Assembly: GCA_030295235.1 (NCBI GenBank)
Contig: AP026169.1
Location: 852,093-916,092, forward strand
Length of the DNA: 64,000 nt
Source: Fistulifera solaris
Lineage: Eukaryota > Bacillariophyta > Bacillariophyceae > Naviculales > Stauroneidaceae
Direction of reading: 5' to 3'
Of the stretch, positions 1-64,000 are shown one piece after another (the first letter of the stretch is position 1; each line of letters opens with the position of its first letter). A program made the translations under genes and the position numbers. A model generated the notes under the pieces. The model did not search any database, was not told the DNA's origin, and was given only the letters and a program-made list of their open reading frames with translations.

Positions 1-1082
1 TCGGAGAACGCGATGGCCCCACCTGTCGAAGTATATGATGAACTACCGTTGACTCTAGAGGAACAAGAGCTATTGACCGAGACGATCAACGAACTACCCC
101 CAGAGCATCTCGGTGGTGTTATACAAATATTGAGAGAGGCTGCACCGGTGGGAGCCGATGAAGAAGAAATTGACCTTGATATTGACCAACTTGATAATCG
201 AACGCAGCGTAAATTGCTTGCGCACGTGTCAAAGGTAAGGTTGATCGCACGTCGTTAATATTGTTGCTGGTGCATCTTTTATCAAAAATACACTGATTTT
301 GGTTGTATTTTCTTTTGCGAACTGTACAGTTTGTGAAGAAGACCAAGATCAAAGGCAGAAAACGACCTGTGTCAAAATCTCCCGTGCCCAAAAGACAAAA
401 GACGAATGACACCACGTCGACGAAGTCAAAGGTATCTGCGGCAGGTGCAGGATCTGATCCATTCTTTGCTTTCAATAAAGACAACAGTGAATCCGATGAT
501 GACGACTCGGATGATGGCGAGTCACTGTATAAACCGACAGCTGTTTCCGAGACAAAAAAGCAGAACGGAAAAGTCTTTGAGTTGAATACCAACACTGTCA
601 ACGAAGATCACGATGACGATGATAATGATGACGATGAAGATATCGCCGCTAACTGGAATTTGAAGACAGCTACAACCAGTGCTAATCAAGGCAAGCCAGC
701 AGATGACGACGACGATTGGGGAGCCGCTCGGGAACAAGCGGCAGCCACGAAAGCGCGCGAAGCCGAACGTAAAGCTCGCGAAGAGAAAATGAAAAAGGAA
801 GCTGAAGAATTGAAGAACCAACGCTTGGCGGACGCTGCCGCCCAAGTAGAAGAACTACGTGCCCAGCGCGAAGAAGAGGAAGCCAAAAATGCTCGTCTAC
901 GCGAACAAGAAGCCGAAGAAGCTCGAAAGGCGGCGCGAGAAGCACTTCGTGCCCAAGTTCAATCCGTAGAGCAAACGGTGGATTTGGGCGACTCACAACG
1001 GGATTTAATGAAACAATATGAGCAGAGTTTTCTCGATAAGGACTATGGAAGCGCTAGTCCTTCTTCGGACTTTGGATTCTAA
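1..1082 (+). CDS. BET-family chromatin protein, C-terminal part with NET domain (5' end outside window)
   Basis: The reading frame is open from base 1, so the gene begins upstream. Exon 1 runs to 234, a 95-bp GT-AG intron covers 235-329 and exon 2 is 330-1082. The segment beginning PLTLEEQELLTETINELP and ending near NRTQRKLLAHV has the layout of the NET (extra-terminal) domain that follows bromodomains in BET/GTE proteins; this domain recruits chromatin modifiers. After it come a basic stretch (KKTKIKGRKRP), several Asp/Glu-rich runs and a long Glu/Ala/Arg-rich helix that probably forms a coiled coil. The bromodomain(s) expected upstream cannot be seen. The intron falls directly after the NET domain and splices in frame. 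The frame is intact throughout, unlike many genes further right. Confidence 0.85.
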
Positions 1083-1466
1083 ATCAGAAGAAACGAAAAC
1101 TATGGGATAATGCAATTCACGAAAGGGGGACTACGGCATGCTTTGCCATTGGAAGTTGTACTTGATTATGTAATTCAGTCTCAATAGATTACTATTATTG
1201 TTTCGATGTGTAGTATCGCAACTCGTATGATGTTGATAAAGTAATATCGAGCTCTAGTCCGTCTTGCGTCGTCCGGTGATTCTCTACGTAGTGTCACGAA
1301 GTTTTTGTACTGGTACTGCGACAGCACGTACAGCTTCCACACGTTTGCTAGGCTGCGACCGTTCTTTTTTCTTCATTACCTATCAAATCGAGGACGTTTT
1401 CATTCTTTTGCTACCATCATTGCAATTGCATTTCTTTTATTATTTGAATTGTGAATAAAAAAGAAA

Positions 1467-2188
1467 ATGGGAGATATTCCGGAAGGCGAGCATCGCTTAC
1501 AAAACGGTACGCAGATGAGAAAGCCTAGGCTGTATTTTGTTCCAATTTTTGCTGCTTCTCAGTCACTTCTTTTTGTGTTATATATTCTCTCTAATCTCAC
1601 AATCACGTACGCACACAATGCAGAATGGGTCTTGTGGGAGCACAAGGCCGCCGGCGGCGGTGCAAAATCCTCAAATCAGTGGAAAGAAAACATGAGTGAA
1701 TTGTGTCACATCCGAACAGTCGAAGACTTTTGGAGAAATTTCAATCACATTCCAAAACCTTCCGAAGTCTTCTTTGATGGAGAATCCCGTAAAAAAGTCG
1801 GTCCGACTGCAAAGACTATTGAAGAGTATTCGCTATTTAAAAGGGAATTGAGCCGGAATGGGGTGATCCGGCTAATATTGTGGGTGGGGAATGGTTCTGC
1901 CGACAATCGTTCGAACCGGAATTGTTGGATCTATACTGGATGAACTTGGCTATGAGTGTCATTGGGGAAACAATGGAAACCGATAGTCCCGAAGACACGG
2001 TTAATGGGGTTCGTGTCGTGGATAAATCGCGTGGACAGTATCCCATGTTCAAACTGGAGTTATGGGTTCGCACTCGTCGTCCGGGCGACAAAGATCGATT
2101 GCTCAAGCGATTGCAGGAAATCATCAAGGATGGACAGCATCCTCGATTTAAATTGCAACCCAAGTTCGAGTGGAAGGATCATTCTTGA
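1467..2188 (+). CDS. eIF4E: Eukaryotic translation initiation factor 4E (mRNA cap-binding), one apparent frameshift
   Basis: Exon 1 is 1467-1506, a 117-bp GT-AG intron covers 1507-1623 and exon 2 is 1624-2188. Splicing creates HRLQNEWVLWEHK, the classical eIF4E start (compare HPLxNxWxLW). The cap-stacking tryptophans are visible in NQWKENM and in GGEWFC. VEDFWRNFNHI is the eIF4G-binding helix region and YSLFK/GIEPEWGDP is the conserved loop. The protein should bind the m7G cap and recruit eIF4G in the cytosol. The frame breaks within AAAAGGG at about 1838-1845: one extra base there would join the two halves exactly at the family-conserved YSLFK-x-GIEP motif. I read this as a sequencing or assembly indel unless reads say otherwise. 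The TTTAAAAGG context does not form a valid -1 slippery heptamer in the used frame. Confidence 0.9.
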
Positions 2189-2279
2189 AATGCACATTCT
2201 ATTATGTAGTCGATTCGTAGCAAAATTATATGCTTAAGGATGAGGTGGTGACTCTATTTCTAGCTCTCTATTGTATCTT

Positions 2280-3505
2280 TTAAGAGGAGACCTTCGGTGA
2301 ATACCAGCTCTTTGCCTGACCCATCCAAGCAATCATTTTCTCATTGATAATATCCGGAACTTCATCGTGTGGGCAATGTCCTACGCCTGGCAGGACATCG
2401 AGTTGCCAAAAGTAAGATGGTTTAGGAAGCGCGTTTGTTTCACTTTCCGCATTCTTTTGAAAGTAAAAGTCTCCAACCCTGTTGCAGGGTGTGCACCCGC
2501 GTTATACGGAGTCCACGGATCATCTTGGCCCCACAAAGCCAAGATAGGACACTGCAAGGTCGGCAAGATGGATTCCGGAGTCGGTCCGGGAGGACCTCCG
2601 AACACAGATAAAAACACATCACATGCACCCTCATCGTCCGCGGGTGTTAACAATATTTCAAGCAACTCTTCATCAACATTAGTGACACCATTCACACCGT
2701 ATACGCCATTCTTTGATAATATCGTTTGTACATTTTCTCGTGTGCGAAAATTTTCAAAGAATCGGGGCCCAAAGAAGGGTCCTTGAATGAATACTTTCTG
2801 AACGACAAACAAGATAGGCCGCGCCCACAGAGGAACATCTTCGTAGCGAAAGCCTGTCATGCCGCCACTGCAATTGAACAGCACGAGACCTTGAACCGCA
2901 TTGGGTAATAATTGAGCCACCATGAGAGAACACAATCCTCCAATCGAATTGCCAGCCACAATCCATGGTTCTTTCTGCTTTTGTGCAACAATAAAGTCAC
3001 GCAAAAGTTCCGCAAACAATTCCATACTGTACGGTACATTTGACGGTTTATCGCTGGCTCCGAATCCGAGCAAATCGACCGCATAAACGCGATAGCCGGC
3101 TTGTACGAGTGCAGGAAATTGGTATCGAAAGTGATTGACATTCGCGCCGAAACCGTGAATGAGTAAAACAGGCGGACCTTTTCCTTCGACACGATAATTG
3201 ATATTGTATGTTTCGCCTTGATACTTCCAAGCAAAAGATTCATAGAAGCGTCGCACTTGAGGGGACATCCTTGCTACAGCTGTCGTTGATGGATTTGTTG
3301 TATCCTCTGCAGGAATTCCCACACCATTCGATTGCTGCGGTTGCGGTGATTCAGATGAAGAGAACTTTCGCGTCGATCTTCTTACCAAGCTCTCCGTCGG
3401 CAGCAAAACAAAGCTTTGACACGAGATGACGAAGCACGAAAAAGCAATCAAAGTTTTACTCATAGAGTTGTAATGCATTTTGTTTTTGTGTGTCTTGTCA
3501 GCCAA
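2280..3505 (-). CDS. Alpha/beta hydrolase, probably plastid-targeted (pheophytinase-like group), one apparent frameshift
   Basis: The fold is clear: oxyanion-hole motif LLIHGFGAN, nucleophile elbow GNSIGG (catalytic Ser), acid-region LWGQDDPWTP, and in another frame VLPGVGHCPHDEVP carrying the catalytic His. The last part (to the stop at 2280-2282) is reached only if one base is missing from the GGG run read at 2478-2480; adding it gives an uninterrupted C-terminus with the canonical PGxGHCPHDE-P-N pattern. The N-terminus (start 3505, or the Met at 3478) has a hydrophobic signal peptide ending SCQS-FVLLPT, like a diatom plastid bipartite presequence with Phe after the cleavage site. Sequence style resembles the pheophytinase / chlorophyll dephytylase-like hydrolases; the substrate is inference. 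It converges tail-to-tail with eIF4E, 91 bp away. Confidence 0.82.
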
Positions 3506-4186
3506 AATGTGTCTTTCCTAAGGGAGCAGAACCAAGTAGCAATCCAGAAAAAATACAATAGAAGAAAAGAAAGGAAACTCTTGAGAACGGGCTAACTATT
3601 ATGCTTTTGCTTCGCTAATGAGAAAGGCAAAGACGAAGAATTACTCCGAGTAATAAAAAATAATGGGAACCATTTTCAACACTTCCGAAAAGGGTTCGAG
3701 CTCAATCTATTGCGAAGACGATGAGCGTTCAGGATGATCTCACAATCAGGACTAAAATCAAGTCGTGAAGAAAGGTCGCTTACACATTAAGGCTATAGTA
3801 GATGCTCCCATGACAGCCATCTCGAAGAAAAAGGCGATGTAACAGGCAAATGTAGCTATATTTGTAGCTCACTTCCTTCCATAATAAGCGTAGCTTAAAG
3901 TAGAATATTTGATTTATGGTAAAAGACTGCGACAAACACCTGAAAGGTGCAGGATCTAAATCGAATTGGATGTAAAGAAGCCAGAACATGCGTGCAAACA
4001 ACGCAAGCCGACGTTTCGTTTAAATGCAACTGCGGTCAAACAATTAAAATCCTATACTCATAACAAGCCCATCTAAACTCTGTCTTTCTAGGCTTAAAAG
4101 TAGATCGTAGTTTCTTACAAACTCCCCGAACAGTGAGGGAGTTTCAGTTTTCTATGATTCGTGGCTACCAAAATCCCTCCAATCAT
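3506..4186. other. Intergenic, no gene recognised
   Basis: The gap lies between the start of the hydrolase and the stop of the TFIP11 gene, both on the minus strand, so it holds the hydrolase promoter and the TFIP11 3' flank. Only short reading frames without recognisable motifs are present. Confidence 0.6.
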
Positions 4187-7165
4187 TCATTCTTTTGCTC
4201 CCGTTGTTTCTTTTTGAATCAGCTCTTCCATGGATACAGGTTTCCAAGGCAACGATGGGTTTTCACAAGCATATACCACATTGGATTCCAGATAAATGGG
4301 TGTCTTGCCAAAAACAAAGATCTGCTTGCCACTGCTTGATAGGCCATTCATTGATTTGGGTTGAAACAAAATATCGTGTTCACGTGCCAACTCTTCAACG
4401 ACGTCCCGAAAAGTCGGCATGGCCGTTTGGGTTTGTTGTCGCAAGCGAATTTGCGCTTCCACAAAAGCGGTGTCGCCACCTTCCATGCGGTAATAGTCAT
4501 CGTCCGCTCGTTTCTTGGCTTCCGCGACACGACGGGCTAACACGGTATGATACGAGACAGGATCCGATGGATAGAGCACATCGTCCAAGGGCGCCTTCGT
4601 TACCAGCATTTGTAACACGGAGTTGAAATACCGACAGATCATTTCGTCGTGGAAGAGAACGAGATGTGTCGATTGGCTTTCAGAGACTGAAAGCAGCTGC
4701 GTCTTGAAATGTGCATAGGATTCTGCCACCTCCATGGCGTGACCTTGAACCATTCGATCGTGTTGCAATATTACCCAATTCGACATCACTTCGCCTTCCA
4801 ATAGACTCAAGCAGATTTCATCGGACAAAAGACCAAGTTGATGCATCTCAAGCGTCTTGAACAAGAAACGAGTATCTTTATTGAGATCAAGTGCTGATTG
4901 CGACAAAGCTCGTGCCAGACGTGGCGTTATCGATGTAACCATCATACTGTACATCGTTTCCTTTCTAAACAGAATCTTCCACGGCAAAATGCAGCGAACA
5001 ATGGCATCCAAAAATTCTAAATTGTCAGGTCGTTTCTGGTCCAAATACTGCAAAGATTTTTGTATTTTGCGTTTGCAATCCGATAGAAACGACGCCATAG
5101 TGGCGCTTTTCTCCAAATGGGCTATCCAAGGTAATATCCAAAGATCGAGACGACTGCGCAAATCATTCCCATCCCATTGGGGCTTCCACTGAGCGAGAGC
5201 ACGTGACAATCGATCATGGATACATTGAAACATTATTTCTTCTTGAAAACGTTGCCATACTAAATTCCTGCTTTCGTACTCTTCAAACTGGTCGGGTAGT
5301 ACATTTTGATCATTATCGTTGTACTCGGTGCGTTTCTGGACTTTCTCATCGAGTGGCTGAAGCATGCGTTCCAGCAATTCATATACGTGGACCCCTTCCA
5401 ACGGCGACTGCGTAGGGTCCCAGCGTGATGACTCAAATGCTTTCTTTGCAGTAGGTAAGAGATACGTTAGGGCCAATGTTGACGCCACCCTGTTGGCAGA
5501 TGTAACATCTCCTACTGCTTTCGCCAGATGAAGAACTGACGCTATTATTTTCTCAGACACATCTATCTCATCTTTAAGTGGCTTCCATCCTTTCATTCTG
5601 TCCTCTACAAAAGTTCCGATGATGGACGGAAGCATAACATCCAAAAACTGCAGTTCCTTTTGATCTTGAGCAGAAAAAATATTCGAAATACTTTGAATGT
5701 GCCGACTCAAAACATGCAACGATTTATCCTCCTCGTCCGCCGTAGGTGCTTCGTCAGCACTACGTAGCTGTTCTATCGATCGTAAAATCTGATTGACTCT
5801 TTCCATTTTTTCCGCTCGTTCTTCCAAGGCTTGACTCTTACTAGTGTATTCCGTCACTTCAGACGCTGTGCTTTCCAGTTTTCGTTCCGAAGATCGAACA
5901 AAGGTCGCCACAGAGTACATACTATTCTCTAGTGTCCCCAAAATCAGTGATACATTGTGCAATAACTCTTCCGCCAATGGAATTTCAGCGGAAACGTCTA
6001 TGGCGTCCTTGTCTATTAATGGCCCCCGCATGTCTATAATTTTCGTTTCCAGTTGCGGCGGCTGACTCATCATGTCTGTAAATGGAACAACGACCGGTCG
6101 CTGCCGCTTCTTGGACTTGACTTCCTTCGCTCCCCGCTTCCAGCTCTTGTCGTTCATCAAATCTTGGGTATTCGGGAGCATTGATTTGAAGGCCGACATT
6201 GCAGTTGCCTCTTTATCAATGACGCTACGCTTCTCTTCATTTTCGTCTTTCCATTCGATACCCCGGACTTCGGCCTCAATCTGTCGATTCGTCTTCAGTT
6301 GCGTCGCTTCCTTGAAATTCCCAAATCCTAAGCCCAGATTCGCCGGTCGTACTTTCACTTCAATGGGTTTGGAAATACCACTCGCAGCATTCTCGGCCCG
6401 TTTCTTAGAACCCAATCCTCCAGCTCCTTGGTATCCCATTTTGGCCAGAAGTTTCATACCAATCCCTTTGGTATGTTTCTCCCAAGTTCCGACCTTCGCC
6501 GAGGGCTGCTTTGATGCGCGCGATGTATCGAATGGTAAAGTTGGTGGTGTCTCCTTCCCAAATGGTTGTGATGCCCCGGTTTTTAGTGACGCTGCATGTT
6601 TCGTAGCGACTTTAGGTTGTGTAAATATTGAAGCTGTTGATGATTCTGCCGTCAAGGTCGGCCTCTTTCGCTTGCTGCCTTTTTGCAGTAAGGAAAGAAA
6701 ATAGTCATCTGCTTGCCGTTGCTTCTTTTCAAATTCCAATTCTTCTGGAGTCGGCTCTTCTACTGATGTTTCTGCAGCATTGCGAGCAGATCCTTCTTTT
6801 CGCTCCTCATTCTCGTCGCCATCTGCTTGTTGATCGCTACTCATTGAGTTTAACACTCCTTTAACAAACATGGGAGCTCCAAGTTTGTTTTTCCGATTGA
6901 TGTGGTTATTGTGAGTACCTTGCCCGTTCGATCGATTTCGTTTACGAAAAGTAGTTCCTTCATCCTCTTCTTCTGAACCGTCGAGAAACACACCATACGT
7001 AGCTTCTTCTTTCGAGGGACGGCGCTTGTTACCGTTATTAAGACTCTTATCTTCATCGTCGATTGTTGTGTATTGAAACCTGCCTCGTTTTCTAGTCAAT
7101 AGTTCGTCATCGTCGTCGTCAGAGGAAGTGTTTATCACAGAGTCCTCATCGTCATCATAAGACAT
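4187..7165 (-). CDS. TFIP11: Tuftelin-interacting protein 11 / Ntr1 homologue, G-patch spliceosome-disassembly factor
   Basis: A single 992-residue exon with no frame break. The N-terminus is acidic and Ser/Asp-rich with low-complexity basic patches, as in the TIP_N region. A G-patch follows at roughly residues 230-255 (KGIGMKLLAKMGYQGAGGLG). The remaining ~600 residues are helical and match the GCFC-type domain; VLPWIAHL-like and W-rich segments (SRWDPTQSPLEGV, LAQWKPQWDG, LDLWILPWIAHLE) are typical. In other eukaryotes the protein activates the DEAH helicase Prp43/DHX15 through its G-patch to take apart the intron-lariat spliceosome in the nucleus. Because this 3-kb gene is intact, it serves as an internal control for the frame breaks seen elsewhere. 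The start at 7165 is the first Met and opens with SYDDDEDS. Confidence 0.93.
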   Translation of the reverse strand: MSYDDDEDSVINTSSDDDDDELLTRKRGRFQYTTIDDEDKSLNNGNKRRPSKEEATYGVFLDGSEEEDEGTTFRKRNRSNGQGTHNNHINRKNKLGAPMFVKGVLNSMSSDQQADGDENEERKEGSARNAAETSVEEPTPEELEFEKKQRQADDYFLSLLQKGSKRKRPTLTAESSTASIFTQPKVATKHAASLKTGASQPFGKETPPTLPFDTSRASKQPSAKVGTWEKHTKGIGMKLLAKMGYQGAGGLGSKKRAENAASGISKPIEVKVRPANLGLGFGNFKEATQLKTNRQIEAEVRGIEWKDENEEKRSVIDKEATAMSAFKSMLPNTQDLMNDKSWKRGAKEVKSKKRQRPVVVPFTDMMSQPPQLETKIIDMRGPLIDKDAIDVSAEIPLAEELLHNVSLILGTLENSMYSVATFVRSSERKLESTASEVTEYTSKSQALEERAEKMERVNQILRSIEQLRSADEAPTADEEDKSLHVLSRHIQSISNIFSAQDQKELQFLDVMLPSIIGTFVEDRMKGWKPLKDEIDVSEKIIASVLHLAKAVGDVTSANRVASTLALTYLLPTAKKAFESSRWDPTQSPLEGVHVYELLERMLQPLDEKVQKRTEYNDNDQNVLPDQFEEYESRNLVWQRFQEEIMFQCIHDRLSRALAQWKPQWDGNDLRSRLDLWILPWIAHLEKSATMASFLSDCKRKIQKSLQYLDQKRPDNLEFLDAIVRCILPWKILFRKETMYSMMVTSITPRLARALSQSALDLNKDTRFLFKTLEMHQLGLLSDEICLSLLEGEVMSNWVILQHDRMVQGHAMEVAESYAHFKTQLLSVSESQSTHLVLFHDEMICRYFNSVLQMLVTKAPLDDVLYPSDPVSYHTVLARRVAEAKKRADDDYYRMEGGDTAFVEAQIRLRQQTQTAMPTFRDVVEELAREHDILFQPKSMNGLSSSGKQIFVFGKTPIYLESNVVYACENPSLPWKPVSMEELIQKETTGAKE

Positions 7166-7608
7166 TCTCTCTTTTTAATATTAAGTCGGAACAGAATAAT
7201 ACAAGGAATGCACAGCAATAATCATGAATGAATAAGGAGAGTGCTTGTCAAAGACAACGACTACTAGTAAACCTGGTGAACGGTAGTTATACAAGTATTG
7301 CTCCCCGAGCACCTGGGGCTCACCTTTTCGAGGCGGAAAAATTGGTAAGGTTAGAGATATATAGATTTTAGTCGTCACTCGTGGCTGAGATATGGATTGA
7401 AGTGTAAAGGTGACTTCAGTCAACAATGCTCCAGTCCCGCAAATGATCGATGACGACATTTTCCGAGCAAATCTTCCTGCATATTTTTTCATCAAGTAAA
7501 TCAATAAAGCGGAAGACATTTCCTTGTCTATTGCATTACATCAATTCAATCGTTATTGAAAACAGTAAAACTTACAATTACGTACTACGTGGTGATTGTC
7601 CCTCATGG
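7166..7608. other. Intergenic between TFIP11 and the poly-Pro gene
   Basis: Contains a minus-strand reading frame of 112 codons (7519-7181) without recognisable motifs or composition. It is the TFIP11 upstream region and more likely noncoding. Confidence 0.5.
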
Positions 7609-8560
7609 TCAAACTTCCAATGATGATTGCAAACGAACAGAAGCAAGCGATGCATCCTCGCTGCAACTCTCATCATAGGATGTGACAGAAAAGTCGTCAT
7701 AGTATGGGAATTCGTCTTCAAAAGATTGATCCGAACAGCTTTCAATATCATACAAGGAATCCATATCGTCAGCATCGACCGAGCACTCGTCATCCGACGT
7801 ATCCTTTGAAAAGACCAATGATGCATTACTCGACTGATTTTCACCGGAAGGAGAAGCCCGGTTCATCATGTCTCGAACATCACCTAATACGCTGTCTGTA
7901 GGCAAGCGTAACGCCGTTCTTTTCTTGACTGGAGAGAAAAATGAAAGAGCGCTATCCAATGAGGAGTAGCTTGTCATGATTTGTTCTGATGATTCTCCAG
8001 TTATTTCGGCTGGGGATTCCAGAACATTGTTGTTTTGATCCGCCTTTAAAAGATTCAGTGCCAGAGACTGTTGGAGGCCTATTTTCAGAGAGAACGAGCG
8101 TCTATGTTTTCGCGGAGAGGCCGATGCAAAGCGGGTTGTTTCATTTTGGCATGCGTCCTGGGTGACCACTGTGAGCATATTTGTGAGATCCTGACAAAGC
8201 GTTTGGGAGATAGCTCGGCTTTTTTTGGGGGGGGGGGGGGGGAGAAAGGAGGCGAATAGGTTGTACTGGTGGACTCATGGAGGAAGGCGTCGTTAAGAGG
8301 GGAAAGTCAACTCCTGGAGATTGTGTTTGCTTGATTGTCATCATGCGATCGAGTGCTGATTCCCATCGTGATATGGCCTTTTGAGCTTTCAAATGACTGA
8401 CACAGTTATTTCGACAACTAGTTCCAATTGTTTCCGCACGTGCCCGTTGATTTCTCATATCCTTTTTTGCTTTTCGTGTTCGTTCAAATTCATCCACACT
8501 CACTTCCCTACAAGGCCAGAGTTCTTCTCTGAGAAGGTCGAAAGAATAGTTCAGATTCAT
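7609..8560 (-). CDS. Unknown acidic/serine-rich protein interrupted by a C16 homopolymer
   Basis: Two reading frames overlap across 16 consecutive G on the plus strand (8227-8242), i.e. a poly-Pro run in the gene. The first (8560 to 8141) encodes a charged N-terminus (DEFERTRKAKKDMRNQRARAE) and the second (open upstream of 8178, to 7609) an acidic, Ser/Asp-rich C-terminus (SDDECSVDADDMDSLYDIE). A run of 15 or 18 C would place both in one frame of about 315 residues, so they are best read as one gene whose tract was miscounted or is polymorphic. The N-terminal block is helical and may be a small conserved domain, but I do not recognise a family. No function is proposed. Confidence 0.6.
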
Positions 8561-9889
8561 GGGTGAGTTTTACTTTATGATGTGATTGGTAATAGATCCA
8601 CTTTGGTCGAGTCAACACTTACAGAGACAAACATCGATCGTCCTCTATGTTCTTACGAAAGATCTGGACGCGAACGTTGCCGAACTGTATCTTGCTCACT
8701 CTTTCTTGCAGATATAAGGATTCCGAGTCGTGACGGTGAATTGATTTCATTGCTTTATTGTCCTTTTACAAAAGCAAGCAATAGAGAAAAATGAAAACAA
8801 TCAACATCGGCAACTTGAGAAACGGTTCGGGCGTTTGACAACGGCGTGAGAAGTGAGAATGCGGCGAGCGGCGCTGGTGGGCGTGGAACGTGAACGCCCA
8901 ATAAGCTCTTCTGGCTCACTTTCGAGCCAGGTAGTGTCCCAAACAACTCTTTTTATGAGAGCTAAATTCCCAAAACAAGATAAAATTAGGACTGTCATAA
9001 GATAGTATCGAAGACTGGAGCCCGGGAATGACAGGGCTATACAAAATGAGAGGTGCCTTTTTGTCTTTCCCAATCGACAATCGACACCCGACACTCGACA
9101 CTCGACACACTTCCCACATTACAACTAATTGAAACACTCTAGAGTGTGTTTGAAATTCATTTCGGAATGAGTAGGGAAACGGAAAAAGGAAAATATAAAG
9201 TACTACGTAGCCACTACTCACTGCCAGTAAAACGCACTTGACTCTGTTGTCCGTGCTGTCTTGTTTGTTGTGTCCTCTGTCCTCTTGTTTTCGTGTTTCG
9301 TTCCACGTTTGAAGCGACGATGCGGTGCATGGTGCACGAACAAGACACAAAAGTAACAGCCTACTACTACCAATGCTTGATTAAAGTAGAGTAGACACGG
9401 GAACTTAAGTACTCCGTAGTAAGGAAGTGTGAACGGCGCGAAATGAGAATGGGATGTGCGATGATTTGCGATGAAAATGCTTTATGTCCGTCCCTCTATC
9501 TACCATCGACATCAGAAGTCAAACGTCAACCATTAAATAGATCAGGCAACCGACATCCTCAACCAGTCAGCGACATGTTTACTTCCTGTGTTGATCCTTC
9601 ATTCAAAGGAACTAGAAGCTCGAAGCAAGCCCGAGGAGTCATCGAAGATTAGAGAAGCAGTTTGACTTTTTCATTGCTAAAAGATGCTAACCTGACGCTG
9701 GAAGACGAAAGGAAGAATCCCAGGAAGACCCATTTGGAAGGACCATTACTTGGTAGCAAGTTCGCGATTGATCATCTTTTGAGAGTATTTGACCATTACA
9801 CCTTCCAACGCGAAAGCAATGGTGCTCATACATCGATGCAACAGCTACACCCACATAAAACTTTTAACTGCAGAGGCCGAATCAAACAT
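8561..9889. other. Intergenic, promoter-like, with one TACTCCGTA motif
   Basis: About 1.3 kb upstream of the poly-Pro gene. It includes a microrepeat of CGACA-type units (around 9069-9110: cgacaatcgacacccgacactcgaca) and a TACTCCGTA 9-mer at 9410-9418. The small plus-strand frames at 9443-9652 and 9662-9973 have no recognisable domain, and the second is largely antisense to the HSF-a C-terminus. Confidence 0.5.
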
Positions 9890-10831
9890 TTACGATGGTT
9901 GCTGAAACTTTTTAGGACGTTTCAGTTGTTCTCTCGAAGATCCACCTGGTTTAAGAGCTCGACCGAGAGGTAGAACTGGTTGTAGTGCATGATTAGTACC
10001 AGCTGCTAAAAGCTGAAGTGGTATTGGCGGGTTAAACATAGATGGAATCTGTGGAAAAATGGAAGGACTAAAGCTCCTGGAAATCCATCGACCAAGTTGA
10101 CTACTCCTGGTTGTGGGAAAAACCCAAAAAGGGCTCCACCAAAATTAGCATGAGTTTCGTTTGCTGTAAACCACATGGTGGGAGCTTCTACTAAAGCCCG
10201 TCGTTTCTTTGCAGGGGCGACTTCTATGTGTTTCCTATCATCGCTGCATTCTGGCGCCTCTGCAGTGGCCGACTTTATGTCGGTTTTTCCTTCTTCGCAA
10301 AAAGGAAGCGCATAAAAGTCAGGGCTCTCACCAACGGTCAAGTGTGAAGTCGATTTGCCTTTTATCGGAGTCCTTACAATTACTCTTGCAATGTCAGGCC
10401 GCCCCTTTAAGAACATCTTATGATAGTAACCTCCACGGTCTTTCCCACAAAATATCCTTTGAGATGAGTACAAAGAGAGCTGTCTATGAAACGATGTTAA
10501 CTTCGTTTGCCGAAAGAATCTGGAAACGAGGATTAGTAGAGATGAGATGACTTGGCTTTTAGTACCCTTCGTTGTAAATGGTGGGCACAAACCTCGGTAG
10601 AATTTCGCTCGCGAATCTAGCCGGCTGATGCAGTATAAAGCTTCTCCCATGTTCCTGCCAAGAGACGACATCGCTCAGTCCACTCTTTTGTGTCGCTTCT
10701 AACATATTATAAAGCCGGACGGGGAACGGGTCAACAACGCCGCCACGTGGTCCCTTCCTCTTACTTTTTACAAGATCGTTTACGACCTCTTCAATATCGA
10801 CATTTAACAAGTCCCGATATGGATCTCCCAT
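9890..10831 (-). CDS. HSF: Heat shock transcription factor (HSF-a)
   Basis: Exon 1 is 10831-10593, a 73-bp GT-AG intron covers 10592-10520 and exon 2 starts at 10519. Splicing joins ILPR and FFRQTKLTSFHRQLSLY, the recognition-helix part of the HSF DNA-binding domain. FPVRLYNMLE, VSWQEHGRSFILH and GGYYHKMFLKGRPDIA complete the domain. The linker reads LYSSQRIFCGKDRGG instead of the usual YGFQRI-GxDxGG, so this is a divergent member. The frame in which exon 2 starts closes at 10006. However, one extra base in the GG at 10076-10077 opens a Pro-rich tail (SPSIFPQIPSMFNPPIPLQ) to a stop at 9890, which looks more natural. A TACTCCGTA motif lies 360 bp upstream (11191-11199). Whether it responds to heat is unknown; the HSF family is broadly expanded in diatoms. 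Confidence 0.88.
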
Positions 10832-11581
10832 GTCTCTTTCTCGGCGCTCAAATATTTTATCTCATCCTTTTCATACGGAATACGCAATGTAAAGGATCCG
10901 TATGCAACATGCTTTTCACTGAAGAACGCATCGATCTGAGGGAGAAAAAAAAACGATGATGCAGGGCAGAGGCAGAGGTCGAAAAGGTTTTACCCCAATA
11001 AGTTTGTTTGCCACTTTTCTCCGTTGACTGCGAGTGTCATTTTATGGGAACCAGTACCAGGTACAGCAGGCATCACCTGGTACAGTTGAGAGTGAACAGT
11101 GAACAGGATACTTTGTACAGAAGCCCTGAAACCCGCGAACGTCGATTCGACGGCCGACCGGCTTTTAAACTCGAGTAGGGGAAATATGGATACGGAGTAC
11201 TAGGCAGTGTTCTCTCCTTTCTCTCTCGAAACTCTAGCGAGGCGAGACTATAAACCCTAGATGGACCTGTGGAGTAGAATAGCCATCACTACTCTGCATT
11301 CGTTCCTCGAATCCAAAGATTAGCTAGGGGTTGGAGCGGATTTTGATGCGGGAGATAAACTGGGACCTAAGTACCGGTACCTGGTAGTTTAGGCAACGAC
11401 AATCAACCTCGTCTTCCTCGCTTCGTTGCCAAACTTGTCAATTTCGCGAAATGAAAGCAATTTTTTATGGTTTAATTTTACCCGCCTATGAGGCGTAAAA
11501 ATGCTTGTTTTTCCGTTATCCAACAAATCAACAGGCGAAAAGCTCGTCATGTCGAGCCTCATCATCAAAAGCGCCCGAAGA
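10832..11581. other. Intergenic, divergent ACCAGGTA-type repeats and a TACTCCGTA motif
   Basis: Upstream region of HSF-a. It carries ACCAGGTAC/CACCTGGTAC copies in inverted arrangement around 11050-11082, TACCGGTACC at about 11372-11383, and TACGGAGTA at 11191-11199. No coding frame with recognisable content. Confidence 0.5.
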
Positions 11582-12987
11582 TCAGTTTCTAGTCGCATCT
11601 TGTTGACTATCTCTCAACCGTTGTAACCGAGCCTCTTTCGCCAAAAGAGCCAGCCTATTCTGTTCTCTGCGATCCATTTCAGTAGACACCATCTCGATCC
11701 ACTGATCGGAAGCTGGCGTTTTTGCCAAGCAATTTGTAAGACGGCTGTTGCATTCATATCCTCTTCAATCGAGTTATACCATTCGCGACCATCGGGAAAG
11801 TACTCCCAGATCCACGAAGACTGCGAAGGATACTCCTGGTACAGAGTATACCATTTGTACAAAAAACCAGGTAAAAGGAACCACTCACGTTTCCGGGAAG
11901 ACTCGTCCTCTAAGATTTTCTTCATGCGTGTTACTTTCGCTTGAAACCACCTGGAATCGAGCGGTAATTGTGATGATGTAGCAAACGAAAATGGTAAACC
12001 TTCGTCCAATGTCCAAACGCGAATGCTAGGTTCTGTGGAAAGATGACATGGGACGAAAGAGGGATGCGTTCCAATCCAGTGTTCCATGGAGTAGCGCCGA
12101 CGGCCCAATGTTGATTCCCATTCATCGAAAATGAGACCCAAAAATTCCTTGGGCCGCTGTTCTAGCATTTCGTTGATTCTCACTTCAAAATCTTTCGGAG
12201 GGATTAGTCGATTGATATAGTCACATCGCGAGACGAAGAAATTTCCAGGAAAGAAGAGGGTCCATGTCGGCTGGAACAATAAACCACACGTCGTACACTG
12301 ATCCATGTTTTTCAGACACTCACTGGAAGTGATAGCACGCATCATATGACGACGCCAGGGGATGTTCCATCTTCCTGACGAGTAAGATCCTTTGTTGTGC
12401 ATATAGATGACATTTCGATCGGGAAAAGCATTGCAGAACTCGTAAGCTTTTTGCAAGGTTATTTCTTCATAGCCAGCTTTGTGATGCTCCATGTGAACAC
12501 ACTTTAGTCCGTTTGCTCTACACTGTTTCTGAACGTTGGCTGCAAAAGTTTCACCGAATAAAAGTTCATGACCCACGGTGTTGTAGTAAATAGTAAGATC
12601 ATTGCTCGTTGCGGCGTACGACTCTCCAATTTGTTGCAGCTGCTCGAAAACTGTAGCTTCTGCTTCTACAATATCGGGAAGTGTCGCATTCACAAAGATG
12701 TTGTAAAATACGGCAACAGCAGAGGGGTTGTTGGAGTTTTGATCCAGGAAAGGATTTTCTGTGATGATCATTCTATCTCCGAGAGGAGGCAAGTTGTTGC
12801 CTTGTGGTACAACAAACTCGGGAAGCACAGCTAAGTCAATGTGCGACACTCTTTCGTAGAAGAGCTTCAATGAAGATTCGCCTAAATACATCTGCACAAA
12901 TAGTACTTGCGCTGTAAGAATAAAGATAAAACAACAGCAAAGACTCAGTCGAGTCGATGTCGGCTTATTTCTTCTTTTCCACATCAT
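11582..12987 (-). CDS. Type II membrane protein, putative Golgi glycosyltransferase-like
   Basis: The likely start is one of the two adjacent Met codons (12987/12984), giving KRRNKPTSTR, then a single membrane anchor (LSLCCCFIFILTAQVLFVQMYL) and a lumenal domain, the topology of Golgi glycosyltransferases. The core has YMHNKGSYS followed by NIPWRRHMM, a CxxCG pair, TLFFPGNFF and an MEHWIGTHPS segment. This pattern recalls large diatom families of predicted glycosyltransferases, but the donor and acceptor are unknown. The frame breaks in an A5 run (plus-strand TTTTT 11719-11723); with six A the C-terminus becomes a charged helix (EMDRREQNRLALLAKEARLQR) ending at 11582, whereas as written it is a Trp-rich tail ending at 11614. 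The helix is the more credible end. Confidence 0.65.
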
Positions 12988-13507
12988 CTGTTGTGCGCGT
13001 CTTGATCGCCTTGTTTGAAGAAGAAACAATTTGCTGCAGGAATACTGGCTATGAAAAAAATTGCATGAAGAATAGAAATAGAAATAGAACGCAATGCAAC
13101 GCAACGCATCGTCGATGCGCAGAAACGCTTTTGCAATGCGAATTTTTGGATGATTGCGTCAAATTCCGGACTGAAAATCAGTTGCGTCCCGAACCTTAGC
13201 AAACATCGAAGAAATAATAAGAGCAATCCGCCAGACTGAAATAAATAGGGTGAACTTAGTAATTTAGATGATGCAGGCTTACTTTAGTGCTTTTATCGGG
13301 ATTTATGATCAGTAGGTCGTTTCCGGTGGATTCAAACGAGGGAACCAGCCGTAAAGGAGAGAATCATGATCTAGCAAAGCCTTTGTAGAGTATTTACTAC
13401 ATGTTTAATTATGTCGACGAAAGAAACTAGCTTCCTCCCGTACCTTTGCACCTCGATGTGACTCAGTTTGATGTTAAACGTTCCATTAGTGAAGTGCATT
13501 GGAGTTC

Positions 13508-14749
13508 TTAGAATGGCAAAAGGTCCGAGAAAGCATCTTTCTGCTTTTGCTGCTTCTGTTGCACATTGTCGCTCATATTCGAAATAGCAGATGATCCACC
13601 GTGATAGCTCATCACTGGAGCGTTCGTGGCATGAAACGGCACGCCCATCATAAAAGCGTTTTGATTGTACATCCCGCCCATGGCACTCATATTTTGACTC
13701 GCCATACCATTCATGTGTTGCATTCCGTTAAATTGATTCATTTGTGTCATGCCGTTGCTCGCAAATGACATTTGCTGCTGTTGTGCCATCATTCCGTTTG
13801 TCATATTGTTTCCTGGCACTGCCATCGTCCCTGCCATGGGGTACATTCCCGTCGAATGGTTTTGATTGAAAGTGGATAAATTTTTCGGATTCATGTTGCC
13901 GGCATTCATCATCAAAGGCATGTTGCTAATACCGTTAGCCGATGCAGTATTCATCACTGGCTTTTTGTTGACTGGCTCGGGTGCCTGTGCATTTGTATCA
14001 TTGCTATTCATAAAAGCAAATGACGAAGCATTGTTTCCTGTAGCTAATATAGACGCGACGTCGCCAAACATATCAGACGAACTTGGGGCTGGATTTTTGA
14101 CTGTTACACTTGGCACAACGGGAGCGAAAGGGTCGGTTGGAGTCTGAGCAGGCAACGGAGCAGCTACAACATTGGACACTACAGGGATCGTATCGAAGGA
14201 AGCAAAGTCTAGAAAATCCGCCGCGGGTTGTGGTGTTGCGAGAGTAGGTGCCGTAAATGACGTGAAAGTCGGCTGAGAGGTAGCGGGCGTGTTCTGATAC
14301 GTAGGAGCCGGTTGTCGCTGTTGAGGAGTGTAGCTACTTGCACTTCCCGACGCTGTACTTGCGACTGGCTGCTCTGAAAAATACCTTTTATCTTCATACG
14401 CATCCATAACAAAGCGTTTGAAGACTTCGATGGAGCTCCCTGTTGTAGGTCTTCCTCCTTGCCCGACAGGCGGTGCTTTTGCTAACCACGTTGCTTCGCA
14501 GTATGCATTACCCTTACGCTCCAATTCATCGACTTCTTCATGCGTCCAGCTACTCATCGTAATCGACTTGCAGCGGTGACTGACGGCTTGATGAGAAGTC
14601 TTACATTCATTGCAAACAAAAGTGTGAAATTTGATGCAAATCGTCCCAAAGCCAAACTTTTTCGTCTGATGACAATTCGGGCATGTCGTATTCTGCTTTG
14701 CCAATTGGCGTACTCGGTCCTCAGGAGACAAAGGCATGTTCTTTTGCAA
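13508..14749 (-). CDS. ArfGAP-like zinc-finger protein with a degenerate catalytic site
   Basis: A single intact exon, 413 residues. Residues ~20-75 form an ArfGAP-type zinc finger: CPNC, 19 residues, CNEC, then SITMSSWTHEEVDELERKGN, which matches the conserved SLxLDxWxxExLxxLxxxGN helix. Two hallmarks are missing: the position of the arginine finger after the second CxxC (CxxCxxxxR) reads KTSHQ, and the usual PxWAS segment reads FGFGTI. The remainder is low complexity: Ser/Thr/Pro/Gln-rich, then Met/Asn/Gln-rich, and it ends with DLLPF. This resembles AGFG/SMAP-type adaptors in vesicle traffic more than an active GAP. It probably binds coat or endocytic partners; GAP activity is doubtful. 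A TACGGAGTA motif sits 131 bp upstream (14880-14888). Confidence 0.8.
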   Translation of the reverse strand: MQKNMPLSPEDRVRQLAKQNTTCPNCHQTKKFGFGTICIKFHTFVCNECKTSHQAVSHRCKSITMSSWTHEEVDELERKGNAYCEATWLAKAPPVGQGGRPTTGSSIEVFKRFVMDAYEDKRYFSEQPVASTASGSASSYTPQQRQPAPTYQNTPATSQPTFTSFTAPTLATPQPAADFLDFASFDTIPVVSNVVAAPLPAQTPTDPFAPVVPSVTVKNPAPSSSDMFGDVASILATGNNASSFAFMNSNDTNAQAPEPVNKKPVMNTASANGISNMPLMMNAGNMNPKNLSTFNQNHSTGMYPMAGTMAVPGNNMTNGMMAQQQQMSFASNGMTQMNQFNGMQHMNGMASQNMSAMGGMYNQNAFMMGVPFHATNAPVMSYHGGSSAISNMSDNVQQKQQKQKDAFSDLLPF

Positions 14750-15446
14750 ATGTTAGAGGAGTTGAGTTGATTTCAGAAGAATGCCGACAGATGTGAGGCA
14801 CTTCAAAGACGTAATGTGCTGCTTCCGCAAAGCGAAAAAAAGTCGGTCATCATCGCGAATGTGTGTGTGTTTTTTTTTCTACGGAGTATTCGATGGCCGC
14901 TTACGGGACTGAAGGTCATTGAGTCGTAGAGAATAAAACGTGCGCCCCTAGTTCCGTTCGAAAAATAAATAAGGCCAAAAAGATGAAAAAAGTTTTGACT
15001 TACTCTGAATTGTTGCCGGATTTCACTTGATCTAGTGCTTAAGAATGGGGATGCTTTAGTTCTAGGATGGCATATTCAATTCTCCAGGACCGGAAGAAAA
15101 TTGACTGTCAATTCTACGCGAGACACCATACGACACACTCCGTAACCTTACTGTACGTTACAACTCAGGGAATGATGTTGTAATGAGCATAATATCAAAT
15201 AACGCTGCATCATTGTGAAATTCCTTATGTTAGGTTCGCTCTAAGGAGAAACTCTATTGCCGAGTAAGTTGTCATATGGATCCACAAAGCCGATTCTACA
15301 TTAATCATGTTGTCGCTGATGCAAGCGTGACGGTAGTTGAATGAAAAGGATCAAGATCGACTTAATTCGACAAGCACTAACATTCCATTAAAATACTATT
15401 ATGTAGCTGTAGGTAATCCAAATGTAGTTATAGCAAAAATTGCGCC
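14750..15446. other. Intergenic, no gene recognised
   Basis: ArfGAP-like promoter region with TACGGAGTA at 14880-14888 and a poly-T tract. The plus-strand frame 15337-15534 is antisense to the end of the next gene and is not supported. Confidence 0.5.
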
Positions 15447-16479
15447 TCAAGATGACGATGCGGGCTTGCGAGACTTGTACCCTTTCGAGGACGAAGATGA
15501 CGCTTTGGGCAGTTGTGAACTCGACATAGAATGACCAGATTCCTTGCTTACACTTGCCGACTCTCTTGGAGAAGGTGATTCGTTTGTAGACTTTCGATCG
15601 CTGCTACTCGGTTGCGATGAAGTCTTCGTAGCCGGCTCTCTGGACGAAGACTTGCGATCATTTCGAGGTGATTTCCGCGCGTTGGTTGGTGTTCGTGGTG
15701 ACTTTGCAGACGGCGGCGGCTTTGGAATCGACACGTGTCCGTTCTCTGACTTTTGCGTATTCGAGTTCGTGCTCCCTGTCGAGTGTTGAGATTCTTTATG
15801 ATTCTGTTCTCTTGAAGGCCGTACTTTCTTTCGTCCGCTTTTACTTCCTCGTTTCTTGTGCTCTCTATTTTCTTTATGAATTTTCATTGCAAGCATAAAA
15901 TCACCAAGTGCTTTTTTTATGAGCAAACATCCGTAGTTCATGACTCCATTTCTTGGAGACTTTCGCTAGCTTTCGTTCGCGCGCTTTTCGTTCGGACGAA
16001 GATTGGGCATAACTCATCAGCCGTTGCGCTTCTAGCACTTCATCGACACAGGCTTTTTGTAATTTTAAAATGATAGGCGAGAAATATGATTCAAAGCCTC
16101 GTGTCGGACTCCTCGTGACGATTTTACTCATGTGCAGGTTTTCGGGGTCTTCTAATTCGCTGACAATCAAGCCTTCTAGTGCCTCTGTATATTCTGTCTC
16201 GCCACGATTGCGAATCTCCTCTATAAAAACAGCCGTCTCTTCTTGCATATTTTCCATTTCCTCGTCACCCCAAAAGAGATCATCGTATTTTGCATTATTA
16301 AGCGCCCCAGGGTAGCTGTATTCCGTGCACAAGGGAGTATCATTATTATCCATGTCAAAGCGAACGACCCGCCGTCTGTGTCTCCGTTTTCGTTTTGTTG
16401 TTTTTGCCGTTCGATCCTTTTCTTTTGCTGTGACGACTTCTTCGGGTGGTATTGTTTCATCCGGCATGCTGGAAACCAT
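15447..16479 (-). CDS. Unknown basic/Ser-rich protein, one apparent frameshift
   Basis: Two adjoining frames read as one gene. The first (16479-15901) encodes KRKRRHRRRVVRFDMDNNDTPL, then a helical core (EDPENLHMSKIVTRSPTRGFESYF, QKACVDEVLEAQRLMSYAQSS) up to ELRMFAHKK. The second (15941-15447) continues ALGDFMLAMKIHKENREHKKRGSK and then a Ser/Lys/Pro-rich tail. They join if the A7 run (plus-strand T 15912-15918) is really A6. The core resembles a conserved hypothetical family common in diatoms, with the joined FAHKKALGDFxLA element, but no function is known to me. It is divergently transcribed from RRP36, 620 bp away. Confidence 0.62.
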
Positions 16480-17098
16480 GGTATGTTGTTGAATGTCAAC
16501 TGTGCTGTCGATGAGCTTTGCGCTGTCAACTTCCTTCCCATCGCGGTGGCGCGAGGTGCGAGCTTCCTTTAATTGCTACACGGCAGGCACCGTGAATGGA
16601 TTTTTAGTTCGTTATAAACTCGGTGACCGGAAACCGGAGACGCCATAATAATGAAAATGAAATCGCTCCCTTGAACCAAATGTCTATTCTCTACTTACTG
16701 ACTCTGTGCAACCAGATTACTTAGAATTACAATGCTTGAATGAAATTACATAAGCCCAACAAAAGGCTGTATTCAACAGTGACCGCCGTATTCGTAAAAC
16801 GTGAAACCTGCAAGTCGTAAACCGGGTCCTTTATGGATTGTTGGCTCTCATGACGGCTCATGACTCATGACCTCATGACTGGCTACCCAGTCATGGGAAT
16901 GTTGAAGCGACACTCGACGCGACATTACACGTTAACCTACTATGTACGTCCATCGTCCGCCAGCGCAAAAACAAACACCAATCAAGTCCTGCGCGTTGCA
17001 ATCTGTTGCAAAGAACAACCCTACGAACGGACGAAGATAGCATTGAGATAATGCAAAACGTTGTTACTGAATATCTTTGTTGAAAGTCCAGAAGAAAT
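16480..17098. other. Divergent intergenic region
   Basis: Shared upstream region of the Ser-rich gene (minus) and RRP36 (plus). It contains a short CATGACT/TCATGA repeat cluster at about 16849-16892 (repeated ctcatgac units). No reading frame of interest. Confidence 0.5.
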
Positions 17099-18086
17099 AT
17101 GTCTACTACATCGGAAGACGCGTCGACTTCCTCGATGTACTTCTCTTCGGGCGATGACAGCAGCACAGAGAACCGCAACAACAATTACGACGACGATGAT
17201 GATAATGACGCTAAAAAAGCAGAAAGACACAAGGAATCGAAAGCTAAGCAACAGCGATGAGAGTGATGATTCGACAAGCGAGAGTGAGAGTGATGAGGAT
17301 GAAGAAGGAAAGCGCGAGTCAATGTCGCATCTTCCGTTAGGGCAGCGCATCAAGCTCGAAGAGAGCTTTGGTGTTCGAAAGATGAGAAAGAAAGATGCAA
17401 AGGACACCCTTACTAGCTCTGCAAAAGTAGAAAAGAAGAGCTCGAGTAAAGAGAGCAGTGCGGTTACAACCAAAACAAAGAAGTCGAAACACGCGCCTAC
17501 CGAAGCGTCATCGAAACGCTCGGATTTCTTTGCTACGCTTCGACAAACACAAATTGGAGGAGTTGGTACCGGTATTGATTTAGGAGCACATCGGTATCAG
17601 TCAAAAGATCCTCGCATTAGCAATTTGCATGGTCACTTACAAGAAGATCATTTTCAACAAAACTTTGCATTCGTGCAGGACTTGAGTAAGAATGAAATCA
17701 AAACGCTACAACGGAGCATTCATGCTTGGAAAACACCGGGGAAGAAAGGTCAGCAGCTGCGGCGGAAACTTGGTTTGACTGGGGGCACCACCAGCTTACA
17801 ACAGGATCAAGAGCGGTTGAAGCAACTGCGGCATGAAATTGCGGAATGGGAGCGACAAGAGATTGAACGTGTCGCTCATCGCTCGGTGAAACAAAAACTG
17901 CAAGATCAAGCGGCCACGACGGGTAAATTTTACTTTCCCAAACGACGAGATCTACGAAAAATGCAAGATGACGCCAAAATGGAGGAGCTGCGGAAACGTC
18001 AAGGAGAAGGTGCTGTCGAAAAGGTTATAGCCAAGCGTCGAAAAAAGAACAAATCAAAAGATGCAAGTCTTATGGGTGCGAAATAA
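17099..18086 (+). CDS. RRP36: rRNA biogenesis protein RRP36, one apparent frameshift near the N-terminus
   Basis: The C-terminal two thirds show the RRP36 (DUF947) pattern: SKDPRISNLHG, then NFAFVQDLSKNEIKTLQ, a coiled region, KFYFPKRRDLRKMQ, and a C-terminal basic tail with VIAKRRKKNKSKD. In yeast and animals the protein works in the early pre-rRNA processome in the nucleolus on cleavages that release 18S rRNA. The best start is ATG 17099, which gives an acidic Ser/Asp-rich N-terminus (STTSEDASTSSMYFSSGDD, NNNYDDDDDND). That frame must shift once to reach the core, most simply in the A6 at 17213-17218 (A5 fits). The other frame upstream gives a Thr/Met-rich leader that looks non-native. Confidence 0.82.
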
Positions 18087-18778
18087 CTGGTTTATCATGG
18101 TAAGATAGGCATTTGCAACCAGTTGCGACACTTGCTGTTGGTGAAGAATCGTTTCAATGACAGTCACTAATCGGTTTACTGTGATGATTGCAGTTGCAAC
18201 AACCAATTGGTTCACGAAACGTACCAAACCATTCAATGGAACGGAAAGTATCATCTGCAAACTGGCTTGTTTCACGTGGCGGCATTGGATACCAGGACAA
18301 CTCCAACGAGCGTCGACGATTGTTCCTACTGAGCGTGTCACTACGATCTTTCATTTATTGATTTCTTTTCGACCCTTGGTACCCTTGTTGATTTCAGTTC
18401 TTGCTTATTGATGACAAGCACGACAAACAAACAAAAAGACCGAACGATGATATCATACATGAAACGTCTTACTAACTGGCTGTGCAATGTACATCCCCCC
18501 TGGCAGAAGCGGTTTTCTGTTCTATCTGTTGAGTCGCCCTACGAATTACTCCGTAGATATTTTGGACCTGCGACACCAAGAAAGATGACGAGGTGTCAGC
18601 ATCATTTTATTCAGTGGCAGAAACGTGTTGCGGTTTAACCGGACTGGTCCTGTACATGATAGATACGACTGGCAGTCACACGCTCTTCTATGTTTAATTT
18701 TGTTATTGTAGCAGATACGACTACTTCTAAGCCGAAAGTGACAAATATCGTCATTAATATTAGTTGCTAAACCGAAAA
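18087..18778. other. Convergent intergenic region
   Basis: Between the 3' ends of RRP36 and pyruvate kinase. It contains TACTCCGTA at 18547-18555, the only one of the ten copies not upstream of a gene start. Small frames on both strands lack motifs. Confidence 0.5.
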
Positions 18779-20479
18779 TTAAGCATACTGGACGCGCATG
18801 ATGTTAGTGGTACCCTTTGTACGCAAAGCACCCGTCACAACGACGACCGCATCACCGGCATCGAGTTTGCCTGCCGCCTTTAATTCATCAATCATGATTT
18901 GAATCTCATTGTCGAGATCATCAAAGCTGACAACCTTAGCATCGACGCCACGGAGAATACCGCAGCACTGGCGGGCAACTTGAGCCTTGTCGGTCAACAC
19001 GTGAATTGGACGTCCAGGGCGGAATTTAGCAACCTGAGTTGCTGTAGTTCCACTCTCACTGCAAACAATGATAGCCTTCGCGCCGCAATCAATGGTAGTT
19101 TTCACGGCAGAGCTGGCGATGGATTCAGAAGTGCTCAACTTTCCGTACTGAGCCAACGTACTGTTACGGACAGCCTGATACAGCATGTCGGTGTTTTGTG
19201 CACCTTCGGCTTCGGTCGTGGTTTCTGCCATGATCTGCACAGCGGCTTGCGGGTGTTCACCGTTGGCTGTTTCTCCCGACAACATCACAGCGTCAGTACC
19301 ATCCAATACAGCGTTAGCAACATCGGAGCATTCGGCACGAGTGGGACGAGGATTGACAATCATTGATTCCAACATCTGTGTGGCGGTAACGACAGGCTTT
19401 CCGGCAATGTTCGCTTTGCGGATCATCATCTTTTGGGCTATTTACAGAGTTAAAAAGGTTAACATACAGTCATGTTAGCATCAGCTGGTTTAAGATCAAT
19501 GATACGGATGCAACGAAAAACAAACACTTACCTAAAAAGACCTTTTCAGGAGGAATCTCCATACCCAAATCACCACGGGCGACCATGATAGCATCGGTAG
19601 CTTCCAGAATAGCATCGTAGTTCTCCATACCTTCCTGGTTTTCAATTTTGCTGATAATCTTGATGCCACTGTTCTCTCCCAACACTTGACGAATTTTGTG
19701 GACGTCGCTCGCTTTGCGCACAAACGATGCGGCAATGAAATCAACACCGTGCTTGAGGCCGAAGTTCTGCAAATCATCGATGTCCTTTTCCGTCAAAGTG
19801 GGCAAATCAACGACAACACCCGGAAGGTTCATGTTTTTGCGTTCTCCAATGGACGCATCATTCTCAATACGACAGGTGACTTCTCCGGCGGCCGAGTCGG
19901 TCGCAGTAACGGTCAACACCAAACTGCCATCAGCAACGAGGATTTGTTGACCGACGGTGACACTCGTAGCCAATGAAGCATAACTACATGCCATCTTGGA
20001 AGCATCGCCCTTGAAGGAGTAATCCGAAGTGAGAACGATGGAGTTACCCTTTTTTAGAGATATTTTGCTCCCCTCAGCAAAGAAACCACTACGGATTTCA
20101 GGTCCTTTCGTATCGAGCATGACAGCTTTAAAGCAAGGACGAGAGAAGGATTGATTAAGCGTCTCTCGGCGCACACGCATTCAAAGTCAAGCACTTGTTT
20201 CAACGTACCGACATGCTTTCCTTTCTTTGCCGCTGCCGCTCTCAAACGTTCTAGCGTCGCCGCATGCGTCTCATGATCTCCATGGCTGAAGTTGAAACGT
20301 GCAATGCTCAATCCTGTATCAATCAAGGTCTCGAGCATCTCTGGCGACCAGCAAGCAGGTCCGAGAGTGCACACAATCTTAGTTTGACGAGTACTCACAT
20401 CCGTCGGAGCAATAATTTTGGCTAAGTTGATGTTGCCGCCGCGCAGTTCGGGGCCAGATGATTCAATCTTGGGTGTCAT
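18779..20479 (-). CDS. PK: Pyruvate kinase, three exons
   Basis: Exons 20479-20209, 20125-19532 and 19437-18779, separated by GT-AG introns of 83 bp (20208-20126) and 94 bp (19531-19438), give an intact 507-residue protein of normal length. Visible signatures are [13 protein letters not shown] and [10 protein letters not shown] near the N-terminus, [16 protein letters not shown] (formed by splicing), the B-domain, [27 protein letters not shown] (metal/substrate site) and MLSGETANG. It catalyses phosphoenolpyruvate + ADP to pyruvate + ATP in the last step of glycolysis. No clear targeting peptide is seen from the Met at 20479, suggesting a cytosolic isoform. An upstream in-frame Met at 20530 would add 17 residues, so the start is uncertain. 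TACTCCGTA lies at 20740-20748, 261 bp upstream of the chosen start. Confidence 0.95.
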
Positions 20480-20530
20480 AGCGATGGAGTTGATTTTCTT
20501 AGAGGAAATCGGTACGATTAAAACAATCAA

Positions 20531-22322
20531 AGAAGAGATTCGTTAATTCAAAACGTAACGAGAATTTTATTTGTGACGATACTGGTAGCGATGATCGAAT
20601 GATGTGTGTGCGCGTATGCGAAAAAAAAACGAATACTACGTAATACGTAAAAAATAATGGAGATGCACCCGACAGATGACAGACGAACACGTCGCTCCTT
20701 TTTGTGCGTCGTGAATCGTGAAACAGTATGAGTACAAAGTACTCCGTATTGTACATTTCATATTGTTTCTTGCGACCGCTCATCCGTCCGTACGTCATTC
20801 TCAACTAAATGGCTAAATTCGTGACTTGTAAATCGTTACAAACTTAGTTAATGTGGTACACACATTTGCAACAGGCTATTTCCTTACGACGAAATGCAAA
20901 GCCCGATACGAAAATATTCGTATCATGAAAAGCATTGACGAGCTCTGCGGAATTTTAATTCAAGCCCAAAGGAATTTACCAGGTAGGGTAGTGCAAGCCA
21001 CGGCTAGACGAAAGCTGTACGTTTTCCGCTTCTTGTCCATGAATTTCGCCATAGTTTAATCCGTTCGGTTAGATATTATTCTAGAACGCAGATTTTACTG
21101 ATGAAATCATTCTTTTGTTTTCCCAATCCGGCCTTGGGAGGAAGAATTATAGTTCGACACGCTCTAAAATAACAAATAACGAATACCGATATTCACGTTA
21201 TAATAACGTATTATATCAGAGCCATTTTTCCCAATATCGATATTTGTCGATATTTGTACGCCTGACAGAGGGATTTGTGGCATTTTACGCTAAAATGGCT
21301 GTATTTTGCGGGCGAAGACAGACGGTCGCCGATATTAATATCGGTTATTATATCGTATAATACGATATTGATATTCGTAAAAATCGAAATATCGATATTT
21401 GTCGAACTATGGGAAGAATGCCGAAGTCATTATTTACTTGCCAATTTTTGAGGTGAAACCTTCATGTTTTCCGTGCCGAAACGTTTGGTATGCTGCACCA
21501 GGTACAGGTACTTGTAGAGTCAAAGCCATCAAGAATACCTTGGTACCTGGTACTTGGTATCAGGTACAGTATTTTCAAAAAAATTTTCACTAAAGAGAGC
21601 GTCAAGTCTTCAGAAAAGGATTTTGTTGTCGAAACCGATGGAGAATGAAGACGAGACACTACAAGTACCGGTACCAGTACAAACACGTAACACGTGCATA
21701 ATCGATAATCGATAAACGTATTGCGTCGACGGCTGTCTTTTAGACTCTAGAGAGTCGTCTTTACAGTTGTCCTTAGAGTCACGTACGTAGCTCAGAAAAC
21801 AACACCTAAAAACGGCTCTTAGGTTTTGGTAAATAGCAAGATGTCGCGAGACGTGGTAGGAACACTATCGACTTTATTCACTTTTTTCTCTTCTTCAATA
21901 TCGATTTTGCAGCATCTTTCTTTGGCGATCTTAAAGACCCGAATACATCTATGACACTTTGACCTCAGACATCGTTTCTGGATCAGACAAAAGTTTCAAC
22001 ATGCAAAATGCAAACCAGTGAAGTACTTTATTAGTCAAACATTTTATTCTCCAACGGCCTCTGAGCATTTCTGGGCAATCAAAAACTCCAACGACAGAAC
22101 AATCATTTTGCCTAAAAAAACATCTTAAAAGCATCCATTTCCAACGATCTCGCTGACAATACAAGTAGCTGGTAGTGTCAGCTAACCCGACCTGCAACAG
22201 ACGCTCAACTTCCAAGAGCACAACCTAACTAAGCCTATTGTCCTTTCCTCTGGTACAAGCATCTGAATTGCTGTCGCTGATTTCTCTACCCCGTCAATAA
22301 AACAATTGATAACGCGAAGAAT
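20531..22322. other. 1.8-kb intergenic region with dense CGATATT/TATCGATA repeats
   Basis: No gene is recognised. From about 21,150 to 21,420 the sequence is packed with cgatatt, tatcgata, aatatcg and tataata variants on both strands, bounded by ttcgaca (near 21,151) and its complement tgtcgaa (near 21,400). From 21,490 to 21,690 there are GGTAC/ACCAGG/ACCGGTACC repeats. TACTCCGTA is at 20740-20748. The first cluster could be an old MITE-like insertion or simply AT-rich spacer. Confidence 0.5.
21151..21407. repeat. Inverted, TATCGATA-rich cluster, possible degenerate MITE
   Basis: The left boundary reads ttcgacacgctc and the right boundary aaatatcgatatttgtcgaa, so both ends present TTCGACA outward. 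Between them TATCGATA, CGATATTTGTCGA and TATTATA blocks recur on both strands. The arms are only loosely similar when one is reversed, so this is a weak call. A 12-20 bp terminal repeat with a flanking TA or short duplication would be needed to confirm it. Confidence 0.3.
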
Positions 22323-23326
22323 ATGTTTCAAGAAAGGCAGAATCGTAGGAAAAGAGATGGGATTGGATTAGAGCGTCCCGCAAAGCGAAGAAGAGCGGAT
22401 GCAAAAGCCTCTAGAAAAAGCGCCCCAGACATAGACACAGGCCGCGTAGCTGCCATTGGAGACCCCGCGAGAACGTCAGTTTTTTCTCTGCAGGATACAA
22501 ACGAATCAAGCTCGAGAATCTGGTCCACAAAAAAGGCGAATTGTTGAGTCGACTTGAAATAACCGACCCAGCATTAGCTCTGCAAGATAAACTGACCACT
22601 GAAGAAGGTCAACTGAAAGAAAATCCCAATTTCACCCGCGAGCAGGCACGGCAGGCCGCCAAACGCGAGTATAATCGCCGTAATGCTGCAAGAGGTCGTA
22701 TACGCCGCAAATGCCTCTTGAGTGAGCTACAGGAGAAATGTGACATGATGGAAATTGAAATGGAGGCTCTAAAAATGAAAATGCTGCATTGAAGGCAGAA
22801 ATTGAGGACATGAAGCATATTACGGTCACTGAAAACGTCCGAAGATAATGTCGGTAGAACAAATCAAAGTGCCAACCAGCCGCAGCAAGCAATAGGACAG
22901 GCATCGCCGCGTACAGACCTTGATGGAAGTGAGTCAATGCAAGACGGCAATGCAATTCTATACCAGCAAAATCCACGGTTTTATTTCCAGCAAAGCGGAA
23001 TCGATGTGAATGCCAGGCTGATGAATAATAGTGTTTTTCTATCGCAACGAGATCAGTGCCTTTCTTTGCCGCATGTAAGCGACAGTGCGCTTTTGTTTCA
23101 GCAACAAAGGGCGTTTGTTCCTCAATCGAGAATGAGTAGTCTGCTTCATCAAAATCAACCAGTTCCTTCTCATGCAGGGCTTCCGGGTGGTCAAGATTTG
23201 TTGCAAACGCTCATGCTTGCCAGAGTTCGAGCAGCACTCGATTCGAGCAATGATCCCTCGCAAATGTCGGGAGTCAATCTCCAAGGATCTTTGCGAAGCT
23301 ATCCGCCTAATTTCTTGCCGAAGTGA
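22323..23326 (+). CDS. bZIP-like transcription factor, copy 1 (frame broken three times; possible pseudogene)
   Basis: This is a paralogue of the intact gene at 29584-30420. Segments align in order across three frames: a basic N-terminus; LEITDPALALQDKLTTEEGQLKENPNFTREQARQAAKREYNRRNAARGRIR (basic region with the NxxAAxxxR spacing of bZIPs); a leucine-zipper-like helix; and a Gln-rich tail ending with LMLARVRAALDSS. The breaks are at A6 22529-22534 (one A short), A5 22771-22775 (one A short; adding it restores the NENAALKAE found in copy 2) and near 22,815 (one base extra, not obviously a homopolymer). Because the third break is not homopolymeric and copy 2 is intact, real decay is possible here. 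If expressed it would bind DNA as a dimer in the nucleus. Confidence 0.7.
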
Positions 23327-23444
23327 ATGTCGTTGTTATGTTTAAGTTTTTTACGGCATTTTTCATTCCATACTCTTGTTTGTTAGAGTTTAGTTGCCTG
23401 TAGACTGTCGATGCTGGCTACCTGGTAAATAAAAAAAATTGAAA

Positions 23445-23565
23445 GGGGGGGGGGGGGGGGGGGACAGGGAACGGCGTTAAAATTCTGGACAGGGAACGGC
23501 GTTAAAATTCTGCCTCGTCATAGACGCTACGTAGAATCTCATACTGGGAGGCAGAATTTTTAACG
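23445..23565. repeat. G19 tract, 25-bp tandem duplication and 17-bp inverted repeat
   Basis: G at 23445-23463 is followed by two perfect copies of a 25-bp unit beginning gacagggaacggcg (23463-23487 and 23488-23512). The end of the second copy (cgttaaaattctgcctc, 23500-23516) is mirrored by gaggcagaatttttaacg at 23548-23565, differing by one A, with a 31-nt loop. This could form a hairpin. The string tgggaggcagaa in the right arm is also the polypurine tract of the adjacent Ty3 element. Confidence 0.75.
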
Positions 23566-23940
23566 TCCTTCCAAGGTTTTTCCCAGTTCCGCTGTTCCGC
23601 TACCGAGACTCCCATTAAAGGTACACTGTAACGACAAAGTAGAAATTCTCCCCCGCTTCCCAAAAGCATTTCAGCGTGAAGATCAGTCTGTAAATGGCAA
23701 GCCAAATCATTTTCCTCCCAACTACTGGTACCTTTAGATTTTCGCTTTTTTCAGCGGAAGACAAGGCACAAGGCACCATACCTACTACTGCCTCAACCCT
23801 CAAGTCTCAGTTCCCAGTTCTCTCTCTAGAATACTCCGAACCCAATACGAGGGTAATGAGAAGCACGACGCACGACGCCACCGCACATCATCACGACATC
23901 TAATTATGTGCCTGGCACTAATTGTATGAGATGATGAGCT

Positions 23941-24137
23941 TGACTTGACTCACGAGGAATGTAATTGATGATAAAGATATATTATAAGCATGTTAACAGC
24001 TAAAGTAAAGATGAGCAGGACGCAGTTCTCAATAGATGAGAACCAAGCGTGAAATGGAATCAATAATAGATTGCCATGATCCATAATCTTCTAAGAACAG
24101 AACGTAAAGAACAAGAGAGGACATGTAGTGTACTGCA
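23941..24137 (-). repeat. 3' LTR of the Ty3/gypsy element
   Basis: 197 bp, TG...CA ends, adjacent to the polypurine tract and to the left copy of the GAGCT duplication. Confidence 0.95.
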
Positions 24138-24183
24138 TTCTGCCTCCCAACATTGCTTGAAAAGTAATGTTGCTTGAGATAGA

Positions 24184-27100
24184 TCAATGTAGATAAGGTT
24201 TGACTCGTCGGATATTGATATGTTCTTGAACAGTGTCATTGAGTTGGATAGTTAAATTTCCGTTCTGAAATACTTCGACAACTTTATAGGGTCCAATTGC
24301 TCGATCTTGTAGTTTTGATGGTTGGTAGACTAGTTTGAGGACTTCCATTCCTGGTCTGTAGTTGAAAGGGAATCGTTTTTGGTTTGCTAAGACTGTTCGT
24401 TCGTCGATGAGTTGTTGTCTATTCTGTTGAATGGTGATCCAATCAGCAACAACTGGTATATCAAGTATCATGTCTCGACCAAAAACTAGGGCTCCCGGTG
24501 TGGCTTTGAGTCCTCCATGACACGACGCTCTAAGTGCAAAGACGGTATTTGCTAGGGCGGTGTCAACCATGAGTTTTCCTGTTTCCAAGGCTGTTGGTGG
24601 ATTCAAAGAGGACATCGCTCGTGAGAATGTTACCAACTGATTGATGCATACGTTCGCAGATCGCGTTTTGATGTTGGCGTCTTCTTGTTTGAAGGTGATT
24701 TGTGGATTCCATATTTTTGTAGAGTGATTTGAAATCCGTAGCCAATAAATTCACCACCTTGATCGAATGTGCAGAATAATGGTCGTGGATATTTTGATAG
24801 CCAAGCGTTGTGAAGTTGGAAGGCTTAATGAATCGCACGCTTTGTTGTCTAGTCGTATGAGTTCTGCAAGGTTGGTTACCGGATCGATGATTGAAAGGGC
24901 GATGAAACTGTGCTCGTGACCGGCTATTTGAAGAGTCCATGGTCCTATGAGATCGACACAAATGTCTCGCCATGGATGAATATTTGCTTCGTGGGCGGTA
25001 GTTCTCCGTATCCGCGCTTGAAGTTGCTTCTTCGCTGGCATTCGGCCGCGACCTTGATACGTAGTCATCGATTTTATTTCATAATTGGGAGTTGTAAAGA
25101 TGTGTGGAGATGGTGTCGAATAGTCGACTTCTTCCTAGATGACCGAGTACAAAGTGGTACCATGCCACTGTCTCATGTAATAGTTCATCTGGTAAATAGA
25201 TCTTCCACGGTTCATTTGGTTTTGGAATAAAACATGTAACATAAACATTGGGTGCGAGCATTTGTTCGCAAAATGATTGTGGATATTTTTGTCGTAGCGT
25301 TTGCAAACGGGCGCCCCTCATTTGTACCGCCGAAGCCTCTTGTAATCTAAGACAAAGGGCTTACCACTTCATTGAGTGGTAGATTGACGAAGCAACTCTT
25401 AAGGTCGTCATCGCCGATGGCCATTGAATAAAATGTTTGACTTCCCTCTTCGGTGGAGTCAACATATTGTGGTTCGAACCTGTTAAGAATTTCTTCGTCA
25501 AATGGCAAGCGAGAGGCCTGCTAATGGATTATCTTCACCTTTGATATGGTGTAAGTGTGTACCGTGATTCATCAAGAAAAGTCTTTCATCGTAGTACTCT
25601 TTGTGATGTGTATTTTTCGAAGACATTGTTTCGATGGTCCGTATAGACATGAAGGTCTGGACATCCATAGAGCATGGTACGAAACTCGTGTAGTATTTTG
25701 ACGATAGATAAGAGTTCTTTTTCTCCTGGAGTGTAATTTTGTTGTGCAGCTGCCGAGTTTTTTTTGGTATAGTAGGCGACTGGCATTTTGTCTTGAAATA
25801 TGGCCGCGCCCATTTGTTCATTGCTTGCGTCGGCATAAATATGGAACGGTTTGTTATGATTTGGGTACCGGAGAAAGGCATCTTGAGCCAGTAGTGCTTT
25901 AATTTGCTTGAATGCTTGTTCCATTTCGTTAGTCCAGTTAAGCTCTTTGCCTTTCGTTGCCGTTTGCTTTTGATAATGGTGCAAGAATATGAGCTCGACG
26001 AGGGTACATATCGCGATAAAAATTGATAGCTCCAAGGAAGCTGCGTGAATTGATGAACGTCTTTTGGTTGCTTGAGCGCGAGGATGGGAGTTATACGTTT
26101 TTTCAAGGTTTCAGACCATTCGGTGTTAACCAGTATCCTAGCCAATCCGTTTCTTGAACTCCCCATTCGCATTTTGAAGGATTGACAGTGAAGTTATTGT
26201 CTTGCAATGTCGTTAAGACTCGGTCAAGAAGTTTAAGATGAGCTTCCCACGAGTCTGAAAAGCATCCGACATCGTCGATGTAGACTTCGATGTCTTCAAA
26301 GTTTCGAAATATCTTTTCCATCTTCTCTTGAGATATGTCGGGAGACTGTGATATTCCCATTGGTAATCTGTTATATCGGTAATTTCCAAATGGCGTACAA
26401 ATGAAGCAAAGATTCTTGCTTTCTTCGTCGAAGTTCAAAAGTATAAAACTGCATTGAGATGTCGAAGTTTCGTGAAGATAGCGATATCCCTTCCGTTGTT
26501 TGAGAATGTCGGTAATGATTGGAAGGTTGTAGACTTTTCGCTTGATAACTTTATTCAATTGACGGAAGTCTGAGATCCATCGAACTCGACCATTTTTTTT
26601 GGAATAATAAATGAAGGTGAAAGCCATTCGGATGGTCCAAATTTCGATAGGACTCCGATAGCTTCAAGATGTTCTAGCTCGCCTTTGAAGGTGGTTCGGT
26701 TGTATGGCGAGATTGAATAATATCGGTATGCGTGTGGTTTGCTTCCAGGTTGGATATCTATGTGGACTTTTTCCGGAAAGCATCCAAGTTTGCTTGAAAA
26801 TAAACGCTTGTATTTTGATAGTAGACTTGCGAGTTGGTCCTTTGCACATCGTTTAGATGATCTTGCTTTTGTGCAATTATATTTGGATTGGTTTCTTCAT
26901 ATTTTGCTGGTAGAATCTCTTTTGATTTGTATCCTGCCTCCTTGATTTGTTCTTCTGTAATGAAAGTTTCGAACGAATTAATTTTATCGTTTTCAAAGAG
27001 ATCGGACATGGAGGTAAAGTGTGCAGAGAAGTAGTTCGGTATGAAATAGTCACTTGATCGAAATGGTATTTGGTTTTCGAACCATGATACTGTTTTCGTT

Positions 27101-27432
27101 GAATTGTGAATGTCGATTCCGAGTTTGGTCATTAAGTCATTTCCGATGATTACGTCGTAGATCGTTTGAACGTTATCGAAAATGATACATGGAAGTGGAC
27201 CTGGCACTCGTTGAGAGGCGGAAAACTCGGGTAATGAGATGTCTTGAAGTTCAACTTGATTGTTATGGGTTTCAACGCCATGAAGACCGACGATGCGTTT
27301 ACCTTGAATGAGTTTTGGCGTCGCACCTTTTGGTAAAGCTCTTTGATTAAACATTGTATGATCTGATCCTGAATCAAAAAATATTTTTAATGGATGCTTG
27401 TTTTCTTGGCCTTGAATATATTTAGCTGACAT
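24184..27432 (-). CDS. Ty3 pol: protease, reverse transcriptase, RNase H, integrase (several frame breaks)
   Basis: Protease (27432-26758) carries FFDSGSDHT (DSG active site). RT (26627-26103) carries [12 protein letters not shown] and the catalytic YIDDVGCF. RNase H (26172-25498) has [29 protein letters not shown] and YTDHRNN. Integrase (25321-24184) has the HxxxH zinc region ([13 protein letters not shown]), [10 protein letters not shown] with the first catalytic Asp, FDQGGEFIG with the second, and a GPY/F-type C-terminal module ([18 protein letters not shown]). Domain order and motifs are unambiguous. At least four frame changes separate the blocks, so the copy is either inactive or affected by the same indel problem seen in neighbouring genes. 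Confidence 0.9.
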
Positions 27433-28668
27433 GATAGTTATAGGACGAGGGCGTGTCTTGCGATTGTTGTATCATGTAATTAGGTATTAATTTAATGTCT
27501 AAATCTCCAGAATAATAAATATCGTCGCATAAAGATGTGAATGATATAGAAGAAGATACATTTGATTCACTCTGCGAAGACGATATTCTGGGATCAGACA
27601 ATAAATTTTCATCGGCGGTTGTTACGAAGCACGATGACATACCATAAAACTGATTCGGATACAAGTCGTTTTGCTTCATCATTCCGGCTGGTTTTGAAGG
27701 AGTTTCTTGTGTGATTTTCGCATGATCTTGAGGTGCTGTCTTGCTGTTCTTGGTTTCATTGATCTTGCGGATTTTATTTGGATTGTAATTATTTCCGCTT
27801 CGATTATACCAACAGTTGTTCCAATCATGATGACTCACACCGTTTTTATCAAGGCATTCGCGCTTTCGGCAGTCACCGACCGCTTTAAAAGTCTTGCGCT
27901 TTGTTACTGCCTCCGTTGTTCTTGTTTCCTTGATTATTTCCTTGATTGATGTCGTTATTCTTGCCTTTCCATTTGTTGTTGGAACGATCGTTGTTTTGTT
28001 TCTTGCTTGAATTTTGTTGAGGATTTTTCTTCGCGATATTTTGTTGCTTGATGAAATATTCCAAAACTTCTCCCTTACTGATTCTGGCTAAATCAAAGGA
28101 GCTTTTATCAAAGGACTTTTGCCACCACTCGGGCATAGCACCATAAATCGCATGCTTGAGTGTCGATTCATCGAGTTTCATCGCATTTCCAGGGAGAAGA
28201 CTTATCCAGTCATTTGCTTCTTCCATCAAAATGTTAAATTGACTCACGTCCATTGTGAAAGGAAGACGACTGTTTCAAATTTCTTCAATAAGACTGAAGC
28301 TGGTATTTGCTTTATAAAACTTGTTGATGAAGTTCTTGAGCTTCGACTTGAATGTTTTGCTTCCATTGTTTTCCGTCCATGCTGAAATAAAATTTGGAGA
28401 AAGCGTCATGGAAATAATTGCATGCACGATTTTTCAATCTTCTTCTCGGTTTTTTCTGATTCGTCTCCACCGATTGCTTGTTTGACATAATAAGGTAGTT
28501 GCGTGCAATGTCTCATGAACGGCGTGAATTCAATTTTCGTCAATCGCTTGATATGAATTTCATACTTCACTCCTTTGAGTTCCCATTTGAATTGGATCTC
28601 TTGAACATTTTCTTCATCCTTGTATCCGGGTTGAAGTAAACATTACTGGTTGATTTCTTGGCTGCCAT
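27422..28668 (-). CDS. Ty3 gag (capsid/nucleocapsid), frame broken
   Basis: The first Met is at 28668 (MAAKKSTSNVYFNP). The frame is lost after about 15 codons and resumes in segments. The capsid-like part is 28253-27885 (FNILMEEANDWISLLPGNAMKLDESTLKHAIYGAMPEWWQKSF). It is followed by an Asn/Lys/Gln-rich stretch and a zinc knuckle with spacing C-x4-C-x8-H-x4-C around 27,870-27,800. The tail to 27422 is Ser/Asn-rich. The product would package element RNA in virus-like particles. Confidence 0.75.
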
Positions 28669-28705
28669 GGTGTATTCGATATGAGCGTAGCGCCTGTGAT
28701 CACAA

Positions 28706-28902
28706 TGACTTGACTCACAAGGAATGTAATTGATGATAAAGATATATTATAAGCATGTTAACAGCTAAAGTAAAGATGAGGCAGGACGCAGTTCTCAATA
28801 GATGAGAACCAAGCGTAAATGGAATCGATAATAGATTGCCATGATCCATAATCTTCTAAGAACAGAACGTAAAGAACAAGAGAGGACATGTAGTGTACTG
28901 CA
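28706..28902 (-). repeat. 5' LTR of the Ty3/gypsy element
   Basis: 197 bp, four differences from the other LTR. It is followed on the plus strand by the right copy of GAGCT. The gag start codon lies 38 bp inside it on the minus strand (28668). Confidence 0.95.
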
Positions 28903-28907
28903 GAGCT

Positions 28908-29583
28908 ATCATCATTATCATTCACTATTTACCATCACCACTTACAAAATACTAATCACTAATCACCAATCATCCGGACTTTGCTACATTAGTAGACATT
29001 GTGGAACCACACCAGGTACCCAACAAGCCTACAATAAGTAATACGTAAAGAATAGAACAAGAAGTAGTGAAAACAGGAAGCCAGTTTCGTGTCTGATTTC
29101 TTTTATTCGACTAAAGTTTAGGTGTCAGATGGTGTAAATTTTCAAATAAAATGCAGTTAAAATGTCGGAATCTAAACTGTGTAACGTATTATGTCCTCTG
29201 ATGTGGGCACTTTTCATGGTTCTCATTTTGCAATTTGTCGGAGGTTTTTTACCAGGTACCGCACCCGGTACCCTGTATGTATTCTTTAATCAAAAATGTG
29301 ATCCCATATCCCATGAAGTACGTAGTACTATGTACTGATGTTAGAGACGAACCGCGATCTTGACCACTGACCACTGACCACCGTGTCGCCGCTCGAAGTT
29401 CGCCGCAGAACAAGACGCCTGTTTTCGAAACGTGCCTCCGGACGGTGAAGTGGGGCTGATAACGCCGATCAGGGGGGAATCCGTCCTTTCTCTTCAATTC
29501 GTTGATAAAACGCGAAGAAAAACAAATCCAAAGCTCTTATAAGAATTCTGTTACATTCCACTTCTTTTGAAACTATTGCTAGG
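28908..29583. other. Upstream region of bZIP-like copy 2
   Basis: Noncoding. Contains an ACCAGGTACC/ACCCGGTACCC pair near 29,250-29,275, an acgtagtacta stretch near 29,320, and a tandem tgaccactgaccactgacca near 29,360-29,381. The minus-strand frame 29497-29249 has no recognisable content. Confidence 0.5.
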
Positions 29584-30420
29584 ATGTACGCAAGATCAAA
29601 CAGCGATCACGAGGAAGTCGGACCTTCCAAAAAGAGGAAAGTGGGCCATCACAACGAATCGCCGACTTGGTTATTCAGCAACGTCCATGACTCCAAAACT
29701 AACGATGTCGACGAATCAGCCGGTGATTCTTTTGCTGCCGTACTGCAAGACAGGAATGAAACGGGTGCACATAAACGACCGGGAAAGTCGAGCAGTGCAT
29801 CTCGTCGCATCGAAATATCCAATCCAGACCTTGCCCTACGCCACAAGCTCACCAGCGAAGAGGGCCAATTAGAAGAAAACCCCAATTACACTCCAGATCA
29901 GGCGAGAGAAGCGGCTAAACGTGAATATAATCGCCGAAATGCAGCCCGAGCTCGCATCCGTCTAAAGTGTACTTTGACCGAAATGCATGAGAAGTGCGCT
30001 TCGATGAACGATGAGATTCAAATCCTGAAGGATGAGAATGCTGCCCTGAAAGCTGAATTGAATGAAATGAAGCAACAGGCTCGAAGAAATAGTCTCAATG
30101 CCGATAGACTTCGCCTGAGTGATATCACTTTGCCAACAGACCGAGGATTGTGTCTTTCGCAAGGTGCATTAGTTCCACAGTGGCAGTCCAACGAGGCCAG
30201 ACTACAGCAGTTGATTTCAATGGGTGGTGTGACACCCCTCGTTCCGTCCGTGCAGCCTGAATTGGCGCTTGGGCAACCGTTGATGAACTCGCTCATCTTG
30301 GCCCGGGCCCGGGCTGCTTTGAATCTAAATAGCTCATTGACCCTGCCCGAGCTCAAGAATCCGTCACTCTTTTACCCAAATAGTCACAAAAAATTGGATG
30401 ATCGTCAATATCTTTTTTGA
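29584..30420 (+). CDS. bZIP-like transcription factor, copy 2 (intact)
   Basis: A 278-residue protein in one exon. The N-terminus is basic (KKRKVGHH could act as a nuclear signal). A conserved block RIEISNPDLALRHKLTSEEGQLEENPNYTPDQAREAA precedes the basic region KREYNRRNAARARIRLKC and a helix with heptad hydrophobics (L-x6-M-x6-M, then IQILKDENAALKAEL). This is the layout of a bZIP with a short, imperfect zipper. The C-terminus is Leu/Pro-rich, with SLILARARAALNLNSS conserved in copy 1. The block before the basic region is shared by the two copies and may be a family-specific extension. Nuclear DNA binding is inferred; targets are unknown. Confidence 0.82.
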   Translation: MYARSNSDHEEVGPSKKRKVGHHNESPTWLFSNVHDSKTNDVDESAGDSFAAVLQDRNETGAHKRPGKSSSASRRIEISNPDLALRHKLTSEEGQLEENPNYTPDQAREAAKREYNRRNAARARIRLKCTLTEMHEKCASMNDEIQILKDENAALKAELNEMKQQARRNSLNADRLRLSDITLPTDRGLCLSQGALVPQWQSNEARLQQLISMGGVTPLVPSVQPELALGQPLMNSLILARARAALNLNSSLTLPELKNPSLFYPNSHKKLDDRQYLF

Positions 30421-31203
30421 AGTGGCTGCTGGTACTTTTTACTGATATTTTGAAAGAACTCAGTAAGTCAGTCTCAGCATATCGCTTTTGCTGTTAGTTA
30501 TGCATGTAGAGGAGCTGCTGAAATACGGGAATATCAAGTGAAACAATTTGACTTTGTGCTTTTGATTGTTGATTGTTGATGATCATCGAATTGTGGTCGA
30601 TGGAGAAACAAAAAGGTCGTGGTTGGCTTTTACGTCTCAACGGGCCACGTGAAGGGTGCAAAACTCCTCTCACGACTCATGACTACACAAGTCGTGGTAA
30701 ATATAGGGTGACCACTTTTTTAGACTCAGTGTACCACGTTGAATCTTTACCATCTTCATTGAGTGGCGATGAAGGCAAACAATTGTACAACTAATGGTGC
30801 GTGTTTCTTGTCGATATGCAATTGCTTTGAAAATCGACCAACATGGTGAAATTCATGGAGTATACAGCGATTCACAAGGCCGTTCGACAAAATTATCGAG
30901 GCTGGTGTTTTATAATATGATGATGGTATTCTAAATTTAATATTAACAAAGTAGAATGAAGCTGACAGGTAACAGGTAGCAGTCTGGCTATAAAAGTTTG
31001 CATTCATGACTGCAATCCTTAATTTAAGCATCAGCCTGGATGGCCAACTCCACAGTTTCATGCTACAGTACTTCTTGAACGAAACAAGTCATTACTCCGT
31101 AATTACAACAGAAACGATTGTTATGCGTTTCGTCGGTTTTTCGGCATCATCGTCTTTTAACGCGTATAGGTACCTTTCTTCATCAAACTGAAATATAATC
31201 ATA
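30421..31203. other. Intergenic, globin promoter region
   Basis: No gene recognised. TACTCCGTA at 31093-31101 lies 103-111 bp upstream of the globin ATG. A short ctcacgactcatgact motif is at about 30,668-30,684. Confidence 0.5.
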
Positions 31204-31955
31204 ATGAAAGAATTGAGTTACAATACAATCAGTCATGTTCTCGAATCATGGGAATCTCTTCGCCGGATAGCCAAGTGGGAGGAAGTAGCCGGAGTTTGTT
31301 TATTCCGAAAGTAAGTAGAGGAATACGCGAGATGATATATCATTATTTGCTGACCTGCTGGAAGAGAAGTTTTTGCGTGCGTGTTTTTCACTTGCGTGTA
31401 CTGAGAAATCAATCCCCTTTTCTAGACTTTTTCGTCGCTCTCCTCCTGCGAGAGTCCTTTTGGTTTCCCCATTGATATCGATCCGGATTCGGACGATCTT
31501 CGCTTCTCCAAACGTTTCGTGACGCAGGCGATGTACATGATTCAAATGCTCGATTCATCGATTAGTATGTTAGGTCCTGATATTGACATGCTTTCTGAAA
31601 TTATGGTAAATATCACGCTTGCTAAAATATTCTTGCGCGAGCATTTGTTCCGATCTTACCTTGCTTTTTTTTCGAAGGCGGAATTGGGAGCTAAGCATTC
31701 CAGGTAAGTCATCCTCAAAATTTATTTATGAGTCGCTACGTCTCAAGAGCTATATGGTCTCTGACAAATACTCTGTCTCCTTCGTGTGGAGGCAGATATG
31801 GTGTGCAACCGGAAATGTTTACCGTCATGGGCGAGTGCCTCATTGAAATGTTGGCCGAGGTATTGCCAAATGGCTTGTCAACCGAGGCAGAGGCGGCTTG
31901 GCAGACTACTTACAAAGAGCTTTCTCAAGACATGATTCGAGCTTACGTCTCTTGA
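31204..31955 (+). CDS. Globin-domain protein, four exons, one apparent frameshift
   Basis: Exons are 31204-31310, 31426-31605, 31678-31703 and 31796-31955, with GT-AG introns of 115, 72 and 92 bp. The spliced product reads VLESWESLRRIAKWEEVAGVCLFRKLF, then FGFPIDIDPDSDDLRFSKRF, MYMIQMLDSSISMLGPD, AELGAKHSRYGVQPEMFTVMGECLIEML and AAWQTTYKELSQDMI. This is the 3-on-3 globin pattern; the His in AKHSRYGV is the proximal haem ligand position (F8). In exon 2 the TTTT at 31458-31461 is one T short: TTTTT joins the RVLF and GFPIDIDP halves exactly. The length (~158 residues) is normal for a single globin domain. The role (O2/NO sensing or scavenging) is inference. It is followed by HSF-b on the same strand. 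Confidence 0.85.
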
Positions 31956-32446
31956 TTACCCGCTACTAAGAATGTAGCCTTGAACGATCTTCGGTGAATT
32001 AGGATTACATCAATTAACACGATAAGGTGATGTGATGAAAGTACACGCACGACAATATTGTTGAAATCAATCTAGTTCTACCATGCAACACTGCAATAAC
32101 AAGCAACGCTGGTATGAGACGACTTCTCGTGTGTTGCTGTTGGCATTTTTTTATGTTCTAGCATTTGGTGCACCACGAAGCAAAGAAATTTTCCCTCATT
32201 GGATCCAAGTCCTGCTTGCCTATGCATTATCCATTTTTGAATGTCAAATAGCGGCTATCAAATGTATGTGAATTCCTAAAGAATGAATAAGCGCCGGCTC
32301 GACAAGTTTTGGTGCACCGTTGTGTCCCCTATTTTCAGGCGAAGTTGTCGCTCTCGGTACAAGTTCACAATTCCTTGGCAACCCTCATCAAAAGTAGCAA
32401 AGAAGCAGTAACATCTTCTACCCTTTCCTCTGAAGTCTATTGCGCC

Positions 32447-33223
32447 ATGACAAACTTTCCAGCAAAGTTGCACTATTTGCTCGGTGAAATGGAAAAGATG
32501 GACAGAACGACATCATGTCCTGGCAATCGGATGGGCTATCCTTCGTGGTTCATGATAAAGCCCGTCTCGAAGAACACATCCTTCCACAGTGGTACCGACA
32601 ATCTCATTACAGTTCGTTTCAGAGGTGCGTACGCTGAAAGAAAACCCATCGATGATATTTCGTGCCTCATGATTTGTAATGCTCTCCTCTAGGCAACTCA
32701 ACATTTACGGCTTTCAGCGTATTTCGAAGGGTGCGTTTTTCACGTCAGCGACATTATCTTCACCTCTCATTATATGACTCAATCGTTTTGCCGTTTTTCC
32801 ACAGGAGTGCATAAAGGAGGTTACAAGCATGAGTTCTTTCAACGTGACAAACCAGAGTTGTGTGCGAATATTCCCCGCTGTCGAAAGAAAGGAAGAGTTG
32901 ACATTATGAAACAGAGCAACATCACTCGTAATTGTGTTGGGACTAAAGCGGAAGCATCCATTCCCCGACAACAGAAATTTTCGTCGCGGTCCTGTAACGA
33001 AAACGTCGGGAGCGGTAGTAGTACCGATCGTAAATCGAGCTCTATATTGTTGAATGATTACATCGGTGCCCTTTACGGTTTAGCTAATTGTCAGCAAGCC
33101 GTCTCGCGTAATGGCCTGATGGAAAACAAAACAGAAGGCCATCCAGATTTTATGCAAGCAAAAGAGGAGTTGTATGCAACAAGTTCGAGTCTTTTGGATC
33201 GATTTTCCGATAGCAGCGAATGA
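32447..33223 (+). CDS. HSF: Heat shock transcription factor (HSF-b), three exons, one apparent frameshift
   Basis: Exons are 32447-32624, 32693-32730 and 32805-33223; the introns are 68 and 74 bp with GT-AG ends. The DNA-binding domain reads NFPAKLHYLLGEMEK / IMSWQSDGLSFVVHD / EEHILPQWYRQSHYSSFQRQLNIYGFQRIS / HKGGYKHEFFQRDKPEL. One A is missing from the A4 at 32493-32496; A5 restores EMEKDGQNDIMSW. It shares the FPxKLHYxLxEME-KDG start and intron positions (after FQR and after RISKG-type) with HSF-c, so the two are close relatives, while HSF-a is more distant. The tail after the domain is Ser/Asn-rich with no evident coiled coil. Confidence 0.86.
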
Positions 33224-34316
33224 ACGACAGTCTTTGTCGATTCATAATTTTCTGCATCATAGGCGCACTCATAACTCTTTAAAGCGAGCAGATTGCACTA
33301 ATTCGTATGATTGAATAGGCTGATGCGTAGACAGGAATACATCAGATTCTTTCTCCCGACAGTAGAACGGTGTTTTGAAACAATCGACTTTGGACGCTGA
33401 ATTTTTTAAACGTATTTGATGGACATCACCTCGTTTGGTCCTCGGAAATTTTTCAAATCCAGTCATTACTTTGCCCTCAGTAAAATGTCGATAGCTCCTT
33501 GCGCGTCAATCGGTTTTTCGTTTCGATCGAGAATGACTGGTAAGACGATAATTCGATTCTTTAGCTATAAAGACTGGAAGGATTGATTAACGCAACTGGT
33601 TGCAATCAAGGAATAAGAGGCAAGGAGATTAAGATCACTATAACAGCAAAAGTTCAGAGCAGAATGAATCATCATTGTCGCGACACAAAGGAGTAATTCA
33701 TGGTGCACTAGACTTTCACTTCGACAGTCGCGCGAGGTTTTTACTTGTCGTTTACGATATCACGACATGCATGCTAAGTTCATTGATTGATTATATCTTT
33801 CGAATGTTGATATTGATAGCGAACGCGGAGGAATGCGTGTTCATGCAAAAAAAATGAAAATGGCCGAGGTAACGAACCTATTCATCTAAACCATGGTTGG
33901 AGTTATCATCGGAGGTGCGCGCAGCAAAGTTGAAGTTTGAAAGTCGCTCGGTATTCGAGTTCTACTGAAGGAGTGTAGAAGATGCGACAAAGCGAACGCG
34001 AATCGGCCATTCAATTCGCGATTCGCATTTTCGTTGAAGACCAAGAGTAACCAATTGCATTGATTCAGTTGCTGATCAATGATTTCCTGCAATGCCTTCC
34101 TCTTCGCAAGGATTGATCTACTTAGTTATAATCTCTCACCAGAAAGCAGAGTGCGCTTCGCATTCGAACCCTGTTCTTCCATTCCTCATTTTTTCTTTCT
34201 GTTCTTGTGCGTGCAAAATTATTGTCCTTGTTACACGCCCTGTTGAGTCGTTAACTTCTTCTTTACAATTTGCCGACGATCAAGTGTAAACTGCATTTTG
34301 ACGTATAACGAAGAAC
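33224..34316. other. Intergenic, no gene recognised
   Basis: About 1.1 kb between HSF-b and the next frame. Only short frames without motifs. Composition is ordinary. Confidence 0.5.
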
Positions 34317-34679
34317 ATGAGCAAACGGACGCTGCAATCCATTCAAGAACATGGACAGGGTAGTCCGTTGCTGCCGTTTCCTCTCTTGCAGTTCAGCAGA
34401 GAGGAAGCTCCTCAAGAGTCGCGTCTACAACAAAGATCAAGTCGGTTGAGACTAAGCGATCGACAAAAGACATTTGTCTTTGTTAAGTTGCTTTTACAAT
34501 ATTTGGATCGTACAAACAACCATCTCATGCAGGTACAAGCAAAAGCCATCATTGCCGAATGTATTCAACGCAATCGCATGGGAGACCCGCTCTATACCGA
34601 CCTTCAAAAAGCTCTCCAAGTGCATTTATCAGCGGTTCTAGGGTCAACAACGTACACAGGTATTCGGCTATGCTGTTAG
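34317..34679 (+). CDS. Small conserved-looking hypothetical protein
   Basis: 120 residues. After a Gln/Ser/Pro-rich start, residues ~42-110 (LSDRQKTFVFVKLLLQYLDRTNNHLMQVQAKAIIAECIQRNRMGDPLYTDLQKALQVHLSAVLG) look like a compact four-helix domain with a well-distributed hydrophobic pattern. Similar helical modules occur in many diatom hypotheticals, but I cannot name the family. The C-terminus may be wrong: a frame at 34559-34747 continues with helical content. No function proposed. Confidence 0.55.
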   Translation: MSKRTLQSIQEHGQGSPLLPFPLLQFSREEAPQESRLQQRSSRLRLSDRQKTFVFVKLLLQYLDRTNNHLMQVQAKAIIAECIQRNRMGDPLYTDLQKALQVHLSAVLGSTTYTGIRLCC

Positions 34680-35562
34680 CGGCGATCTCGCAACTGCTCG
34701 ATATGATCCAAAATGCCCTTATTTTTCTAGCTAATATTTGCCTGTAAAAACTTGTTGTCTCTCGGCTCTCGTCTTTTATTATCCTGCATAAAATGATTTG
34801 TTTCGGTCGCCTGTTCATACCTGGTAATGGACGTTTTAGAGGCGTAGTGGAAAGTCGATGAGTTTTTTCATTTTGGTGTACCCATCATAGTACACTTAAT
34901 TGTGTTTTACGCAGAAAGTGGCAGAAGAGAGAGAGAAGGAATGCTGCGATAGACCGCATGGAAAGGAGCTACCTTCTGTAAATTGCAGATATCCACTTTG
35001 CTCTTGGTGAAACATTTTTTAAACTAAAAATGATCGTATTAACCGGACTCCAGTCACAAGCACGTCAACATCTGAAATTAGAGCTTGAAGTCAGCGAGTT
35101 TGTTTCATCCGAGGAAAAGCCAAAGATGAAGCGCAAACACTCTTGAAAATACTTTGTAGTACCAGGTAATACTCCGTAGTAGTAAAAGTCATTTCAAATG
35201 TGCTCTCTCGAGATTAGTCGTTGAGAGTGGAGAAGGTACTATAGTACCTAGTACCCTACCCTCTACTCCCTATTGGGTTTTGGCATTGTTGAGCGGAGCA
35301 TTTTTTCTCCGGGCCTTGACAGCAAACGGCAAACTATTTTTCCGGAGTAATTAATAAAATGGAATATCATTCATAGATCTAACAAGAGATTTCACACTCG
35401 AGCTCATCAAGCCTATCCGCGAAGCAATCATGTGCCTGAAGAAATCAAAAGAAAGCCAAAGCGTTTGAAAGACCCACGAACACTGCACTTCCCCGTAAGA
35501 AATCATTATCGGAAAGCGCCATGATCACAACTCAGATCACAGGCTCGTAAGCTGTTTTCACA
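34680..35562. other. Intergenic, with TACTCCGTA and tandem ACCAGGTA/GTACCTAGTACC repeats
   Basis: TACTCCGTA is at 35170-35178, directly beside ACCAGGTAA (35161-35169). GTACCTAGTACCC lies near 35,243-35,256. The part from about 35,420 to 35,560 may still be coding for the next serine-rich region, since it encodes PRKKSLSESAM-like residues, but is broken by stops. Confidence 0.45.
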
Positions 35563-37384
35563 ATGGAAACAACCGATATTATGTCGCCTCTGAGTGTCGT
35601 TAGTTCTGTATCAAATGTATCAAATGCTTCGAATCGCTCGAAAAGCACAACCAAATCGAACTTTCAGAACCTATCGATAGCCAAAAGCTCGGCGACTTGT
35701 GTTGGCGCTTCACAGTCAAAGTACTCGTCAAAAAGGAGACAATTCAAAAGGAACACTCGTAACGTCGTTCTTTAATTCGTCGAGAATCCTTATCAGCGAA
35801 AGATTTGCTCGCTCTGATTGTGGAAGAACCAGGATTTACTGTGCGATTGTCGAAATCAATGACAGACCTCAAATCGTCCGTTAACGACCCACGAGAGCCC
35901 CAAAGAAAGCAGATCGGTTCCCCATCGTGAATTTATGCCAGTAGAGGTTTTAGCCCTGCAGACAATGGATTTGGAGGACGAAGAGAGGGCCGTTCTAAGA
36001 AGTCGGTTATCACGGTCGATGACTGCTTTGCGATTATCCCCGAAAGTAAAGGCATTCGATAATATAACTATGGCTAGCAAAAGCCGAAGAAAACTGGCTC
36101 TCACAAAGGCGGACTTTTCTCAGTACATGATGCCTGCTTTACCTGTTCGAGAAGATAGTTTAAATTTATCCGACAACCAGAATGCGCAATTTTCAAGCTG
36201 AATGCGCGAAGCCGCAAGGGTGACAACCATGATTCGCGTCAAGCATTCACATCACCAACGTCAGAGGGACTGGTGAGCGGCCACTTTTCAAAGTCAATGA
36301 GCGACCTATCTACATCACAGCAGTCCTTTTATGTCCGACTGTCTCGCTCTCATTCGTCGGAAAGGATGCCTGCGATGCCAATCCGTCGCGGCAGCTTTGA
36401 GACCGGTGGTACTAGTATATCAAATTTCGCGCAAGGTGACATATCAAGGGTCCTCTCTTCGTTACATAATTCTCCACAGCAATCAACGCCGACAATCAGT
36501 TTGAAAACACATTCACAATTGAGCATTCATGGGGCTGGTCCGAAGCGTCAACTTTAACACGCAGTTCACCTTCAATTTTACTAACGGACTTATATGGGCC
36601 ACGGTGTGAACATCCTGGTCTTCGTCGGTCTTATTCGTCGGAACGAATGCTGTCGAAGCCAACGCGTCGTAACAGCTTAGCGACCGCCCTTAACGAAAAC
36701 TCACCTCCAAAGCCAGTGACTCCCACAGCAGCACACACGCAGAACAGCTTATCAAAGGACATCGAAAACTTGTTTTGAAAAGCGCTTTATCGGTAAGATC
36801 TCCTTGGTATTTGAAGCAAGCGTTAATGCGCTTAATTGTCATTCCGATGAAGCACGAGATGTATTCAAAGACACGTCTTCTATCCTATCTAAGATGACCA
36901 GAGGAAATTCTAAGAGTAAACGCTCTAATTCATCCGGAGTAGCTCGTGTGTCGAAATCTATGTCGGAACTTCATTCAATGCTTCTTTCTCCCAATGGAGG
37001 GGTCGTCTCGGAGCTATCTCGCTATCATACATCCGCCAGGATGCCTACGATGCCAAAGCGTCGTGGCAGTACCGATGACGGAATCGAGTTTGCTAGGCAT
37101 ACCTCCAACCTGCATAAGTTTCGTGGTTTACCCGCAACGAACCGCATGAACACGCTGGTTTTGTACAATCACAGCATTCAGTTGTTTCCGTGGACCAAGC
37201 TTGAGAAAGAGAATCTGGACTAGCTATCACTACACCAGCTGCAAAGTCCAACATATTCTTCGACACAGCTCCATCCAGAAAATCTACGGTTGGGGAGTCA
37301 CTTAACTGTTATGGTACCTGGAGAGGCAAGAAGTCAGGTCGGCAAGGCAATTTCAGCTCGTCGACTGTAACTGAGCTTACATAG
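35563..37384 (+). CDS. Serine-rich motif-repeat protein A (frame broken several times)
   Basis: Not recognised. Open frames chain together with one-base shifts. They share a two-box module: SKSM(S/T)(D/E)L (near 35,850; 36,288; 36,951; variant SRSMTAL near 36,015) followed after about 20 residues by SxRMPxMPxRRGS (36357 SERMPAMPIRRGS; 36638 SERMLSKPTRRNS; 37032 SARMPTMPKRRGS). RRGS/RRNS fits a basophilic kinase site (R-R-x-S). Everything else is Ser/Thr/Asn/Lys-rich with little predicted fold. Several breaks are cured by adding one base to a short run (for example near 36,190 and 36,545); others need a deletion. The first Met shown is 35563 (METTDIMSPLS), but the true start may lie upstream. 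It could be a decaying gene or a real repeat protein in poor sequence. Confidence 0.5.
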
Positions 37385-37961
37385 CGTGTCGAAGAATTTT
37401 GATCCCCGCATAATAATCAAAGAGACAGGGAGCAATCTTTGTGAAACATAATGCCGAAGAGTTGAAGCTGCTCTGTGTTCGTGCTTTTCAAAGTGCAGAC
37501 ATAACGATAGATGAGATAGGAGGCTATCTTAGGCAGCGAGGCTAGCAAAATACTCCGTAGTTTACTAAGATGGTTTTGCACCTATCTTAGTCGCGCTTTT
37601 GTTTTGCACACCTACTATTGGTCTAGGCTATGATCCAGGCAAAGAGAACTGAAAAAGACGACAAGTGAAGCTCGCCGCACGAACAAACCACTTATTAATG
37701 TTGCGCTGAGCTCTTCAGCCCTACAAAGAGTTGGTTTGCTACTGGGAAGGAAGGATTGTACTTTAAGTCGATCGTCGAAAGTAGAAAGTCATAGACAAAT
37801 ATCATTTAGCATTAAACATGATTATACCTTATACGTCTGTCCTCTGTCATGTAGATAGTGCTGTCATACAATATACTTTCTAGAGAGAGGAGGAGTACAT
37901 TATTATTTATTCTTTCTTCTTTCCTTCGTCGAAGGTGAAGTCTTAAGGTGTAGAATCCAAG
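37385..37961. other. Intergenic between serine-rich regions A and B
   Basis: Contains TACTCCGTA at 37551-37559 next to two imperfect copies of a ctatcttag unit (about 37,523-37,531 and 37,582-37,592). No coding content seen. Confidence 0.5.
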
Positions 37962-39851
37962 ATGCAAAAGCTCCCCATGATACTCTTTCGCCCTTCGAAC
38001 GACAATAAGATTTCTACCCCTCGAATTCTCAAGAAACGACGAAAGGAAGAGAATAAACGCTTTGACAAGTTAGCCGAATCGCATAGCCTTCTGCAAGGTG
38101 AGGGAATTGAAACTGACTTTTGTTGTAAATCGTGGCAATGAGAAGAGAAGCATCCGACAACTTAACTTTCCGTCAGGATTTTGGAACGCCGATGTCATCG
38201 CTACTCGCTTCACCCGCTCGAGAATCTGTTTATGCGGAAATCCTAGTGAACTATTCGCATCCGCTCCTCGTTTCGCCGTTGGGTGAAGAAATATCTCCAC
38301 TGAAGCGTTTACCAGTCCCTATGATCCCGGCGATCGAAGCATGCAACATTCGTCAAGCAAACCTTCCCATAATGAAAGACCCAAAATAAGAGAGGCAGCC
38401 TTCGCAGCGTCGTCAAGGAAACGAGAAGGCCTTGCTCGAGCAAAGTCAATGGTTATTAGGAGTAGCACCACTAAATCAGCTTCTTCAAGAGAGCTTCAGT
38501 CGCATATGAAAAACATTTCGTCGGTCACGAAGCACTCTTCGAATCCTGATCTCCAACTGTAAGGATATGCAGCGCGCCCGCAACGCACTATGATGAGTAA
38601 TGCACGGTGGAACAATGTCAAATCTGAGAGACTCAGCAAATCCCTTGACTTGGAAAATGTGTTGATAACCGACTGTTTGGTCGACATGGACAAGATAAGC
38701 CGTGACAATCCTGGGGCAAACTCGTCACTAGACCTGCAAGAGGTATTTGGCAAGTCGTCAGACAAGATAAATACTGAAAGAAGGAATATGGGTGCAGATT
38801 CACGACGCAGTCTTGGTGACTCTGCAAGTAAATTAGACGAGCGGTCAGGATTGGCTCCTCGGCGTCCGGTACGGTTGCTGAGCCCCATCAAAAGAATAGG
38901 CATTATTCAACACCGGAACTTGGATGTAGGCTGGGTGATCTCGAAAGGAAGCAACGTCGAGCATCGATGAGCGATGAGTGGGATGACTCGGAGAACACGG
39001 AATGTTCCCTAGAACTAAGCAATGTCTTCCCTGACTTTCAACGAGAGCAGAATCACATTCCTGTAAGACACGATAAAAGTCGAGGCATTGCACGGACAAA
39101 TTCATCCATCGACTTGCTGAATGTTTTTGGGGGATCTCTCCACGGAATGGAGCCTTCGCTATCGAAACGACCAGCATCCACGTCAACGAGTATCTTTCGA
39201 ACAACACCCCGGTCTCAAAGCGACAAGAACATCAACAAGTACAGCTCGAGCCCAAATCTAGGCCACAAGCGCTACGTATCTCCCACAAGTGTGATGGACG
39301 TGAACAATTCTTTGGATGATTATTCCACAGGTAACGCAAATAGGAGTAATCAATCGGAGTCAGGAAACAGTGTATGTTCGGGACGACCGGAAAACGTGTT
39401 CAGTCAGGGCGTGTCGACAAAGACGAACCATGATCGTAGAAATCAATTGCCATCACCGCCAACAAAAATCATTCCCGGTCGAACATCCCATGAACCTCTG
39501 AAGTCGATGCAACCATTACAACTACGACGCCCAACGTTGGGGCTACAAAAATACAGCTCAACTCCAGAGCTTCATCGAAGAGTTCAAGATTCACGATCGG
39601 GAACATTTGAAAACGGCTTCTCAAGGCACAAGATGGAAAATACCCATTGGGAGCCTAATAAAGCAAACGGTCATGGAAATGCTTTTATGTCAGCAAGCAC
39701 TCCTCTCAACTCGGTCAGGCCTTTTAGTCGCGGCGTCACACGGACTACCTCATCACTTGACTTGAGCTTAGTCTTTGGCTCGTCTCTTGGGCATATCAAG
39801 GGACGTCAGTTTAATAGGTTTTCGAAATCTGAGATTCAATCCCAAATTTGA
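37962..39851 (+). CDS. Serine-rich motif-repeat protein B (frame broken several times)
   Basis: Begins MQKLPMILFRPSNDN. A possible 50-bp intron (38098-38147, GTGAGG...GAG) joins SHSLLQ to EASDNLTF. The body has two recurring motifs: S(S/C)xDLxxVFG (38641 SLDLENVL; 38722 SSLDLQEVFG; 39003 CSLELSNVFP; 39102 SSIDLLNVFG; 39750 SSLDLSLVFG) and YSS(T/S)P(E/N)L (HSSNPDL, YSTPEL, YSSSPNL, YSSTPEL). Breaks near 38,325 and 38,909 are each cured by one extra G (PGDRSMQHSSS; RIGHYSTPELG), and the motif crossing the second break supports that repair. There is no catalytic domain, membrane segment or signal peptide. The motifs look like short linear docking or phosphorylation sites. Function unknown. Confidence 0.55.
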
Positions 39852-40613
39852 GCTTACCAGTCATCCTTAAAAGAAAACTGATGCAACTAAAGCTAAACTA
39901 CTTCATCATTGTCTGTCATGTAACTTTATCGGCACGAGACGTTGTATGCAGCTCAAATTGAGTGCAGTCCACAATTTTCGGGATTGAGACTTAGTTGATA
40001 GGAATCGATTCTTTTGCGCGACATGGACTTGTACGGAGTAATTGATCATCGTCGTCTTTCTTTGAGACGAGAACGATGGATAACCAAGTCGAAATGGTCT
40101 CACGCTTTGTTTCATCTTTATATATTATCTGAACCGACTTACCTTGCTATTACGTACGCAGGAACTATTATCAGTGACCGGGACTGATAAGAAGTTCAGT
40201 CCGTCATATATTATGCACTTGCGTATGATACTTGATGTATCGTTTCGCAAGTGCCAAGTGCCAAGTGCCTTAAACGCCAGTAGCCGAACACTCAACTACT
40301 GGTACTTTAGCAGTGCATCCGCGATTCAATGACCGTGGTAGGAATAAGCCCTTAATTGTTTTTAGATTCTTGCCGTTTCCGGCCTTATACATTTACCTTG
40401 ACTCGCGACTCCAATTTCTCGATATAGTATGGACTCTAAACGAAGCATCCAGCAGACTTCCTATGACCTGTGTCACGGTAGTGGATACGACTTTAACAAA
40501 ATATGTAGACAGGACTAAGAATTAGACTAGGCTTTAGTATAAATATTATTTTTACTTAGGATTAATGTTGAAGGGCAGCTTTAATTCTCGAGTTTTTTAT
40601 CCCTTAATATTGT
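39852..40613. other. Intergenic between serine-rich regions B and C
   Basis: Contains TACGGAGTA at 40032-40040 and a tandem gtgccaagtgccaagtgcc at about 40,251-40,270. No gene recognised. Confidence 0.5.
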
Positions 40614-42261
40614 ATGTTTGGACTTAGAAGAAGAGTTTTTCGCTTTTCTGTGCAGGCAAAAATCACTCCTCCCAACCTCCATGTCTCTCAACGTCGAAGA
40701 ACTACGAATAAAGGCAATCAAACACCTAGCACCATAATTTTTTTTGTATGCAGTCAGGATATCAAGATAGATCTTGCTTTATCAAATGCCAAACAGAGAG
40801 CGAAATCGAGCATCTCTTGTTCAACCACTTGAGAGACGACAAAACTAGCAACGCCGTTACGTGAATCTCCGTGCCAGAAGCGCAACGCGCCTTCGAAAAC
40901 GATCATTGAAACTGCCCTGATTGCGTCTCCTCGTGAAGCGAAGACAATACTATCTACTTCTTCTGAAAAGAATTACGGCATTCGATTACAGTCGAAGAGA
41001 AGAGATTCCCGCAAAGAAAGTCTCCAATCACTTCTCTGGATAAGTTTCTGGCTTCTTCATCGCGTAGATCCAAGAATCGCGTCAAAAGTCCCAAAGGCGT
41101 TTGTGAGCTTCGAGAAGAATCACCGAGCTTTCCATTATTTTCAAAAATAATACTTCCTACCAAATGAGTCGAGAAGATTGTTCAGCTGTCGTCGGAAGCG
41201 AGCAGAAGACTACGCAGTCGCCTCATCATTTCACGCAACGACGACAACACGTTGCTGTAAGGATCCCTGAGGAAGAAAGATCGCCTTTAGCAGAGCAGTC
41301 GCAGTACGAGAAATCACCAACCTACTTTCCTGCTGTTGATTATATTACAAGCACACGCTCTGATGTGTCGCCGCAAAAGCCGAAGTGAGTATCTGATGCT
41401 GAGTCCAGAGCCCCACCATCCGATAATAAGACTCAGCAAGCACCGCCAACTCCAAGCAATGCAGCACAGGACAAAACTGACCCAGCGATAAACAAAAACG
41501 TCGATAGCATTCCCACCAAGCCGACGAGAAGCTTGAGCAAGGGTGCAAAGACACAGAATGCAGTCTTCCGTCCAAAGACGCCACAGAAACGCTTCCTTAA
41601 GAAGGGAATCAAACTTAGTCCTACTCTTCTCATGGCTTCCCTCTCATCACGTGCTGCAAAGATGAAAGCTATCGTAGAGTCCCCAAAAGCATTAAGGAAT
41701 CTATTTGTTGGTATTGTGTCACCAAAATCCGCAGGCGACGATACCCATTCGATCGAAACGCCCACGCAAAAGCGAAGGTAACGAGCATCAGCCGAATGAT
41801 GGCACCCGACTTGGCAGTTTCAACATCAGGAGCAAATGAGAGCAGCTCCTCCTTGAAGATTTCCGATCTATCGGATCCACCTACTCGGGCAAGGCAAATG
41901 TCGTTACCCGAAGTGTTGGGTCAATCGTTACAACACAATTTAAACGGTGATGACATTATGGATGATATGTTCGATAAAGACAGTGAAAATGGGACCATTG
42001 GCACCGAAGATCAGCGTACACCCTTGTGCTATGACCGTTGGCACTGTTCAACGCCATGTCTTCCATCGCCCAGTTTCGCATTCCACCAGAGATCAATGCG
42101 ACGCTTGGACAGTCCAACTCACGAAAACAACAGCAACAACAAGAACGATTCGGCCACCTTGCAATTCATGCCGACAAAACCTCGTCGCTACAACAGCAGA
42201 GAATGTTCCTAGTGGCACTAGTCACGATCAGTTTTCTAGCAAGGATTTTTCCTCAGATTAA
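40614..42261 (+). CDS. Serine-rich low-complexity protein C (frame broken several times; start uncertain)
   Basis: Reading segments chain through one-base shifts: KSPITSLDKFLASSSRRSKNRVKSPKG (around 41,010-41,100), then MSREDCSAVVGSEQ... (41164), SLSKGAKTQNAVFRPKTPQKRFLKKGIKLSPTLLMASLSSRAAKMK (41524-41665) and LKISDLSDPPTRARQMSLPEVLG (from 41853). Joins at about 41,160 (AAA to AAAA) and 41,766 (AAAA to AAAAA) restore continuity. An in-frame TGA at 41386-41388 interrupts the first long segment. Pro/Ser/Lys-rich with basic patches, no recognised domain. The weak 40614 start (MFGLRRRVFRF) and the end (42212 or 42261) are both uncertain. Confidence 0.4.
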
Positions 42262-42325
42262 CATTTTGAAGACGAATTTTAAAATATAGTTCACAGTTAT
42301 CACTCATGTGCGGTTAACTGCACTT

Positions 42326-43577
42326 CTAGTTACCCATTTCCATGGTAGAATTGTGACATTCCGTTGGAGCCGACGTTGGTTCCGGTGTTGGCTCGGGAAC
42401 AACCGCAACTGGTACAGCTATTTTATCCTCGCAGTCATGCGTCGAGCTCTCTTTGAGTACCGTGGGTGCTGGTGTTGGAGCGCAATCATGAGCCATGTCG
42501 TGGTAAAAATATATCCAATGAAGATTGAAACCTCCTGCCAAGATATTAATGCGAAGTGGCTGCAGTCCTGTTGTCGTTACCTCCATTTGCACAGCAACTG
42601 TCTCGAAGCTTTGCCACGCACTTGTCACCGGCATCTCATCCACAAAAGCAACAACGCGTTGCGATCCGACATCCATTTCAAATGCTCCTTCTCCATCTGG
42701 GGACGCTACGTTCATAGAAACTCTGTACTTGCCGACCATTGGAAAATCAACCATGTATTCAACGTAGTCTCCAGGGTCCAGAAACCCAACGATTCCGATC
42801 CCCTCAGACGATGTTTCTACTTCAACACCTTGCATGGTAGAAAAGTCTGCAGCATCGACCATAAAAGTCCACTTGTCGATCTCGTCGGGTACAAATTCCG
42901 ACGAAGGAACCGGTGCTACGGTAGGAACACTTACCGGTAGCAAGACGGGCGGAGGTACGGGTGTCATGCCGGGTACAATTGTCGGTGAACTGACAGGGGA
43001 AGAAACAGGAGACCCAACTGGAACCATGACTGGCGTTGCAACAGGGGCCATCGTAGCCGGGGTCGCAATAGGGGACTTGCTGGCGAGATGGTAGTTGTTG
43101 TAGCTGGTGCAAGAGTTCCGTCCTGCTGTTTAAAGTACATCCAAAGCAAATTGAATCCCTGCTCCTCGACATTGAGAGAAAGCGTGTACGAACCAGCCGG
43201 TAGCGTGACAAATCGACTGATAGGCTTGTATCGCTGCCAATTTCCGGATGCTGGAAGATCTTGAAAGGTTGCATAAACTTCACCCGTATCGGCATTCGTA
43301 ATTGTGAAGCGTCCGCCACCATCGGGACTTGCTAGGCGAACTTGCAACAAGTATGATTCCTCGACCGGCATCTCAATAGGATATTGAATAATGTCTCCGC
43401 TCTTCAACTGGGAAAGATTGTCAGTGCCTTCTGACGAGGGCTCTGGGACAATCCCTTCACTAGCCGACAAGAAGGGTACGGCTGGAATAAAGTAAAGAGT
43501 TTACTTTCTTGTGCGCGTCGCAAATACTTGGCATTTGCAATCGAAGCGAGAAACAACAGATAGAGGATCGATTTCAT
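42326..43577 (-). CDS. Secreted protein with two CBM6-like carbohydrate-binding modules, two apparent frameshifts
   Basis: The Met at 43577 starts a signal peptide (KSILYLLFLASIANA|KYLRR). Module 1 (about 43,470-43,130) reads IIQYPIEMPVEESYLLQVRLASPDGGGRFTI ... GNWQRYKPISRFVTLPAGSYTLSLNVEEQGFNLLWMYF. After a Pro/Val/Thr/Ser linker (VPVGSPVSSPVSSP), module 2 repeats it: VEVETSSEGIGIVGFLDPGDYVEYMVDFPMVGKYRVSMNVASPDGEGAF ... GGFNLHWIYF. The GFNLxWxxF ending and DPGDYVEY are CBM6 hallmarks, for binding beta-glycans such as xylan or laminarin. No catalytic domain is seen. Adding one T near 43,486 and one C in C4 (plus G 43071-43074) makes a continuous ~420-residue protein. It is probably extracellular or wall-associated. 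Confidence 0.8.
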
Positions 43578-45494
43578 GGTGACTGAGAAAAGAAATTGGT
43601 AATTGCTATTCAATATTCAAGCGAATGAAAGAAAATGAAAAGTGACCGCATGTCGGTCGATCCTGAAGTAGCCTTCTCGCTAATGAATCTGATTGGGGCA
43701 ATGAATGTCTCATAGTAACCTTACCTGGTACGTACGTAGAACGTAAAACGCAAGTCGACAATAAAATAATGACCCTTCTTTCCGTTCGTCCGTGCACGGC
43801 CGAAAACATGCCAAGGCCTCGAAAAGATGGCCTTCGCTTCACATTTTTCATTCGTTTCTTCGAGAATGCTTTGGCTGCGCTCAACTGACAAACCATAATG
43901 AGAAATCCTCAAAGTTCGGTCAACTGCAAAACGCTCCGATGATAGCTTCGTGAACACGCTTCGACGAACGCTTTGCAAACGATTCAATGCACAAAAACTG
44001 CCGGCATCGTCGAGCTAACCATATGATCAATTCTACACCGACATCATTTGCAGTTGCCTTTTGATGCACAGGGTGAAGAAAAGGCCCTTGGAAGAGTTGC
44101 TCATGCCGGTGAAAATTCGAAGAGACAGATTTAGAAAAGACGACCCAATACGCAAACTCCAAAAATCAATTCGTCGACGGATCAATACTTAGTATGGGGT
44201 CTGGAGAAGAACCCTTTCCCGACGCAGCTTGAATCGGCGACCAGAGCGTTGCCCTTCGTGTGCTAGCAGAAAATTCTTGATGATGGGTGGAGATTGCATT
44301 TTCTGAAGTTTCAATCTGGAGCGCGTCGATCGTTTCGAACAATGACAAATTCCTTCCACAAAGTGATACCACTTGCACAGGAAGATAATGAATGAATGTT
44401 GTTTATTGACGATATCTGTTGACATCAACAGTCCACGCAATGGATCAAACAATGAGAAGAGCGGTTCAAAATATATCTTGGCGATAGAGCTTTATCTCTA
44501 TTTCATTACTACCGACTAATCAGCCTATCTTACGATTGTACTTACACCAAAACAAGCTTCTAAAGTATCTAAAGCGTTAAAGTAGCAAGAATCGCAGTAG
44601 AATCTGATTGAGATTAGCGCCACCATAGCTAACTTCCAACAAACTATAAAATTTCGCTTGCCTTGGTCATGCCATCAGTAAGAAAAGGGAAAAACTGCAC
44701 AGATGCGAACTCTCTTGAAATGTGTATGGAGCAACGATGTGAAATAGCTAAGAGATATTTTGACTCTTGTGACGCAAATAGTCTAAACCTAATTGCAACA
44801 AGAGAGTTGGGGTTGCAGTACACTATATGTCCTCAGCTTGTTCTTTACGTTCTGCCCTTAAAAGGAAAAGGGTCAAGGCAATCCATTATGAATCCCTTCA
44901 CGTTTAGTTCTCATCATCTAATGAGAATTGCGTCCTGCGTCCTGCTCATCTTTTATCGTTGCTTTTGATATGCTTTTAATATTCCTTTCCATGATTTAAT
45001 GCATTCCTTGTGAGCTTGTGAGGTGTGAGTCAAGTCAGGAGTAACATATTTCAGAAATCAAGTACCGCACCGTACCTGGTACGTAATTTATAGCGTTCGC
45101 ACTTCGTAACACTTTCACTGATCTCGCTCAAATCACAAGGGACTTACTACTTTCTAGCGGCAATAAACAATAAAACATTCTGGTGTTACAAGTCATTTGT
45201 TTAATCACTTAGGAACTCTTGTGCGCAGTTACCTGTAAGTCATTTTTCGTTATCGGCCAACAACGTTGGAACTTGGAACTGAGTAGAAGGGTACTTGTAG
45301 TGGTAGTGTGAATTACGCATATAGAAGAAGGAAAGGAAAAATAGCTTTCATCTTTCATGTTTCATTCTGTGCACAGGCTCGTCGCTTCGCTCGCCTTGAA
45401 TCTAAATGCCCCGGAATTCGAATCAAGAAAGAGACAAACCACCAAGGTAGCTTTGGCCAGCTGTTGCTGATCCTACAATCGTTATCACTTTGAA
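43578..45494. other. 1.9-kb gene-poor region
   Basis: Short frames on the minus strand between 43,606 and 44,452 (for example ISTHHQEFSASTRRATLWSPIQAASGKG, 44378-44166) have coding-like composition in places but no recognised domain; they could be the end of a decayed gene. ACCTGGTACGTACG motifs occur near 43,724 and 45,076. The plus-strand frame 44663-44968 is not convincing. Confidence 0.4.
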
Positions 45495-45917
45495 ATGAGT
45501 GGCTATTTGTTGTCCAGCGATTCTCTCCCCTCGAACTATACAGCGTTTCGTAAAAGTGTCATCATAGTGGATGACAAGGCAGTTTCACAATTTCCCTGCC
45601 AAAGCTCTTTTGTCGGCAAGGAATCAATACCGCCTCTTCGATTGATAAGGCGGGCCAATTGCGGGCGCAGCCGTGAAGAACAGAATACTAGCCGTTCACT
45701 GTTCAATCGCTCCATACCAAATCACGATCGCTGGAGTAACGCTTTCGCGACATGCAGTAAACCTAAAATGCCGTTGCGCAATTACGACTTTGAAACGAAA
45801 GAAAGAACTTTTAAAACAATCGTCTGCATGCATAAATCGCAAGCCCCGCGTGACCTGATTCTCGAAGAAGCCCTTCGCATCATGAAGGAAAGCTCACCCG
45901 TTTCACCGAGAGCTTAA
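45495..45917 (+). CDS. Hypothetical small basic protein
   Basis: 140 residues: Ser/Arg-rich N-terminal half, then KMPLRNYDFETKERTFKTIVCMHKSQAPRDLILEEALRIMKE, the most conserved-looking part, with an amphipathic helix at the end. No signal peptide, membrane segment or known domain. The other frames at the locus are poorer. No function can be proposed. Confidence 0.45.
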   Translation: MSGYLLSSDSLPSNYTAFRKSVIIVDDKAVSQFPCQSSFVGKESIPPLRLIRRANCGRSREEQNTSRSLFNRSIPNHDRWSNAFATCSKPKMPLRNYDFETKERTFKTIVCMHKSQAPRDLILEEALRIMKESSPVSPRA

Positions 45918-46307
45918 GGTTTACTTCAGGAACAGCTGAAACTTCCGTTTGAACATTATTTCTTTGCACATTTTTTCATTGACTTACCATTTATGTAAAT
46001 TGAATACTTTGGAACTCAAAGGATCGTCGTGTTGCAAACGGAACTAAGCGACCTTTGCTTGATTCTTCAAGCCGAAACGGATGCACGTTGTAAAATTTGG
46101 TGATAAGATGAAAGCGAACCTTAACCGCGATCATTTAAAAGACGCATTCGGCTTCATTTCCATCGCTAATGTCTTTTCAGAATCGGTCGAATCATTGTTT
46201 TTAGTAAAGCGCTATTCTGGTGGAGAGAATTGTGGCTCCGAATTGTGAAGTGACTTTATGAAAGATGCGGTAAATTGCCTATCCCGTTTGCCAAATACAC
46301 GTAGCAG

Positions 46308-46849
46308 TCATTTCTTCCTTCGTCGACGCAATGCAGCAGTTCCTGGTTCCAAGCGTTCCACTTGAGCCGGTCTCGATGACTCTCTCTCCGCTAGTTGTCG
46401 GGCCATTTCCCAATATCCTCCCTTATCTTTCCCACCATGCGAGAGCGTCTCGTATGATCGAATGACTTCTTTTCTAGTCGCATCGTTCATTTCAAAGGTG
46501 AGATGATCTTCTCTAAGGTAGGGTGTTATTTCAAGATCCGATGTTGACTCGCTAGTACCTTTCATCGACTTCTTTTGAACTATTTGCTCAAAAGCCTGCC
46601 GGTAGCGAATAAAAGCAGCCTGTGAATCTGCAGAAGATCTAGAGTTGCCATTCCGATCCGGATGATGATGCATGGCCGCTTTTAGAAAAGCTTGTTTGAC
46701 AATCGTGTAATCGCTGTCGCGGGGAACACCGAGAATCACGTAAGGACAAAATGAGACGACGTTTCGCCGGAAAAGAAAGCCTTCGGAATTAAGCGAGATC
46801 GACTAATTGCTTTCTTTGGAAGAAACTGTGCCTGAGCTATTGAAAACAT
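46308..46849 (-). CDS. J-domain (DnaJ/HSP40-like) protein, probably mitochondrial, one apparent frameshift
   Basis: PYVILGVPRDSDYTIVKQAFLKAAMHHHPDRNGNS is helix I-II of a J domain with the HPD loop that stimulates HSP70 ATPase. As written the frame opens only at the Met at 46739, inside helix I. One extra base in the A4 of the plus strand (46748-46751) connects it to an upstream start at 46849 with the basic, Ser/Arg-containing leader MFSIAQAQFLPKKAISRSRLIPKAFFS, a plausible mitochondrial presequence. The C-terminal part is a charged tail ending RRRRKK. It is a short class III type with no zinc finger or Gly/Phe region. The partner HSP70 is unknown. Confidence 0.75.
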
Positions 46850-48385
46850 CTTGGAAAGTTATCTATTCATGAAGCTTCATTGTTGGCTGCCTTAAGCGTT
46901 ATTGCGTTGCGTTGCAACATGTTTGTTATACGGAGTGGTCTTTCATAGTAACAGTGTGACATCGACTGGGATTTGGCCCTTGGCGTTGGCTTGAAGAACC
47001 GCAAACTGCGAATGCCTCTGCAGTTTCCTTGCAAGTTGCCTCGAGGCCGAAACTGCTTGCTGTCCCATCAGTCCGTCAACGCAGATGACTAGAGGGTAGT
47101 GAAATCACGTCTGCGTTCATCGCACGGGGTCCGTACGTGCTCCGTTTTTTACGCTCTTGAGCAGCCAAAACCTTGGACCTAGCTGCAAAGCGACCAAAAA
47201 TTATTTAGCCATCGACGTCGACAAGTTAAGCAGATTTTTGACTTGTCTCAAGGATCACAGGGTAAAGGAGACTGAGTCTACAGCACGTAAGTTTAGAAAA
47301 CAGGTCAACCTTCAATGTTTCAAAATGCTAATAACTAATAACGCATACAACATGCGTACATCATACATCATACATCTTGCATCATCATAATTAGTAACCA
47401 GTAACCCGTACAAAATAACCAGTAACCAGTGACGTGTGTGACGGTCACTGCTAAGCTTGAACTTTGAATCGTGAATATATTGAAGCTTGAAGCATGAGCA
47501 TGTGACGGCGAATCTAGAATCTCTAGAGTCTGGAGTCTGGAGTAGAGCGAAGAGAATTAGCCCAGTGACATGTGACATCGAAATTGACCGTCGACCAAAG
47601 ACCGAAAGTCGTAAGTCAACGTCGAACGTCCAAATCTCGAATCTCGAAAGCGTACAACGTACAACTGGTCTCCGTCATCGACAATAGAGAAAGCAATACT
47701 AAAGAGAGACAAATTCAAAACAGGTAGATTACACCCCGGGACATATTCTGCGATGCGAAAGGCGATAAACCAAAACCAGGTGCATGATGAGGGTCGTTAA
47801 GGTCGTTACCCTCGTACCGGTAGTCGTTAGATGTAGAGAAACGAGGGCTCTCCTGGTAGAAAAATGAGAACCTAAGTTTTACGTGAATAGCAACCTCGCA
47901 ACCTCACACGAAAGTTACGTTTTAGGACATTACCCCGTACTTGTAGTGTTTTAAATTATTTCACACTATGGCCTAGACTCTCAACTCTTAACCACAGTGA
48001 ATAACTAAGGACATGATGTTCTACGTAGCGTCTCTTCCTAAGGTCACAAAATAGACATTCACGATTAATTGGGTGTTGTTGATAGAATCCCCTTGCTGAC
48101 TGTTGTATTGGACTGAAGTAAGATTGTACAACTTAATGACCTCGGACCTTGGAGTTGGCGCCTACGAACAAGTGTTTTATCGCTTTTTCTTTTAGTCCAT
48201 GCAGTTTTCCCAATAAGCTTCTATCGGACGCTGTCCCTTCACCGACGTCGCTGGTTCCCCTACATTATAGCCAATTCTCGGCAACTTCTTCTGCGTTTTT
48301 GTCTGATTTTCTCCGTGTTCAAAACCTCTCAAAAGTCAACCAATGTTTCAAGTGCTTCTCTCTCGAGGCATCAATTTAATATACC
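46850..48385. other. 1.5-kb intergenic region, no gene recognised
   Basis: Contains short direct repeats such as taactaataacgcatac, catcatacatcatacatc (47,350-47,375), agtaaccagtaacc (47,395-47,430) and tctagagtctggagtctggagtag (47,520-47,543), typical of simple-sequence spacer. A TACGGAGTG near-match to the recurring 9-mer is at about 46,930. Confidence 0.5.
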
Positions 48386-49631
48386 ATGGGGATCCGTACA
48401 GCACATAAAGCACCTACACCACAGGGCCCCTCCCGAAAAGACAGCACCGAAACATATGAGGGGTCGAGTGCAAGCAGCGGCAACGGCATGCTTCCGGAAT
48501 CGGGTTTTGCCTTCAAACGCCGCACGCAAGAGGTTTGGTGCGAGCCGCAAAACACATCTCGCATTCACCAACTTTCAGTGTCAGCGGACTAAAGAGTATT
48601 CCATCGTTTTCTAGGGATGATTTGGAGGTTGGGTCTGTTTTAGGTGTCGGTGGGTTTAATTTTGTCAACAAAGTCAAGACGGACAAAATCAAAAATACAA
48701 AGAAGAGCAAGTCAAGAACAAACCCTAATTCACAAAGTGACAAGCTTGTCGTCAAGACGCTGTTTCCTCACACAACACCGAGTCAATTACTCTCCGGCTG
48801 TCATCAATTAGAAAAGGAAAAGCGAGTGCTTTCACAATTGAACCACCCAAACATCATTTCACTAAGGGGATACTCCGAAAAGGGTCTAGATAGTATTGCT
48901 GAGACAAAACGTATCGATTCTTGCTTCCTTCTACTCGACTTTCTTCCCGAAACACTCACGGATCGCATCGAGAAATGGGGTAGGATCATAAGGACATCAC
49001 CGAAGAAGAAGACACAACGTCGATGGACTTTGTTATCCAGAAAGCGTTTCCCCTTCGATCGAGAGATGTTCATCGAGCAAATACAAGTTGCCATTGATAT
49101 TGCCAGTGCTCTACGGTACCTACACGAGAAGCGAATCATTCTCAGAGATCTCAAACCGGTAAGGGACTTCCAAATCGTCATGCTTTCTGTGTTTCTTTTG
49201 TCACTGTCTAACTCTTGTCGAACTCGAAACGAAAGGACAATGTCGGCTTCGATGAATCTAATTGTACAAAGCTGTTCGATTTCGGTCTCATTGCACAGCT
49301 TCCTAAATTTTGCAATCTCGACAAGACACACACCATTCCTGGAAACATCGGAACCCCGCGATACATGGCGCCTGAGGTACTTCGAGAGCAGCCTTACAAC
49401 GTGAAAGCCGATGTATTTTCGTTTTCCCAAGTGCTTTGGGAGATATTAACCCAAGAACGAGCTCCTGGTGCAAGTTCTAGTCGTCCTGTTATTCCTAAGG
49501 AATGGCCAGGAACACTACGTAGAATCCTGGAGCGCGGCTGGTCGGAAGATCTGAATGACCGACCGTGTATGACGGAATACAAGTACGCTTTAGAAGATTT
49601 ACTGCGTCAAGCTAAGGAAGCGTCCATTTGA
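48386..49631 (+). CDS. Protein kinase (TKL/Ser-Thr type), two exons, one apparent frameshift
   Basis: Exons are 48386-49158 and 49236-49631, with a 77-bp GT-AG intron that splits RDLKP from DNVGFD. Kinase landmarks in order: glycine loop LGVGGFNFVNKV, KLVVKTLF (ATP-binding Lys), LEKEKRVLSQLNHPNIISLRGY, catalytic loop IILRDLKPDN, LFDFGLI (DFG), GTPRYMAPEVL (activation segment), ADVFSFSQVLWEIL and RPVIPKEWPGTLRRILERGW...RP. The usual HRD is LRD, a substitution compatible with activity because Arg and Asp remain. The ~75-residue N-terminus is Ser/Lys-rich and needs one extra G after GAGG at 48530-48533 to join MGIRTAHKAP... to the kinase. The insert after RIEKWGR is basic. Substrates unknown. 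Confidence 0.87.
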
Positions 49632-50087
49632 TTACTATAACACAAACGCACATTTACAGCCGCGCAAACTTCATTGTCAGTATTTTTTTTAAAAAAAAAC
49701 ATGATTTACAAGTTTTTAGTATAAATTACCATCTTCTTTGCTTAGTAACACGTTGTACTTTTGTTTTGTTTTGTCAAATGAGAGCGGTATCGGGAATCGA
49801 ATGGTTTGCTTAGGTCTCAAACTAATGTCGCCTTGACCAGAAAGGACTTATGAATTTTCAATCATTTGAGGGAGATCGCCTCTCTTTTTGCACCGAAATG
49901 AATTCCAATCAATGATTAGACCAGCAACGACAAACGCAACTGATAGTGCAAAAGAAGGACCGTATCGTGCATGTAAAGTTTCTTAGTGATTTTTAAAATG
50001 AAGATATGGAATGCCAGAATGGAATGCCAGAAAAGATATGCAAATCGACGATGAGGTTCAACGAGATCAATGATCTGGCTCGAATTT
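49632..50087. other. Short intergenic region
   Basis: Convergent gap between the kinase and HSF-c 3' ends. A T9A9 block is at 49683-49700 and an aatgccagaatggaatgccaga repeat near 50,011-50,031. No gene. Confidence 0.5.
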
Positions 50088-51247
50088 TTACTTTTCGAGA
50101 GAGGATGGCGGGCAGAGAGAAGGCTGAAGTGCGGAGCGTTGGTGAATGTTGTAATAGCCAAAGTATCCTGCTGTTGGCGATGAGGGACTCTGGTTCGTCC
50201 AAGCGCGACTGTTTCGGGGTAATAATTCATAATTATTCGCTCCGTCAGAAACGACAATCATATCCGGAAGAGGAATGGCATGACGGGCCATGGTGGTGGG
50301 CGCGACAGTCTGAGGCACACGATGCGGTGGAGGCAACTCATAGCAAGATCGCGGCTGAGTTGGAGGTGTCGACCAGGGTGCCGGATCTCGCGTCTCAGGC
50401 GGATCGAACGGGGGTGGAGAAGTAATTGCTTCGGAGCGAAGCTTCTGCTACTTCCACCAGCGGTGGAAGCGGTTCCATATGGTAAAAGTCAGGAAAAGTA
50501 TCGTCGCTGCTGGCTTTGCGAGCTCCTGTCCCTTTGAACTTTTGACGCGGAATTCTCTGAGCTAGCTCAGGCTTTCCACGAAGAAATTTCTCATGGAAAT
50601 AGCCACCTTTATCGGGTCCTATTCGCAAGAAATGAATACGAAGCACCGCTTGTCAGAGAAAACAAGTCATATCTGCTATCGACAGAGGTGCATACATTTT
50701 CGACTTACCTCTGGGGATTCGTGAAAAGCCGTAGATATTGAGCTGTCTGTGAAACGGATAAACGGAAGGCTGCGTGAGTCAACGATGGGCCAATTGAAGT
50801 CTTTTCTTTGACCATCAACAATCTGCAAGCGACTAAGACATCCGCAATATACCGTCCGGTTACGCACCTTTGAAACGACGAGTAATGCGCTTGCCGAAAC
50901 CATCTATTAAAGGAATGCGGTGAGACGTTGTAGGCAATGATGAACAAGCTCCCAAGTTTTACTTACGTCGGTAATATGTGCTGCTCCAAACGTTTCTGAT
51001 CATGAACGATGAAGCAGCGACCATGAGGTTGCCAAGACATGATGTGCTCCATGCCATCCTTGGCCATCTCATTTAGGACATAGTGTAGCTTATCGGGAAA
51101 GTTATGTCTGACAGGAGACGAACGCAAAGGCGATGGCGCTGATTCTTTAATAGCATTGCCGTTCGCCTTCTCGAGATTTTGCTTGTCGTGGCTCATGGCA
51201 GTTTGACAGAAGTTGACAGATTTTCCTTCTCTTTTGATTCTTAACAA
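50088..51247 (-). CDS. HSF: Heat shock transcription factor (HSF-c), four exons
   Basis: Exons are 51247-50967, 50903-50868, 50746-50709 and 50618 onward; the introns are 63, 121 and 90 bp, all GT-AG and in phase. The domain reads NFPDKLHYVLNEMAKDGMEHIMSWQPHGRCFIVHDQKRLEQHILPT/WFRQAHYSSFQ/RQLNIYGFSRIPR/GPDKGGYFHEKFLRGKPELAQRIPRQ. It is the most canonical HSF of the three here. As written the frame stops at 50395, but removing one base near 50,435 continues into a Pro/Ser-rich tail (PPFDPPETRDPAPWSTPPTQP ... PLPDMIVVSDGANNYELLP) to 50088, which I consider the real C-terminus. Possible starts are 51247 or the Met at 51196 (MSHDKQNLE). Confidence 0.9.
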
Positions 51248-51572
51248 AACCGAAGCTTGCTAAATTTGTGAGGAAACAATGTGGGTCGCATGGAATGGTT
51301 CAAAAAGCGCCACGGATCTTGGTACAGGTTCGACAGGAAGATTCGCATAGAAGGAGAACTTCATCGATCGAGAGGGAAGTTTGTAGAGATGATGTCCCGT
51401 CACCACTTCTCTAATTTACAAAACATATGGATATTTTACGACTGGCCACGGCGTCATCGATAAAGAGTAAGAAACAATGTGCAAGGAACAAAGGTGACCT
51501 TCCAAGCCTAACGTGAGGCTTGGTTGGTACTTTGTGTTTTGTGCTTGGTGAGTTTCGTGGGGTCAAATTTTT

Positions 51573-51746
51573 TGATTATGCCTGTAGCCACTGCGACACC
51601 CATAAGTGACGTGCCTAAGGAAATCCCAGAAATCCTCGAATCCAGGACTTCAGTTCCTTCGCTTCCTTCGCAATCAGGCAACATTATGCCCATTAATTCA
51701 GAGTAGAACACTTTTGTTGCTGACTTTGACTTTATAGATATCAACA
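51573..51746 (+). repeat. 5' LTR of copia remnant
   Basis: 174 bp, TG...CA ends. It carries the block cttccttcgcttccttcgc and ends gatatcaaca. It has cagagtagaac where the right copy has tagtagaac. Confidence 0.85.
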
Positions 51747-53402
51747 GTTCTACCAATTCCTGTTCTTATCATCACGTTCAGTGTATTCTCTCGGTCAGCC
51801 AGCGTCGCTATCACCATTGCCATTGTCGCGATTCTCTTATCCCCGCACATTTGTGTACTCCGTGTCATCACCATGACTGATCTTTCACCTTCAACCATTT
51901 GTGTGCCTCACGAAAACCTCACTCCCATTCCGGGCAAACCTTCTTACGTCACCGTTGACCGCTTATACAGTGAGGTCATTCCCAATGCTTTGGCCGTCCC
52001 CTCGACACACCGGGTCACAAATTTCAACTTCTCACCCATCCTGGAACACTCATCCCTTACCCCGCTAATGCCACGAGTGCCCAGCGTGCAGGCGTAATTC
52101 GCGCACATGACACGGCAATTGAGGATTATCTTTGCCAGGAATACGTCCATCAATTCTTACGACAGCAGATCATTGTTGCTGTTGAGCCCATTTACATGAT
52201 GTCTCTCCATGGTACAGAGGTCGGATTGGGCCATGTCAATTTGGAAACCGGTAGTGTGTCGGCGTACACCATGCTGGTTTATCTAAAAGACAAGTTCACC
52301 AAGATCACGGCCGCTGAGATTGAAGCCAATTGTCTCAGCCTTGCCATGGACGTCCGATCAACCTATTCAGGCATTGTGGAATCGACATGTGGAAATCCGT
52401 GATTTTGCTGTTGCAGCGGAAGAACCATTGTCGGATTGGCGTCGTGATGGATCACACTCTTAAAATTGCTGGCCATGGCACATTTCAGTCAGCCATTGAT
52501 GCTTGGCGTCGTCATTCTGAGGCGGACAAAACTTACAAAAACTTTGTGGAGTACTTCACTGCGGAACATGAGGCATTGCAAGAACAACTCACCACCTCTA
52601 CCGCGGGATATCATCACGCAAATGCAGCTGGTACTACAATCCCTGCTGTCATCCCACCGACAGCCACCGCAAGCACCATGACGCCCTAGACCCATGAATC
52701 ACGAAGTGGTCGCAGAAGGGGGTTTTTGTATGTATTATTGTTGGACGCACGGTCTTGGTATGAATGCCGAACATACCAGCAAGACCTGCAACCACCCGGC
52801 TCATGGTCACGCTTCACACTGCCACACTCAAGTCGGGCGAATCTCAGTGTGTCCGAAGCGAGATCCCGTGTAGCTGGTTACTAGTTTTTGAGCTCCAATC
52901 CCACCAAACTTCCCGATCTGACTTCTCCTCCAATTAATGGTGACATCACCATTTATTGTCAAATCATGAAACACATGGTGTCAAGTGCAGCCAAAGCCAA
53001 ACTTCGGTGCTTTATTTCTCAATGCACAAAATGCGTGCCCCTTAGCGTATTGCTTTGGAGGAAATGGGTCATCCCCAACCTGCCACTCCAATTCAAACTG
53101 ACAACAGCACTGCTGCTGGCATCGTCAATGACAAAGTCAAACAAAAGCTCTCCAAGGCAATGGATATGCGATTTTATTGGATTCGTGACCAGCGCCGAAA
53201 GGTCAATTTCATGTTTACTGGAAGGCTGGCGCTGGAAACAAAGCGGATTACTTTACTAAGCTTCATGCTACTTCACATCATCGCACAATGTGTCCGATGT
53301 ATCTTCACGACAATTCATCTACATCTTATTACGAAGCCATCTCTCCTCATCAGGATGTTGCTCAGTCCGTTCCCGACTCTGGGCTTTGAGGTGAGGGTGT
53401 AT

Positions 53403-53573
53403 TGATTATGCCTGTAGCCACTGTGACACCCATAAGTGACGTGCCTGACGCAATCCCAGAAATCCTCAAATCCAGGACTTCACTTCCTTCGCTTCCTTCG
53501 CAATCAGGCAACATTATGCCCATTAATTAGTAGAACACTTTTGTTGCTGACTTTGACTTTATAGATATCAACA
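53403..53573 (+). repeat. 3' LTR of copia remnant
   Basis: 171 bp. Main differences from the left copy are gcctgacgcaatc versus gcctaaggaaatc and a 3-bp deletion near 53,529. Confidence 0.85.
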
Positions 53574-55354
53574 AAATTCTACCTCGTCGAAAGGTCTTTT
53601 TGCTTCACTAATACAATTGCTAAGCGAAAGAATTCTTATTGGAGTAAACTTCAGGTGCTTAAGTTGATCCTTATTCCTGTTCTTCACAATGACTGCGCCC
53701 AAGTCCATTTGGTCGACGCGCTGAATCAAGACAATTTCTATTGTATCGGCAGTTCTTCCGTGACTCTAGTATTTGGTTAGGAACAGGTTGAGTCAGATCT
53801 GTGCATCAAACTTCCTTGATGTAGTGAAAAGACGAACGTTTCACCTGAATTGCTTCTCTTCATGGAAGACTCCGTGTCATCTACACATTGAAGTACATTG
53901 GCGTCACCAGACGGTGACTTCATTCTGAAAACTTCAATTGAAATCGCAAACACATCGCCGGGGTTCAGGGTGGGGGTGACAGTTACACACAAGGACTTCT
54001 TTCTATCAGCTTTGCGGGGTTCAATCACTGCCTGTCCGGATAAAAACCAATTTATGGTACCGGTACCAGGGCGCTTGAGTGACGAATAACTTCCACGATG
54101 CGCCAGCCAGCTCAAATAGAGTCTCCACTTCCCCAGCGATGGAAAGGTAATTCGACCGGCCGCTCATATTACAAGGCATAACTCCGGCAATGACAGAGCC
54201 AAGGGCGTTGTCAACGCAGTAGTTTTCATAAGTCACCTTTTTGTTAAAGGCTGGGTGGCATAATTGTGCAAAGACCTTGAAGGCAAATAAAGCCTTCTTT
54301 GCTGACGTTTTTGTTCACAGACCAAGTTTTGCCACAAAACGTTGATCATTTGCTTCTCCACACGAAATGGTCGTGGAGTATTAGATCTTCTTGGCGAAAG
54401 CACACAATGCTGAAACAACGCATTTGTATTCTCCACTAAACATTGATTAAGGCTCAAAAGTGCTTTGCCAATGTCGATTGGCCACAGTCATCAGTGATAG
54501 TTGCTCTGTAAAGTTTCTGTTTTATTTGGACTCGTCCGTGACCTGGGCACAATGTATCAAACAAATCATTTCCAGAGCTCCCACCATCAGAAAATTGAAC
54601 TTATCTTTTGCCCACCTTCCCACAGTAGTTACTTCTAATCACCAAAACACGCAATCGGGTTGAACACATTACATTGTCAGACCGTTCGCTTCCACTAAAT
54701 TGTTTGGATCGCCAAATCCAACTGAGCCCTATGATAGACTTTAAGTCAGCTCTATAATCACTAAAGTACCGGAAGGTAATAGTATCCTTGTAGTTGAAAC
54801 CGTGCAAGAAATATTCTAGGAAATTGTGTGGCGGGTGAATACGGGTGTCGGCATCGGATGAAAGCGATGAGAGAACAGATATCTTCTAGCAATTCTAAGC
54901 ATCCGAACTGTAACGACATTTATCACTGACAACGAAAGCCTCCTTCACTTGCAACAGATCTATATGCCTTACTCTGTACATCCTATCAACAACAAAAGCG
55001 GTTACTTGCTTTGCAGAGATTCCAAACAATGAGTTCTCTTAACAAGTTGAACAATAGGCCTCCCCACATAGGTTGGAAAGCTCTTTCATTATCACCTATT
55101 GGCGGGTGGTGCTGCTTTCATCATTTTGAAGAATCATCATCATCGATCATTGTCAAACTAAAGTGTTCATTTGCCTTCGGCTAGCGTTGCCCGCTTCGCC
55201 GCTAAGACACTCTAGAATCGCCGTATCACTCGAGACTAACTCAGTCGGTTTAACTTTGAATAATAAGGTGTAGTCGATGGTCCCTGCGTCAAAATATGTA
55301 CGGAGTACAACTTATTGTGGCGATGCTTTGGCAATAACATTCTAGCTGAAACGA

Positions 55355-55378
55355 GTCGTCGTCGTCGTCGTCGTCGTC
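55355..55378 (+). repeat. (GTC)8 microsatellite
   Basis: Eight perfect GTC triplets, noncoding. Confidence 0.95.
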
Positions 55379-55499
55379 TGTAGAAGGTTATAGTGACTAT
55401 TGACTATGAAAAGTCGTACGGCCGACGGACAAAACTTACCAGTCATTTTGATGCCATGCCACGGCATACGCCATGGCCTACCAGGTATGGCCTCTCGGT

Positions 55500-55536
55500 T
55501 CTCGGTACCCTGGTACCGGTACCGGTACCGGTACCA
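55500..55536. repeat. Tandem GGTACC/GGTACCGGTACC palindromic array
   Basis: Reads ccctggtaccggtaccgg and continues with the same 6-bp unit four times, ending accaggta. A second shorter array is at 55682-55702. Single GGTACC/ACCAGGTA units are scattered between genes elsewhere. Confidence 0.85.
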
Positions 55537-55831
55537 GGTATCGGCCGTTCTGCTTCCTTTTACGCACCACTGTAACATGGTACTCTACATTTCAATTTCA
55601 TACAGCATTCACATCATTCTATTTTAGTCAGTTGAAAGCTTCAACGGAAGTTGGTCGTAAAATCACACTCAGGAAATAAAGCGGTACCGGTACCGGTGGT
55701 ACCTACGACTTGCGTCGTAGTCTCCCTCGTGTCGATTGTCGATCGTGCTCCTGTGAATGCCTCTTTTGATTGCAAAACATAATAATAACAGCTACAGTCA
55801 CACGTAAAGCAATTAAAAACCGGCGGAGGCA

Positions 55832-57366
55832 ATGAGAATTCTTTCGTGTGTTTTGAGTGCGAGCGTCTTTCTCGCGACAGCTCCTACATCTTCAGATGCA
55901 TTTTGGTCATTTCGACAAAAAGAGAACGAACCCAACGAGCATTCTAACACAGCAGGAGCCGTGCCCGAAAAGCAGCCGAAAGTTATACCTGATTACAGTA
56001 TTTCCAGTCCTGCGCCTCCCTCACGCGATTCACCGAACACGATTTCCTACGGCGTCGACGTGAGCTTACCAATTCATCATAATACAATTAGCAACAATTA
56101 CGCTTGGTTGCCTCACAATGTCGATCCGTCGCTCGAAACACCTTCCAAATACCGCGACATGCCCATTCAACCTCTTCCGCATCGTCAAGAATTCTATGAT
56201 AACTTCTTGGAGAGTTGCGTGCAAGCTTTGGTAGGAAAGGACAACGCTGCCGTGATACAGAAAGAGATAGAATCGAAATGAGTTTGCGACAACCACAATC
56301 GATGCAGAATTACACCGCAATAGGCTACAAGAAAATCAAAGCACCCCAGAACTATTCAAGTTGATTGAAGAATTTTGGAACAACAATCATCACAAGGCGA
56401 AACCGGAGCAGTGGGGACGGGTAATACGTACACGAACAATTGGCAATCGTCGAGTTCGATGGTTAGTGTAGAAGACGCCAAGTTACGAGGTGGTGGCTTC
56501 ACATTGAAGCAGAAGATCTGGAATGCAGCCAAGAATATTCTGCAAGAGTGGACAGGAGAAGAATTGACGCAGTGTAGTTTATACGGTATTCGCATCTATC
56601 ACGCGGACGCTGTGTTGGCAACCCATGTCGATCGATTGCCTTTGGTGAGCTCTGCGATCATCAATGTCGCCCAAGATTTAGACGAGCCTTGGCCTTTAGA
56701 AGTTATTGGTCACAATGGAGTTGCAGAAAATGTTACCATGGAGCCCGGTGATATGGTTTTGTATGAGAGTCATTCTGTGCTGCACGGACGCCCGTTTCCT
56801 TTGAAAGGGCGCTACATGGCCAACATTTTCATTCATTTCGAACCCATTGGGCACTCTTTGCGTCACTACGACAACCATAACATTGGTGATGTTGATGTGA
56901 AATATAGGGAGTCCTTGATGAAGGGCCATGGCGGTCACGAGAATGAGTCCAATAATGGATTACCGCCCTACATTATTGCGGGAAGTCCTGAAGAGCCACA
57001 TTGGCGACAATCTCATCCCAACGGTCAACAGCCTCAGACCAGCAAAACTTTTACAACTGGGTCGACACCCGCGCATGAATTCGCACAGAAGGAAACGTTG
57101 ACTTGTTGGCGGCCGAGCTTTCGAAACAAAGGATTTGGTCCACGCCAAGGATGCCAATGATTGGACTCCACTTCACGAAGGTGCACGTGCTGGCCATTTA
57201 CCGGTAGTGAAATTACTAATTGAACACGGTGCAGATGTCAATGCCAAGACGGGTGGGGTAGCGGTGGAACACCACTGTGGTGGGCCCGACAAACGCTAGA
57301 AGAAGATCATGAAGTGATTTCTTTTTGGAAGAAATTGGTGCATTAGATGCGGGCCCAGAATTGTAA
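55832..57366 (+). CDS. Prolyl 4-hydroxylase-type 2OG-Fe(II) oxygenase fused to ankyrin repeat (several frame breaks)
   Basis: Signal peptide MRILSCVLSASVFLATAPTSSDA is followed by a Pro/Asn-rich spacer, then the oxygenase: LFKLIEEFWNNNHHKA, NTYTNNWQSSSSMVSVEDAKLRGGG, YGIRIYHADAVLATHVDRLPLVSSAIINVAQDLDEPWPLEV, MEPGDMVLYESHSVLHGRPFPLKGRYMANIFIHFEP. HVD and the later HGRPF provide the Fe-binding H-x-D...H and R is near for 2-oxoglutarate. The C-terminus, in another frame, is an ankyrin repeat (DANDWTPLHEGARAGHLPVVKLLIEHGADVNAKTG) ending GALDAGPEL at 57366. At least five breaks occur (about 56277, 56415, 57090, 57128, 57255 and 57330); most are cured by one base in a run. It likely acts in the secretory pathway on prolines of wall proteins. 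Confidence 0.78.
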
Positions 57367-57956
57367 GAAGTGTGCAACGGGCATCTAACTTCTCCATAGA
57401 GGTAATGAGATTTTGTAAAATACGCGATCTCTAAAATGCCTGCTTACTTGTCACGACAATAGTACCCAAAGGCTAGCACATAGGATACTTCTCGATGCTT
57501 TATCACTTCGCAAGGGAGCACTTGCATCACGTCGCAATTAGCTGTTGAAGGCACTACTTAGGAAACTGTATCGATTGCCCCTTCGACATCGTTATGTCTT
57601 GATTAAATACAGAGTATTCAATACGGCGACAATCGAGGTCGTTATTGGTTAAGAGTTCCATTCCTCGTAATTTTCGATGCAGCCATAAAAGGGTCAACTA
57701 GTACACTTGCGTCAACGGATCTAGCTCAAAACTGTGATATTGTCAAGAATCAGCTTTGGTGGCCATGCATATGCGTAATGCGTATGTAAGCCTAAGCAGA
57801 ATTCTCTCCGACTCATCGTATTCTCAGTCCCGGGCAATAAGTGTCGGCTTTTCAATAGATTTTCAATGACCGTTTATAATGACCCGATGAGATCGACAAC
57901 AACAAAATTCGCACCAACTTACAGCAAGCAACCGAATAGGAAGCAATTCACTTGAA
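57367..57956. other. Intergenic between the two ankyrin genes
   Basis: No reading frame of interest. A catatgcgtaatgcgtatg repeat is at about 57,767-57,786. Confidence 0.5.
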
Positions 57957-58493
57957 GTGCACACGCTGTATCGACCTTTCCATTACATATTTTTCTGGTT
58001 AATTTTTTATAATGACAGGACGCAAAAGATCAATCGATCCTGGCTGCTGTTTGTCGCAGTACTCGCGATTACTTTCATGAGCACCGACGCCTTTTGGTGG
58101 TCATCGAACAACAAAGACGCAAGTAAGGAAGAAGCAGTCGCAGCCAAACAGGAAGAGAAGGAACATATACCGCAGCTTGTCCTGACGACAGAAAGTGCTC
58201 GACATGCGGCTGCTCAAGGTCTGGTCGAAGAGCTCAAACATCACCTTAAAGAAGAAGATGTACACGCAACCGACGAGAATGGCTGGGCTGCCTTGCATGA
58301 GGCAGCAAGGGCTGGGCATCTTGATGCGGTGAAGACACTCTTGGATCATGGGGCCGATGTACATGCCAGAACTGGGAAACAACAAGATGGAGGATCCGTT
58401 TTGCATTGGGCCAAGCGCTTTCTGGGAGAGGAGCATGCTGTTGTCACGTACTTGGAACAGCTTGGTGCAATTGATATCGGTCCGGAGCTGTAA
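57957..58493 (+). CDS. Secreted or ER ankyrin-repeat protein, paralogous to the P4H C-terminus
   Basis: 178 residues. A hydrophobic segment (RSWLLFVAVLAITFMSTDAFWWSS) acts as signal peptide or anchor; the preceding 28 residues may be untranslated if a later Met is used. After a charged linker come LVLTTESARHAAAQGLVEELKHHLKEEDVHATDENGWAALHEAARAGHLDAVKTLLDHGADVHART, two ankyrin repeats, and the C-terminus LEQLGAIDIGPEL. The P4H gene 590 bp upstream has the same arrangement (DAFWSFRQKEN near its start; GALDAGPEL at its end) plus the oxygenase, so this gene looks like a tandem duplicate that lost, or never had, the catalytic domain. The frame is intact. Confidence 0.8.
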   Translation: MHTLYRPFHYIFFWLIFYNDRTQKINRSWLLFVAVLAITFMSTDAFWWSSNNKDASKEEAVAAKQEEKEHIPQLVLTTESARHAAAQGLVEELKHHLKEEDVHATDENGWAALHEAARAGHLDAVKTLLDHGADVHARTGKQQDGGSVLHWAKRFLGEEHAVVTYLEQLGAIDIGPEL

Positions 58494-58984
58494 TTTACAT
58501 CTTAGATTGATGAAGTGTTCATTGCAGTTCTCTCTACATTTTCTAATTAGTTGTGTATCGAATTCATAATCCTCGCAGATTCTTCGATTCCCGACATCGA
58601 TGAATCCAACCGCCTGTTTAGCAATTTGATAAGCGCGTCAGTATGAGGCTAGATAGACGAAATTTGTTTCGAAATGGCATGCGAGAAAGTCATCATATAC
58701 ATTGCCACTCCTCGGGTGGCCTCGCCGGTAGATACGCGGAGGGGCGACTTATTGTTTTTGTTTCTATACCTAGAGATGAGTCTAGAACATGCAACATATC
58801 TTTTCTACAATGCTTTGCACTTCATTCATCTCCCACAGAACTTAACGCATCCAAACACCTTCGAAAGTCGATGGCTTCTCCTCTAATAATGAACATTTAT
58901 TTTCCCAACAGAAAGAATTACTGCTACGTCGAATAACGTAAATTTTACTTCCATTGCTGATAGAGAAATAATAATATCACCTTG
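58494..58984. other. Convergent intergenic region
   Basis: 3' flanks of the ankyrin gene and the plastid membrane protein gene. No gene recognised. Confidence 0.5.
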
Positions 58985-59665
58985 TTAACTCTTAGAAAGG
59001 AAATAAGCTGAAAAAGCGGCTCGAATCTGAATGCCCGTGATCGCTTCTACCACAGGAATTGCCAAAAGAACAAACAAGAGCGGCAACGTGACTTTTGAAT
59101 AAGGACGAGTGTATGCAACCAAGTAAGAAAAGGTCATGGTTTGATCAGTGACGGTAGCTGCATCGGAAGGTTTGACGGCCAGTAACCCAGGATTACGGGC
59201 TACCATCGCCATGGCTTTGTCTTTGCCAAAGATTTCGCTGTAAGCTTCGAGCGATGGTTTGAACCATGTGCGCTCAAAAAGAAAGACAGACGGGTAAGTC
59301 GATCACCATTTGCTTTGCAACATCGTCCCCATACAATTTAGCAAGCTCTTGAAATGCACTGCGAGCCTGTTTTTCGGAAATATCCGTCAACCGACGACGC
59401 TCATTGCGAGACTCCATTTGCGCTTTCATTTTGTCAGACATGCCAAGCGTCGTAAAAGGACTAGGCTTTGGCGGCTCGCGTTGAAACGGAAACTTTTCAT
59501 TGTAGAAGGCAATGGCTTCGTCGATTGGTTTGCGAGAAACAGCGTACCGAACGATGCGATAGCTATTGGCGAACGATTTTGTCGGAGCAAACGCTTGCGA
59601 GCAAGCGCAAAGGCTCGCGAGAAGGACAAAAGAGGAAACGTCGAAAGGTGCCGAACAGAAGTCAT
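58985..59665 (-). CDS. Plastid-targeted membrane protein of unknown function, two apparent frameshifts
   Basis: From ATG 59665 the leader reads MTSVRHLSTFPL, then LLASLCACSQAFAPTKSFANS after one extra T in TTTT near 59,629. SQA-FAPT is the diatom ASAFAP plastid cleavage motif, the strongest targeting evidence in the window. The middle has KPIDEAIAFYNEKFPFQREPPKPSPFTTLGMSDKMKAQMESRNERRRLTDISEKQARSAFQELAKLYGDDVAKQMV. The C-terminus has RNPGLLAVKPSDAATVTDQTM and two adjacent hydrophobic segments (PYSKVTLPLLFVLLAIPVVEAITGI). A T4 near 59,277 must be T3 to join the last part. I recognise it as a diatom-type plastid protein but cannot name a function. Confidence 0.65.
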
Positions 59666-60164
59666 TATGGAGCTCAAAGAAGCGAACGATGTGAGATCCG
59701 AAGGATTAATTATTGAAATTGATGAATGTGAAGTTATAAGTTCGAGAAAAACAAGAAGCAAAAGGATCGGCATGTTCGAAATGCAAAAGGCGAAAAGTCC
59801 GCATCGGTTGCGTCAGAGAAACAAGACGTCATTCATGACAGGATCGAGTCACGAGTTCTAAAGCGGAGCGGTTTGACATGTCTAAATTCTCAACAAAATG
59901 ATGGAGCGTTTCCAAGTAACGAGTGACAAGCAGGAGATTTTGAGTTTTCTTCTTGAAATGGAGGATTGTTCGACTTCGGCTTTAGGACAAAAGATGCAAG
60001 AAAAGAGTAGAGCATGACCGTCAAAAGACATTTCCAAGAGGAAGAGTTGATGAAGCAAAGGTAGACAAAATCTTAGTTGAAATACATAATGTGGTGGTAA
60101 TAAAATGTCGATAGCTGTAGGAAAATAATGGAATCACCGCCAGTGAAGAAAAGTGCAAATGATC
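59666..60164. other. Intergenic, no gene recognised
   Basis: Promoter region of the plastid protein gene plus the 3' flank of the small secreted protein gene. A plus-strand frame 59310-59861 is antisense and not supported. Confidence 0.5.
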
Positions 60165-60593
60165 TCAAACTACTTCGACAGAGGCGAGTGGGTTGGGGCA
60201 GACAGACGAGATGATAAATGTTTCAAAGACGGTCTCACAAGCAGAAAACTCTGCCATTGACATGTCAATATCTCCTTCTGTCTCCTTTAACGTCGGTGAC
60301 TTGTTCAGATCTTTGCTGTACTGGAAACCACAGTGTTTCGGCGTTACATCAAAGAAATACACTTGAAGATTCTCTTCCGACTCATTCGTGTGGGCTACGA
60401 TGCGTCTGTGGTATTCATGCTCCTGAGTGATCGTGCAGCTTCCAAGCTTGTGATTACTAGTTTGAAAGTGATCAATCATCATGTGCAATGAGAAGCAAGG
60501 ACACGAAACGGCTCCGCGGAGATTCGACGCGGCCAAACACTGGTAAAGAGTGCTGGTAATTACAAGCAGAAGATGAAAGGTAAAGATCCTCAT
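60165..60593 (-). CDS. Small secreted protein of unknown function
   Basis: 142 residues, intact. The N-terminus RIFTFHLLLVITSTLYQCLAASNLRG is a clear signal peptide. The mature part has five or six Cys (SCPCFS, SCTITQ, KHCGF, SACETV, VCPNP), which suggests disulfides, and no membrane segment. It contains DIDMSMAEF near the C-terminus. Family unknown. Confidence 0.65.
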   Translation of the reverse strand: MRIFTFHLLLVITSTLYQCLAASNLRGAVSCPCFSLHMMIDHFQTSNHKLGSCTITQEHEYHRRIVAHTNESEENLQVYFFDVTPKHCGFQYSKDLNKSPTLKETEGDIDMSMAEFSACETVFETFIISSVCPNPLASVEVV

Positions 60594-60985
60594 TCTTTCT
60601 CGGTTATCAAAGGTGCAGATGCAAAAGGAAACAAAGTACTAGGTATGATGAGGAATTACAAGTAATAATGCATGTAAATGATAATGGCATGAAAAGTGAA
60701 ATGCGGTGCGTGTTGCGAGTTCGGGTGGAGGAATTCAACGATCAAAGAAAAACCTTGAATCTTGTTTCTTTCCTTTTATGAACAATACAGAGCACATATG
60801 AATACCGAATAGACAAAATACCAATAATTGTAAGCAGCTCGTCGGGAGTCGGGACTCATGCTCACAGGGCAATACTTGTACCTGGTAATATGCCTATAAA
60901 GGCATCACAAATCACGAGTCACGAGGAGACAAGAGGCATTGTACAGATAATCAGTGATTCGCAACTAAAAATGCTCAACTATAGC
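60594..60985. other. Intergenic, no gene recognised
   Basis: About 390 bp of upstream sequence for the small secreted protein; a gtacctggtaata motif lies at about 60,879-60,891. Confidence 0.5.
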
Positions 60986-63419
60986 TTATCTTATCGTGTC
61001 AACATTCATGGTGACCAGTAGTGACCGCAAACTTTGTATTATTTCCGGGTTTGATGGTATTGGTTTTTTCCAGACCAGATTGGCGCCTGCTTTGAAGAAG
61101 AGTTCATCCAAATCATTACCTGAGCATCCGATGACAATGGCATTTATTTTGTTTCGCCGTAATGCAATCACAACATCCGTACCCAGAAGCACACCTCCTG
61201 CCATGTATTGATCCATCACAATCACATGGAACTCTTCTTTGCACATATTTTCAGCGCTTCTTCACCCGTAGCTGCTTCGAAGATTACACAATTCGGCGCA
61301 ATTGATTTTCAAACCGTCGTTTCAGCATAGTGCGATTAATTTGAATGTCATCAACAATAAGAACACGTATGGGTTCCTGGATAGCCTCATTGGATTTAAA
61401 CCTCAAATTGATTGACACGCCACTACCATCTGACTGCACTTCGTTGCAAACTTCGAATGGTACCAATACAACACAATCAGTCCCCTGCCTGACCGTGGGA
61501 TCACTGACAAAGTGAATCGAACCGCGCATGAGGTCAACAATCTGTCGCGAAATGGTTAACCCCAGACCCGAACCTGGTGCACCACCACGTGTTATGAAAC
61601 GGTGGAAAATACGCTCTTGGTCCTCTTTCGGTATACCCGGTCCAGTGTCACTGCACACGTATTGAATCCATTCCTTCCCATTGTGTCCTATGATTTTTGC
61701 AGAAAGGATAATGGACCCTGATGATGTGAACTTGATTGCATTTGAGGTGATGTTTGTTAAGACTTGACCCATTCTGGAAATGTCTCCAAAGACCCATTCT
61801 TTGCCCGATGGAATTTCCGAATCGTCAACGAGCAGGTCAACCCTTCCATGACATGCCGGACTCATCATTTTCTGCGTTTCGCGTAATAGAACCTTAATAG
61901 AAAAAAATGTTGCGATGCAAACCTAGTTTTCCTTCCTCTAGCTTCCGACTGTCAAGTAGATTGTTCATCACTCGCGACATGAAATTGCTACATAATTTCA
62001 TGCTTTCAACTAACTCTTGAGCTTCCGCAGAATATTATCAGGCATGGTATTCAACGCACTATCAATAGCACCAAGAGGATTCCTGAGTTCATGGGCCAGT
62101 GCAGCAGTAAACTGCCGTTCGACTTCTGCTTTGGCTTTTTCGGCCATAGTCAGTCCTCTCATTGTCGCTTGTGACTTTTTCTGCAAAAGAACTGTATACA
62201 CAAGCAGAGCAACAAAGATGGCAACCACAAACGAAACAACCAGAGCCAAAACGTCTCCAAGCTGAGGATTCTGATCAAATTGGATTGTCAATATCCATTC
62301 ATTGTTGGTGGTTTGCAATTGATGGCTCAACTCGTGACTTTTGTACCATAATCTTTTGATTGCGCCAAGTGGACAACTGATTCGAAGTATTCTCCAGCGG
62401 TTTCATTAAAAGTGTAGTCTGTCCGTGTGAGTAGAAATTCCATTGAGTTCGCCGTCAAGGTCTCGTAAATAGAACTTCTGTTGATTAACGTGTCCCAATG
62501 AATAAGAGCAGTCGCAAAACCCCATCTAGGGTACTCCACACCATCGACTTCAATGATGTGACTTCGGCTCATGACAGGCAATCTCGCAATAAAGTACATA
62601 CCACAATTGGGACACTGCAGCAAAGGACGTGGTCCAGCAATTCCGACCACTTCTTGCTTCATTGATTGTCTAGCAATGAACTTGTAAACCGCATGATTCA
62701 ACAAATCTAGCCCAAAAGCATCCGTGTTATCGAGAAATGACACGCCATCATCAAAATCTTCTGTATTATTGATTGGATTGACCAAGCAAATAATCCCACC
62801 TGGTGCCAGCTGAATACTATGCAGAACGCCGTCCATTTGCGCACTTTCTTTGATATTGGAAGCCAGTTGATCGAAGCGACGAATAAGTTGCGCATCATCG
62901 CATATTCCAGTAACATTTCGATAGAGTCGCACGTTTAGATCACTCGTATTGTACGGAAGGAAAGGGCGCTTCTCCACTCTATCCGGTAAAGAAGCAAACA
63001 TTTCAAGTTCGACAGCAAATTGTGCCATGGAAAATAAAGGTAAAATAGCATAGTCGAGTTCTTTTGAAAACCATCTTCCAATTTCAATGGCAAGATCTCT
63101 TATTGCGCGGACTTGTCTTTCATTGTGAGAATCCGTCAATACCCAAAAATAGCTATGCCGGCTCCAAAAGTATTACAAAAACGAGGACACTGAAAAGAAG
63201 CATGACTGATCGACTCTCGTAGTTGATGAGAAACATTTTGCCCGTGATTTTGGTGCGCTTGTCGCCTTCGTTTGAGTCAGAAGCAACTGTTGATACAGAA
63301 TACGGAAGCGTCGGTTCATATTGTGTCATCGTCCGCGCCTTTTCTACATCGGTTTCTTCTGTTAGCACAGCAGCTTTAACACGACGTTGGCCGACGGGCA
63401 TTTTGATTCTTCGTTTCAC
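60986..63419 (-). CDS. Hybrid sensor histidine kinase with CHASE-like sensor and receiver domain (many frame breaks)
   Basis: Order: cytoplasmic N-tail; TM1 (VMLLFSVLVFVILF); ~270-residue extracytoplasmic sensor resembling CHASE (LPLFSMAQFAVELEMF, GIICLVNPIN, FIARLPV, WGFATALIHWDTLI); TM2 (VLALVVSFVVAIFVALLVYTVLL); HisKA with phospho-His in ALAHELRNPLGAI; HATPase (N box ITSNAIKF, DTGPGIP, GSGLGLTIS); receiver (VLIVDDIQINR, phospho-Asp in VIVMDQYM, KKPIP). At least seven breaks occur, including T4 near 63,165, A4 near 62,341, TT near 62,028, T7 near 61,905 (needs T6), near 61,292 and AAA near 61,238. All core residues of phosphorelay survive. It is the last gene before the telomere and is transcribed away from it. 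Confidence 0.85.
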
Positions 63420-63676
63420 CCTTGCTTTGTCCTTCTTTGGTCTTTCCCTTTTCGATTACTATGAGATCTAAGGAGAAGACCGTCAATAACAACCAATTAA
63501 GAATGATTTGAAAGAGCTTTTGAATGATCAATCATTACGATGAGTGAAAAGAAGGGAACGAAGAACGAGCATTTGGTGTGGCAGCGGCCCATATCTAGTA
63601 CTGTACATTCGGTCTTTACCAGTAGCCGTTGCAACTGTTCTTTACTGTGGATGGTGAATTGGGCACTCAAAACAGG
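63420..63676. other. Telomere-proximal spacer and sensor kinase promoter
   Basis: Only 257 bp between the first Met of the sensor kinase and the telomere array. No subtelomeric satellite or degenerate telomere repeat is present on the centromeric side. Confidence 0.6.
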
Positions 63677-64000
63677 TTAGGGTTAGGGTTAGGGTTAGGG
63701 TTAGGGTTAGGGTTAGGGTTAGGGTTAGGGTTAGGGTTAGGGTTAGGGTTAGGGTTAGGGTTAGGGTTAGGGTTAGGGTTAGGGTTAGGGTTAGGGTTAG
63801 GGTTAGGGTTAGGGTTAGGGTTAGGGTTGGGGTTAGGGTTAGGGTTAGGGGTTAGGGTTAGGGTTAGGGTTAGGGTTAGGGTTAGGGTTAGGGTTAGGGT
63901 TAGGGTTAGGGTTAGGGTTAGGGTTAGGGTTGGGGTTGAGGGTTGGGGTTAGGGTTGGGGTTAGGGTTAGGGTTAGGGTTAGGGTTAGGGTTAGGGTTAG
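63677..64000 (+). repeat. Telomere, (TTAGGG)n
   Basis: 324 bp of TTAGGG units, nearly perfect, running G-strand 5'->3' to the end of the window, so this is the right chromosome end. Variant units TTGGGG appear near 63,827 and between 63,928 and 63,960 (with one TTGAGGG), and one unit has an extra G near 63,850. Confidence 0.99.

Follow-up and report, generated by a model that had tools for sequence, protein, structure and literature searches.

Probable origin of a recurrent nine-base word in Fistulifera solaris as a transposon excision footprint

The nine-base word TACTCCGTA, which recurs between genes of the diatom Fistulifera solaris, is probably the excision footprint TA-CTCCG-TA of a TA-inserting, mariner-like transposon; we put the probability of this reading at roughly 0.65. 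By the proposed route, a cut-and-paste transposon would insert at TA and duplicate it and, on its departure, end-joining would seal the break with a few bases from the element's ends caught between both TA copies. Many rounds of such hopping could then have produced the roughly 2,400-2,500 excess CTCCG words and the about 4,000 excess CCAGG/CCTGG words of the genome. The window analyzed is a stretch of 64,000 nucleotides (contig AP026169.1, positions 852,093 to 916,092). An earlier note on it had suggested, among other possibilities, that the word might be where a tiny mobile sequence ends. The mobile origin is retained here, and the evidence favors the excision scar of a TA-inserting transposon instead of an end.

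Abundance and placement

Ten exact copies of TACTCCGTA were confirmed in the window at the positions reported earlier, and they occur in both orientations as described (six on the plus strand and four on the minus strand). The excess is stronger than had been calculated from an expectation of 0.5 copies, since dinucleotide shuffles gave a mean of 0.13 and a largest value of 1. In the 51.7-Mb genome, 2,789 copies were counted (1,364 + 1,425) versus 312 of the reversed word (155 + 157). Corresponding counts were 4,365 versus 328 for TACCAGGTA, 110 versus 25 for TACTCCGAGTA and 1,396 versus 816 for TACTACGTA, a third word that is less certain than the other two. One or two stereotyped pentamers, present in thousands of copies, are among the top 25 enriched 9-mers in the 329 kb examined, where many others of the 25 come from a repeat array in contig C1. 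Other enriched words, above all TACCAGGTA, have the same TA-x-TA form, and enriched words carry 4 or 5 bases between both TAs. Observed and expected values in the spectrum of such words were 35 and 1.2 for CCAGG, 17 and 1.5 for CGGAG, 11 and 1.1 for CGTAG, and 26 and 2.9 for CCGG; TA-x-TA words formed differently (GTAAA, ACCT and GACC) were also enriched, which counts against the scar reading. Close pairs of TACTCCGTA numbered 36, versus 1 for the reversed word, as would be expected if every scar creates a fresh TA target.

None of the ten copies lies within coding sequence conserved between homeologs, which makes up 32% of the window. Note that such avoidance would also be expected because a 7-bp insertion shifts the reading frame. 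The claimed position of nine of ten copies, 0.1-0.9 kb upstream of a start, was not reproduced, although it may still hold for some sites. With conserved coding blocks (80 or more aligned codons each) in place of rebuilt gene models, the copies at 9410, 37551 and 40032 were more than 1 kb from the nearest block, and that at 18547 is flanked by converging genes (block 17220-18083 on the plus strand and block 18782-19441 on the minus strand). With coding blocks standing in for transcription starts, a check on core-promoter placement gave variable distances and both orientations.

Comparison of homeologs

The assembly contains homeologous contig pairs, and the homeolog of the window is C23. Window copies of TACTCCGTA were kept at the same homeologous place in 0 of 10 cases. 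Where resolution is best, a copy is a block of 7 bp, CTCCG and the duplicated TA, that one homeolog has and the other lacks; with two homeologs compared, the direction of change (gain or loss) is unpolarized. We infer that these differences arose by insertion followed by excision and not by another TA-duplicating event.

The collapsed form, from which 7 bp were removed, fitted better for four of five alignable CTCCG copies (13 in all). Of the 13, eight were unalignable and one was alignable but favored neither form; among the four positives, one was gapped at the junction. The collapsed form was also better for 3/7 alignable CCAGG/CCTGG copies (18 in all), 1/2 CTACG copies (4 in all), 2/4 CCAG copies (11 in all) and 1/6 CCGG copies (16 in all). 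Control words gave 15/208 alignable for TA-N5-TA (419 tested) and 5/172 for TA-N4-TA (319 tested), with Fisher p = 2.2e-4 for CTCCG and 7.7e-6 for the three 5-mers pooled.

Junctions were clear for three CTCCG copies: 9410..9418 in the window (plus strand; 34.5 collapsed versus 29.0 in full), which is read as a scar with a clear empty site in C23; 37551..37559 (plus strand; 27.0 versus 21.5), for which the homeologous empty site is AAATA|GTT; and the C23 copy at 22514. For 11191..11199 (minus strand) the empty site was favored by 22.5 versus 19.5 in the alignment gapped at the junction. Sub-threshold alignments were obtained for 14880..14888 (minus strand; homeologous interval without a copy), 20740..20748 (plus strand; homeolog without an exact copy), 31093..31101 (plus strand), 35170..35178 (plus strand, one base after TACCAGGTA at 35160-35168), 40032..40040 (minus strand; uncollapsed form slightly favored, 15.0 versus 12.0 collapsed) and 55299..55307 (minus strand). 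The copy between converging gene ends, 18547..18555 (plus strand), was unalignable.

Related words on the plus strand of the window can be read in the same way. TACGTAGTA at 29319..29327, taken as a scar TA-CGTAG-TA, has a clear homeologous empty site (33.0 versus 27.0), as does TACTGGTA at 1308..1315, taken as a 6-bp scar TA-CTGG-TA (46.0 versus 40.5); a second TACTGGTA, at 20580..20587, is read likewise, with the empty site favored by 32.5 versus 27.0. TACTCCGAGTA at 3642..3652 would be CTCC + GAG and occurs where the window has 17 bp more than the homeolog. Among copies of TACCAGGTA, that at 34818..34826 (minus strand) is present in both homeologs (C23 local position 34033) and would be either a scar older than their split or a native word, and that at 20977..20985 (plus strand) corresponds to TACCAGATA in the homeolog and is therefore shared but mutated. 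A short GGTACC-type array at 55503..55544 (plus strand), in which three TACCGGTA and a single TACCAGGTA follow one another head to tail, may represent nested scars.

An unsupervised indel spectrum had no sharp peak at 7 bp (16 indels at 7 bp, 15 at 6 and 5 at 8); TA was duplicated in five of the 16, and two of these five carried words of the family. Scanning for TA-duplicating insertions of any length returned long matches that were mostly implausible. In a second homeolog pair, C1/C2, the site C1:217430 fitted better when collapsed and the sole CTCCG copy compared was weakly favorable; neither form was preferred for two of three CCAGG copies, and the sole CTACG copy was a native word.

These comparisons bear on the reading of TACTCCGTA as a transcription-factor site (SomA-like, zinc-cluster-like or that of a diatom factor) that serves many promoters and turns over, which we regard as rather unlikely. 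The three copies in C23 lie at distances of 214, 649 and 332 bp from copies in the window (those at 18547, in opposite orientation, 31093 and 55299, respectively), closer than random non-coding places at P of about 0.05; for TACCAGGTA the corresponding P is 0.009, with one of its five being a shared site. Such proximity would be compatible both with target hot spots and with turnover of sites in shared regulatory regions, and it therefore lowers the support for a scar and raises that for a factor site. The lack of copies in conserved coding DNA points the same way, as do reports on Aspergillus fumigatus, in which GTACTCCGTAC is the SomA motif from ChIP-seq, with EMSA, and CTACGGAGTA exceeds the 99.99th k-mer percentile of strain Af293 and is considered a possible factor site. 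The core-promoter or transcription-factor role suggested in the earlier note is nevertheless disfavored by the failure of any window copy to be retained in place, by resolvable differences that comprise a TA-duplicating 7-bp block, which point mutation does not produce, by the copy between converging genes, and by the enrichment of other cores in the same TA-x-TA form.

Resident elements and the source of the scars

TA-ended elements were found in the genome. Twenty terminal 16-mers gave ten paired elements (reversed control, 0), all ending in TACCA...TGGTA, and the family begins with CCATT; these are TACCATTCGG elements. Their terminal repeats are perfect over 23 bases and directly follow TA. 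Six full-length matches to the putative mariner-like transposase were listed as 100% identical. In the open reading frame of the element, which has TA at both ends, the second and third candidate Asp, both chosen by eye, are separated by 39 residues. This reading frame matched Pfam DDE_3 weakly (0.0028, below the cut-off) and had no match among PDB sequences; a DDE_3 profile search of the genome gave no match, and the upstream reading frame had no meaningful Pfam match. The TACCA...TGGTA ends fit the CCAGG scar as CCA + GG, and from these sequences we infer that CCAGG derives from the resident family, with CCA from one end and GG from the other.

A family beginning with CCATT cannot leave CTCCG. 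Our guess is that the source of CTCCG is a mariner-like family, perhaps of the Stowaway or DD39D kind, whose terminal repeat starts with CTCC, supplying four bases, with one more from the other end. No TACTCC-ended element was found in about 350 kb scanned (at least 12 of 16 terminal bases, up to 3.5 kb). Real transposon excisions give variable scars. The stereotypy of CTCCG, which is nearly the sole scar form of its kind, thus weighs against a footprint, and its five bases exceed the 1-4 reported between the TAs for Ppmar2.

Both this near monomorphism and the absence of a CTCC-ended element from the DNA scanned would suit micro-insertions made without a transposon, in which a TA-cutting nuclease or domesticated transposase makes staggered breaks and end-joining adds a stereotyped pentamer; duplication of TA in the resolvable differences would follow equally. 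We consider this improbable, since a small set of specific pentamers occurs, which would require a template, and since recently mobile TA-ended elements reside in the genome with ends that fit its most abundant scar. A bias in composition or mutation that favors TAC...GTA words, acting through no single mechanism, would account for the TAC-N3-GTA class being 2.6 times expectation, but much of the excess is carried by a few internal triplets and the reversed words of both main motifs are near chance level, which makes it very improbable. Copies in the thousands with strong local clustering might suggest the end or remnant of a longer dispersed repeat, a candidate rejected for want of similarity in the flanks: 17 copies compared had nothing in common beyond the 9-mer save an A/T bias at flanking positions, and at the clear empty sites the difference is limited to 7 bp.

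Implications and comparison with known systems

In motif discovery in compact genomes, enriched short intergenic words are assumed to be binding sites. The proposed scars would resemble a regulatory motif in that they lie between genes, are dyad-like, form clusters and do not occur in exons. If excision does account for thousands of copies, a search for TA-duplicating empty sites should come first for such motifs, a check that similar-looking words in other genomes may also merit, and the scars would preserve a trace of transposition by elements that have since become rare or disappeared. We suggest tentatively that a stereotyped scar can rank among the most frequent non-repeat words of a genome and so mimic a regulatory motif, and that Aspergillus TACTCCGTA/TACGGAGTA could have the same origin, as a scar of related TA-inserting elements, although the kingdom is an unrelated one. 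Should that hold, some copies were perhaps co-opted later by regulators or other mobile elements, and comparison of strains would make the fungal use of the word directly testable.

In the parts of the literature available on excision footprints, diatom mariner-like elements, Fistulifera transposons and Osmar5, no description was noticed in which scars of this type make up a word over-represented in a genome, and the literature on diatom cis-motifs yielded nothing useful. The SomA motif of A. fumigatus has an identical nine-base core and is reported to lie upstream of genes; unlike it, the resolvable algal copies act as unconserved TA-duplicating indels. For the fungal Starship Tardis, a giant tyrosine-recombinase element, TACGGAGTAG is reported as the target site and forms the direct repeat; this is the same word, over-represented in Af293, with its role there unconfirmed. 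There is also a likeness in form to Tc1/mariner footprints (Osmar5, Ppmar2 and Stowaway MITEs), in which a few terminal element bases lie between two TAs: Osmar5 cleavage is reported to leave 1-4 bases at each end, 1-4 bases were retained on Ppmar2 excision, and the scars inferred for Stowaway in grasses include TACTCC...AGTA and TA...GTA. Unlike those footprints, the one proposed here consists of one or two stereotyped pentamers present in thousands of copies.

Abundance of the word and of related words

TACTCCGTA, parsed as TA-CTCCG-TA, is a real and strongly over-represented word. The ten copies that an earlier note had located in the window were all confirmed in place, against 0.13 expected from dinucleotide shuffles. 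The genome (51.7 Mb in 61 contigs) contains 2,789 copies versus 312 of the reversed word, and density in the window (10 per 64 kb) exceeds the genome mean of ~54 per Mb. Other enriched 9-mers included TACCAGGTA (4,365 genome-wide versus 328 reversed), GTACCGGTA and TACGGAGTA, from a census of 329 kb comprising the window, the stretch of C23 (the homeolog of the window's contig) and 200 kb of contig C1. Many enriched 9-mers in this census derive from a C1 repeat array. Tandem repeats rich in GGTCCAGAAATTCTGGACC occupy C1:239.8-240.8 kb, and such words dominate the 10-mer census; a ~165-bp repeat, often tandem, is found at C1:293046-293210 and on many other contigs.

Among TA-N4-TA and TA-N5-TA words, the top outliers had inner bases CCAGG (35 seen, 1.2 expected), CCGG (26, 2.9), CGGAG (17, 1.5) and CGTAG (11, 1.1), the last two being complementary-strand forms of CTCCG and CTACG. 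ACCT, GACC and GTAAA, outside the C...G form, were also raised. Counts of residue combinations (reversed counts in parentheses) were CC+GG 26 (0), CCA+GG 35 (1), CCA+G 23 (11) and CC+G 27 (12), with CCA+TGG absent from this count; they fit a terminal repeat starting CCA. CTCC+G was seen 17 times versus 6 reversed, and TACTCCGAGTA (CTCC+GAG) 110 times versus 25 genome-wide. Flanks of 17 TACTCCGTA copies shared nothing except A/T bias (17/17 at -2, 15/17 at +2). Those of 35 TACCAGGTA copies differ, G being commonest before and C then G after, which may reflect two element families with differing target tastes.

Comparison of homeologous alleles

Of the assembly's 87 light-harvesting (PF00504) matches, many lie at corresponding places on adjacent contigs (C1/C2, C13/C14, C19/C20, C23/C24 and others), so that it appears to come from a photosynthetic organism and to comprise two homeologous subgenomes. 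A published account describes Fistulifera solaris as an allodiploid diatom with 42 homoeologous chromosome pairs. The window aligned to C23 in 22 blocks of 68-87% identity, covering 45.8 kb of the window. Near the chromosome end one homeologous block is inverted (window 60984-63561, C23 local 64874-62293), and a telomere-like (GGTTAG)n array of 54 copies forms the right end of the window (63675-64000). A ~2-kb stretch (51573-53573) lacks a homeologous counterpart; its open-frame fragments appear to resemble a Copia-type RNase H region, and no target duplication of at least 8 bases was found there.

None of the ten window copies has a same-place counterpart; nine homeologous intervals were searched for exact TACTCCGTA, and the tenth (20740) was judged from the alignment. 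The C23 stretch carries three copies of its own, one of which (C23 local 53753) faces the one-mismatch word TACTCTGTA. Where flanks aligned well, the alleles differed as TA-xxxxx-TA versus TA, the latter being an empty site. Junctions (slash) were AAGTA/GTAAGG opposite CAGTA/ATAAGG at 9410, AAATA/GTT opposite AAATA/GTT at 37551 and, for the C23 copy at 22514, TATTA/CTTGC opposite TATTA/GTTGC in the window. The CCAGG word at 34818 is found in both homeologs and that at 20977 is common to both but mutated, so some CCAGG words are either older than the homeolog split or native.

Each copy of five words was then realigned to the homeolog after deletion of the inner bases and one TA. Copies were considered alignable at scores of at least 22, and empty if collapsing raised the score by 2 or more over the full form. 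Empty sites were obtained for 4/5 alignable copies of CTCCG (13 in all), 3/7 of CCAGG/CCTGG (18), 1/2 of CTACG (4), 2/4 of CCAG (11) and 1/6 of CCGG (16), versus 15/208 for other TA-N5-TA words (419) and 5/172 for other TA-N4-TA words (319). Fisher p values were 2.2e-4 for CTCCG, 7.7e-6 for the three pooled 5-mers and 0.006 for the 4-mers. One of the four CTCCG positives (11191) has an alignment gap at the junction; control positives include TACTTGGTA and TACTAGGTA, likewise of C...G form. In an unsupervised indel list, TA was duplicated by 5/16 7-bp indels (2/5 family words) and 2/15 6-bp indels (both family words), with no sharp peak at 7 bp.

On 200 kb of C1, three words gave 28 sites, of which 17 (14/23 pieces) were queried; in a second round, 40 out of 297 candidates were scored. 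The comparison with C2 covered five sites. The empty form was better for CCAGG at C1:217430 (40.5 versus 37) and weakly better for CTCCG at C1:130922 (49.5 versus 46), which sits within a longer gap. CCAGG at C1:233799 (35.0 versus 35.5) and C1:293030 (53.0 versus 54.0) showed no preference. TACGTAGTA at C1:125222 lies in an equal-length stretch 93% identical to C2 and is a native word.

Proposed excision scars and candidate source elements

When Tc1/mariner elements insert, TA is duplicated, and a few terminal bases stay behind on excision. TA-CTCC-G-TA would be a 4+1 scar from an element starting CTCC. Scars inferred for grass Stowaway elements include, in one published account, TACTCC...AGTA and TA...GTA; the 5' TA is accompanied by 2-4 bp and the 3' TA by 1-2 bp. 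The earlier note had offered a promoter or transcription-factor site, or the end of a mobile sequence. The TA-duplicating empty sites favor the second in modified form: the likeliest reading of TACTCCGTA is a scar of transposon excision, in preference to a promoter element. No source element for CTCCG turned up in the roughly 350 kb scanned for TACTCC ends.

Binding-site turnover is the principal rival. Distances from the three C23 copies to the closest copy in the window are 214, 649 and 332 bp (background median 1,127 bp; P about 0.05 from random draws of non-coding places), and five TACCAGGTA distances, one of them a shared site, gave P about 0.009. This proximity counts against scars; turnover inside shared regulatory regions would produce it, as would target hot spots or local hopping.

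Avoidance of coding DNA, also claimed earlier, held: 0/10 CTCCG copies and 0/13 CCAGG copies fall in conserved coding sequence, which makes up 32% of the window, versus 27/213 other TA-N5-TA words; for 6-bp CCGG words the count was 2/11. These counts are suggestive only; a 7-bp scar disrupts the reading frame, and this would account for the avoidance. Every new scar would supply further TA targets, with which close pairs of TACTCCGTA (36 versus 1 for the control) and arrays such as 55503-55544 are consistent.

A 2,036-bp element (C1:207345-209380) is bounded by perfect terminal repeats, TACCATTCGGGTCAAATGAGTTTCT, that include a TA at either end, the pattern expected of TA duplication. Its ORF has a weak Pfam DDE_3 match, and candidate second and third Asp residues, picked by eye, are 39 residues apart, as in DD39D plant mariner-like elements. 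Matches at scattered places include six full-length ones listed as 100% identical and another at 98%; others are broken. The terminal 16-mer occurs 20 times (reversed word, 0), pairing into ten elements (six ~2.03 kb, two 791 bp, one 2.75 kb and one 7.9 kb). From these near-identical copies and paired ends, TA-ended elements have moved recently in this genome. Their ends could fit CCAGG scars; the TACCATTCGGGTCAAATGAGTTTCT-ended family cannot leave CTCCG. A MITE-like element of 396 bp (C23 local 11912-12307) has terminal repeats TAGTGATCGGTCTCG, and the C23 interval holding it exceeds its window counterpart by ~500 bp.

Comparison with fungal motifs

The core of TACTCCGTA is the same as that of GTACTCCGTAC, reported as the SomA ChIP-seq motif of A. 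fumigatus, with EMSA. Published accounts also describe CTACGGAGTA as over-represented in Af293, and TACGGAGTAG as the sequence that the Tardis Starship is predicted to target; a transcription-factor role has been proposed there. Identity of the algal and fungal words may be due to chance, or to a factor or scars common to both.
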